From a virus, in the IMG/VR virus record IMGVR_UViG_3300042923_001783, positions 1 through 34,126 of that record: a stretch of 34,126 bases of DNA. One strand, given 5' to 3'. Below the pieces are notes generated by a model that worked only from the letters and a program-made list of their open reading frames with translations, searched no databases and was not told the origin of the DNA. Shown here piece after piece: positions 1 through 34,126 of this stretch. A program made the position numbers and the translations under genes. Numbering within the stretch: the first letter of the stretch is position 1; the number at the start of each line of letters is the position of its first letter.

Positions 1-750
1 CACCGCCTGCTTTGCGGCGATGCCACTAAAGCGGAAGACATCCGCCGCCTTGTGGACGGCAAGTTGTGCAATATGGTCTTTACCGACCCGCCCTACAACG
101 TAGCATACGTTGGTAAAACGGCGGACAGCCTTAAAATTCAAAACGATAGTATGGCTGATGGCGATTTTTACAAGTTTCTTTTACAAGCGTATACAAACAT
201 GCTGGAAGCAGTGGCGCCAGGAGGTGCCATTTATGTGTGTCACGCCGATACCGAAGGTTTGAACTTTCGCAAGGCCATGGTGGATGCCGGCTGGCTGTTA
301 AAGCAATGCCTTGTCTGGGTAAAAAACAGCATGGTGCTAGGCCGCCAGGACTACCACTGGCAACATGAGCCGATTTTGTACGGGTGGAAGCCAGGTGCGG
401 CCCACACTTGGAACAGTGATCGTAAGCAAACTACGATCTGGCCGTTTGACCGGCCCAGCCGGAACAGCGACCATCCGACGATGAAGCCGATAGCTATTCC
501 GACCAATGCCATTCAAAACAGCAGCAAGGCCGGCGATATCGTCCTTGACCTCTTTGGCGGCTCCGGCAGCACGCTCATTGCCGCTGAACAGACTGGACGC
601 ATTTGCTATACCTCGGAAATCGACCCGGTGTATGCCGACGTGATTGTCGCCCGGTATATTGCCCAGGTCGGCAGTGATAAAGGCGTGTTCCTGTTGCGGG
701 ATGGAGAGAAAAAAGCCCATGAGGATGTCGCCCGCGAGGTTGCGGCATGA
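1..750 (+). CDS. Phage DNA methyltransferase (N6-adenine/N4-cytosine type), C-terminal part
   Basis: The frame is open from the first base, so the gene is cut by the window edge. The visible part starts with HRLLCGDAT, the junction normally seen where a ParB-like N-terminal domain runs into a methylase in phage ParB/methyltransferase fusions. Catalytic motif IV reads TDPPYNV. The S-adenosylmethionine-binding motif FGGSGST follows near the end, a motif order (IV before I) that fits a beta-class amino-methyltransferase. It should methylate an exocyclic amino group in phage or host DNA, probably protecting phage DNA from restriction. The target sequence cannot be read from the protein. It ends about 100 bases before the amidoligase block. 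The family call is firm; the presence of an upstream ParB domain is inference from the first residues. Confidence 0.88.
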   Translation, partial: HRLLCGDATKAEDIRRLVDGKLCNMVFTDPPYNVAYVGKTADSLKIQNDSMADGDFYKFLLQAYTNMLEAVAPGGAIYVCHADTEGLNFRKAMVDAGWLLKQCLVWVKNSMVLGRQDYHWQHEPILYGWKPGAAHTWNSDRKQTTIWPFDRPSRNSDHPTMKPIAIPTNAIQNSSKAGDIVLDLFGGSGSTLIAAEQTGRICYTSEIDPVYADVIVARYIAQVGSDKGVFLLRDGEKKAHEDVAREVAA

Positions 751-792
751 TGAGTTCCAACATTGGCGGCTCTCCTTGGTTAAAGAATTAAC

Positions 793-819
793 TTGCTTTC
801 CGCGTGTTCATGGTAACAT
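793..819 (+). promoter_or_regulatory. Promoter-like element, copy A
   Basis: TTGCTT (793-798) and TAACAT (814-819) are separated by 15 bp, two fewer than in the other copies. The element shares the leading ATTAACTTGC with copies F and G, and the downstream CACTGACGAAA with copy G. It lies 35 bases before the degenerate amidoligase start. Because of the short spacer it may be weaker or need an activator. Confidence 0.5.
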
Positions 820-853
820 GTGCACTGACGAAACGCTTAAGGGAGGGCTTTAT

Positions 854-1732
854 ATGGACAAACACAGTTTCAAACTTCGCATGCAGGTTACTGGCCGGGA
901 ACGGAAAGAAGTGGCCGCTCTGATTGCCGCCCACTTTGGCACACAGGCGGTTTACCAGGGAACGCGGGGCTTTGGGTATCTCATCACCGAGCATAGTGGA
1001 CGCGAGTGGCTTGTTGACAAAGAGGGCGCGGTTGTTACCACAGGCACCAAGGAAGACAATGTGGCCGAACTGTTCGCGGTCTTAAAGACATTTGAAGAAA
1101 ACGAAGTAGAAGCGCGAGCCCAGGTGGCAGTGACAATCTCTACCGAGGAACACAACGGCGTGACGCTGCGGAACCTGGTAAATATTCTAGCGGGTAAGGA
1201 GCGGTTGATTACCAAAGCGATGGGCACGGGTCATCCCTTTATTGCCCCGGAAATGGTGGAGGCGATAAACGCTGTCCGCCTCAAAACCATTGAGGACTTT
1301 TTGGAAGCGGCGGGAAGTGAAGCTTCGCCGGGGCTGGCGATTGCTCAGGAAACCATTACCCTGACCTGGTTTGCAGCAACGTTAAACCCGGAGGCCATCG
1401 CTGCCTATATTCAATTTGCCTCTGCGGTAAATGCTATCGCTTTAACTCAGAAATACGCTACACCGCATGCGAAGGAGAGCGCTAATGAGAAATATACCTT
1501 CCGGGTTTGGCTGCTCCGGCTCGGCTTTATTGGCGAGGAGTACAGCGCCAGCAGGAAATTGTTTCTCGGGAGGTTAGAGGGCAACAGTTCTTTCCGTACA
1601 AAGGAGCAAATCTATGAGGCGGTAAAACGACGAAAGACACGTTTAGCTACGAGTAACGCTACGCCTGCGGCTGCCGTTCGAAATGCTCCTAGTGGGCATT
1701 GTAGGGAATTGGCAACAGCTTTAAAAGAGTAA
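854..1732 (+). CDS. Degenerate amidoligase-like protein (probable pseudoenzyme paralog)
   Basis: A 292-residue protein that is clearly a diverged paralog of the amidoligase encoded just downstream. Both share a TLRNLVN-x-x-A-x-KE segment in the middle and a C-terminal NEK(Y/F)TFR-x-WLLRLG-x-IG segment ending in LEGNS. The copy here lacks the family's key motifs. The first strand reads FKLRM where the partner has FGIEIE, the E-V-V-S-P strand is missing, CGIHIHVD is replaced by a stretch without histidines (around residues 89-99), and the EFR motif is absent. Catalysis is therefore unlikely. A role as a regulatory or heteromeric partner, or simple decay, is possible, but the frame is fully intact. 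The ATG at 854 is chosen because GGGAGGG precedes it; earlier in-frame starts would run into the promoter-like element and the upstream gene. Confidence 0.7.
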   Translation: MDKHSFKLRMQVTGRERKEVAALIAAHFGTQAVYQGTRGFGYLITEHSGREWLVDKEGAVVTTGTKEDNVAELFAVLKTFEENEVEARAQVAVTISTEEHNGVTLRNLVNILAGKERLITKAMGTGHPFIAPEMVEAINAVRLKTIEDFLEAAGSEASPGLAIAQETITLTWFAATLNPEAIAAYIQFASAVNAIALTQKYATPHAKESANEKYTFRVWLLRLGFIGEEYSASRKLFLGRLEGNSSFRTKEQIYEAVKRRKTRLATSNATPAAAVRNAPSGHCRELATALKE

Positions 1733-1806
1733 AAGTGTGCTAATTGACGTAAACGTAAGTAATAGTGAGATAATAAAAGAAAAACTGTGTAAATAAGAGA
1801 ATTTAG

Positions 1807-1854
1807 TTGATTTCGTGTGCTTTTGGAGGTAACATGACAGTGACCAAAAGCACA
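1807..1854 (+). promoter_or_regulatory. Promoter-like element, copy B, with flanking inverted repeat
   Basis: TTGATT (1807-1812), 17 bp, TAACAT (1830-1835). An exact 11-bp inverted repeat, TGTGCTTTTGG at 1816-1826 and CCAAAAGCACA at 1844-1854, brackets the -10 box. The left arm lies upstream of the likely transcription start, so the repeat is more likely an operator than an RNA hairpin. The amidoligase ribosome binding site AGGAGG follows directly. Confidence 0.7.
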
Positions 1855-1867
1855 GGAGGTTAGCAGC

Positions 1868-2764
1868 ATGAAAAACCAGTACTTCGGCATCGAAATCGAA
1901 CTCACCGGAATCACAAGATACCAAGCCGCAACAACCATCGCAGCCTATTTTGGTACAAGCCTCGGTCACCAAAGCGCCTCGTATGGGACCTACAAGGTAG
2001 CTGATCGCCAAGGTCGCACCTGGCAAGTGGTTAAAGATGGTAGCATTACGGCTCAGAAAAAAACAAACGGTAGGCGAGCAGCGGCTGGCGACGAATATAA
2101 AGTCGAGGTAGTCTCACCAAAAAGCCGATACGAAGACATCGAAACTGTCCAGGAACTGGTCAGAAGACTTCGCGAGGCAGGCGCGTTCACCAACAGTAGC
2201 TGCGGTATCCATATTCATGTCGATGCCGCCAACCATACCGCCAAAACGCTGCGCAACCTAGTCAATCTGATGGCTAGCAAAGAGGACATGCTCTATAAAG
2301 CCCTTGAAGTCGATGAGGCAAGGATGAGAAGGTTTTGCCAAAAGGTGAATGGCAGCTTGATAGAAGATATTAACCGCACTAAACCTGCGACCATGGAAGC
2401 ACTAAGAACACTTTGGTATAAACCCTATAGCGGTGAAACCAACTACCATTATCATCAAAGTCGATATCATGGCCTGAATTTCCACTCAGTCTTTACGAAA
2501 GGGACGGTGGAATTCAGGCTTTTTAATTCCACCACTCACGCCGGGAAAATCAAGACATACATCCAGCTTTGCCTGGCGATCAGCCACCAGGCGATTGCAC
2601 AAAGGGGCGCGTCAGCCAGAAAAACGGCCACCACGAACGAAAAATTCACCTTTCGGACCTGGCTCCTACGCCTTGGCCTGATCGGCGACGAGTTCAAAAC
2701 GGCCCGGCTACACCTTTTGGAAAAGCTGGAGGGCAACAGCGCCTGGAGATATGCGGCGTCATAA
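1868..2764 (+). CDS. Amidoligase (Amidoligase_2 / COOH-NH2 ligase family)
   Basis: A 298-residue protein with the hallmarks of the glutamine-synthetase-fold amidoligases: FGIEIE at residues 6-11, K-V-E-V-V-S-P near 78-84, SCGIHIHVD near 111-119 (metal-binding histidines 115 and 117) and VEFRLF near 214-219. These enzymes use ATP to join a carboxylate to an amine, forming peptide-like amide bonds. In prophages and mobile elements they are often coded beside gamma-glutamylcyclotransferase-like enzymes, as here. The substrate is unknown: a small metabolite, a cell-wall peptide or a protein side chain are all possible. An AGGAGG site precedes the ATG. The gene has its own promoter-like element (copy B) and follows a motif-less paralog. 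The family call is strong; the biological role is inference. Confidence 0.87.
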   Translation: MKNQYFGIEIELTGITRYQAATTIAAYFGTSLGHQSASYGTYKVADRQGRTWQVVKDGSITAQKKTNGRRAAAGDEYKVEVVSPKSRYEDIETVQELVRRLREAGAFTNSSCGIHIHVDAANHTAKTLRNLVNLMASKEDMLYKALEVDEARMRRFCQKVNGSLIEDINRTKPATMEALRTLWYKPYSGETNYHYHQSRYHGLNFHSVFTKGTVEFRLFNSTTHAGKIKTYIQLCLAISHQAIAQRGASARKTATTNEKFTFRTWLLRLGLIGDEFKTARLHLLEKLEGNSAWRYAAS

Positions 2765-2771
2765 GAACAAA

Positions 2772-2795
2772 GGCAGGGCGGCTTTGCCGCCCGCC
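2772..2795 (+). other. GC-rich intergenic hairpin
   Basis: GGGCGGC at 2776-2782 and GCCGCCC at 2786-2792 form a perfect 7-bp stem with a TTT loop, extendable by outer GG/CC pairs. No T-run follows, so it is not a standard intrinsic terminator. It could slow transcription or protect mRNA ends between the amidoligase and cyclotransferase genes. Confidence 0.5.
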
Positions 2796-2819
2796 TCAAT
2801 AAAGAGTGGAGGAATGATG

Positions 2820-3299
2820 ATGACTAAAATTTACCTGGCTTACGGCAGCAATTTGAATATTGAGCAGATGGCAAGGCGGTGCCCGACCGCGCTGGTATTG
2901 GGATCGACGAAACTCAGGGGATACAAAGCAACCTTTCGGGGCATGGACGGCGGCGCCGTGATGAATATTGAACCGGACGCTGCCGGTGTAGTACCGGTTC
3001 TGCTCTGGGAGATTGAGCCAGCCGATGAGATGGCGCTAGACCGCTATGAAGTCTTCCCTCGACTTTATCGAAAGAAAATCGTAACAGTAACATTTAAGGG
3101 TGAGCGGGTTACGGCGATGGCGTACATTATGAACGAGGGGCCACCGCTTGGTGCGCCAGGCAACGGATATTACTATATCATTCGGCAAGGTTACAAGGAG
3201 GCAGGGTTTGATATCGGCATTCTCCACCGGGCGATAAAGGAATCGGCTTTCCCGGAACAAGAGCTGCGATACAAGCCGAATTATAACTTTAGGTGGTGA
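2820..3299 (+). CDS. Gamma-glutamylcyclotransferase-like protein (AIG2/GGCT fold)
   Basis: A 159-residue protein starting TKIYLAYGSNL. YGSN (residues 8-11) is the substrate-binding loop of the GGCT/AIG2 family, and the segment LDRYEVFPRLYRK near 74-85 carries the likely catalytic glutamate (E77). Family members cyclise gamma-glutamyl groups, releasing 5-oxoproline and a free amine. Next to an amidoligase this enzyme probably trims, recycles or removes what the ligase attaches; that pairing is known from prophage amidoligase operons. Three ATGs stand in a row at 2814, 2817 and 2820. The third is 7 bases from GGAGG and is preferred. No separate promoter is visible, so it is probably co-transcribed with the amidoligase. 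Confidence 0.88.
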   Translation: MTKIYLAYGSNLNIEQMARRCPTALVLGSTKLRGYKATFRGMDGGAVMNIEPDAAGVVPVLLWEIEPADEMALDRYEVFPRLYRKKIVTVTFKGERVTAMAYIMNEGPPLGAPGNGYYYIIRQGYKEAGFDIGILHRAIKESAFPEQELRYKPNYNFRW

Positions 3300-3304
3300 T
3301 AACA

Positions 3305-3553
3305 ATGCGAGTAATGATGAATGACAGAGTATATAGCGGATCGCCGGAAGCGGTGGTCGATGAAATGTGGAACGAGTGCTTTCACCGGGACACATTACCT
3401 CACGTTGAGGAATATATCGCCTATGTGGCTGGCAACGTTTTCAAATTTGCCGGCTTCGGCATTAATATTAACGCCCGGACAATAGAAGAAAAAAGTCGGC
3501 GATTGCTGGAAGGATTAGTAGCTGCGGGTCTTGCGAGAAAAGTGGAGAATTAG
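3305..3553 (+). CDS. Hypothetical phage protein, 82 residues
   Basis: The ATG at 3305 lies behind AGGTGGTG and only a few bases after the cyclotransferase stop, so it is the last gene of the amidoligase unit. The protein is small, mixed in charge and mostly helical in look, with no signal peptide, membrane segment or cysteine motif. I do not recognise a family. Its tight linkage suggests a role in the same process, but nothing in the sequence shows which. Earlier in-frame codons overlap the previous gene and lack a ribosome binding site. Confidence 0.65.
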   Translation: MRVMMNDRVYSGSPEAVVDEMWNECFHRDTLPHVEEYIAYVAGNVFKFAGFGININARTIEEKSRRLLEGLVAAGLARKVEN

Positions 3554-3584
3554 CGAGGAAACGTGTGAAAAGTAAAGATATTCC

Positions 3585-3613
3585 TTGATTTCCTGTACCT
3601 TCAGAGGTAACAT
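3585..3613 (+). promoter_or_regulatory. Promoter-like element, copy C
   Basis: TTGATT (3585-3590), 17 bp ending in CAGAGG, TAACAT (3608-3613), followed by GAACACA as in copies D and E. It stands before two small genes that end in a strong terminator. Confidence 0.7.
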
Positions 3614-3646
3614 GAACACACCAAAGGCGGGAAGGAGACAAGGAAA

Positions 3647-3805
3647 ATGATACTAGGATACCCCCGGAAACTGGTTTCTAAAGAGCTTCAGAAATTGAAT
3701 ATATTTATACCGCCCAGGCAGGTAACAGAAAAAGACGTTCTTTTAATCCACAACATCCGCATGGAGCGGCTCCGGGATAATTTAGCAAGAAGCAGGAGCG
3801 TGTGA
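3647..3805 (+). CDS. Small hypothetical protein, 52 residues
   Basis: Starts MILGYPRKLVSK and ends LARSRSV. A GGAGACAAGG stretch precedes the ATG. It is the first gene behind promoter-like element C and stops one base before the next ATG, which supports translation. It is basic, with helical N- and C-terminal parts joined by a short IPPRQ turn. No family is recognised, and a DNA- or protein-binding accessory role is only a guess. Confidence 0.6.
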   Translation: MILGYPRKLVSKELQKLNIFIPPRQVTEKDVLLIHNIRMERLRDNLARSRSV

Positions 3806-3806
3806 A

Positions 3807-3995
3807 ATGAAATATCCAAAAGGCACCGTTTTTGAATCATACGATGAACCGTATACAGTAGTCGGCACAGTATATATCGTAAACGATAGTTACGTATTGG
3901 TGCCGCAAGATGAGGAAGACACCGACGTGATACTTTATACCGAGGCCGAGATCGAGGAAGGACTGGAAGAAGGCTGGCTGGTTATAAAAAAATAA
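3807..3995 (+). CDS. Small acidic protein, paralog of the 4766-4951 product
   Basis: 62 residues starting MKYPKGTVF. It matches the 4766-4951 product in order: M-K-Y-x-K-G-T, then Y-x-V-V-G, then D-T-D-x-x-x-Y-T-(E/D)-x-E-I-(K/E)-E. The fold looks like a short beta-barrel followed by one acidic helix. The function is unknown. Two related copies within 1 kb, each in its own promoter-terminator unit, point to duplication. It is translationally coupled to the upstream gene (one base between stop and start). Confidence 0.7.
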   Translation: MKYPKGTVFESYDEPYTVVGTVYIVNDSYVLVPQDEEDTDVILYTEAEIEEGLEEGWLVIKK

Positions 3996-4002
3996 GTGAA
4001 TA

Positions 4003-4036
4003 AAAAGGAAGCCGACAGCGGTTTCCTTTTCATTTT
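4003..4036 (+). terminator. Intrinsic terminator after the copy C unit
   Basis: AAAAGGAAGCC (4003-4013) pairs with GGTTTCCTTTT (4020-4030) around a 6-base loop, followed by a T-rich tail. The A-rich left arm means it could also work on the other strand. Confidence 0.85.
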
Positions 4037-4095
4037 TCCTTAAACACGCAATCGTTAGAAAAGGGAGGATAATCGGTGAAAACGGAAGAAATGAG

Positions 4096-4124
4096 TTGAT
4101 TACCTGTGCTTTTAGAGCTATCAT
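4096..4124 (+). promoter_or_regulatory. Promoter-like element, copy D
   Basis: TTGATT (4096-4101), 17 bp ending in TAGAGC, TATCAT (4119-4124), then GAACACAACGAAAG. The 35 bases up to the -35 box closely match those of copy E, so the two units share a longer ancestral segment. Confidence 0.7.
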
Positions 4125-4155
4125 GAACACAACGAAAGAACAGGAGGTCAAAAGG

Positions 4156-4332
4156 ATGAATAACACCCAATGGCTGGAAGAAGGGGTACGGCGAGTCAGA
4201 AAGGATGGCAGTTGGCAGGTCGACAAGAAAGAAGATGCAATAGCCTTGCAAGAGTACGCATTCACAAAATATGGATATGACTTTGTTGCCCGGCGCAGAG
4301 CTTGGATGATAGAAGTAGTTGATAATGACTAG
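4156..4332 (+). CDS. Small hypothetical protein, 58 residues
   Basis: The ATG at 4156 has AGGAGG nearby. An earlier in-frame ATG lies inside the -10 region of copy D and has no ribosome binding site, so it is rejected as a start. The protein begins MNNTQWLEEG and has the look of a short helix, beta hairpin (DGSWQV), helix fold. There is no known motif or membrane segment. It is a single-gene unit with its own promoter and terminator, the layout typical of phage morons (cargo genes). Function unknown. Confidence 0.65.
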   Translation: MNNTQWLEEGVRRVRKDGSWQVDKKEDAIALQEYAFTKYGYDFVARRRAWMIEVVDND

Positions 4333-4361
4333 AAAAGGGAAGCCATTGGCTTCTCTTTTTG
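4333..4361 (+). terminator. Bidirectional terminator between convergent genes
   Basis: GGAAGCC (4338-4344) pairs with GGCTTCT (4348-4354) around ATT. T-runs follow on both strands (TTTTT on plus, CCCTTTT on minus). It separates the 4156 gene from the reverse-strand gene that ends at 4385. Confidence 0.8.
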
Positions 4362-4384
4362 TTGAAGGGCGCTGATATCAAATG

Positions 4385-4630
4385 CTATAACGTAATATCC
4401 ACCATATTATCAGGTGCGGCTTGCACTTTCAGAACGAGCTTACGCCACTCCTCAACAGTAAGGGAGGCTTGGCCGGACTTTACAATATATGCCGTAATAC
4501 GGAAATTCTCAGCAGTGCCAAAACTAGCAACAGAAAGTATTCCATCATAGGCAGCGATAGAGATGCGATCAAAACCAATGATGGGAAGGGCGTGGCTCAG
4601 GAAAGTGTCTTTATAGACGGTTGCTTGCAT
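4385..4630 (-). CDS. Reverse-strand hypothetical protein, 81 residues
   Basis: The only gene on the minus strand. The ATG at 4630 (reading MQATVYKDTF) has a perfect AAGGAGG 9 bases upstream on that strand. A TTG nine bases earlier sits directly against the ribosome binding site and is unlikely. The product is a compact protein with several hydrophobic beta-like stretches (PIIGF, RISIAAY, FRITAYIV) and a C-terminal helix. No family is recognised. It has its own promoter-like sequence and ends at a two-way terminator, so it is an independent unit inserted against the direction of all other phage genes. Confidence 0.7.
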   Translation of the reverse strand: MQATVYKDTFLSHALPIIGFDRISIAAYDGILSVASFGTAENFRITAYIVKSGQASLTVEEWRKLVLKVQAAPDNMVDITL

Positions 4631-4657
4631 GAACGGCAACCTCCTTAAATAAAATGT

Positions 4658-4686
4658 GGATTACCTAGAAAAAAGAAGATAATCAA
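4658..4686 (-). promoter_or_regulatory. Minus-strand promoter-like element
   Basis: Read on the minus strand: TTGATT (4686-4681), 17 bp ending in AGG, TAATCC (4663-4658), then AGGAGG and the 4630 start. Its -35 box faces that of copy E. TAATCAAC (4680-4687) and GTTGATTA (4705-4712) form an exact 8-bp inverted repeat 17 bases apart. Confidence 0.55.
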
Positions 4687-4705
4687 CGAAAACAGAAGAA
4701 ATGAG

Positions 4706-4752
4706 TTGATTAAGTGTGCTTTCAGAGGTAACATGAACACAAGGAAAGCACA
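4706..4752 (+). promoter_or_regulatory. Promoter-like element, copy E, with inverted repeat
   Basis: TTGATT (4706-4711), 17 bp ending in CAGAGG, TAACAT (4729-4734). TGTGCTTTC (4715-4723) and GAAAGCACA (4744-4752) are perfect inverted arms flanking the -10 box, at nearly the same spacing as in copy B. Confidence 0.72.
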
Positions 4753-4765
4753 GGAGGCTAAAATG

Positions 4766-4951
4766 ATGAAATACGGTAAAGGAACCCTTCTTCAACTTAA
4801 AGGCAGCAAACAGAACTACAAAGTAGTTGGCAAATGGCATGACGCTTGCGTACTAGCTTCCGAAGACCCTCGGGATACCGATATTGTGATGTATACAGAC
4901 AGCGAGATCAAGGAGGAAATCGAAGCAGGCCGGATAGCAATTATATTATAG
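4766..4951 (+). CDS. Small acidic protein, paralog of the 3807-3995 product
   Basis: 61 residues starting MKYGKGTLLQ. It shares the MKY-x-KGT start, the Y-K-V-V-G strand and the DTDIVMYT-x-SEI core with the earlier copy. ATGs occur at 4763 and 4766. The second is 8 bases from CAGGAGG and aligns with the paralog's start. It is the only gene between promoter-like element E and a terminator. Function unknown; the fold looks like a small beta-barrel with an acidic C-terminal helix. Confidence 0.7.
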   Translation: MKYGKGTLLQLKGSKQNYKVVGKWHDACVLASEDPRDTDIVMYTDSEIKEEIEAGRIAIIL

Positions 4952-4965
4952 AAGGAAAGTACAGG

Positions 4966-4992
4966 AAGAAGCCATAGCGGGCTTCTTTTTTT
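4966..4992 (+). terminator. Intrinsic terminator just upstream of the terminase operon
   Basis: AAGAAGCC (4966-4973) pairs with GGCTTCTT (4980-4987) around a 6-base loop, followed by more Ts. Only 28 bases separate it from the small terminase start, too few for a full promoter, so late transcription must pass through it or be antiterminated. Confidence 0.8.
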
Positions 4993-5020
4993 ATGGGCGG
5001 AAAAGGGGGGAGCGACCAAA

Positions 5021-5566
5021 ATGGCAGACGAGTGGGGCCGCGTGATTGGCGGCAAAAAATGTATTTCCACCTCAGACCTATGCGAGTTACTGGGCATAGA
5101 CAAATCGACATTGACCTACTGGGTCCGGGACGGATGCCCTAAAGAAGAACACGGCTGGTGGTGTCTCAAAGATATTCTTCGCTGGCGAGGGCTGGTGGGC
5201 GGCGGCGTCCGCACCGAAGGACAGGCGGACGCCGTTGCGCTGAAGGAGCAAAAGTTAAAAGCGGACACGGACCTCAAAAAACTGGCCGCAGCGTCTGCTG
5301 CGATCAAGCTCGGAGAACTCAAGGGCAAATATGTCAGTGCAGAGGAAACCACCGACACCTTGCAGCGATTTTTCATTGTCCTTAAACGTTCGCTCCTGAC
5401 ACTGGGCCGGCGGGTATCGGTGGAAGTGGCCTCGCATGTGGATGCGGTAACCGCGAGGAGGATAGAAAGAATGGTCAATGAGGTAATAACCGATGGGCTC
5501 GAACAAATCAGCATTGACGGAGTCTACACTCCGACGCGCCGGTCAAAGAAAAAGAACTCTTCTTGA
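5021..5566 (+). CDS. Terminase small subunit (Nu1-like)
   Basis: 181 residues with an N-terminal winged-helix DNA-binding region (about 17-60: STSDLCELLGIDKSTLTYWVRDG, as in Nu1/MerR-like heads). A charged coiled-coil stretch (around 68-105) and a C-terminal helical part for assembly with the large subunit follow. The role is to recognise the packaging site and load the large terminase. The ATG follows AAAAGGGGGGAGCG. The 3' end overlaps the large-subunit gene by 74 bases, so the two are translationally coupled. Position and domain order match lambda Nu1; length is also as expected. Confidence 0.85.
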   Translation: MADEWGRVIGGKKCISTSDLCELLGIDKSTLTYWVRDGCPKEEHGWWCLKDILRWRGLVGGGVRTEGQADAVALKEQKLKADTDLKKLAAASAAIKLGELKGKYVSAEETTDTLQRFFIVLKRSLLTLGRRVSVEVASHVDAVTARRIERMVNEVITDGLEQISIDGVYTPTRRSKKKNSS

Positions 5567-7361
5567 GTGGCCGGCCTGGCTGAAAAATGCCATCGCCATA
5601 CTGAAACCGCCGGACCTCCTAACCGTAACCGAGTGGTCGGACCGCTACCGGATACTGGATGAAAAAACAGCCGCTGTGCCCGGCAGATGGCAAACCAGCC
5701 GCACACCGTATCTGCAGGAAATCATGGATGCCTTCACCCATCCAGATATCGAGGAGATTATCTTTTGCAAGGCATCCCAGATCGGCGGCACCGAGGCGCT
5801 CCTAAACATTCTGGCCTATACCGTCGCGCAGGACCCCAGCCCGTCCCTTTTGGTTTATCCCACGCTGGAGCTGGCCGAGTTCGCCAGTTCCAACCGCATC
5901 CAGCCTATGGTCACGCTGATACCGGAAACCGCCGTACGATATAACGGCAAAGACAGCAAAACACTGGAGCTGCAGTTTGACGGCATGTACCTGGCTCTGT
6001 CCGGGGCCAACTCGCCGGCGTCGCTGTCATCGCGCCCCATTCGCTTCCTTCTATTAGATGAGGTGGACAAATATCCGGCCAACGCCGGTAAGGAAGCCGA
6101 CCCAATCAGCCTGGCGCGGGAGCGCACCAAGACCTTCCACAACAAAAAAATTGTCTTGATATCCACCCCGACCCTACAGACGGGTGCTATCTGGCAAGCC
6201 TTCGAGAGCGCCGACGAACGGCGCTATTTTTATGTGCCTTGCCCGCACTGTGGCAAACATCAGATATTGAAGATGAGCAACGTCCGCTGGCCCAAGGAAA
6301 TGCGGGACCCGGCCCAGGTCAGGGAGGCGGCGTGGTATGTTTGCGAGCATTGCCAGGAAATCATCCGGGACCATCACAAGCAGGATATGCTGCGCGGCGG
6401 CCGCTGGATATCCGACAACACCACGGGGCGTGTTTCCCGCCGGGTGGCTTTCCACCTTTCCAGCATCTATTCGCCCTGGCTCACCTTCGGCGATATCGCC
6501 GCCGAGTTCCTAAAATCAAAGGCATTTCCTTTTCTTCTCCAAAACTTCGTCAACTCGTGGCTGGCCGAACCCTGGAAAACCGAAGCCAAACGCCACAACT
6601 CTGACCTCATTCTGGCCAGACGCGCTGCCTATCCAAAAGGCAAAGTTCATCAGGACGCCCAATTGCTTGTGGCTGGCGTCGACGTGCAGCTCAACCACTT
6701 TTGGTGGGGCGTGAGAGCGTGGGGACCTGACCTGACCTCATGGCTGGTGGACTACGGGCGCACAGAAACCTGGACGGACCTTGAAAATATCCTGCGGCGT
6801 CCCTATCCGACAAACGAAACCGGCGAAGTCGCCTATATTGCCAAAGCTTGTATCGACTCGGGATATAACACTGACGAGGTGTATAAATTCTGTGCCTACA
6901 ACCAGGATATCTGCGTGCCCACCAAGGGTTCCTCCCGGCCGCTCCGGTCGCGCTATGTACAGACCAAGATTGAAAAGGATATAGCCTTGGGCCTGATCCT
7001 GTACATCTTCGACCCCAACCAGTTTAAGGATTTTATCACCGGTCGGCTGGCTCATGAAATCAATATGCCCGGCGCCTGGATGGTGCCCGAGGATATCGAC
7101 CGGCTGTACGCCGACCAAATCGTGTCCGAACAGCGGATCGAGAAAAAAAGCAAAGCGGGTGTTATCACTTATGAATGGGCGAAGGTCAGCACCCATGCCC
7201 AGAACCATCTTCTCGACGTGGAAGTAAACTGTGCCCTGGCCGCCGAGATTTGCGGCGCCCGGTATTTGCAAAAGCCGGTGATCATCCGGCCCTCGCCGAC
7301 ACAGCCTGCGACAAACGGCAACAAGTGGCTGGGGAATACAAGCAACTGGATGAAACGGTAA
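5493..7361 (+). CDS. Terminase large subunit (lambda gpA family)
   Basis: 622 residues. It packages and cuts concatemeric DNA at the portal. The ATPase motor is visible as the A-like motif CKASQIGGTE (about 92-101) and the Walker B motif LLLDEVDK (about 186-193). A CPHC...CEHC pair (about 250-290) looks like a zinc ribbon. The nuclease domain starts around VAGVDVQ (aspartate near 396). The first ATG at 5493 has GAGGT about 9 bases upstream and lies inside the small-subunit gene; a TTG at 5514 is an alternative start. The GpA type usually goes with cohesive-end packaging, consistent with the gpW-like and lambda-like portal genes that follow. Confidence 0.94.
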   Translation: MGSNKSALTESTLRRAGQRKRTLLEWPAWLKNAIAILKPPDLLTVTEWSDRYRILDEKTAAVPGRWQTSRTPYLQEIMDAFTHPDIEEIIFCKASQIGGTEALLNILAYTVAQDPSPSLLVYPTLELAEFASSNRIQPMVTLIPETAVRYNGKDSKTLELQFDGMYLALSGANSPASLSSRPIRFLLLDEVDKYPANAGKEADPISLARERTKTFHNKKIVLISTPTLQTGAIWQAFESADERRYFYVPCPHCGKHQILKMSNVRWPKEMRDPAQVREAAWYVCEHCQEIIRDHHKQDMLRGGRWISDNTTGRVSRRVAFHLSSIYSPWLTFGDIAAEFLKSKAFPFLLQNFVNSWLAEPWKTEAKRHNSDLILARRAAYPKGKVHQDAQLLVAGVDVQLNHFWWGVRAWGPDLTSWLVDYGRTETWTDLENILRRPYPTNETGEVAYIAKACIDSGYNTDEVYKFCAYNQDICVPTKGSSRPLRSRYVQTKIEKDIALGLILYIFDPNQFKDFITGRLAHEINMPGAWMVPEDIDRLYADQIVSEQRIEKKSKAGVITYEWAKVSTHAQNHLLDVEVNCALAAEICGARYLQKPVIIRPSPTQPATNGNKWLGNTSNWMKR

Positions 7362-7364
7362 GTG

Positions 7365-7395
7365 GGCGGCCTTGCGGTCGTCTTTTATTAATTTT
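7365..7395 (+). terminator. Hairpin with T-rich tail between terminase and head genes
   Basis: GGCGGCC (7365-7371) pairs with GGTCGTC (7376-7382) using two G-U pairs around a TTGC loop, followed by TTTTATTAATTTT. It is probably a partial terminator or pause within the late operon. Confidence 0.5.
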
Positions 7396-7410
7396 AGGAG
7401 GTGAGCGAGT

Positions 7411-7650
7411 ATGAGTATTGTCCGGGAGCTTTTATCACAGGTGGAAACGGCGATAGCCGCTCTGATTACCGGAGCAGAAGAAATGCAAATTAGTGGCCGA
7501 AGATACCGTAAAACGGATATGGAAAAACTTCGGGTTATGCGTAAAAGCCTGCAAGAAGAGCTTTTTTATGAACAATTAGCGGCTGGCGGGGCAACTCGCG
7601 CCTATGCGGCCTGGCCACTACGCAAAGGAGGGATTCCATCTTGGGATTAG
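7411..7650 (+). CDS. Head-tail joining protein, gpW/DUF6148-like
   Basis: 79 residues, helix-rich, with the mid-protein ISGRRYRKTDMEKL pattern typical of gpW-like proteins that sit between terminase and portal genes (commonly annotated DUF6148 in Firmicutes prophages). It would fill the connector below the portal after packaging. TAGGAGGTGAG precedes the ATG. It overlaps the portal start by 10 bases. The name rests on size, position and pattern, not on catalytic residues. Confidence 0.75.
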   Translation: MSIVRELLSQVETAIAALITGAEEMQISGRRYRKTDMEKLRVMRKSLQEELFYEQLAAGGATRAYAAWPLRKGGIPSWD

Positions 7651-9164
7651 GCCAATCGATTGACCGATTCGTAGGCTGGATTTCTCCAAAAGCGGCCTTT
7701 GAGCGCCAAGCGTATCGTGAGGCACTAGACATTAAGCAGCAACAGCAGGAAATGCGACGGAACTACGATGCTGGGGCTTTGGGCCGCTTCAACAGCCGGG
7801 CCAATGCGGCCTGGGGCAGCGGTGAGCTGGTTGACAAGCCCTATCGCCAGCGGATTCTTCTAACTGCCCGCGATTTGGAGCGCAACAACGATATCGCCAA
7901 ATCCATTATTAATCCGTTTGAGCGCAATGTCGTTGGCCTTGGCATTAACGTCCAGGCTAAAACCGATAACGATGCCCTGAACCAGGAACTCGAAGAAGTA
8001 TGGACCGAATGGTGCGAGCAACAGAATTGCGACGTGATGGGTCAGCTAACCTTTACGGAAATGGAGCGAATGAATCTCAGGCGCATGATCGTCGACGGGG
8101 ATATCGTCGCGGTCAAAATCCATGACCCGAACGCTCCGTTCATTCCGTTTCGCCTGCAGCTAATTGAGGCGGATATGTTTGACACCACCCTGTTTGAGAA
8201 TAGTGAGAACGGCAACCGGATTTATTCGGGCGTGGAGGTGGATGCCATACTGCGACCGGTGGCCTACTGGTTTCAGCAGTCGACGCTGGACCATTATTCT
8301 TACAACCTCCAGTCGCTTAGAATTCCGGCCAATCAGGTGCTGCACCTGTTTACCAAACAGCGGGTTACCCAGGTGCGCGGCATGTCGCTACTGGCGTCCA
8401 GCATTGAAGCCATTCAGGACATTGGCGACTACCTGGAGGCCGAGCGGGTTAAGGCGCGGATCTCCGCCTGTTTTGCCGCCTATGTCGAGACTACGCCCCA
8501 GGGAATCGCCGGCCGGCTCGGCCAGATGCCGCAGGATCACCAAAAGCATCGCCGGAATTACCTGGAGCCGGGTATCATCGAATACCTGCTGCCCGGCGAG
8601 AAAATGGATGTGGCCAGCCCTTCAGGGATTAACAGCAACACCCGCGATTTCGTCCAGACCAATTACCGTATTTCGTCGGCCGGCCAGGGACTGAGCTATG
8701 AAGCGACCAGCCGCGACGTATCGCAAGTTAACTATTCGTCCGCCCGGCACAGCGCCCTGGAGGATCGCCGGACGTATCAGCCGGTGCAGCAGTGGCTGAT
8801 CAATCATTTCAACCGAGCTGTCTATAAAGAGGTCGTTACCGCCGCCGTATTGTGCGGCCGGCTGAAGATCCCGGACTTCTTTACCAACCAGCGGAAATAC
8901 CTGAAGCACAAGTGGCTGCCACCAGGCTGGGATTGGGTCGATCCCTTGAAAGATGTGCAAGCCAGTAAATTAGAGTATGCGATGGGACTGACAACGCTGG
9001 AACAGCTTTGCGCCGAACAAGGCAAGGATTACAAGGATATCATCGAGCAGCAAGCCAGGGAACGGGTGCTCTTAAAAGAAAAGGGGATTAACATTGATGC
9101 CGCCACCGGCGTGGTGAAAGTCACCGAAAAGGAGGAAGACAATGGCGAACAAGACAGGGAATAA
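7641..9164 (+). CDS. Portal protein (lambda gpB family)
   Basis: 507 residues. It forms the twelve-fold ring at one capsid vertex through which DNA enters and leaves. Recognisable features are the N-terminal region with NSRANAAWGSGELVDKPY and the ARDLERNNDIAKSII helix, and the central LIEADMFD and QVLHLFTKQRVTQVRGMSLL segments characteristic of the family. The start is TTG at 7641, 8 bases behind AAAGGAGGG; no ATG with a ribosome binding site is available. The end overlaps the protease-capsid gene by 23 bases. The acidic, lysine-rich C-terminus is normal for the family. Confidence 0.93.
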   Translation: MGLGQSIDRFVGWISPKAAFERQAYREALDIKQQQQEMRRNYDAGALGRFNSRANAAWGSGELVDKPYRQRILLTARDLERNNDIAKSIINPFERNVVGLGINVQAKTDNDALNQELEEVWTEWCEQQNCDVMGQLTFTEMERMNLRRMIVDGDIVAVKIHDPNAPFIPFRLQLIEADMFDTTLFENSENGNRIYSGVEVDAILRPVAYWFQQSTLDHYSYNLQSLRIPANQVLHLFTKQRVTQVRGMSLLASSIEAIQDIGDYLEAERVKARISACFAAYVETTPQGIAGRLGQMPQDHQKHRRNYLEPGIIEYLLPGEKMDVASPSGINSNTRDFVQTNYRISSAGQGLSYEATSRDVSQVNYSSARHSALEDRRTYQPVQQWLINHFNRAVYKEVVTAAVLCGRLKIPDFFTNQRKYLKHKWLPPGWDWVDPLKDVQASKLEYAMGLTTLEQLCAEQGKDYKDIIEQQARERVLLKEKGINIDAATGVVKVTEKEEDNGEQDRE

Positions 9165-11451
9165 GAAACGGAGCAGGATGGACAAGACGTTTTACCGTGA
9201 GGCGGTGATTGAACCGGCCGGTATCGACACCGAAAATCGGATTGTACCGGTATCCTTCTCCAGCGACCAGCCGGTACAGCGTTACTGGTGGGATGGGGAG
9301 GATTACAACGAAATACTGGGGCACGCCAAGGGCAACGCTGATTTAACTCGTTTGCGAGATATCGGTGTTGCCTTATTTAATCATAATTCCGATCGGCCCA
9401 TCGGAAAAGTGCTTACCCCGATGATTGACAGCAAAGCCATGAGAGGTACGGCGGCGATCCAGTTTGATACGGATGATGCCAGCGATGTCATTTATCAAAA
9501 GGTCTTAAATGGCACTTTGAAAGGGGTGTCGGTGGGTTACCGGGTGACAGACTGGGAGACAGTGAGGGCCGGGGAAACTTCAGCAGATGGCCTGTATGAA
9601 GGCCCCTGCGAAATCGCCCGTAACTGGGAGCCATTTGAGATCAGCATCGTGAGTGTGCCGGCGGATGCCACTGTGGGAGTCAGTCGTAGTATGGACGACC
9701 TTCAGCAACTGATTCAAAAAGCGGTCGCTGCTGCCCTTAAACAGCGGAAAAAGGCGCTGGATCCGTCTCAACCGGACGATGACCAGGATGAAGAACGGGA
9801 CGAGGATCAGGACGAAGAACGGGACGAGGATGGTGATGAAGAACGAGACGAGGAGGATCGGGATGACGCTGAGGAGCGGAGCGAAGAGGAAGATCGGGAT
9901 GGAGACGAGGGCCGGGATGAAGGCAAGAATCTGGATGAAGAGGATGAAACCAGGGAAAACACGGATGATCTGTACCCGGAGTGCGATTACTCAGAAGACA
10001 GGATGTGCAGCCGAGGGGAATGCCCGGTGGATGGCGGTAACCGTTGTTGTCTAAATTGCGAGGAACAAGGAACGTGTGAAGACGCGTGCCAACCGAAAAT
10101 GGAGGTAATGAGAAGTATGAAAAAAAATAACGCTGGACACTCCCCTGCCGCTTTGGATGTAGCGCGTAAGCAAGTCGCCAGGGAGGAGAGGGCGCGGGTT
10201 ATGGAAATCCGTGCCATGTTCCGTTCGTTCCAAGATCAAACTGGACTGAAAGAAGATACTTTCATTGATGCTGGTGTAAGTGTAGAAAAGGTGCGAAAGG
10301 CTATTATGGAGGATATTGCCAAACGCAAAGCAGCGCCTGTAGTTCAGTCGCCTGAAATTCAGTTTATCGCCGATGACGAGGATAAATTCCGTGCTGCGGC
10401 GGCAGATGCTCTGGCGTGGCGGTCGGGACTGAAACTTGCTAACCCGGCGCGGGGGTTTGAAGCACTCCGCAGTGTGAATATGGTGGATTTGGGACGAATT
10501 GTTTATGAACGCAGCAACAACAAACGGTTTAATTCCTTCGATCGAGATTTGCTGGTCCGTGAAATGGTGCAGTCCTCGACGTTTTCCTACATCCTGCAAA
10601 ATGTAGCCGATAAAGCCATGCAGAATGCCTATCAGATGGCGGCAGTCACCTACCCGGCCTGGACCAAACATGGCGTTTTGAATGACTATAAGCCGGCGCT
10701 CCGGGCGCATCTGTCCGAAGTTCCCCTTTTGGATAATGTCAGCAAAGGCTCAGAATACAAGCTCATCACGTTGACCGACGCTGGCGAGTGGATTCAGCTC
10801 TCGAAACGTGGCAATCTATTTTCCATTACCCGCGAGGATATCTTAAACGACGATATGCACGCCTTGGTGGATTTCCCGGCCCGCTGGGCCAGTGCCGCCC
10901 GGATGACCATCAATCAGGATGTGTATCAGACGCTTACGGCCAACCCCAAAATGGGCTTTGATAATACACCTTTGTTTGACCCGGCGCACAACAATGTGGC
11001 TACCGCACTAAAAAAAGCGCCATCCAAGGACTCGCTGCAAGCCGCCATCCAGGCCATGATGCTGCAGACCGGCCTGAAAACGGCGACGCCCTTAAATATC
11101 CGCCCGAAATTTCTCTTAACGCCGGTGGCCTTGATGTTCGGCGCCAAGCAACTGGTACAGTCCGCCGCCGATCCCACAGCGCCGAATGCCGGGGCAGTCA
11201 ACGTCCTGCAGGACATTGTGACTTTGGTTACCGATCCGCTCCTGGATGTGGCGAATAACTCGGCTTGGTATTTGGCTGCCGACCCAGCGGTTACCGACAC
11301 CATTGAAGTGGCCTTCCTCAATGGACAGGACACGCCCTATATCGAACAGCAAAATGGCTTTAACGTGGATGGCGTTACCTTCAAAATCCGCATTGAATAT
11401 GGCGTAAAGGCGCTTGATTGGCGTGGATTGTATCTCAACCCAGGCAAATAA
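9142..11451 (+). CDS. Prohead protease / major capsid protein fusion
   Basis: 769 residues in one frame. Residues 1-200 are an HK97-type (S78) prohead protease with FNHNSDRPIGKV (His81), LKGVSVGY (Ser130) and PFEISIVSVPAD. About residues 212-280 are a very acidic, repetitive linker rich in D, E and R. About 281-320 hold eight cysteines in a C-x7-C-x3-C-x7-CC-x2-C-x5-C-x3-C-like array. From about 326 on lies the capsid subunit, with ITREDILNDD, NTPLFDPAHNN and the C-terminal IEYGVKALDWRGLYLNPG typical of the family. The linker probably acts as built-in scaffold that the protease removes. An internal ribosome binding site and ATG at 10117 would yield capsid alone. Such fusions are known in Firmicutes phages; the cysteine array is unusual. 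Confidence 0.92.
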   Translation: MANKTGNKKRSRMDKTFYREAVIEPAGIDTENRIVPVSFSSDQPVQRYWWDGEDYNEILGHAKGNADLTRLRDIGVALFNHNSDRPIGKVLTPMIDSKAMRGTAAIQFDTDDASDVIYQKVLNGTLKGVSVGYRVTDWETVRAGETSADGLYEGPCEIARNWEPFEISIVSVPADATVGVSRSMDDLQQLIQKAVAAALKQRKKALDPSQPDDDQDEERDEDQDEERDEDGDEERDEEDRDDAEERSEEEDRDGDEGRDEGKNLDEEDETRENTDDLYPECDYSEDRMCSRGECPVDGGNRCCLNCEEQGTCEDACQPKMEVMRSMKKNNAGHSPAALDVARKQVAREERARVMEIRAMFRSFQDQTGLKEDTFIDAGVSVEKVRKAIMEDIAKRKAAPVVQSPEIQFIADDEDKFRAAAADALAWRSGLKLANPARGFEALRSVNMVDLGRIVYERSNNKRFNSFDRDLLVREMVQSSTFSYILQNVADKAMQNAYQMAAVTYPAWTKHGVLNDYKPALRAHLSEVPLLDNVSKGSEYKLITLTDAGEWIQLSKRGNLFSITREDILNDDMHALVDFPARWASAARMTINQDVYQTLTANPKMGFDNTPLFDPAHNNVATALKKAPSKDSLQAAIQAMMLQTGLKTATPLNIRPKFLLTPVALMFGAKQLVQSAADPTAPNAGAVNVLQDIVTLVTDPLLDVANNSAWYLAADPAVTDTIEVAFLNGQDTPYIEQQNGFNVDGVTFKIRIEYGVKALDWRGLYLNPGK
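9776..9965 (+). repeat. Low-complexity acidic coding repeat in the protease-capsid linker
   Basis: The short unit GA(A/C)GAACGGGACGAGGAT recurs in tandem with variation, giving repeated D-E-E-R-D-E-D peptide units. Such tracts can change length by slippage, in steps that keep the frame. Confidence 0.7.
10101..10119 (+). promoter_or_regulatory. Internal ribosome binding site and in-frame start for a stand-alone capsid protein
   Basis: GGAGGT at 10101-10106 lies 10 bases before an in-frame ATG at 10117 (reading MKKNNAGHSP), exactly at the junction of the cysteine-rich linker and the capsid domain. Starting here gives a 444-residue capsid subunit without protease. A second in-frame ATG at 10108 is too close to the site. 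Confidence 0.65.
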
Positions 11452-11490
11452 GGATTACTCAATTTTAATGAAAAGTGAGGTAATGCATAC

Positions 11491-11832
11491 ATGATTCCGC
11501 AATTTGTCTTTGTTCAGCAAGGCGATATCCTTGATTTCACGAACACCACCGAAAACTCCATCCGTCCCGGCGATCCGGTTGTTACAGCCAGCGCCTTCGG
11601 CGTTGCCACCGGCGACGGGATTGCGCCGGGCGCAACCGGTCCGGTCGTCGTGCGGGGTGTTTTCCTGGGGCCGGCCAATCCAGCGGTCGCGTATGGCCAG
11701 GGCGACAAGCTGTACTGGGACCCGGCCAATCACTGGCTCACCAATAACGCGACCGACACCGTCTACGCCGGTTATGCCGTGCAGGCCAAAAGTACCGGCA
11801 CCGGCAGCGGCTATGTAAAGCTGCATTTCTAA
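11491..11832 (+). CDS. Capsid decoration/cement protein (DUF2190-like)
   Basis: 113 residues of nearly all beta structure, with the DUF2190 pattern: V-x-x-GDILDFTNTT near the start, RPGDPVV, a GDGIAPGATGPVVVRGVF strand pair and GDKLYWD. These proteins bind the outside of the expanded shell and stabilise it. It follows the capsid gene directly (GTGAGGTAATGCATAC before the ATG) and is followed by a small hairpin terminator, so its dose may be set separately from the genes downstream. Confidence 0.85.
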   Translation: MIPQFVFVQQGDILDFTNTTENSIRPGDPVVTASAFGVATGDGIAPGATGPVVVRGVFLGPANPAVAYGQGDKLYWDPANHWLTNNATDTVYAGYAVQAKSTGTGSGYVKLHF

Positions 11833-11836
11833 CAGT

Positions 11837-11866
11837 AAAAGGGACTTTTTAGCCCTTTATTCTTTA
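11837..11866 (+). terminator. Small hairpin after the decoration gene
   Basis: AAAAGGG (11837-11843) and the following CT pair with AG-CCCTTT (11851-11858) around TTTT, followed by a T-rich stretch. It is likely a partial terminator that lets high capsid and decoration output fall off before the connector genes. Confidence 0.5.
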
Positions 11867-11880
11867 TCAGGAGGCGACCT

Positions 11881-12168
11881 ATGGCCGTTTATGAATACAG
11901 TGTTTTGACAAGCCGGACGCCGCTCAAAAAAATGATCACGGCAACCATTACCGGCACGCTGGAGGATACGCTGGTTTTTTCGCGGGCCATGACGCGGTTT
12001 GTGGCCCAAAATACCGGCACAGCGCCCATCACCTTTAGGATTAACGGCAACCCGGACCTGACAGAGACCTTAGCGGCGGGAGAAAAAATAGACGATGAAT
12101 TCCCGGAGTTTGATCATGTGATCCTAAGCGGCACAGTCGGTTCGGCCTATAAAGTGAGGGTGGGGTAA
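11881..12168 (+). CDS. Hypothetical head protein, 95 residues
   Basis: Small beta-rich protein (TATITGTLEDTLVFSRAMTRFVAQNTG at the core) with a strong GGAGGCGACCT site. It lies between the decoration and head-tail joining genes and abuts the next ATG with no gap. I do not recognise a family; position suggests a head accessory or a second decoration/fibre-like protein. It has no cysteines, signal or membrane segment. Confidence 0.65.
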   Translation: MAVYEYSVLTSRTPLKKMITATITGTLEDTLVFSRAMTRFVAQNTGTAPITFRINGNPDLTETLAAGEKIDDEFPEFDHVILSGTVGSAYKVRVG

Positions 12169-12489
12169 ATGTCAATTAAAGATCAAATCGCCAGGGACAA
12201 TGCCATCTTTTTGGATCTGGATGCCTTTGCCGAACTCATCCGCTATAACGGCAGACAAATTCCGGCGGTCGTTGTTCTGGGGGATTCAGCTATGCGCGGC
12301 AACACCTTTGAAACCAAAGGAAGCTCTGCCGTGGCGACGCTTCAGATCGCGGCAAGCGATGTGCCCAGTCCCGATACCGGCGATCAAGTTGTCTATCAGT
12401 CGGCTACCTGGGAGGTTACGCATATCCTGGAATCCGACAGCGCCATGCACCTGTTGCAAATGATTTGTGAAGCGAGCCCCTGGTCATGA
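12169..12489 (+). CDS. Head-tail joining protein (gpFII-like position)
   Basis: 106 residues. The middle is a beta-rich domain (IPAVVVLGDS, then VATLQIAASDVPSPDTGDQVVYQSATWEVTHI), which fits the small beta-barrel head-tail connector proteins of the lambda FII / Gifsy-2 type. It would bind the portal-gpW complex and receive the tail. It starts right after the previous stop and overlaps the next gene by 4 bases (ATGA type). The role is inferred from fold pattern and position. Confidence 0.68.
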   Translation: MSIKDQIARDNAIFLDLDAFAELIRYNGRQIPAVVVLGDSAMRGNTFETKGSSAVATLQIAASDVPSPDTGDQVVYQSATWEVTHILESDSAMHLLQMICEASPWS

Positions 12490-13070
12490 TCCAGGCCGAC
12501 TTGCTGATTATCGACGGGGCGACGCCTTGGCTGGAGTACATGGCGACAACTAAGCCGGACTGGATGCGAAAATCCTTAAAATCCTTCGGTTGGTATTCCC
12601 AGCAGCAAATCAAGGCCGGCATCAAGAGCAGCGCGCCCGGCGGCCGAGGATATGTCGAATTTATGCCACCGGACATGCGGGCCAAGCTGGAAGCTGTGTT
12701 TGGGAACCGTCCCAAGAAACGTTACGGCCCGCTCGGAAAACTCGTTAATGCCGTGGGCTATGAGTATGACACAGCCAAAAACTTAGTTCGTGTTGGCTGG
12801 CTGTCTGCTTCCGCCGTAAAGCTGGGGGAAAAAATCGAGCAAGGGTATACAAAGGCCGTCACCGATAAGATGCGCAAATACTTCTGGGCCGCCGGCGTGT
12901 CGCTGTCTGCCAAGAGCGAGATCAACGTTGCTGCCCGGCACACCTTCGGGCCGATGCAGGCTATGTTGGCTCCTAAAGCGTCCGCCTATATCGAGGACAA
13001 AATCCTGGAATATGCCAAAGCCGGAGCTCCGGCAGCGTGTACGAAAAACAAAAAATACCGGGTGAGATAA
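12486..13070 (+). CDS. Minor tail protein (gpZ/tail-completion-like)
   Basis: 194 residues, mostly helical and basic, in the place where lambda-like phages code for gpZ, needed to join or complete tails. Visible are a helix SLKSFGWYSQQQIKAGI and a C-terminal NVAARHTFGPMQAMLAP-x-AS stretch. No catalytic motif is present. It is translationally coupled to the preceding gene and followed 2 bases later by the tail-terminator-like gene. The name is positional; the family identity is uncertain. Confidence 0.6.
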   Translation: MIQADLLIIDGATPWLEYMATTKPDWMRKSLKSFGWYSQQQIKAGIKSSAPGGRGYVEFMPPDMRAKLEAVFGNRPKKRYGPLGKLVNAVGYEYDTAKNLVRVGWLSASAVKLGEKIEQGYTKAVTDKMRKYFWAAGVSLSAKSEINVAARHTFGPMQAMLAPKASAYIEDKILEYAKAGAPAACTKNKKYRVR

Positions 13071-13072
13071 CC

Positions 13073-13549
13073 ATGTTTTCAACAATTCCCATTACTGTCT
13101 TTATTCGGAAATGGCGGGACGCTATCGCCAGTAGCGCCGCCATTTCCGCTTTTTGTATGCAAAAGTATAACAAACCGTTGTCCCTTTACGTGGGGATTGA
13201 CGGCAAAAAGCCGCCTACGGATAAGAATTGCCCGCTGGTTATTGTCTTTCCCGGCGGGAAAGTGGAGGGCGGCGGTGAGGAGGAATGCCGCTATACCGGA
13301 AGCATCGGCTGGTCCATCATCCAGCCCAACATCACAAATCAGGACGGAATCACCGAAAATACCGGCTTATATGAGGCGGACGAGCTGGGCCAGCTCATTC
13401 TGGCGACCATCGCTGAAATCAACCCGTCCTACCCGGTGACGCGGCTGGACTATTCTTTTGAATCGAACGACTTCTTTCCCCAGTTTCCTGGACGGATGGA
13501 CATTACCATCCAGGTTCCAGTATTGATGGGGACGCACATTACCTACTAG
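13073..13549 (+). CDS. Tail terminator-like protein (gpU position)
   Basis: 158 residues. The start at 13073 is preferred (GGGTGAGATAACC before ATG); an upstream in-frame GTG lies inside the previous gene. The middle has CPLVIVFPGGKVEGGGEEECRYTG and the end has GRMDITIQVPVLMG, an alpha-beta pattern as in proteins that cap the tail tube and stop its growth at the right length. It sits directly before the tail tube gene, as U does before V in lambda. Functional call by position and fold look. Confidence 0.65.
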   Translation: MFSTIPITVFIRKWRDAIASSAAISAFCMQKYNKPLSLYVGIDGKKPPTDKNCPLVIVFPGGKVEGGGEEECRYTGSIGWSIIQPNITNQDGITENTGLYEADELGQLILATIAEINPSYPVTRLDYSFESNDFFPQFPGRMDITIQVPVLMGTHITY

Positions 13550-13566
13550 AGAGGGGGGAATGAACG

Positions 13567-14523
13567 ATGGTTCAAGCCCAAGGTTACCGAGGGCGGCTGG
13601 CGCTAGCGTATGAAACGGCCTATGGCGTCACACCGACCAGCCCCAGCGGTTTTATTTTGCCGATAACCAGTTCCAAAATCGCGGCCAAGCAGTCGCTGAT
13701 TGAGGATAAAACCATCCGGGGCGTGCGCGATGTGGCTCCGCCGGGGCTGGGCAATATTGATGTTCAGGGGCCGGTCGTGGTGCCGGTCGATGAAATCAAC
13801 ATTGGGTATTGGCTGAAAGGATTATTTGGCAGCCCGGACACAACCGATAGTGGTACAGCGCCTTATACGCACACCTTTAAGCCGGGCTTTACTCAGCCGA
13901 GCATGTGTCTGGAGCAGCAGTTCCCGGATATTGGGCAATATTTTTTATACAACGGCTGCAAAGTGTCCAAGTTCAGCACTTCTTTTGAGGTGAGCAACCA
14001 GGACCTGCAGGCGACCGTCGATATCATGGGCGGCAAAGAGACGCTGAGAGCAGCGTCTTTTTTAGTTGAACCCGCCATACGGCCCATGACGAAATTCGGG
14101 GCTTTCATGGCATCGGTTTTAGACGACGGGCAGCTTTTAGCCAATGTGACCAAGGTGGAGCTGACCATCGATACCGGACTTGATGGCAGCGTCTATACGC
14201 TGGGCGGCGGCGGCTTTCGCGGTTCGCTGCCGGAGGGAATGCTGGCCGTCACCGGCACGGTAACGGCCATTTTTGATTCGATGGCGCTCCTAAATAAAGC
14301 GGTCGCCGGGGCGACTTCGTCTATTGAACTCAATCTCAGCAATCCCCTGAGCGGCAGCAGCCTGAGCATTTTGCTGCCGGAGATTATTTATGAAAGAACT
14401 TCGCCCGGCATTGACGGACCCAAGGGAGTTTCCATTTCCCTGCCGTTCCGGGCGTTCTACAACACCAACGCCAGCGGCGTGTCCATTGTGGCCACGCTGA
14501 TCAACGCAGAACCAACCTATTAA
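13567..14523 (+). CDS. Major tail tube protein
   Basis: 318 residues. The N-terminal GYRGRLALAYETAYGVTP segment and the repeated beta-strand pattern (PVVVPVDEINIGYWLKGLFG, TFKPGFTQPSMCLEQQFP, KFSTSFEVSNQDLQATVDIMG) fit the tail tube family of Firmicutes siphoviruses. It polymerises around the tape measure to make the tail. AGAGAGGGGGGAATGAACG precedes the ATG. It is followed by the tail assembly chaperone pair, the standard order. Confidence 0.87.
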   Translation: MVQAQGYRGRLALAYETAYGVTPTSPSGFILPITSSKIAAKQSLIEDKTIRGVRDVAPPGLGNIDVQGPVVVPVDEINIGYWLKGLFGSPDTTDSGTAPYTHTFKPGFTQPSMCLEQQFPDIGQYFLYNGCKVSKFSTSFEVSNQDLQATVDIMGGKETLRAASFLVEPAIRPMTKFGAFMASVLDDGQLLANVTKVELTIDTGLDGSVYTLGGGGFRGSLPEGMLAVTGTVTAIFDSMALLNKAVAGATSSIELNLSNPLSGSSLSILLPEIIYERTSPGIDGPKGVSISLPFRAFYNTNASGVSIVATLINAEPTY

Positions 14524-14537
14524 GGAGGAAGTATGTT

Positions 14538-14804
14538 ATGTCTAAGATTACTTTGCCTGCGGCCCGCAGCTTAAACCGCCGGGAACGAAAAGCGCTCAAA
14601 GTTGCCGGGGCCGACCCGCAGTTTCGCCCGGATGGCGCGACTATTGCCGAAATCAATGACCGGATCGTCGAGTTTATCAGTAAGGAAGTGTACCACATTG
14701 ACGGTCCGGAATTTGACGAGGTGCCTTACGCCGATTTAATCGCGTTGGCCGACAAGACCTACCGGCTGACCTATGCTCTGGCTGACGACGTAAAAAACTT
14801 GTAA
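14538..14804 (+). CDS. Tail assembly chaperone, short form (G-like)
   Basis: 88 residues with AAGGAGG upstream. It is small and helical after an N-terminal basic part, in the usual place between tube and tape measure genes. Such proteins coat the tape measure during tail assembly and are not in the virion. Its last codons contain A-AAA-AAC in the correct phase, so part of the ribosomes should shift back one base and make a longer G-T form ending at 15130. The zero-frame stop is two codons past the heptamer. Confidence 0.85.
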   Translation: MSKITLPAARSLNRRERKALKVAGADPQFRPDGATIAEINDRIVEFISKEVYHIDGPEFDEVPYADLIALADKTYRLTYALADDVKNL

Positions 14805-14833
14805 GCGTCTGGCAGTGGCATGCTGACGGACGC
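14792..14833 (+). other. Programmed -1 frameshift signal
   Basis: The heptamer A AAA AAC (14792-14798) fits X-XXY-YYZ in the zero frame. A stem begins after a 6-base spacer: GCGTC (14805-14809) pairs with GACGC (14829-14833), with an inner CAG/CTG pair. The -1 frame is open from the slip site to 15130. All parts match the lambda G/GT arrangement. Confidence 0.85.
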
Positions 14834-15130
14834 GCTGACTACTGCAAGGACTGTACGCTCTTGATGAAAAACACCGACTGCGACACCTGCGAGGGCCGGC
14901 AGCCGGCGGTAACCGAAGTAAACCGGCCGGCCTGGACCTTTTGGACCTTAGTGTCCACCCAGTGGCGGGTGGGAATGAGCGGTCCTGTAGGGCTAGACTA
15001 TGGAGCTATCGAGCAACTAGCCCGGCTGTATGAAATCAACTTGACGCCGGGAGTGATGACCAAGCTCCGGACGCTGGAAGCCTTGGTCTTAAAAAAGGCT
15101 TGGGAAACTTCCGGCGGAAAGGGGCGATAA
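14798..15130 (+). CDS. Tail assembly chaperone, T part (made by -1 frameshift)
   Basis: Read in the -1 frame from the slip site, this adds 110 residues to the first 87 of the short form (197 in all). The added part begins LVSVWQWHADGRADYCKDC and carries a C-x2-C...C-x2-C set (YCKDC, then DCDTC), which looks like a zinc knuckle. The T part normally contacts the tape measure or tube protein. A TTG at 14861 could be called as a separate start, but that would cut off the first CxxC pair and leave the frameshift unexplained. It ends 3 bases before the tape measure ATG. Confidence 0.8.
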   Translation, partial: LVSVWQWHADGRADYCKDCTLLMKNTDCDTCEGRQPAVTEVNRPAWTFWTLVSTQWRVGMSGPVGLDYGAIEQLARLYEINLTPGVMTKLRTLEALVLKKAWETSGGKGR

Positions 15131-15133
15131 AAG

Positions 15134-17866
15134 ATGGCGGCCAGTAATATTGTACAAATCATTATCCAAGCGATGGATTCCGCGTCCAATGTGTTTAAGA
15201 CCATTGGCGACAACTCGGGCCGGATGGGCGACAGCGTCAGCACCGCCATGGACAAGACAACCAAAGACATTGCCAAGGCCCAGACGGCAGTAATCGGTCT
15301 TAAGGACAACATGATCAGTTCCATTGGCAGCATTAAAGGCTTAATTGCTAATTTTGGCATGGTAGGCATTGGCGCCTCCATTGTCTCTGCCGCCCAAAGC
15401 TGGTCGGATGCGGTATTTAATCTCCGCCGGGTGATCGGCGGTACGGCGGAAGATGCCAGTAAGCTCTTAGCCATCGGCAAATATGCCGGTGTGGGCATCG
15501 ATGAGGCTGCCGGATATTTTGCCAAGCTAGGCAAGGCGGTATCGGCCGCTAAGGACCAAATGCAAAAAGCCGCCGCCGAGGGCAAACGGTCTGATGATAT
15601 GTTTTCGCGCCTGGGGCTGTCATTTGACCAGGTCAACAACAAAAATGTCAGTGAGGTATTCAGCCTGGTCGCCGATAAAATGCGGAACATGGCTGACGGA
15701 GCCGACAAGGACCGTGTCGCCATGGAACTGTTTGGCGAGACGGGCCTGAAGGTTGCCGGCATGCTCAACTTGTCTAGGCAAGAGATAGAGGCGATTACGG
15801 AAAAGGCGAAAGAAAGCGGCCTGATTGTCAGCAATGAGACGGTGGAAGGCTGGCGCAAACTGACACGGGAAATGAAATCGGTCATCGGCATCGGTACGAC
15901 ACTGGCCATCCAAATCGGCAACTCGCTATTGCCCGTTCTGCAGGATAAGGTGAGCACCTTAAAGGCCATAAGCGACCGCTATCGCGTCTTATCGCCCGAA
16001 ATGCAAAGAGCTATCGGTCTGACCGTAATTGCCACCGGCGAATTTAGCGCTTATCTCATTGGAGCCAAAGCCATCGCCGCGTTTGCTCCCGTCTTCGGCG
16101 CGTCCCTCTTAGGGCCGTGGGGTGTTGCGATTGCGGCCATCGGCCTGGCGATCAAAGCAGCCATGGATTACTTTAGCCTGCAGAACAAAGTGGAAAGCTA
16201 CAATCCCAAAGCGGTTGTGAAAAAGATTAAAGGACACTATTACAAGGAAGTCGAGTCAGAAACGCCTCCCAACTTCTTGGGCATGACCTTTAAGGGCACC
16301 CGCCTGCAGCCGCTTTCAGACGCCGAACTGGAAGAGCAGAAAAAATTCGAGCTTGATCCGGCCCAGTATAATGCGCAGAAGCTTCTGGATGATCTGAACA
16401 GGCTGAAGGAGCAGCCGACGACGCTGGCCGCGCCTTATATTGACAATAGCGCCGCTGTCCAGGCCGCCGAAATGGCTGCTGCAAAACTCGAACGGGCCAA
16501 CGCTCAGGCCGAGCAGCTTATGACCGATCTGGAGCGCCGGATTGCGGAAAACAGCGGCACTGCCTATGAAACCGGCATGGCCAAGATCACGGCGGAAGTC
16601 ACCCGCATGCAAAATCAGGTTACCCAGATCGGCAATGCCGGTGGCGACACCTCGGGTCTGGCGGATAAAATCACTCAGTACCAGCAGGCGGCCGCCGACA
16701 AGGTCCGCGAGACATGGCGGCAGGCATGGACGGATATCAAGAATCAGACCGCCCTGATTGGGGCGCAGCTTATCGGCGATAAAGCAGCCCAGGCCGAGGT
16801 CGAGTACCAAATTGAACTGGACAAAATCGCCAGGGAAAAGGATGCCCGCCTGAAGGCTATTGCGGTTGATGGGAACGACCAGGGAGCCAAGACGTCGGTG
16901 GACGAGTGGGCCAAGGGGCAGCAGAACCTCGCGGCTCAGAAGCGCGATACTGCCAAAACAGACGCGAAGCTGAAAGAATATCAGGACGCCCTTACCTACA
17001 ACTCCGTGCTGATGAATCTGGAAGGAAAAACCCGGCAAGAGGCCGATGCCCTTCGGCAGCAGGATTTGGCCGCTGAAATCGCTTATCTGCAGCAAAAGCT
17101 GCAGGAAACAAGCCTGAATGCCGAACAGCGGCTGGCTCTGCAAAAGAGCCTGAACGATGCCATGAACCAGCAGTATGAGCTGGACGCCATGAACTACGAC
17201 ACGGCGTTTTCCGCTGCCTTTCGCAATATCCAAAACCGGCAGATCAATTACGCTCAGACTGTTGAACAAACTTGGGACCAAGTCTATGCCAGCGCTCAGG
17301 GCAATCTAAACAAAATGGCCCTGGAAGGGCAAAGCGCGACCAAAGCGCTGGAAAATTTCTTTAAAGATATGGTTGAGAGCATTGAAAAGATGTTACTGAA
17401 AATGTGGGCAGATAAATATATCATGGGGCCGCTGCAGCAGTTATTTGGGCAGCTATTGGGAGTGCCAACGACAGATACGTCTGCGGCTTCTGGCGCAGGT
17501 TCACCCAAACAGTTAAGTTCAATTCCCAACAAGGCGGAGGCCAACCCAATCCAGGCGTTCGCCGCCGGGGGCCATAATCCCGGCGGCTGGTCCCTTGTCG
17601 GCGAGGAAGGCCCTGAGCTTGCCTATTTTGGCAACCCGGCCCATATTTATACCGCCAACCAAACCCAGGCCATGTTAACCCCAAGCGCCGCCTCTGCTGT
17701 TCCCAACGTCAACGTCACGGTCATCAACAAGACCGGTCAGAATGTGCAGGTTTCCCAGCAGGCGTCCTACGACCCGGCCACGCAATCGATGCTGCTGCAA
17801 ATGGTCATCGACGGTGTGCAGAACAATGTGGCCGGTTCGCGGGACTTCTTTTTTGGGAGGGGTTAA
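15134..17866 (+). CDS. Tail tape measure protein
   Basis: 910 residues. The N-terminal helix repeats (ASNVFKTIGDNSGRMGDSV onward) and the KLLAIGKYAGVGIDEAAGYF region are typical. A hydrophobic stretch lies near 290-340 (LTVIATGEFSAYLIGAKAIA; WGVAIAAIGLAIKAAM), and long alanine/glutamine-rich coiled coils run from about 430 to 720. The C-terminus has the glycine-rich PGGWSLVGEEGPELAYF segment common to siphovirus tape measures. The protein sets tail length and passes into the host with the DNA. It starts 3 bases after the chaperone stop; the spacing and RBS (AAAGGGGCGATAAAAG) support the ATG. Confidence 0.94.
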   Translation: MAASNIVQIIIQAMDSASNVFKTIGDNSGRMGDSVSTAMDKTTKDIAKAQTAVIGLKDNMISSIGSIKGLIANFGMVGIGASIVSAAQSWSDAVFNLRRVIGGTAEDASKLLAIGKYAGVGIDEAAGYFAKLGKAVSAAKDQMQKAAAEGKRSDDMFSRLGLSFDQVNNKNVSEVFSLVADKMRNMADGADKDRVAMELFGETGLKVAGMLNLSRQEIEAITEKAKESGLIVSNETVEGWRKLTREMKSVIGIGTTLAIQIGNSLLPVLQDKVSTLKAISDRYRVLSPEMQRAIGLTVIATGEFSAYLIGAKAIAAFAPVFGASLLGPWGVAIAAIGLAIKAAMDYFSLQNKVESYNPKAVVKKIKGHYYKEVESETPPNFLGMTFKGTRLQPLSDAELEEQKKFELDPAQYNAQKLLDDLNRLKEQPTTLAAPYIDNSAAVQAAEMAAAKLERANAQAEQLMTDLERRIAENSGTAYETGMAKITAEVTRMQNQVTQIGNAGGDTSGLADKITQYQQAAADKVRETWRQAWTDIKNQTALIGAQLIGDKAAQAEVEYQIELDKIAREKDARLKAIAVDGNDQGAKTSVDEWAKGQQNLAAQKRDTAKTDAKLKEYQDALTYNSVLMNLEGKTRQEADALRQQDLAAEIAYLQQKLQETSLNAEQRLALQKSLNDAMNQQYELDAMNYDTAFSAAFRNIQNRQINYAQTVEQTWDQVYASAQGNLNKMALEGQSATKALENFFKDMVESIEKMLLKMWADKYIMGPLQQLFGQLLGVPTTDTSAASGAGSPKQLSSIPNKAEANPIQAFAAGGHNPGGWSLVGEEGPELAYFGNPAHIYTANQTQAMLTPSAASAVPNVNVTVINKTGQNVQVSQQASYDPATQSMLLQMVIDGVQNNVAGSRDFFFGRG

Positions 17867-18205
17867 ATGAGCTATCCAAGATTTCCTATGATCTGTCCGC
17901 CGGCTTACCCGGCGGATGATGTTTATCCAGACAATAAAATCGCCTCACCAGTGGACGGGGGATACACCATCTCCCGTCCTCGCTATACCCGGACGCAAAT
18001 GGGTGGTGCCTACACCTGGCCGGCTATGCCGCATGCCGATTACCTACAATTTAAGGCGTTCGCGCAGGCCAATTACGCTCATATTTTTGTCTGGACCGAC
18101 CCCATTACAGGACAGCAAACGAACATGCAATTTACCGCTGTGCCCAAAGCCAGCATGGTATCACCGGGCTATTGGCATGTGGAAATAGCCATCATGGAGG
18201 CGTGA
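17867..18205 (+). CDS. Minor tail protein, distal tail (gpM-like)
   Basis: 112 residues, beta-rich, immediately after the tape measure gene (the ATG follows the TAA directly, with GGGAGGGG upstream). Pattern: SRPRYTRTQMGG...YLQFKAFAQANYAHIFVWTDPITGQ...YWHVEIAIMEA, which fits the lambda gpM family of small ring proteins at the tail end. The next gene is gpL-like, giving the expected M-L order. Confidence 0.75.
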   Translation: MSYPRFPMICPPAYPADDVYPDNKIASPVDGGYTISRPRYTRTQMGGAYTWPAMPHADYLQFKAFAQANYAHIFVWTDPITGQQTNMQFTAVPKASMVSPGYWHVEIAIMEA

Positions 18206-18209
18206 TAAT

Positions 18210-18833
18210 ATGCCGTTAGCATTTTCGAGTGTCGGCCTGATTGAAAAGAACAAGCTGGCTAATGACCTGCCGTGGATCGTGCTGGTGGAGCTTCAACTGC
18301 CAAATGGCGAGAGTGTCCATCTGGCGAAGAACAACGAGACGATAAGCTGGAACGGCGTTGCATGGGAACCCATTCCCATGCTGCTGTCGGACACCACCCA
18401 GGACATGAAGGCCATGAGTACTTTCACGATTCAGGTTTCTAATGTGAGCGGTGCGGTGCAGGCTTATTTGGAAGAATACAATGGCTTGACTGATTGCACC
18501 GTTATCATTCGACTGGTTCATGCAGCACACCTCAATGCCCCAGCGCCGGAAATCGAAGAGCAGTTCACCATCCAAAAAACCGCTTATGACGAGGAATGGG
18601 TCACCTTTACGCTTGGCTCCGACTTCTGGCTGTTTTTCCGGGCACTCGCCGATCGCTATTTGCCGGATTTTTGCTGCTGGAAGTACGGTTCAATCAAGTG
18701 CGGCGTGCCGGCGGCGACACTGGCTAAATATCCGGCCTGCCACCACACGCTGGCCGACTGCAAGCAGCGCGGCAACTCCCTGCGATTTGGCGGCTGTCCG
18801 GGAATGGGGGGCTTTTATGCATCGAATATCTGA
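18210..18833 (+). CDS. Minor tail protein L, probable iron-sulfur protein
   Basis: 207 residues. The N-terminal beta domain (PWIVLVELQLPNGESVHLAKN, then WEPIPMLLSDTTQDMKAMSTFT) is followed by a C-terminal cysteine domain: CC at 155-156, C164, C177, C184 and C196 in FCCWKYGSIKCG...ACHHTLADCK..GN..RFGGCPG. This pattern matches lambda gpL, whose C-terminal cysteines hold a 4Fe-4S cluster. It belongs to the tail tip ring below the tape measure. The 3' end overlaps the NlpC/P60 gene by 17 bases. Confidence 0.87.
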   Translation: MPLAFSSVGLIEKNKLANDLPWIVLVELQLPNGESVHLAKNNETISWNGVAWEPIPMLLSDTTQDMKAMSTFTIQVSNVSGAVQAYLEEYNGLTDCTVIIRLVHAAHLNAPAPEIEEQFTIQKTAYDEEWVTFTLGSDFWLFFRALADRYLPDFCCWKYGSIKCGVPAATLAKYPACHHTLADCKQRGNSLRFGGCPGMGGFYASNI

Positions 18834-19197
18834 CCTGGTGGGCAAACCCTTCCGTGACGATGCCATCGGGCCGGACGCTTATTGCTGCTGGGGACTGGCT
18901 GTGGAGGTGTTTCGCCGGTTTAACATTTTCCTGCCGGATTACCGGGCCAATTGTACTTCGGTCGCCGGCGGGGTTACAGCAAAGCGTGAACAGTGGGTGC
19001 GGTGCGAGAGTGACATACCGGCGCCGGCACTCATGGTTTTTACCACGGCCGGAATCTGCGATCACGTTGGCGTTTACCTTGGCGGCGGGAAATTCATTCA
19101 CGCCCACGAAACGGGCGGTGTGAGCGTCGTCCCGATCAATCACATCTTCTGGAAGAAGCGGATTGAAGGCTGTTATCGACCGGGGTGGTTGCCATGA
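18817..19197 (+). CDS. Tail tip NlpC/P60 peptidase (gpK-like)
   Basis: 126 residues. Catalytic residues of the C40 family are visible: Cys24 in YCCWGLAVE, His83 in CDHVGVYLGGG and probably His95 in FIHAH. It likely cuts peptidoglycan cross-links during DNA entry or helps tail tip maturation. It lacks the N-terminal Mov34/JAB part found in lambda gpK, so it is the short form. ATG 18817 follows GGGGGG; longer in-frame readings lie inside gene L. The stop overlaps the next ATG (ATGA). Confidence 0.87.
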   Translation: MHRISDLVGKPFRDDAIGPDAYCCWGLAVEVFRRFNIFLPDYRANCTSVAGGVTAKREQWVRCESDIPAPALMVFTTAGICDHVGVYLGGGKFIHAHETGGVSVVPINHIFWKKRIEGCYRPGWLP

Positions 19198-22100
19198 AGC
19201 TGATCTTTGTCCGCAATCCCATTGCGCCGGACACGCGGGACATACGGCAGGTGGAGACGAAGGCAACGGTTGCCGATCACATTACACCCATCCTGCGAGA
19301 GTGGCCCGGCACGGATTTTACCGTCAGCATTAACGGGCACTTGCTGGAGAAAGAGGAATGGGACACTCTGGTTCCTGGCGACGACGACAGTGTCGTGGTG
19401 CATCCCGTGCTGGCCAAGGGCCTCTCAAACTTCTTCCGGGCGATTGTCAGCGTGGCCCTCATGAGTTATGTCGGCGGCGTGTTCGGTAAGTTGGGCGGCA
19501 ATTCTTTTTGGAAATCCGTATTCACCGCCGTTGGTCAATATGTCGGCGGCCGTATCGCTAATGCCATTTTGCCGCCGCCGAAACAGGAAGAGCAGCAGCA
19601 GTCGAGCACCTACGGCTGGAGCGGCCCTCGTCCCACCGACAGGCCGGGAACGCCGGTGGCAAAAACTTATGGCACGGTGCGGGTGGCCCCGGTCCTCTTG
19701 GCCCGGCATGTTACCTCCGACGGAAGCAACCAGTACCTGAACCTTTTATATTCGGGCGGCGAAGGCCCGGTCGATGCTATAAACAACATCTTCATCGACG
19801 GCAACCCCATCGGCAACTATGTGCATGTTAGTTACGATATCCGGCTGGGTACGAATGACCAGATGCCGATTGCCAACTTCAATGATACCGTTACCGATTA
19901 TCAGCTTGGCTACGAGCTAAATACCGAGGGCGACTGGGCCACTGAGCAAACGGTTGGGACCGCTGTGCAGGGCTTGCAGATTACCGTGCAGTTTCCGTAT
20001 GGTTTAGCCCGGATTAAAGATGATGGCGGTTTGAACACAGCCTCGGTCACCGTGGCGGCCCAGTACCGGCGGGTCGAAGACGACATCTGGCAAGAGTGGC
20101 CGTTAACGAATGGCGGTGTTACGTCTGACGCCAAAAACACGTCGATCTGGACGACCTATCGCCTGGACAACCTGCCGCCGGGGCAATATGTGGTACGGGT
20201 GCGCTGCGCTAAAAAGTCCGGCACGTCAGCGCGCGATATCACTCGGGTTTTTTGGACCATGCTGTCAACTATTCTCCATGATGATTTCGCTTATCCCAAC
20301 CGTGTTTTAGTCGGTATCCGGGCGCTGGCCACCAATCAACTGAGCAACTCCGATCCCGTTGTAACCTGGGAACAGACACGCTCGACCGTTTATGTTTGGA
20401 ATCCTCATACCAGCCAGTATGAACAAAAACGCGCCTCCAACCCGTATTGGGCCTCTTATGATCTCATCCACCAGTGCAAGTATCTCATGAACATTAACAC
20501 CGGCCAGTATGAGTACTGCGTCGACGGCAACCCGGCCAGTCGGATTGACTACAGCGCCTTTGCCGCTGCGGCCGATTATGCCGACCAGCGACTGGAAAAC
20601 GGCGATTACCGCTTCAGTCTTAACATTTATCTATCGGAAAACCTGAGCTTCTGGGATGCTCTGGCGCGGTTCTCCATCGTGGGCCGGGGCGTGATTATCC
20701 CCAAAGGCACCCTGTATTCTTGTATTTGCGACCGGCCAAGCGAGCCGGTGCAACTGTTCACGGTCGGCAACATTATCGCCAAGTCGTTTAAGGGCGAGTT
20801 TCAATCGACCAAAGACCGGGCCACCAGTGTGGAAGTCACTTTCTACAATAAACAAAAGGACTATTCGGCCGATCAGGCGATCTACTATGGCCCGAATTAC
20901 GAAGCAACCGGCGTGGTCGCCAATCCGGTACAAACCACCTATTACGGCATTACCGACTACAAGCACGCCTATATGGAGGCGGCCTATTTGTCCCGGTGCA
21001 ACCAGTATTTAATCCGCACGGAGCACTGGGATGCCGATATCGACGCCATGGCCTGCACCCTCGGTGATGTGGTCGACCTGCAGCACGACATTCCCCGGTG
21101 GGGAGATGCCGGCGGCCGGATTGTGAGTGCCACCGAAACCACGGTTACATTGGACAAACCGGTCACATTGCTAACCCGGTATTCCTATGCCATCAAAATC
21201 CGGCTGTACACTGATCAGATTATCCAAGTGCCCGTGCGTGGCTACGCGCAGGATACCACCACCAGCATCTTGACGGTGACCGCGCCGTTTCCGGTCGTGC
21301 CACAGAAATATGATATCTACGCGTTCGGCCGTTCAAACATTGTCACCAAGCCATTTAAAATCGTAAACATTGCCAAGAGCGGCAATCAGATGGTGAAGAT
21401 CACCGGCGTTGAGTACATTGAAGCCGTGTATGAAGAAACCCTTGATGCGCCGGTCTTGCAGTACAGCGGCTATGAGCGCTCACCGATAGAAGTCAGCGCG
21501 GTAAGCGTCAATCAGGAAACCTACCTACAGCCGGACGGGGGCATGGTTTCTATCATTCATGTTTCCTGGCCTGTTCCGAACAACTATGTACAGGGTTATT
21601 CCGTCTGGTACAGCAGTGACGGCGGCAGTACCTGGCTGCTATGGGAAGCCGGCATTCGCTCGGCCGGCACCATCATTACGGGCGTAAAGGCGCTGACTAG
21701 CTATCTGGTAAAGGTTTCGACGATCAATGACATCGGCTTGGTGTCGCCCGGCATAGTGTCCGATCCTCTCTATATAAGCGGCAAAACTACGCCGCCGGCG
21801 AATGTGGAGGGCTTTACCTACCGGGCAGTCACCGGCGGTTTTCTGCTTTCCTGGAAAGCCAATGCCGAAATGGACCTGGGCGGGTACAACGTGTACCAGG
21901 GCGCAAACAACGCTCCCATGGCGTCCAGTGTCTTGATTGCCGAGCGGATTATGAGCACTAGCCTGTTTGTGCCTATCGCCCAGGCGGGGTTATATGCCTT
22001 TCACATCGTGGCCATCGACGGCAGCGGCAATGCATCGGACGCACCGGCTACCATCCTGGCCTCCTTTGCTGTGCCGCCTGATATAACCGGATTTGACGTT

Positions 22101-23159
22101 GTGCGGATTGGCGATCATTTGGATTTTCGTTGGCAGGCCATTGCCGGGGCGACGTATACCTATGAAATCCGCCGGGGAGCCAACTGGAATGTGGGGCAGC
22201 GTATCGGTAAGACCACCAGCCCCTACTACAACTGCCTCTTTCCGACGCCGGGCGATCATAGCTTTTGGCTCAAAGCCATCGACGGCTATGGCAATTACAG
22301 CGTAAATGCGGTGAATGCCCGCGTCATCATTGTGGACGCCGGCAACCGAAATGCTGTTATCACCGTAGACCAGGTAGCTAATGGCTGGGCCGGGGCCTCG
22401 CTTAACACCTCTGTGCGGGACGGCGGACTGCAGCTTGCCGACGGCGTCGTCCGGGGCCAGCACATTGTCGCGGTCAATTTGCCTAAGTCGTTTACCGCCC
22501 GTAATACCATCCTGGCCGACATGGTCGGCGTGGCGCACACAGGAATCACCTGGGACAGCGCCGATTTCACCTGGGGTGACGTGGAGGCCCAAACGCCCTG
22601 GGAACCGGACGGGGACATCACCGGCATTACACTCGAACACCGGATTTCACTGTTTAAGGGGATACCGGAAAATATCATCGAATCCGTGCCGCTGGACGGG
22701 TCAGCAGCCGGTGACCGAGGCACACCCGCAAGGGAAGCTATAAACTTGACCTACGGCAGTGGGCGTTTTAGGCGGGGAGCCGTTATCCAGGACACGACGC
22801 AGCTCTCCTGGGATATCAACATACCTCCTATATATAATGTAGTCTTTTACGTAAGCGTGGCCGAGCCGATAGTTGATAACGTGGTGTACCTGACACTTGA
22901 AGGAGAGGGCGGCCGCTTGATGGCCGGCTATGATGTCGGCAAAGATGTGTTTTACCTGGAGGACCAGTTCGGCCGGCGCAATGAAGCAGCGGTGGACTAT
23001 AAGGACAGGGACTGGCTGACATTCGGCCTGGTGCAAACCCAGACAACAAGAAAACTGTATGTATATTCGTTCGGCGCAGATGCGGCGGGAAGTTCCATGG
23101 AGGCTTACGAGCCTGTGGGAAGATTAACGGCCGCTTTTTTGTACCCAAAATGTATTTAA
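19194..23159 (+). CDS. Tail tip / host specificity protein J with fused gpI-like N-terminus
   Basis: 1321 residues. Residues 1-75 look like the ubiquitin-like domain of gpI (MKLIFVRNP...TVSINGHLL...DDDSVVVHP), followed by a hydrophobic stretch near 80-145 (FFRAIVSVALMSYVGGVFG; VGQYVGGRIANAILPPP). The J core starts with YGWSGPRPTDRPGTPVAKTYGTVRVAP near 145. Fibronectin type III-like domains lie near 763-860, 867-955 and 961-1055 (SWPVPNNYVQGYSVWYSSDGG; FLLSWKANAEMDLGGYNVY). The C-terminal 250 residues are a separate beta-rich domain. It forms the central tip and probably contacts the receptor or opens the envelope. The ATG at 19194 overlaps the previous stop; an upstream GTG at 19185 is possible but lacks an RBS. 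Confidence 0.92.
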   Translation: MKLIFVRNPIAPDTRDIRQVETKATVADHITPILREWPGTDFTVSINGHLLEKEEWDTLVPGDDDSVVVHPVLAKGLSNFFRAIVSVALMSYVGGVFGKLGGNSFWKSVFTAVGQYVGGRIANAILPPPKQEEQQQSSTYGWSGPRPTDRPGTPVAKTYGTVRVAPVLLARHVTSDGSNQYLNLLYSGGEGPVDAINNIFIDGNPIGNYVHVSYDIRLGTNDQMPIANFNDTVTDYQLGYELNTEGDWATEQTVGTAVQGLQITVQFPYGLARIKDDGGLNTASVTVAAQYRRVEDDIWQEWPLTNGGVTSDAKNTSIWTTYRLDNLPPGQYVVRVRCAKKSGTSARDITRVFWTMLSTILHDDFAYPNRVLVGIRALATNQLSNSDPVVTWEQTRSTVYVWNPHTSQYEQKRASNPYWASYDLIHQCKYLMNINTGQYEYCVDGNPASRIDYSAFAAAADYADQRLENGDYRFSLNIYLSENLSFWDALARFSIVGRGVIIPKGTLYSCICDRPSEPVQLFTVGNIIAKSFKGEFQSTKDRATSVEVTFYNKQKDYSADQAIYYGPNYEATGVVANPVQTTYYGITDYKHAYMEAAYLSRCNQYLIRTEHWDADIDAMACTLGDVVDLQHDIPRWGDAGGRIVSATETTVTLDKPVTLLTRYSYAIKIRLYTDQIIQVPVRGYAQDTTTSILTVTAPFPVVPQKYDIYAFGRSNIVTKPFKIVNIAKSGNQMVKITGVEYIEAVYEETLDAPVLQYSGYERSPIEVSAVSVNQETYLQPDGGMVSIIHVSWPVPNNYVQGYSVWYSSDGGSTWLLWEAGIRSAGTIITGVKALTSYLVKVSTINDIGLVSPGIVSDPLYISGKTTPPANVEGFTYRAVTGGFLLSWKANAEMDLGGYNVYQGANNAPMASSVLIAERIMSTSLFVPIAQAGLYAFHIVAIDGSGNASDAPATILASFAVPPDITGFDVVRIGDHLDFRWQAIAGATYTYEIRRGANWNVGQRIGKTTSPYYNCLFPTPGDHSFWLKAIDGYGNYSVNAVNARVIIVDAGNRNAVITVDQVANGWAGASLNTSVRDGGLQLADGVVRGQHIVAVNLPKSFTARNTILADMVGVAHTGITWDSADFTWGDVEAQTPWEPDGDITGITLEHRISLFKGIPENIIESVPLDGSAAGDRGTPAREAINLTYGSGRFRRGAVIQDTTQLSWDINIPPIYNVVFYVSVAEPIVDNVVYLTLEGEGGRLMAGYDVGKDVFYLEDQFGRRNEAAVDYKDRDWLTFGLVQTQTTRKLYVYSFGADAAGSSMEAYEPVGRLTAAFLYPKCI

Positions 23160-23175
23160 CAAGCAGGAGGTCCTT

Positions 23176-23622
23176 ATGAAAATTAACGAGGTAAAAGTAA
23201 AGGGCAGCTTGACGCTGACCCTTCACAAAGCGGACGGTGGGGTGGAGGTGCGTCGCAAAGATAATATTATCGTGAGTACCGGCTTTGACGCCATTTGCGA
23301 CAGCTTGGGCAAAACCAGCGGCCGTCCGGCTGCCTTTGGCCATATCGCCCTTGGAACCGGCACGGATGCTCCGGCGCTTAGTCAGACGGCACTGATTAGC
23401 GAAATTGCCCGACAGGCTGCTACCTATGCGCATGTGGCCGGGACGCAGGTTATGACGTTCAGTTCCACCTTTCTACCTGGCGCCGCCACCGGAGCAATCA
23501 CGGAAGCGGGCGTCTTTAATGCGGCCAGTGCTGGAACCATGCTGGATCGGGTACTCTTCAATGTCATTAATAAGGGCGAGAATGATACCCTGACGGCACA
23601 ATTCCAGTTTACGTTGAGCTAA
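23176..23622 (+). CDS. Phage tail-associated protein, 148 residues
   Basis: Strong GCAGGAGG site. Beta-rich small protein with KGSLTLTLHKADGGVEVRRKDNIIV followed by FGHIALGTGTDAPALSQTALISEI and ITEAGVFNA. This layout is common in conserved proteins coded between J and the fibre genes in siphoviruses and Mu-like phages. It probably forms part of the baseplate or fibre base. No enzymatic motif. The family is recognised only by general pattern. Confidence 0.72.
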   Translation: MKINEVKVKGSLTLTLHKADGGVEVRRKDNIIVSTGFDAICDSLGKTSGRPAAFGHIALGTGTDAPALSQTALISEIARQAATYAHVAGTQVMTFSSTFLPGAATGAITEAGVFNAASAGTMLDRVLFNVINKGENDTLTAQFQFTLS

Positions 23623-23647
23623 TTCTTGAGACGGGGAGGAAGAGACA

Positions 23648-24829
23648 ATGGCATACGTTACAACGATTGACATATCCTCCTTGCCGGGCAGTGCCTACAC
23701 CTGGGAAACTGCCCTTTTTGCCTGGAACGACCCCGACGGCAGAAAAACATGGGACGACGTGAGGCCCGTTGTGTACACTTTGCGTGTGGGCGAAGGCTGG
23801 AGCGCGGAGGAGGCCTGGTGGCAGCAGTACCAGCTAACGTCGCGGGAAGGCTGGCATATGGCAGAGGGGTTGGTGCAAGTATTTGCCTGCCTGATACAGG
23901 AAGCCTGGCGGATAAGCGAAGGTTGGACCGATGTCTGGCTGGCGCTGATGAAGATCGTGGAAGGCTGGACAGTGGCGGAAGTAACGAGAAAATCCGTACA
24001 TATCTCCCAGGCGGAAGGCTGGGGGATAATGGTCAGTCTGCCCGTATGGAATATGCTCCAAGCCACAAGCGAGGCTTGGAATACGGCAGAAGCCGACCAG
24101 GAGACTGTCGATTTTCATTATAAGGCGGTAGAGAGCTTCTTGCTTGATGAAAGCCTGGCCAAAAGTGCAACGAAGTCTCTTAGTGAAACATTCACACCTT
24201 CCGATGGCTGGGCGGTGGAAACCATAAAAAACCTATGGGAAGTCTGGCAAACACAAGACTCCGCAGCAACCCGAAACTCCTTCGAACGGGTGCTGGCGGA
24301 GTCTTTTTCTACGGCAGATTCCATCAGTAAAGACCAGATTTCAACCTTCTTTGAAGCAATGGAAACTGTCGAAGCTTACCTGCGCAGCGCCAATGCCGTC
24401 GTGAGTGATCTTGCTTTTGGCTCAGGCGATTTGTCACTGGACGAGTTTTTAAAGCTGAATGCGCCGGTAGGGTACTCGCCGTTCACAGCATTTGTCCCTG
24501 GTGAACTGGAGTACCGGAAAGCGTTGATTGCTCTTATCCTCAAGGGGACGTTGACCACCGGCCGGCCGCGGATTACCGACTGGCAGCTTACGGTGGACGT
24601 ACCGGATCAGACCGATGGCGGAACCTCTTTTATCCCGGCGGCAAATACCTTCATCCCGTTTCAGCGCCGGTTTTATGCGCCGCCGCAGGTTCTGGTCCAG
24701 CTCCGGGGCGGCAGCGGCGGGACGCCAGATATCACGCACATTACAGAGGCCGGCTTTTATGTGCAGATCAGTGATGCGACCGGCAGTATTCTTGCCGGCG
24801 ACATCATTTGGTCTGCCGACGGCTACTAA
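23648..24829 (+). CDS. Putative tail fibre with tryptophan-rich degenerate repeats
   Basis: 393 residues. About residues 45-240 hold a degenerate repeat of roughly 14-22 residues whose core reads E-(G/A)-W-(S/T/R)-x-(A/S)-E (EGWSAEEAW, EGWHMAEG, EAWRISEGW, EGWTVAEV, AEGWGIMV, SEAWNTAEA). Later copies replace W by F (ESFLLDES, ETFTPSDGW, ESFSTADS). The C-terminal 120 residues (from about PFTAFVPGELEYRKALIALILKG) form a beta domain like those found near fibre tips. The repeat probably forms a regular shaft. It follows the J gene and precedes the glycine-rich fibre. GGGGAGGAAGAGACA precedes the ATG. Confidence 0.7.
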   Translation: MAYVTTIDISSLPGSAYTWETALFAWNDPDGRKTWDDVRPVVYTLRVGEGWSAEEAWWQQYQLTSREGWHMAEGLVQVFACLIQEAWRISEGWTDVWLALMKIVEGWTVAEVTRKSVHISQAEGWGIMVSLPVWNMLQATSEAWNTAEADQETVDFHYKAVESFLLDESLAKSATKSLSETFTPSDGWAVETIKNLWEVWQTQDSAATRNSFERVLAESFSTADSISKDQISTFFEAMETVEAYLRSANAVVSDLAFGSGDLSLDEFLKLNAPVGYSPFTAFVPGELEYRKALIALILKGTLTTGRPRITDWQLTVDVPDQTDGGTSFIPAANTFIPFQRRFYAPPQVLVQLRGGSGGTPDITHITEAGFYVQISDATGSILAGDIIWSADGY

Positions 24830-24840
24830 GGAGGGCTAGA

Positions 24841-25902
24841 ATGCAACAATTTGTTCCCATTGCCAGTACGCAAACACTAACCGACAGCCGGGCGGAGATC
24901 CTTAACAATGACCGCACCATCATGTCCTGTAATAGCGGCACTTCCTTCCCGACGACCAATCTCGAAGTTGGGATGCTTTGTTTTCGTACCGATTTAAACC
25001 AGATTTTTGAACTGAAGAACTTAACTCCAATCTGGGTGTTAATCGCCGATCTAAATAAAACCTACACTCATAAAGAATATGTTGATGCCCAAGTAGCGAC
25101 GAAAGCTCCGATAGATGACATCGTAACTGTTCCTACAGCGAATAAGCTTCTCAAGTTAGATGCTAACGGGCAATTGCCCGCCAGTATCACAGGAAACGCC
25201 GTTACCGCCACAACTGCCACAACCGCTTTGGCCGTAGCTTGGAGCGGTGTTACTGGGAAACCTGCAACTTTTATCCCTCCCATTGCCACGAAAACGACAA
25301 TGGGAGGGATTATTGCTGGTTCGGGTCTTTCTATTAATGGCAGCGGCATTCTTAGTGCCGACATTCCCGCTATTCCCTCTCATGGCTACAGGATGTTTTT
25401 ATATTCCGGAACGTTTACCATTCCGGAAGGTGTTGAGGAAGTGTGGCTTAGCATGTGTGGTGGTGGAGGAGGTGGAAAACAAGGTCATTATGTCAATGAA
25501 GGTGACAGTTATAGTGGTGGTGGCGGTGGTGGAGCACATGCGATTTTGGCACAGAATACGGCTGTTACCCCCGGGGAAGTTATTACAATTACTGTCGGTG
25601 CTGGGGGGAATGCCGCGAGTGCTGGAGGCACATCCTCTTTCGGGCCGTATGTTTCTTGTGCTGGCGGCGGCGGTGCGACAGGTACTACCGATAGCGGGAA
25701 TGCCGGCGGTCCAGGTGGCAGCCCTGGGACCATCGGCGAACTTTTCGGTTCAGTTGGTACTGGCGGAGGCTGCATATTTGGCCAAGGATCAGGTAAGCCG
25801 ACAGTTAATGCGGGCGGCTTTGGTGCTGGTGGCGCTGGTGGAGGTTCCGGCGGTGCTGCTGGCAGCAAGGGTTCACCGGGTTTTGTCCTAATCCAATGGT
25901 AA
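24841..25902 (+). CDS. Tail fibre/adhesin with glycine-rich tip
   Basis: 353 residues. The first part (to about 180) contains strands and short coils, including PTANKLLKLDANGQLPASITGNAVTATTA, typical of phage fibre shafts. The last 150 residues are glycine-rich, with repeated GGGGGG and GAGG runs, two of them with cysteines (WLSMCGGGGGG; VSCAGGGG), and end in GFVLIQW. Such glycine-rich tips form polyglycine sandwich adhesins in several phages and usually bind the receptor. The ATG at 24841 has AAGGAGGG upstream; a longer in-frame reading overlaps the previous gene. Confidence 0.85.
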   Translation: MQQFVPIASTQTLTDSRAEILNNDRTIMSCNSGTSFPTTNLEVGMLCFRTDLNQIFELKNLTPIWVLIADLNKTYTHKEYVDAQVATKAPIDDIVTVPTANKLLKLDANGQLPASITGNAVTATTATTALAVAWSGVTGKPATFIPPIATKTTMGGIIAGSGLSINGSGILSADIPAIPSHGYRMFLYSGTFTIPEGVEEVWLSMCGGGGGGKQGHYVNEGDSYSGGGGGGAHAILAQNTAVTPGEVITITVGAGGNAASAGGTSSFGPYVSCAGGGGATGTTDSGNAGGPGGSPGTIGELFGSVGTGGGCIFGQGSGKPTVNAGGFGAGGAGGGSGGAAGSKGSPGFVLIQW

Positions 25903-25924
25903 AAATATAAGAAAGGAGCAGTCG

Positions 25925-26302
25925 ATGATGCGATATGCGCAAATTCTTTATAATAAAGCTCACTGGATCTTTGAGAGTGATGAGACTTTAGAAGAAATGT
26001 ATTCTCATCGGTTTCATCACTCCTTACTGTTTATTGATGTAACGAATAGGCCGGAAGTGATGGAGGGGTGGGAGTATGATGGTATAAATTTTACTGACCC
26101 CTTTGCCCCTAAGCCATTAACAAAAGAAGAGAAACTAAATTTACTTAACGCTGAATTCGAGCCTTTAATCAATGCAAATGATTTAGCGTACATTATAGCC
26201 CTTCGTAATATGGATGCTGCTCTTATGGATGAACTAAACAATGAAAGAAACACGCTGAAGGCAGCTTATAACACAAAAATGGAGGAAATTCTAAATGGCT
26301 AA
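25925..26302 (+). CDS. Probable tail fibre assembly-type accessory protein
   Basis: 125 residues directly after the fibre gene with AAAGGAGCAGTCG upstream. The N-terminal half has strands (AQILYNKAHWIF; SLLFIDVTNRPEV); the C-terminal half is helical and charged (LTKEEKLNLLNAEFEPLI...ALMDELNNERNTLKAAYNTKMEEIL). Position and this two-part layout are like fibre assembly chaperones. No specific family motif is visible, so the role is inferred from context. Confidence 0.65.
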   Translation: MMRYAQILYNKAHWIFESDETLEEMYSHRFHHSLLFIDVTNRPEVMEGWEYDGINFTDPFAPKPLTKEEKLNLLNAEFEPLINANDLAYIIALRNMDAALMDELNNERNTLKAAYNTKMEEILNG

Positions 26303-26384
26303 AGCAACTCGTTGCCCTATTTGTGGACATAAGTTAGACGACCAAGGTAAATGCACAAATATAGATTGCAAATATCAAAAGTAA
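26295..26384 (+). CDS. Zinc-ribbon miniprotein, 29 residues
   Basis: The ATG lies 8 bases inside the previous gene, with GGAGG just upstream, so it is translationally coupled. The peptide reads MAKATRCPICGHKLDDQGKC and ends TNIDCKYQK. C-x2-C followed by C-x4-C makes a minimal zinc ribbon. Similar tiny zinc proteins occur at the ends of phage tail fibre operons. Its function is unknown; a structural role in fibre assembly or a regulatory role are possible. Confidence 0.7.
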   Translation: MAKATRCPICGHKLDDQGKCTNIDCKYQK

Positions 26385-26433
26385 AATAGGGGCAAAAAGC
26401 CAGTATCGAATTCTTTTAGAAAGCGGTGAGGGA

Positions 26434-26625
26434 ATGGGACAGCCCGAATGGGTTTGCATGCAGCATAGTGGCCAGTGCAAAGCGATTGTAACGCTGGAGA
26501 AAAACGATGAAGTGATATTCAAGCGTCTTCACGCTCTGGAAATGGCCGTCTGGAAAGCGGCCGGGGCGACTGGCGTTGTTATGGGAATCGTGATGGTTAT
26601 TATACAGAAGGTGCTATTAAAATGA
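26434..26625 (+). CDS. Small membrane protein, XhlA/hemolysin-like, lysis-associated
   Basis: 63 residues. A charged helix (KNDEVIFKRLHALEMAVWKAA) is followed by one C-terminal membrane segment (GATGVVMGIVMVIIQKVLL) and a lysine end, the layout of XhlA-like proteins that sit beside holins in Firmicutes phages. It probably anchors or assists the lysis complex at the inner membrane. GGTGAGGGA precedes the ATG. It overlaps the holin gene by 4 bases (ATGA). Confidence 0.75.
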   Translation: MGQPEWVCMQHSGQCKAIVTLEKNDEVIFKRLHALEMAVWKAAGATGVVMGIVMVIIQKVLLK

Positions 26626-26900
26626 TTAAACAAATGATAAAACAATGGTTTTGCTTTCTATACAGCAATTGGGTGGGCGTTATCCTGACGATGACGCTCA
26701 TCCTGTTTTTTGTCTACCTATACGCGTTCTTCCGCAACGGAGAGGGTGGGGCGCATTACGACCTTGCTAGTTGCTGGGCTGGGGTGGGAGCCATTGCTAC
26801 GGCTGCCGCCGTCGGCTGGGGCAAGTGGGTCGTCGACAGCAAGTGGAATACTCTTCCGGGCATGATGCCTGATCACGAGAAAGGGGAAATAAATGAATGA
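26622..26900 (+). CDS. Holin-like membrane protein
   Basis: 92 residues with a first membrane segment at about 18-36 (VGVILTMTLILFFVYLYAF) and a second, weaker one at about 47-66 (LASCWAGVGAIATAAAVGWG). The C-terminus is charged. Two segments and a place between the XhlA-like gene and the endolysin support a holin that forms the pore and times lysis. It is coupled on both sides by 4-base overlaps. Confidence 0.78.
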   Translation: MIKQMIKQWFCFLYSNWVGVILTMTLILFFVYLYAFFRNGEGGAHYDLASCWAGVGAIATAAAVGWGKWVVDSKWNTLPGMMPDHEKGEINE

Positions 26901-27340
26901 CTACAGATGAATTTATTGAGTGGCTGGCGCCGGCGGCACAGGCGCAGACAAGGTGCTATAACCTGCCCGCGAGCGTACTGATTGCTCAGGGGGCCATTGA
27001 AAGCGGCTGGGGGCGGTCGGTCATCGGCCAATACAATTTATTTGGCCGCAAGTGGAACGGCACCGGGCCGTATATTGAACTGCCTACCCAGGAATACGAA
27101 GGCGGCCGCTATGTGACCATCCGGGCCAAGTTTCAGGACTATCCGAGCTTACTACATGCCTGCGATGACTGGTGCATTTTGATGACGCAAGAGCCATGCT
27201 ACTTTCCCGCCGTTGCCGCCTTGCCGGACCTTACGCAGTTTGTGCGGCTGATGGGCGCGAAGTATGCCACCGACCCGGACTATGCGAATAAAGTGTTAGC
27301 GACAATCCGTGCAAACAACTTAACCCGTTTTGACGCCTAA
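26897..27340 (+). CDS. Endolysin, glucosaminidase family (GH73-like)
   Basis: 147 residues. The conserved catalytic motif IAQGAIESGWGRS holds the likely catalytic Glu35, followed by YNLFGRK and the second motif YVTIRAKFQDYPSLLHACDDW, as in the glucosaminidase/FlgJ family. It cleaves the glycan chains of peptidoglycan at lysis. There is no signal peptide and no cell-wall binding domain, so release depends on the holin. The lack of a binding domain fits a host with thin peptidoglycan. Confidence 0.88.
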   Translation: MTTDEFIEWLAPAAQAQTRCYNLPASVLIAQGAIESGWGRSVIGQYNLFGRKWNGTGPYIELPTQEYEGGRYVTIRAKFQDYPSLLHACDDWCILMTQEPCYFPAVAALPDLTQFVRLMGAKYATDPDYANKVLATIRANNLTRFDA

Positions 27341-27358
27341 GAGGGCGTTTATTTTATT
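27333..27358 (+). terminator. Short hairpin with T-rich tail after the endolysin
   Basis: ACGCC (27333-27337) pairs with GGCGT (27344-27348) around the endolysin stop codon, followed by TTATTTTATTT. It is probably a partial terminator, like the hairpins after terminase and the decoration gene. Confidence 0.5.
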
Positions 27359-27374
27359 TGAGGAGGCTACCTAT

Positions 27375-28019
27375 ATGAAACTTGATAAAAACAACAGGGT
27401 GCTTTTGGGTCTTGCTTTAGCCGTCATCATTTTTCTGGTTGGGTTGCTCTTTTGGAACAGGGCGCACCCGTCGGTGCCAATTACACTTGAATCGCAGGAG
27501 CAGGCGGCGACGCCGGCTGGAGTGGACAGAGCGGCAAACGCCGCTCAAGTTCCCCTTTCGCCATCGCAAGCCGAAGCCATAGCAAGTGCGATTAAGAAAA
27601 GTGAAGCGAAAGTGCCGGATGCCGTGGTACAGACCACCGGGGCGAAACTGGAGGAGACGATCCAGGCCGAACTGAAAAAGTCCGGCGGCCAGTTTGCCAT
27701 TGTTACCGACCCTAAGCATCCGGTCAGCGTTCCGGTTTTGCCTCTGGCCAATGCCGCCCCAGCAAAGGCGGAACCCATTGCTCCCGCTTCAACGGTTATC
27801 TTGAACCAATATAACATTAAAGCGTACCCAGACCGGCTATTCCAGATTGGTGGCAGTTATCAGGAAGTGCTCGCCGCCTATAGCTGGAAGGTCGATGTTC
27901 CCAAGATACCGCTTATCACTCCGCGCGGCAATGCCGGGTACTTGGGAGTTTACGGGCACGCCAACCTGGACCGCCCGGACCAGTCGAGAATTGGAATCCT
28001 ACTGACGATACCGCATTAA
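27375..28019 (+). CDS. Membrane-anchored protein after the endolysin, candidate spanin
   Basis: 214 residues starting MKLDKNNRVLLGLALAVIIF. One N-terminal membrane segment (about 9-27) follows a short positive tail, so the rest should face the periplasm. An alanine-rich helical region (about 55-105) leads into a beta-rich C-terminal part. The place right after the endolysin is where phages of outer-membrane hosts code for spanins, which fuse inner and outer membrane. No lipobox or second o-spanin frame was seen, so this is a candidate only. AGGAGGCTACCTAT precedes the chosen ATG. It could also be another envelope-modifying protein. Confidence 0.6.
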   Translation: MKLDKNNRVLLGLALAVIIFLVGLLFWNRAHPSVPITLESQEQAATPAGVDRAANAAQVPLSPSQAEAIASAIKKSEAKVPDAVVQTTGAKLEETIQAELKKSGGQFAIVTDPKHPVSVPVLPLANAAPAKAEPIAPASTVILNQYNIKAYPDRLFQIGGSYQEVLAAYSWKVDVPKIPLITPRGNAGYLGVYGHANLDRPDQSRIGILLTIPH

Positions 28020-28047
28020 GAAAGGAAAGGCCGTCGCACTAGAAATT

Positions 28048-28069
28048 TCTCTACTATATATAGTAGAGA
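28048..28069. repeat. Perfect 22-bp palindrome, possible operator
   Basis: TCTCTACTATA and TATAGTAGAGA are exact inverse complements with no gap. A second half-like copy (ATATATAGTGGGAG) lies about 28 bases downstream. The palindrome sits in the gap between the lysis genes and the recombination module and contains a TATATA stretch that could be a -10 region. Confidence 0.65.
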
Positions 28070-28117
28070 TTTAAGGTGGAACGCAATATATAGTGGGAGC
28101 TTCCTTGCTGCTGCGGC

Positions 28118-28139
28118 CCCTTTCGTAAGAAAGGGAGGG
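28118..28139 (+). promoter_or_regulatory. Hairpin overlapping the SHOCT-like gene ribosome binding site
   Basis: CCCTTTC (28118-28124) pairs with GAAAGGG (28129-28135) around a GTAA loop. The ribosome binding site AAAGGGAGGG is partly inside the stem, with AGGG left outside. Translation of the next gene may be limited by this fold. Confidence 0.55.
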
Positions 28140-28142
28140 ATA

Positions 28143-28283
28143 ATGATGGGAATGCCTGAAAAAACAAACATGGAGTATCTAATCAGCAAGTACCTGTTAA
28201 AGCAACTGTTGAATAAAGGGTTGATCACCGAGATAGAGTTTCAGCGTATCGATGCTGAGAACAGGAAAAGCTTTGCCCAGTAA
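28143..28283 (+). CDS. SHOCT-like small protein of the recombination module
   Basis: 46 residues. The core reads EYLISKYLLKQLLNKGLITEIEF, a short helical pattern like SHOCT domains (L-x-x-L-x-x-x-G-x-I-T-x-x-E-F). Such small proteins are regular neighbours of large serine recombinase genes in Firmicutes prophages. Its function is unknown; oligomerisation or help in recombination are reasonable guesses. ATGs at 28143, 28146 and 28152 are possible; the first two best fit GGGAGGG. Confidence 0.7.
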   Translation: MMGMPEKTNMEYLISKYLLKQLLNKGLITEIEFQRIDAENRKSFAQ

Positions 28284-28293
28284 CCGGATTAAC

Positions 28294-28322
28294 TTGCAAT
28301 GTAGTGTAAACAGAGTTAACAT
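28294..28322 (+). promoter_or_regulatory. Promoter-like element, copy F
   Basis: TTGCAA (28294-28299), 17 bp ending in CAGAGT, TAACAT (28317-28322), then GTCACACAACGAGGGAGG. It precedes the SymE-like gene and begins with ATTAACTTGC as in copies A and G. Confidence 0.68.
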
Positions 28323-28351
28323 GTCACACAACGAGGGAGGGGGCTGGGCGC

Positions 28352-28528
28352 GTGGGCAAACGTACCTTAAAAATTTATTCATCGGTGGCGTATCCCAAGC
28401 AACCGAATGTGCCCTGCATTATGCTGCAAGGGCAGTGGTTACTTAGGCTGGGGTTTACAACCGGGGGCCATGTTGAAGTGGAAGAAGGGGAAAGGGAACT
28501 GGTCATTCGCCTGGTTCAAAAAGGATAA
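28352..28528 (+). CDS. SymE-like toxin / AbrB-fold small protein
   Basis: 58 residues, GTG start about 10 bases after GGGAGGGG. The core PNVPCIMLQGQWLLRLGFTTGGHVEVEEGERELVIRL matches the SymE pattern: P-x-I-x-L-x-G-x-W-L-x-x-x-G-F-x-x-G-x-x-V-x-V then L-V-I. SymE proteins are small AbrB-fold toxins, in enteric bacteria controlled by an antisense RNA. Here the gene forms its own promoter-terminator unit beside recombinases, a frequent setting in Firmicutes prophages. Whether it is toxic here, or works as a DNA-binding regulator, is not known. Confidence 0.77.
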   Translation: MGKRTLKIYSSVAYPKQPNVPCIMLQGQWLLRLGFTTGGHVEVEEGERELVIRLVQKG

Positions 28529-28542
28529 GGGACAATAGTACG

Positions 28543-28576
28543 GCGGCTTGGTGATTGCTCCAAGCCCTGTTTTTTT
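28543..28576 (+). terminator. Intrinsic terminator after the SymE-like gene
   Basis: GGCTTGG (28545-28551) pairs with CCAAGCC (28560-28566), followed by CTGTTTTTTT. It isolates the SymE unit from the recombinase promoter downstream. Confidence 0.85.
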
Positions 28577-28610
28577 ATCAAAATCCATATGTTTCCGCAT
28601 CAAGATTAAC

Positions 28611-28639
28611 TTGCTTTGAGGCAATAACAGAGCTAACAT
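28611..28639 (+). promoter_or_regulatory. Promoter-like element, copy G
   Basis: TTGCTT (28611-28616), 17 bp ending in CAGAGC, TAACAT (28634-28639), then CACACTGACGAAAGGAGG. It stands before the decayed fragment and the two recombinase genes and probably drives them. Confidence 0.68.
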
Positions 28640-28668
28640 CACACTGACGAAAGGAGGTGTCCTAAAAA

Positions 28669-28956
28669 GTGAAAAGAGTATTTCAGGACAAGCCAGCAAC
28701 AACGAACGATGTGCCATTGAAGGCTCATCCCAAGGTAGGCATCTAATGTCGGCTCTCGGCACCCAGCGAACAACTGGCTTCGAGCGAGAGGAGCGAATGG
28801 TACGAACTGGCAGAGGAAGTTAAAAACGGCGCACAGCCGGATGCCGCTGTCTTTATTGAAGGGATTGCTGAGAGAAAGATCGCGGCGATGACGCTTGAGG
28901 AAATTGCCGACATTGTCGAATCGAATAACGGCCAGCTCATGTTTTGCTGGCGATAA
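28669..28956 (+). pseudogene. Decayed serine recombinase N-terminus with in-frame stop
   Basis: Behind a good AAAGGAGG, a GTG opens VKRVFQDKPATTND... and reaches PKVGI, then TAA (28744), then CRLSAPSEQLASSE in the same frame. Intact recombinases read (A/I)YCR(V/L)S here, so the stop falls exactly where the conserved tyrosine before the catalytic motif belongs. The frame continues to 28956 (ending GQLMFCWR) with no start codon just after the stop. The later part, WYELAEEVKNGAQPDAA onward, is not recombinase-like and I do not recognise it. It looks like a recombinase remnant joined to another small coding fragment. An alternative is a real 25-residue leader peptide. Confidence 0.5.
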
Positions 28957-29012
28957 ACCAAGTGACCGCCGTGAGCGGTTTTTTCTATACCAGAAAAAAG
29001 GAGGTGGTAGCG

Positions 29013-30644
29013 ATGAAGAAGGTTCTGACCATTTTACCCAAACCACAGGCGACAATGTTCGAAGTGCCGTTAGGGGCCAGACTCAAGGTATGCGCCTACT
29101 GCCGGGTTAGCTCGGCGTCCTCTGACCAGATGGATTCCTACGAGAATCAGGTCGCCCACTATACCGGATACATTCAGCAGAAGATCGAGTGGGACTTTGC
29201 GGGCATTTATGCGGACGGCGGCGTTACCGGCACGAAAAAAGAAAAACGGACTGAATTTAACCGGATGATTAGGGACGCCCGAGCTGGAAGAATTGATCTG
29301 ATCATCACCAAGTCTATTTCCCGGTTTGTCCGCAATACGGCAGACTGCCTGGAGACCGTCCGGCAGTTAAAAGAGCTAGGTATAGCCGTATTTTTTGAAC
29401 GCGAAAATATCAACACGTTAAGCGCCGAAAGCGAACTGCTAATGACCGTGTTGGCCTCTGTTGCCCAGGAAGAGAGCCGCAGCATTTCTGAAAATATAAA
29501 GTGGGCTTATCAGAAGAAATTCGAGAAGGGAAAAGTTGTTGTCATCTCAAGTCGCTTCCTTGGCTATGACCTGGACGAAAACGGTCAGTTACAGGTTAAC
29601 CAGGCTGAGGCCCAGATTGTGAAGCTGATATTTCGTGAGTACATTGCCGGCAAAGGCACCGAGGCGATAGCTGACCTATTGACTGCAATGAATATCCCAA
29701 CCGTTACGGGATCAGCGAAATGGCAGGCTTCTGTGGTTCGAGGAATTCTCACGAATGAAAAATACTGCGGTGATTTGGTTCAGCAGAAAACCTATATCGA
29801 GGACTATCTGACACACCGGAAGAGAAAGAATAAGGGCGAGTTGCCAATGTACCGGGTACAAAACAACCATGAAGCCATTATCACTAGGGAGGAATTCGAC
29901 CTGGTGCAGAGGCTGATGGCAGAACGTGCCGTACAATATGGCAACCTGCCCGGCGACCGGGAAAAATACCTCAATCGGTATTCTTTTAGTGGTAAGCTGG
30001 TTTGCGAGCAGTGCGGGGCAAATTTTATCCGGCGGACCTGGAACAGTAAAGGACCAACCAAGCAGATTGTCTGGCAGTGTGGTTCTTATATAAAGGAAGG
30101 GAAAGCGGCCTGCTCCATGAAGGCGATTGATGATATTACGCTTAAAGCCGTATTTGTGCGGGCATTCAATAAGCTCTATAAAAACAAGAATACAGTACTG
30201 AAGCGCTTCCTCGATAATGTGGAAAAAGGGCTGCGGGTCGAGAGCATAGGTGGGCAAGATCGTAAGCTTGAACTGGCGATAGACCGAGTCAGCGAGCAAA
30301 TGAAAGCCCTGATTCGTAAACAAATCAAGGACAGCAGTGAGACGCTGGATTTTCAGGCGGAATATGACAGGCTGAAACAACAATTAGAAAAATTACGTAA
30401 CCAGAAGAATGACCTGAGTGGCGATGACGGCAAGCTGGTTGAAATTAAGGCCAGGACGCAGGACATTGCGGCGCTTCTGGAAGGTCAAGTTTATATAATG
30501 GAAGAGTTTGATGAAGAAATATGCAGTGCGTTGGTGGAGCGCGTAAAAGTGCTCACGCCAACGCACTTAGTTTTTGAACTGAAAAATGGCCTGGCTATAG
30601 AGCAGCAGTTTATAAAAGAACGGGGTATTCATGGATTGCAATAG
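29013..30644 (+). CDS. Large serine recombinase (resolvase/invertase family), first copy
   Basis: 543 residues. N-terminal catalytic domain with VCAYCRVSSASSDQ (nucleophile Ser33), the IYADGGVTGT loop and the arginine motif TKSISRFVRN. The recombinase domain follows (LDENGQLQVNQAEAQIVKLIFREYIAGKGTEAIA; NEKYCGDLVQQKTY). A zinc ribbon (CEQCG...WQCGSYIKEGKAAC) starts near 332, and a coiled coil lies near 430-500. It cuts and rejoins DNA at attachment sites for prophage integration or excision. The ATG at 29013 has AAAAAAGGAGGTGG; an earlier in-frame ATG lies in the preceding fragment. It forms an operon with the next recombinase. Confidence 0.94.
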   Translation: MKKVLTILPKPQATMFEVPLGARLKVCAYCRVSSASSDQMDSYENQVAHYTGYIQQKIEWDFAGIYADGGVTGTKKEKRTEFNRMIRDARAGRIDLIITKSISRFVRNTADCLETVRQLKELGIAVFFERENINTLSAESELLMTVLASVAQEESRSISENIKWAYQKKFEKGKVVVISSRFLGYDLDENGQLQVNQAEAQIVKLIFREYIAGKGTEAIADLLTAMNIPTVTGSAKWQASVVRGILTNEKYCGDLVQQKTYIEDYLTHRKRKNKGELPMYRVQNNHEAIITREEFDLVQRLMAERAVQYGNLPGDREKYLNRYSFSGKLVCEQCGANFIRRTWNSKGPTKQIVWQCGSYIKEGKAACSMKAIDDITLKAVFVRAFNKLYKNKNTVLKRFLDNVEKGLRVESIGGQDRKLELAIDRVSEQMKALIRKQIKDSSETLDFQAEYDRLKQQLEKLRNQKNDLSGDDGKLVEIKARTQDIAALLEGQVYIMEEFDEEICSALVERVKVLTPTHLVFELKNGLAIEQQFIKERGIHGLQ

Positions 30645-30659
30645 AAAGAGGAGAAGTGT

Positions 30660-32261
30660 ATGAGTAGAAGAGTGGTTTCTGTAATCCCGGCCAAATCGAT
30701 GCAAGTAATCCGGGGACTTGACATAGCGGCAAAGAAAAGGGTATGTGCTTACTGCAGGGTCAGCACCGATACGGAAGAGCAGCTCAGCAGCTACGAAGCA
30801 CAGGTCAGTTATTACGGAGAGTATATTAAAAAGCGATCGGACTGGGAGTTTTCTGGTATTTACGCCGACGAAGGCATTACCGGCACCAATACCAAGAAAC
30901 GCACAGATTTTCACCGGATGATCGACGATTGTCTGTTAGGTAAGATTGACATGATCATTACTAAATCCATTTCCCGGTTTGCACGCAACACATTAGATTG
31001 CCTACAGTATGTAAGAATGCTGAAAGATAAAGGCATTGGAGTGTACTTCGAGAAGGAGAACATCGACACATTAGACGCTAAAGGTGAAGTATTATTGACT
31101 ATCCTGAGTTCGCTTGCCCAGGACGAGTCCCGCTCTATTAGCGAAAACACCCGGTGGGGGATTACGCGGCGATTTCAGCAAGGCAAGGTACGCGTCAATC
31201 ACAAGAAATTCATGGGTTTTGACAAGGACGAAAATGGTGAACTGATTGTTGACGAACAGGAAGCTGCTCATCTGCGGCGGATAGTTAAGGAGTATTTGGT
31301 AGATGGCAAGGGGCTTAGGAAAATTAAAAAAGGACTTGAGGCTGACGGCATTCTCACAGCAACCGGCAACACGGTTTGGCATGAGTCGGCTATCAAGAAA
31401 ATGCTACAAAATGAAAAGCTCGCAGGAGACGCCTTGCTGCAAAAAACAATCACCGTGGATTTTCTTACGCATAAACGGGTCAAGAATGAAGGCCAGGTGC
31501 CGCAGTACTTTGTCGAGAACAGTCACCCGGCCATCATTTCGAAGGAAACCTTTCAGGCGGTGCAACGGGAGATAGAGCGCCGCAGCCAGCTAGCGGGAGG
31601 AGATAAAAACCGCAGCCGCTATACGAACAAATATCCTTTCTCCGGGAAAATAGTTTGCAGCGCATGCGGCAAAACCTTTACCAGAACATACTGGGGTGCT
31701 GGAAAATACAAAAAGCCGATTTGGATGTGCCGGACTCGGAGTGAGAACGGCAAGAAAGGTTGCAGCATGCCGACGCTGGATGAGGATAAATTGCAGGAGG
31801 CGTTTGTACGGGTTGTGAACCGACTGTTAGCGGATAAAGACACTCTTATTTCATGCATGCTGGAGAATATCGATAAGGTTTTCCATGAGCAGACTAGCAC
31901 AGTGGATCTAGCGATAATTGATTCTGAAATAAAGGCACTACAGGATGAGTTGGCCGCACTGGTCAAATTGAATTTAAAGACAGGGATTGATGATACGATT
32001 TACGGTGAGGAGTATAACCGGATAGTAAATAGGATGGAAGAACTGAAAAATAAGCGGTCGAGTGTTACGGTGGCAGAAATCATGCGGCAGGAAACTCTTG
32101 GCAGGATGCGAGATATAACGGATGCCCTGCGGTCCATGGATAGGATAGGGGAATTTGATGAGGATTTATTCAAAATGTTAGTTGAGCAGATAAAAGTAGT
32201 TAATCTGGTGCAAGTGGAGTTTGTGCTGCAGTCGGGGGTTAGGGTTATAGAAACAGTCTGA
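30660..32261 (+). CDS. Large serine recombinase, second copy
   Basis: 533 residues, 15 bases after the first copy, with AGAGGAGAAG before the ATG. VCAYCRVSTDTEEQ gives the nucleophile Ser35; IYADEGITGTNTKKRTDF and TKSISRFARN complete the active site. The recombinase domain, zinc ribbon (CSACGKTF...WMCRTRSENGKKGC) and coiled coil are all present. It is similar to the first copy along its whole length but clearly diverged, so it is an old duplication, not a recent one. Pairs like this may act together on one site pair. Being the last phage-type gene, it suggests the attachment site lies just downstream. Confidence 0.94.
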   Translation: MSRRVVSVIPAKSMQVIRGLDIAAKKRVCAYCRVSTDTEEQLSSYEAQVSYYGEYIKKRSDWEFSGIYADEGITGTNTKKRTDFHRMIDDCLLGKIDMIITKSISRFARNTLDCLQYVRMLKDKGIGVYFEKENIDTLDAKGEVLLTILSSLAQDESRSISENTRWGITRRFQQGKVRVNHKKFMGFDKDENGELIVDEQEAAHLRRIVKEYLVDGKGLRKIKKGLEADGILTATGNTVWHESAIKKMLQNEKLAGDALLQKTITVDFLTHKRVKNEGQVPQYFVENSHPAIISKETFQAVQREIERRSQLAGGDKNRSRYTNKYPFSGKIVCSACGKTFTRTYWGAGKYKKPIWMCRTRSENGKKGCSMPTLDEDKLQEAFVRVVNRLLADKDTLISCMLENIDKVFHEQTSTVDLAIIDSEIKALQDELAALVKLNLKTGIDDTIYGEEYNRIVNRMEELKNKRSSVTVAEIMRQETLGRMRDITDALRSMDRIGEFDEDLFKMLVEQIKVVNLVQVEFVLQSGVRVIETV

Positions 32262-32412
32262 AATATTCTTAGATTGCTTTAATAGACGGTTACAATATTT
32301 GACTGAAAATAAGAAAAATTTGCAGGAAACTTCTATTTCTATGGAGAAAATTGACTATATCTGTTTAACGGGTAGAAGCCATGGTAATTTTTTTGAACGA
32401 GGAGTGAAGCAC
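32262..32412. other. AT-rich gap between recombinase and defence genes
   Basis: No gene is convincing here. The base composition turns AT-rich as soon as the recombinase ends. A TACAAT at 32291-32296 could be a -10 box with a poor -35. A phage attachment site may lie here, but it cannot be shown without the other prophage end. Confidence 0.4.
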
Positions 32413-33645
32413 ATGAGTAAGACCTCAAATAGTATTATAGGAACTAATTTATCAAAAACTCATGTGCCGGATAAGGTTTATGCATATTCACTTCAAGTTA
32501 GGCATGCTCTTTACGAATTATTAAGTTGTACTAATGATGATATTGTTAGTATTGAAGTTCTTGATGATGTCGCAATAGAAAAAGATGATGGTAGTGTCGA
32601 AGCAATTCAATTAAAAAGCGTACTCTCTAATAGAAACCCTATATCAAATCGAGCAGCAGACTTGTGGAAAACATTATATAATTGGTTGTTAGCCGTTAAG
32701 GCTCAAGAATTAGATCCCAATAATACTATATTTAAACTTTTTATTGCAACTGCTAAACAAGGAAGTATCGTCAATTCATTTAACAATGCCGAAACGTTAG
32801 AAGCAGCTTTAGAAAGTTGGGGAAAAGCCAAACTTGAATTTTATGAAGAAAACGGAAATGAAAAGAGTATTGGCGATGAATACGCGTTATATGTTAGAAC
32901 TTTTTTCAATAACGATAATAAGATATTTGCATGTAGGATAATTCAAAAATTCCATTTTATTGCTATAGATAATAATCATACCGCTATTCTATATAATCAA
33001 TTTTGCCAAAAAACAATAGTTCCAGATGATCTTATGGAGAATGTATTTGTTTTTATGCTTGGGTGGATAGATAAAAAGACAGCTGAATTGATTGAAACTG
33101 GAAAACCAATGTCTATTTCATATAAACATTTTAAAAATCAACTCATTGCAATCACACGTGAGTTAAATCAAAAACTTAGCCTTAACGAATTGGCACCCAA
33201 ACCAACCGAAGATGAAATACTGAGTGAATACAATACCGTAAAAAGATACATAGAACAACTAGAAATTGTGGATTGTGATTATACCGATAAGATTCAAGCA
33301 ATAAGTGATTATTTAAGAGCATCTACCAATAGGACATTATGGGCAAGTCGGGGAGATATAAGTGAAGAAAGCTTGAATAATTATCAAAATGAATTAATTA
33401 CCAAATGGAATAATAAAAGGAACATTTTGAGGCTTAGCAATAAAAATCTTTCAGTTAAAGAGCAAGGACAACTTTTGTACTTCCAATGTAAAGATGGTGG
33501 CATTAATATAGGGCATCTTTGCGTACCAGGTTTCTTTACCCCAGGTTGTTATCATGCTCTATCTGACGATATGACAATTGGTTGGCATCCAGAATACAAA
33601 AGATTATTAAAGAAAGCATGTGAGAGTGATGAGCAATCTAAATAA
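32413..33645 (+). CDS. ABC-3C system effector: PD-(D/E)xK-like nuclease fused to ABC-3C C-terminal domain
   Basis: 410 residues. The N-terminus has YAYSLQVRHALYELL, then IEVLDDV (48-53) and EAIQLKS (63-69). This is the D...Q-x-K arrangement of Cap4/DUF4297-like PD-(D/E)xK nucleases, followed by the RAADLWKTLYNWL helix typical of them. The C-terminal 120 residues fit an ABC-3C CTD, with NRTLWASRGDISEESLNNY, KEQGQLLYFQC and GCYHALSDDMTIGWHPEYKRLL. In ABC-3C systems this protein is the effector controlled by an SMC-like ATPase and a middle component. The ATG at 32413 has ACGAGGAGTG; earlier in-frame starts lack an RBS. Strongly AT-rich compared with the phage, which points to separate origin. 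Confidence 0.82.
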   Translation: MSKTSNSIIGTNLSKTHVPDKVYAYSLQVRHALYELLSCTNDDIVSIEVLDDVAIEKDDGSVEAIQLKSVLSNRNPISNRAADLWKTLYNWLLAVKAQELDPNNTIFKLFIATAKQGSIVNSFNNAETLEAALESWGKAKLEFYEENGNEKSIGDEYALYVRTFFNNDNKIFACRIIQKFHFIAIDNNHTAILYNQFCQKTIVPDDLMENVFVFMLGWIDKKTAELIETGKPMSISYKHFKNQLIAITRELNQKLSLNELAPKPTEDEILSEYNTVKRYIEQLEIVDCDYTDKIQAISDYLRASTNRTLWASRGDISEESLNNYQNELITKWNNKRNILRLSNKNLSVKEQGQLLYFQCKDGGINIGHLCVPGFFTPGCYHALSDDMTIGWHPEYKRLLKKACESDEQSK

Positions 33646-34126
33646 AGAAATTCAGAATGTACAGAATCCCGCCTTTGGAGCATTTGCAATATGGAATTTT
33701 GTTCGAGGCTATTACAGCGTCAGCTCATCCTTTACACCTTTTCCGGTTTTGTTTATTGTATTGCCTATTATTTTTCAGATCGACATGGTTGAAGTTCTAT
33801 ATAATACTAATAAGCCATCTGGGTTAAGATATTTTGCAAATAAGTTTTTATCAACTCAAGTGTTAAAAAATGATGTGATTTCGCAAATTCATAATAATAG
33901 TTTGAGCATGAAAAAGATAACGCTTAGTTCTATAAGAATTGCCATAAACGCCTCTTTAATTTCTATTGATTATGAAAAGGCACTTGTTTTGCCTATATCA
34001 ATAAGCGAGCACAAAAATGAACCCAAAACTATAATTAAATTAGGTAAAGCTTCCGAAAAATTAGGGTTCTGGTGCGCCCAACTCACTTTACACGAAATTT
34101 CCCAAATATTGAAAGTGAGGTTTTAA
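33629..34126 (+). CDS. ABC-3C system middle component
   Basis: 165 residues, ending exactly at the window edge. The pattern NPAFGAFAIWNFVRGYY, then FPVLFIVLPIIF, then SGLRYFANKF, and the end KASEKLGFWCAQLTLHEISQILKVRF are characteristic of ABC-three-component middle components, small helical adaptors between the ATPase and the effector. The ATG at 33629 overlaps the effector gene by 17 bases, so the two are coupled. The partner ATPase gene is expected next and is not in the window. It shares the AT-rich composition of its neighbour. Confidence 0.84.
   Translation: MSNLNKEIQNVQNPAFGAFAIWNFVRGYYSVSSSFTPFPVLFIVLPIIFQIDMVEVLYNTNKPSGLRYFANKFLSTQVLKNDVISQIHNNSLSMKKITLSSIRIAINASLISIDYEKALVLPISISEHKNEPKTIIKLGKASEKLGFWCAQLTLHEISQILKVRF

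What the first reader, a model, noticed from the sequence alone, without database searches (positions are those of the whole stretch)
793..28639. One promoter-like element repeated at seven sites links accessory, toxin and recombinase genes
Copies lie at 793, 1807, 3585, 4096, 4706, 28294 and 28611, plus a minus-strand relative at 4686-4658. Six have TTGATT, TTGCTT or TTGCAA exactly 17 bp before TA(A/T)CAT. Most end the spacer in CAGAG or TAGAG plus one base, and are followed by an (A)CAC...CGAAAG leader and AGGAGG. Conservation of the spacer and leader goes beyond what sigma-A needs. Copies B and E add inverted arms (TGTGCTTT/AAAGCACA) around the -10 box. This suggests a dedicated phage or host regulator controlling a scattered regulon, in which both the recombinase operon and the cargo genes respond together.
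Basis: partly seen in the sequence, partly recalled or inferred. Interest (0 to 1): 0.72.

Follow-up and report, generated by a model that had tools for sequence, protein, structure and literature searches.

The report
Self-locking promoters of prophage cargo genes
Accessory genes of this prophage carry copies of a promoter-like element found in prophages of many bacteria, and some copies also encode an RNA arm that may keep the gene silent when the virus's own transcripts run through it.

Summary
The repeated element is real. Five of seven window copies match a motif model trained only on relatives, far above chance; 793 and 28294 are weaker relatives; the minus-strand copy is not supported. 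271 of 274 copies have a gene starting just downstream, most often amidoligase-like, sometimes a serine recombinase. In 234 of 263 non-recombinase copies packaging genes lie nearby on the same strand; none was seen near 30 recombinase copies.

New result: the -35/-10 spacer pairs with its own leader and ribosome-binding region better than with swapped leaders (z -8.6 in 176 copies, -5.7 in 117 hold-out copies, -0.1 to -1.0 in genes without the element). Strong helices: 75 of 263 non-recombinase copies (about 23 of all 293 expected), 0 of 30 recombinase copies. The arm lies upstream of the expected transcript start, so I infer a read-through lock like that of T4 genes e and I-TevI.

A dedicated regulator remains possible. 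Here only copies 1807 and 4706, perhaps 4096, have significant arms. A sigma-70 consensus scan is not enriched. No transcript ends or translation were measured.

The parts
793..846 (+). element copy A (15-nt spacer), upstream of amidoligase-like gene 854-1732; no significant arm
1807..1859 (+). element copy B: TTGATT / TAACAT, arms 1816-1826 and 1844-1854 (11 bp), Shine-Dalgarno 1854-1859; in the predicted fold the -35 region pairs over the Shine-Dalgarno site
   Evidence: fold z -3.95
3585..3638 (+). element copy C, upstream of gene 3647-3805; no significant arm here, perfect arms in L005, L006 and L284
4096..4147 (+). element copy D, upstream of gene 4156-4332; imperfect arms
4706..4757 (+). 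element copy E, upstream of small gene 4766-4951 (no Pfam match); arms 4715-4723 and 4744-4752 (9 bp)
28294..28343 (+). element copy F, upstream of symE-like toxin gene 28352-28528; no significant arm
28611..28657 (+). element copy G, upstream of a 25-codon ORF that starts at GTG 28669; no significant arm
854..1732 (+). amidoligase-like protein (phrog_2443; Pfam Amidoligase_2 just below cut-off)
1868..2764 (+). amidoligase (PF12224)
2817..3299 (+). gamma-glutamyl cyclotransferase-like gene, without a copy of its own
4003..4030 (+). terminator-like hairpin after gene 3807-3995
28545..28566 (+). terminator-like hairpin after the symE-like gene
1..750 (+). DNA methylase (PF01555), upstream neighbour of the cassette array
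5021..7361 (+). small and large terminase genes, downstream neighbours of the array

Best explanation
Each copy is the front end of a prophage cargo gene. Copies A to E form an array between the methyltransferase and terminase genes, read in the same direction as the packaging genes; some cassettes end in a terminator-like hairpin. The front end is a promoter (TTG-type -35, conserved AGAG, -10). In a minority of cargo copies, perhaps a fifth beyond chance, the DNA between -35 and -10 also encodes an RNA arm complementary to the gene's own leader and Shine-Dalgarno region. RNA running in from upstream has both arms, folds, and is poorly translated. RNA started at the local promoter begins inside the loop, lacks the left arm, and is translated. 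The cargo would then be made on its own promoter's schedule, for example in the lysogen, and not when the packaging genes are read. Shown by computation: the promoter-like family, its position beside packaging genes, and copy-specific complementarity. Inferred: that it is a promoter, where transcripts start, the translation block, and the timing.
For: Promoter: A/T-rich tracts recur upstream of the -35 box at positions not used in the search. Position: of 223 loci (not de-duplicated), methyltransferase found in 130 (350 of 350 pairs same strand and upstream) and large terminase in 123 (358 pairs same strand, 2 opposite; 98% of the 358 downstream); in all 51 loci with several copies they face one way. 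Arms: 176 non-redundant copies, own duplex -7.51 against -6.30 kcal/mol for GC-matched swaps, z -8.6; reversed arm z -0.5. 93 IMG/VR copies z -6.0, 83 GTDB copies z -6.5; 91 genes without the element z -0.1 to -1.0. Hold-out, 117 copies: z -5.7, 26 strong helices against 8.0 (sd 2.4) swapped. First set: strong helices 49 of 176 against 14.8 (sd 3.1) swapped, 29 overlapping the Shine-Dalgarno hexamer against 7.3. Recombinase copies 0 of 30, others 75 of 263, Fisher p 1e-4. Window: Shine-Dalgarno unpaired probability, read-through to local start, 0.17 to 0.54 at 1807 and 0.20 to 0.68 at 4096; control genes 0.47 to 0.55 on shortening. Precedent in T4: passages of PMC2988022 and PMC3014915.
Against: A sigma-70 consensus scan finds no excess (6 sites against 5.6 in shuffles for 600-5100, 1 against 1.0 for 28000-29100) and lists only one of the seven copies, 4096. 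Other windows upstream also show weak own-versus-swapped signal, down to z -3.9, so part of the effect is background. No G-U over A-C preference in imperfect helices (own 17 and 24; swapped 8.3 and 11.1), so the arms do not show that sense RNA is what is selected. Over all 176 copies the own arm hides the Shine-Dalgarno site only slightly better than a shuffled arm (0.346 against 0.385, p 0.026) and anti-Shine-Dalgarno words are not enriched. The right arm follows the Shine-Dalgarno site by interquartile range (8.0 against 14.5 nt from the -35 box) but not by standard deviation (8.7 against 8.4). Four of seven window copies have no significant arm, and at 4706 predicted accessibility does not change (0.76 and 0.76). 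Of five window copies folded, only 1807 stands out (z -3.95; others -1.73 to -0.05). Some arm changes in close relatives are not compensated (L284 copy B, L285 copies C and E; read by eye). Copies with and without seen packaging genes do not differ significantly (70 of 234 against 5 of 29, p 0.19).
Confidence: 0.45

Rival explanations
1. A dedicated phage or host regulator, or an alternative sigma factor, recognises TTGCTAT and AGAG and drives a scattered regulon; the arms are part of its operator or incidental.
For: GAG at +19 to +21 is 0.92-1.00 conserved in 74 variants sampled through their genes; the consensus sigma-70 scan misses six of seven window copies; cargo and serine recombinases share the element.
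Against: No regulator was identified. Genomes named Clostridia, Negativicutes, Bacilli and Gardnerella carry it (titles), so one phage-specific factor would have to follow it across them. Arm sequence and loop length vary.
Confidence: 0.27
2. The arms are a DNA inverted repeat around the -10 box, bound by a dimeric repressor.
For: Arms flank the -10; no G-U preference.
Against: Loops range from 18 to 52 nt; arm sequences differ between copies of one locus, for example L193 and L120; recombinase copies lack strong arms.
Confidence: 0.13
3. Ordinary promoters of accessory genes; the complementarity is a by-product of shared composition or ancestry, with no lock.
For: Most copies lack a strong helix; weak background signal in other windows; small accessibility effect over the whole set.
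Against: The signal is strongest over the spacer, near zero for reversed arms (z -0.5 and -1.5) and for genes without the element, and repeats in a hold-out set.
Confidence: 0.15

Closest known systems
Phage T4 genes e, soc, 49 and I-TevI (also segB and Aeh1 mobE): promoter placed so that only read-through RNA forms a hairpin that hides the ribosome-binding site
   Same: The local promoter's transcripts would lack the 5' arm; the 3' arm covers or abuts the Shine-Dalgarno site in many copies (T4 side: passages of PMC2988022 and PMC3014915).
   Different: The T4 cases are individual genes with T4 promoters; here one conserved promoter-like family carries gene-specific arms in many prophages, and no function has been tested.
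T4-type PeSL mobile regulatory cassettes
   Same: Repeated promoter units in front of phage accessory genes.
   Different: Their cited title calls them promoter-terminator motifs (reference list and one passage of PMC4503421; the PeSL paper itself is not held). By eye the arms here are not followed by a T run.
Cluster K mycobacteriophage SAS/ESAS
   Same: Repeats at translation starts of a subset of genes, about half with inverted repeats (PMC3203893, passages).
   Different: SAS is a 13-bp repeat absent from this window even with 2 mismatches; ESAS arms share a consensus and mostly have 4-13 bp spacers. Here arms differ between copies, loops are 18-52 nt, and the conserved part looks like a promoter.
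IS10/IS50 fold-back inhibition of read-through transposase RNA
   Same: Same logic of refusing outside transcription (recalled).
   Different: Recalled only; a search listed no paper that holds the term.

Membership tests
T4-type read-through lock | 5' arm upstream of the local transcript start, 3' arm downstream | tested here: inconclusive
   Left arm lies in the -35/-10 spacer, but the start is inferred, not mapped
T4-type read-through lock | Helix covers the Shine-Dalgarno site | tested here: inconclusive
   29 of 49 strong helices in the first set and 12 of 26 in the hold-out; small mean effect over all 176 copies
T4-type read-through lock | Read-through RNA translated less than local RNA | not testable with these tools
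   needs a reporter
Moron gene cassette | Own promoter and own terminator inside a phage operon | tested here: inconclusive
   Promoter-like element and packaging context found; forward terminator-like hairpins listed after 3995, 28528 and before the recombinase, not after every cassette
PeSL | Stem-loop acts as terminator | tested here: not met
   Read by eye in the listed helices: right arms run to or over the Shine-Dalgarno site, no T run
SAS/ESAS | 13-bp GGGATAGGAGCCC at gene starts | tested here: not met
   0 matches in the window with up to 2 mismatches
DNA operator of a dimeric repressor | Fixed half-site spacing and sequence | tested here: not met
   Loops 18-52 nt and varying arms
Rfam RNA family | Match at gathering score | tested here: not met
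   0 matches in the window; relatives not searched

The most novel reading that the evidence does not exclude
A mobile promoter family, spread through prophages of many Bacillota and reaching Gardnerella, whose spacer doubles as a gene-specific antisense arm. It makes a cargo gene deaf to the viral operon in which it sits: a general way to carry lysogen genes inside late operons.
Probability: 0.37. Interest if true: 0.75.

Novelty: new variant of a known kind. Interest (0 to 1): 0.6.

Why it matters
If true, it explains how temperate phages can keep accessory genes between the methyltransferase and terminase genes without making them during packaging, and it gives a sequence signature for finding such genes. 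It would extend a mechanism known from a few T4-type genes to a promoter family in prophages of many Bacillota. Ten searches of an open-access library (only 22 and 53 used the sequence itself) listed no paper that describes this element. I saw listings and passages only, and most subscription papers are not held.

Tried and rejected
Single-stranded-DNA promoter (Frpo-like, recalled): set aside because in the predicted RNA folds the -10 lies mostly in the loop; no DNA fold was run. Integron-like cassette sites (recalled): set aside because the conserved part is asymmetric and promoter-like. DNA homologs in phage records: one distant hit to 4% of the query. A mis-spaced first pattern gave nothing. 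A G-U test for RNA selection gave no support. Anti-Shine-Dalgarno word enrichment was not found.

Limits: collection scans stop near 120 rows, so counts are lower bounds and the sample is not random. Sets were chosen by promoter pattern, not by arms. First set: 274 copies, 271 with an ORF, 239 with distinct proteins, 176 after dropping copies at least 75% identical. Hold-out: 243 copies, 237 with an ORF, 117 after the same filter and after dropping any like the first set. 'Cargo' means every non-recombinase gene. In one search, 209 of 408 gene starts lacked the exact pattern; 95 of these carry a variant by motif score and 114 do not, some of which show window-type or other variants by eye. In one search, 3 of 30 control genes were skipped for wrong coordinates. 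For copy G the start codon was taken as 28670 or 28671; it is 28669, so the Pfam result for that ORF is void.
Full report
What is in the window. The seven sites were read directly. Six have TTG and TA(A/T)CAT exactly 17 nt apart, and no other place on either strand does. A motif model trained on 11 copies from relatives scores five window copies from 12.5 to 81.1 bits, against at most -0.2 in ten random copies. Copies 793 and 28294 fall below it and are kept as relatives on shared sequence; the minus-strand site scores -20.9 and is dropped. Copies A to E stand before an amidoligase-like gene, an amidoligase, and three small genes without Pfam assignment above cut-off; copy F stands before a symE-like toxin gene; copy G stands before a short ORF, 402 nt from two tandem large serine recombinases.

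A larger family. Searching with the amidoligase showed the same layout with changed letters in some other phages, and a different leader in others. Titles name Clostridia, Negativicutes, Bacilli and Gardnerella, and a few MAGs labelled Bacteroidales or Acholeplasma. In 12 genomes taken from that list, five have 2 to 4 copies within about 5 kb and seven have one; the reversed pattern has none. The window-type form is in 2 of 380 genomes of one class, two copies each, with the reversed control in 1 genome. Loci from both genomes hold the window's cargo genes and small terminase; one copy (L281) stands alone without intact cargo. Of 274 copies, 271 have a gene with a Shine-Dalgarno-like site just downstream. 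239 distinct genes fall in 35 clusters, led by 120 amidoligase-like proteins and including 18 serine recombinases; of the 35 representatives few match named families.

It looks like a promoter. Upstream A/T-rich tracts recur about 5, 16 and 28 nt before the -35 box, positions not used for searching. When copies are sampled through their genes, 199 of 408 gene starts have the exact pattern and 95 of the other 209 carry a variant by motif score; in 74 distinct variants GAG upstream of the -10 is as conserved as the -10 itself. That exceeds ordinary sigma-A needs and keeps a dedicated factor open. A plain sigma-70 consensus scan finds no excess and lists only copy 4096.

Where it sits. In 223 loci the methyltransferase, where found (130), is upstream on the same strand in all 350 pairs; the large terminase, where found (123), is downstream in 98% of 358 same-strand pairs, with 2 pairs opposite. 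Packaging genes lie near 234 of 263 non-recombinase copies and 0 of 30 recombinase copies. In six genome loci read by eye the array stands beside phage-like genes. RNA of the packaging genes would therefore often run through the cargo.

The arms. The 11-nt spacer pairs with its own leader better than with GC-matched leaders of other copies: z -8.6, reversed control -0.5. The signal is strongest over the spacer (windows +4 to +12, z -7.1 to -9.2); other upstream windows reach z -3.9, and a window that overlaps the leader -6.1. It holds in the IMG/VR and GTDB halves, in amidoligase-like and other genes, and not in 91 genes without the element. In a hold-out set from three further scans it holds again, z -5.7, reversed -1.5, with 26 strong helices against 8.0 swapped. 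In the first set 29 of 49 strong helices overlap the Shine-Dalgarno hexamer, against 7.3 in swaps; loops vary from 18 to 52 nt. The right arm is closer to the Shine-Dalgarno site than to a fixed place by interquartile range (8.0 against 14.5 nt) but not by standard deviation (8.7 against 8.4). Recombinase copies have no strong helix, 0 of 30 against 75 of 263. Gene class and context go together, so these two causes cannot be separated.

In the window. Copies 1807 and 4706 have significant arms, 4096 a borderline one, the other four none. At 1807 the predicted fold lets the -35 region pair over the Shine-Dalgarno site (z -3.95); 4706, 3585, 4096 and 793 give z -1.73, -1.54, -0.57 and -0.05. Predicted Shine-Dalgarno accessibility rises on the local start at 1807 and 4096, also at 793 (0.01 to 0.69) and 3585 (0.02 to 0.56), less at 28294 and 28611, and not at 4706. 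Ordinary genes of the window go from 0.47 to 0.55 with a shortened leader.

Results against. No G-U preference; small mean effect on accessibility over the whole set and no anti-Shine-Dalgarno enrichment; uncompensated arm changes in close relatives; no start mapped. I put the lock at 0.45 and the existence of a shared prophage cargo element much higher.

Literature. T4 genes e and I-TevI are the closest precedent (passages of PMC2988022 and PMC3014915). A prophage study of Clostridium clostridioforme lists amidoligase, cyclotransferase and SymE genes together in one prophage (13 alpha); 12 of 17 passages seen do not mention the element (PMC11318856).

Noticed in passing
window 32299-34126: Two genes matching Lamassu-type defence models (LmuA, LmuC; Pfam CTD7 and MC3) lie just after the two serine recombinases.
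   Followed up: partly
window 29013-32261: Two large serine recombinases in tandem, each with resolvase, recombinase and zinc-ribbon domains.
   Followed up: partly
window 28669-28956: The ORF after copy G stops after 25 codons, and the same frame stays open beyond that stop to about 28956.
   Followed up: partly
window 28048-28069: A 22-base perfect palindrome upstream of the symE-like cassette, flagged as a hairpin.
   Followed up: no
window 4385-4630, minus strand: A small minus-strand gene inside the cassette array, 80% and 74% identical in L285 and L007, no Pfam match.
   Followed up: partly
L009, L011-L014, L017-L019, L021, L022, L025, L029 upstream of amidoligase: A different shared leader around ACGGTATTGTT before amidoligase genes of another phage group; possibly a diverged form of the element.
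   Followed up: no
L187, L223 (Gardnerella): Loci titled Gardnerella carry a similar gene array; terminase matches anchored the set used.
   Followed up: partly
L281: A lone window-type element without an intact cargo gene, beside a pair that looks by eye like a toxin-antitoxin module; possibly a relic.
   Followed up: no

Follow-up and report, generated by a model that had tools for sequence, protein, structure and literature searches.

A conserved, catalytically dead amidoligase paralogue and hairpin-embedded promoter-like elements in the methyltransferase-to-terminase region of a phage

Why would a phage maintain, directly upstream of an intact amidoligase gene, an open frame for a protein of almost the same size that resembles the amidoligase and has lost its active site? 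The question is raised by a block of four genes (P1 to P4; Table 1) in the window, a 34,126-nucleotide stretch of viral DNA. A first-pass annotation had read the block as a ligase (P2) with a pseudoenzyme partner (P1), which together with a cyclotransferase (P3) and an 82-residue protein of unknown family (P4) could make and remove an amide tag. The inventory of genes proved accurate: both large frames are open and of near-equal length, P2 carries all amidoligase motifs, P3 belongs to the GGACT/AIG2 group, and P4 has no family match in Pfam or PHROG. The function assigned to P1 fared differently, as shown below.

Table 1. Features of the block and its borders in the window
Feature	Position	Strand	Basis and remarks
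DNA methyltransferase, C-terminal part (cut by window start)	1..750	+	PF01555 4.3e-26; PHROG 498 3.3e-108
Promoter-like element before P1	793..819	+	TTGCTT 793-798, spacer 15, TAACAT 814-819; weak arms; direct reading
P1, catalytically dead amidoligase paralogue, 292 aa	854..1732	+	open frame, pairwise alignment, tree, dN/dS, predicted fold
Promoter/hairpin element before P2	1807..1858	+	11-bp perfect arms TGTGCTTTTGG / CCAAAAGCACA around TAACAT
P2, amidoligase retaining every catalytic motif (298 aa)	1868..2764	+	PF12224 2.5e-77; AF2 pLDDT 93.5; YbdK/GCL/GS fold
P3, gamma-glutamyl cyclotransferase (GGACT/AIG2-like)	2817..3299	+	PF06094 1.4e-10, PF13772 3e-6; PHROG 2520
P4, 82-aa protein	3305..3553	+	no family; related proteins confined to the closest phages, L011-L016
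Promoter/hairpin element copy	3585..3637	+	
Promoter/hairpin element copy	4096..4146	+	
Promoter/hairpin element copy	4706..4756	+	
Terminase small subunit	5021..5566	+	PHROG 57 1.2e-21
Terminase large subunit (GpA type), bounding the block downstream	5493..7361	+	PF05876, PF20454

Members of the amidoligase family join a gamma-carboxylate to an amine using ATP, and cyclotransferases release a gamma-glutamyl group as 5-oxoproline. Against Pfam Amidoligase_2, whose cut-off is 22 bits, P2 reaches 260.5, and its GS-type acidic, histidine and arginine motifs GxExE, ExVSP, GxHxH and ExR are invariant across the P2 rows. The catalytic Glu78 of P3 is kept in all of 133 relatives, among which the YGSN motif is invariant or nearly so. 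An alternative start of P3 lies at ATG 2814. The cyclotransferase adjoins P2 in 92 of 98 P2 loci, and the two are often found without P1, for instance beside conjugation genes. P2 and the cyclotransferase are predicted to form a separate, writer/eraser-like pair, in which each would carry out the reaction of its family.

P1 aligns with P2 over their length (pairwise comparison, E 2e-31, 27% identity), and both match PHROG 2443, 'amidoligase enzyme' (P1 with E 3.6e-45). In line with the first-pass annotation, all catalytic motifs are missing from P1. The invariant P2 residues E9, E11, S59, H115, H117, E215 and R217 are replaced by R, Q, A, A, T, T and T, the strand carrying E80-V82-P84 is deleted, and R199 is absent. 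Among 89 P1 rows, E9, E11, E80, H115, H117, R199, E215 and R217 are each found in 0-6%, as against 100% of the P2 rows. Moreover, of four motifs counted, the 93 P1-type ORFs hold 0-1 and P2-type ORFs of full length hold 3-4, and no ORF falls in between. P1 has a conserved set of its own, comprising R17, K18, Y34, Y42, N107, K121, N211-E212-K213, R217, R222 and R234; the full conservation at N211, K213 and R217 arises partly by construction, as this motif served as the search pattern of the viral scan. R222, G224, G227, R234 and G243 lie outside that pattern and are likewise conserved. A C-terminal helical motif, NEKYxFR ... RLGxxG ... R ... LxGNxAF, is common to P1 and P2. The median pI is 5.5 for P1 and 9.5 for P2.

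Structure prediction answered the objection that the two proteins might share no fold. The AF2 model of P1 (pLDDT 89.7) has an amidoligase as its best viral match (E 2.3e-8) and superimposes on plant GCL (VIA Z 12.2, rmsd 4.2 over 228 residues) and on YbdK (VIA Z 11.3, rmsd 4.3 over 217 residues). According to the models, P1 and P2 have a GS/GCS-like fold in common, with the active site lost in P1. By sequence, no solved relatives were found for the P1 or the P2 profile.

All 89 of the 89 P1 rows sampled fall into a single clade (SH-aLRT 100, stem 0.91), whose members come from dozens of deposited records of phages as well as from many viral contigs. The objection that P1 is a duplicated amidoligase disrupted by drift was considered as well. 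It would fit the faster evolution of P1, which shows 83% identity in the same phage pairs in which P2 shows 96-97%. However, the P1 frames are open in all near relatives, dN/dS of the window P1 is 0.175 and 0.180 against L011 and L012, respectively, and values for P1 pairs lie mostly at 0.04-0.39, indicating purifying selection. Together with the single deep clade and its own invariant residues, these data rule out a drifting pseudogene, whose chance we regard as negligible. Judged from sequence comparison, the phage amidoligase has in P1 an ancient paralogue that is non-catalytic and shares ancestry with P2. P1 has lost the catalytic residues, kept the fold and remained under purifying selection, and is in this sense a pseudoenzyme.

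What, then, does P1 accompany? Its position is nearly constant, with a DNA methyltransferase upstream and the large terminase downstream, whether or not an amidoligase is present. When loci were counted with flanks of at least 3 kb, 33 held P1 only and 58 P2 only. The P1-only loci contain the methyltransferase in 32 of 33 cases, the terminase in 29, MetK in 12 and the cyclotransferase in none; P1 without a ligase nearby occurs in Gardnerella, Erysipelothrix and Streptococcus phages and in one Peptoclostridium prophage. Conversely, P1 is found in 13 of 19 P2 loci in a packaging context and in 0 of 41 other P2 loci (Fisher p 5e-9). Of 60 ligase loci taken from bacterial genomes, 41 include the cyclotransferase and lack P1 and packaging genes alike. 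Searching whole P2-only virus records for P1 gave only cross-matches at the P2 places (about 125-170 bits, compared with about 235-270 bits for full matches of P1 grade). A mirror-tree analysis, weak and with distances nearly saturated, singled out no preferred partner; its correlations were 0.41 for P1 and methyltransferase, 0.34 for P1 and terminase, and 0.26, the lowest, for P1 and P2. Thus, two modules meet in the window phage, P1 with methyltransferase and terminase, and P2 with cyclotransferase, the latter pair being placed between P1 and the terminase. An obligate system of ligase and P1 is ruled out by the two classes of single loci and the whole-record searches.

Because P1 remains associated with methyltransferase and terminase in most of the 33 loci that lack both P2 and the cyclotransferase, it most likely serves the methylation/packaging block. 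We consider it probable that P1 is a non-catalytic binding protein of this block, as its gene context and sequence suggest. It would act through binding, probably as a scaffold or regulator, and would use the C-terminal helical motif that it has in common with P2; candidate partners are the methyltransferase, the terminase or another late protein. Neighbourhood alone can, however, reflect a conserved late operon. A protein with host-takeover or anti-restriction function that is merely located in the late methyltransferase region would account for the near-constant methyltransferase neighbour, the frequent SAM synthetase MetK and the acidic median pI of P1. Such a role appears quite improbable, as the window P1 is basic (pI 8.5), which makes DNA mimicry unlikely for it, and has no match in PADLOC, although that library covers defence rather than anti-defence. 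PADLOC returned no match for P2 to P4 either, and P1-P4 were dismissed as a defence system.

The reading of the first-pass annotation, in which P1 is a non-catalytic subunit or regulator that forms a heteromer with P2, holding the substrate or tuning the activity, with the cyclotransferase as eraser, draws on several observations. Nearly every locus that contains the two genes has them on one strand with P1 upstream, the C-terminal motif is common to both proteins, their median charges are opposite, and pseudoenzyme partners occur in other enzyme families. Yet the 33 P1-only loci, the genomic ligase loci without P1, the whole-record searches and the low codivergence of P1 and P2 make it unlikely as the general role of P1. 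What stands of that annotation is a conserved, pseudoenzyme-like twin of the same fold; a specific partner in making or removing an amide tag is not supported. In phages with both proteins, P1 could still act on the ligase as a secondary role. Another catalytic activity gained on the old fold might explain the conserved set of P1 residues, among them K121 and N211-E212-K213. This appears highly improbable, given that P1 has no conserved acidic/His cluster left for ATP or metal chemistry (D, E or H reach at least 80% in three columns only) and lacks the strand carrying E80. The preferred reading thus remains that of a binding protein of the methylation/packaging block.

The block also carries cis elements. 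P1 has, as first annotated, its own promoter-like element, which was compared with the upstream regions of relatives, and an RBS (GGGAGG). The element before P2 is stronger, with a core of TTGATT, 17 nucleotides and TAACAT, and its 3' arm abuts GGAGG. It is repeated three times downstream, where the chance expectation is 0. Before P2 and several small genes, the arms of these elements are matched and variable, the promoter-like core between them is conserved, and the hairpin reaches up to the RBS; the elements are real and unusual. Since a MAFFT alignment left the arms out of register, a stem search, together with shuffles and swapped halves, served to examine whether they pair. Searched against Rfam, the window gave no hit that would assign the cis element to an RNA family already described.

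Iyer et al. 2009 reportedly described Amidoligase_2 with an AIG2-type cyclotransferase as a Firmicutes arrangement, and to our knowledge an inactive twin is absent from their family description. P2 and P3 are ordinary members of this arrangement by scores, motifs and adjacency; P1 falls outside Amidoligase_2 both by score (21.9 bits against 22, a local match only) and by its catalytic residues. Non-catalytic GS-fold proteins exist, for example vertebrate lengsin, which like P1 has retained the fold, lost the chemistry and been conserved, although in an unrelated lineage and another setting.

For this group, the assumption that an inactive twin is usually missing from prophage amidoligase operons is incorrect: the order P1 to P2 recurs in about 50 sampled loci and in a gene table of 2012 (PMC3485107). 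In the part of that paper considered, module B of Tn6164 from Clostridioides difficile comprises MetK, a DNA methylase, a hypothetical or virulence-related protein, an amidoligase, AIG2/GGCT and terminase, the same order as in the P1-P2 block. Similarly, C. clostridioforme prophages 13-alpha and 13-epsilon carry two PHROG 2443 genes and a cyclotransferase, according to the corresponding part of PMC11318856. The gene order is therefore already published; within the same parts of both papers, the catalytic death of one pair member is not remarked on and P1 is not described as a dead amidoligase clade. The 'virulence-related protein' or PHROG 2443 protein of Streptococcus, Erysipelothrix and Gardnerella phages belongs to the P1 clade and occupies the same methyltransferase-to-terminase slot. 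The former label has no visible functional basis, and PHROG 2443, like 'amidoligase', mixes live with dead proteins and calls for caution. For this mislabelled family in phages of Clostridia, Streptococcus, Erysipelothrix and Gardnerella, the question becomes a defined one, namely the role of a dead amidoligase beside methyltransferase and terminase.

Taken together, we tentatively propose, as possible rather than probable, that these 'virulence-related' or second 'amidoligase' proteins are one large dead GS-fold family, a standard binding component of the methylation/packaging block independent of amide ligation, and that late genes are insulated by multi-copy promoters lying in variable base-paired hairpins, which would hide the RBS of read-through RNA. 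Such an arrangement is known from the late promoter of T4 gene e, where the RBS is hidden in a hairpin (PMC3014915). The window elements resemble it in layout, with matched arms, a promoter-like core within the hairpin and the 3' arm at the RBS, and would likewise mask the RBS of read-through RNA. In contrast to T4 gene e, the elements described here, known from sequence, occur in several copies per phage region, with differing matched arms around one core, and in Firmicutes phages, for which they offer a ready test case of T4-like translational insulation.

P1 (292 residues) is a paralogue of the amidoligase P2 (298 residues; BLASTP E 2e-31, 27% identity); P1 matches PHROG 2443 'amidoligase' (3.6e-45) but narrowly misses the cut-off of Pfam Amidoligase_2 (21.9 vs 22 bits). 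In a tblastn search, P1 as query hit family members in 65 phage records; many of these records belong to Ca. Heliusvirales and carry a P1-type gene close to a separate amidoligase. Moreover, an IMG/VR motif scan yielded at least 581 relatives of P1- or P2-type; as P1 relatives were sampled mostly via the C-terminal motif, members without this motif would escape. Four catalytic motifs were scored in 163 family members, drawn from the window and the first 119 loci: P1-type frames contain none or one of them, full-length P2-type frames contain three or four, and no intermediates were observed. A 150-row tree with amidoligases of Arthrobacter, Porphyromonas and Bacillus phages as the root unites 89/89 P1 rows in a single clade (SH-aLRT 100, stem 0.91). 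This quick search, with long branches flagged, places the clade within or next to the P2 group of phages, with the exact branching point unsure. Close P1 pairs show dN/dS ratios mostly of 0.04-0.39 (Nei-Gojobori; window P1 0.175 and 0.180 against two of the closest phages, L011 and L012), P2 pairs mostly of 0.03-0.23; one P1 pair reaches 0.62, a value with few changes behind it. In line with the first-pass annotation, according to which P1 lost its catalytic motifs yet keeps an open frame, these sequence comparisons indicate that P1 is an old family rather than a local accident, maintained by selection about twice as loosely as P2. One contig harbors two different P1-type genes (L070, 49-927 and 4233-4919) together with one P2. 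The 'virulence(-related) protein' of Streptococcus, Gardnerella and Erysipelothrix phages (L009, L123, L125, L126) likewise belongs to the P1 clade, and a link to virulence is not visible there.

Of the positions invariant in P2, E9, E11, S59, E80, H115, H117, R152, R199, E215 and R217 are retained in 0-6% of the P1 rows, and the E80 strand is deleted in every row. Just three alignment columns are occupied by D, E or H in at least 80% of P1 rows, indicating that the metal/ATP constellation of the old type is gone. R17 (98%), N130 (91%) and a C-terminal set comprising N257, K259, R263, R268, G270, G273, R280, L287 and G289 (93-100%) are kept; full conservation of N257, K259 and R263 is partly built in, as all three are in the search pattern of the IMG/VR scan, whereas R17, N130 and the remaining six C-terminal residues lie outside this pattern and are conserved nevertheless. 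The C-terminal motif is mostly absent from outgroup amidoligases.

A shared fold is predicted by the confident AlphaFold2 models of P1 (pLDDT 89.7, pTM 0.81) and P2 (pLDDT 93.5, pTM 0.92), in which the order of elements is alike except for the deleted strands. Among viral structures, P1 matches an amidoligase of an Arthrobacter phage best (E 2.3e-8), and in the PDB it retrieves Dop, PafA, glutamine synthetase and YbdK (E about 6e-4 to 7e-3). P1 aligns with plant glutamate-cysteine ligase (VIA Z 12.2, rmsd 4.2, 228 residues) and YbdK (Z 11.3, rmsd 4.3, 217 residues), P2 with YbdK-type structures (Z 13.9 and 13.6) and the plant ligase (Z 13.5); a sequence search returned no solved relatives of either protein.

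The window is a linear virus record of 34 kb with a lambda-type head and packaging region (GpA terminase, lambda portal), and its methyltransferase-to-terminase interval comprises P1 to P4 and several small frames.

Features of the gene block and copies of the promoter/hairpin element (window positions)
Feature	Position	Remark
DNA methyltransferase	1-750	cut by window start
P1	854-1732	P2 paralogue
P2 amidoligase	1868-2764	
P3 GGACT/AIG2 cyclotransferase	2817-3299	
P4 orphan protein	3305-3553	82 aa
Terminase subunits	5021-7361	
Promoter/hairpin element	1807-1858, 3585-3637, 4096-4146, 4706-4756	

A G+C-rich inverted repeat (GGGCGGCTTTGCCGCCC) without a T run is located between P2 and the cyclotransferase (about 2774-2795). 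The 769-residue frame at 9142-11451 matches PHROG 4523 'major head and protease protein' and is apparently a head-protease fusion. LmuA- and LmuC-like genes (32299-34126; PADLOC 5e-47 and 8.9e-14) identify a predicted Lamassu-type defence module truncated by the window end, adjoined by two large head-to-tail serine recombinases with the same domain architecture (28944-32261).

Gene neighbourhoods were counted in 131 loci flanked by 3 kb or more on either side; most loci are contig fragments, and P1-only or P2-only status refers to the sampled stretches. The cyclotransferase accompanies P2 in 92/98 loci and is found in 0/33 P1-only loci, which contain a methyltransferase (32/33) and terminase (29/33). 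These counts separate two modules, one of P2 and the cyclotransferase, the other of P1 with the methyltransferase and terminase. Most often, the genes run methyltransferase, P1, P2, cyclotransferase, terminase. Named P1-only examples read HNH/TerS, MetK (SAM synthetase), methyltransferase, P1, small genes, TerL, portal, ClpP-like protease, capsid; in some of them, MetK or TerS was not recognised. No P1-grade match was detected in whole records of P2-only viruses or in several whole genomes carrying the P2-cyclotransferase pair. In the two non-phage-type loci examined (L134, 4122-7564; L142, 4128-7044), this pair lies directly 3' of a VirB4/TraG-like ATPase with other conjugation-type genes nearby, suggesting that it is common to phages and other mobile elements. 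In a P2-selected bacterial-genome sample, P1 is present in 13/19 packaging-context P2 loci vs 0/41 others (Fisher p 5e-9). The suggested partnership of P1 and P2 in amide tagging is only partly supported, as 33 loci are P1-only.

Enzymes of the P2 family are expected to make a gamma-glutamyl-type amide using ATP, and those of the P3 family to remove it as 5-oxoproline; P3 retains the YGSN motif and Glu78. Beyond its homology, predicted fold, catalytic loss, selection and context, which these analyses establish, P1 would act by binding, most likely in the methylation/packaging block and through the C-terminal helices common to P1 and P2. The five genes codiverge weakly, and no partner stands out. 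P1 may have a second role, acting on P2 in phages with both, which would suit the contrast in charge between the two families (median pI 5.5 for P1 vs 9.5 for P2); however, the P1 of the window is itself basic (pI 8.5).

The promoter-like element annotated before P1 is present in a stronger form before P2 and recurs downstream, with 0 copies expected by chance. In its common form among relatives, a TTGNNW box precedes a variable arm, which is followed by a core like AGAGTGATATATGTACTACC, the matching 3' arm and, abutting this arm, the Shine-Dalgarno sequence GGAGG. A pattern search of all loci revealed 126 copies in 76 loci, 126/126 on the coding strand and 122/126 followed by a start codon, and none in reversed sequences; the element occurs in 73/136 packaging loci vs 3/65 others. 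Perfect stems of at least 8 bp are found upstream of 19% of P1 genes vs 0.8% of shuffles, and stems of at least 7 bp in 51/126 copies, compared with a mean of 10 and a maximum of 17 upon joining halves of different copies. A DNA dyad is possible; however, the 43 distinct arm sequences, which match within each copy and flank a single conserved core, agree better with pairing in RNA. The predicted chance of a free Shine-Dalgarno sequence is 0.41 for read-through RNA and 0.69 for RNA that begins downstream of the core; with the 5' arm shuffled, it is 0.52. The element looks like a device hiding the ribosome binding site of read-through RNA. The same layout is documented for T4 gene e, whose late promoters are located within the 5' strand of a hairpin blocking translation of early read-through RNA (PMC3014915).

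Among the papers covered by our search, none linked an amidoligase to a pseudoenzyme. A 2012 study tabulates the gene order of the block in Tn6164 (PMC3485107), and another lists PHROG 2443 genes in pairs, together with a cyclotransferase, for prophages of C. clostridioforme (PMC11318856). Taken together, the P1 proteins, wrongly filed under 'amidoligase' or 'virulence-related', constitute a widespread and, judging by the lost residues, catalytically dead lineage within a known enzyme family.
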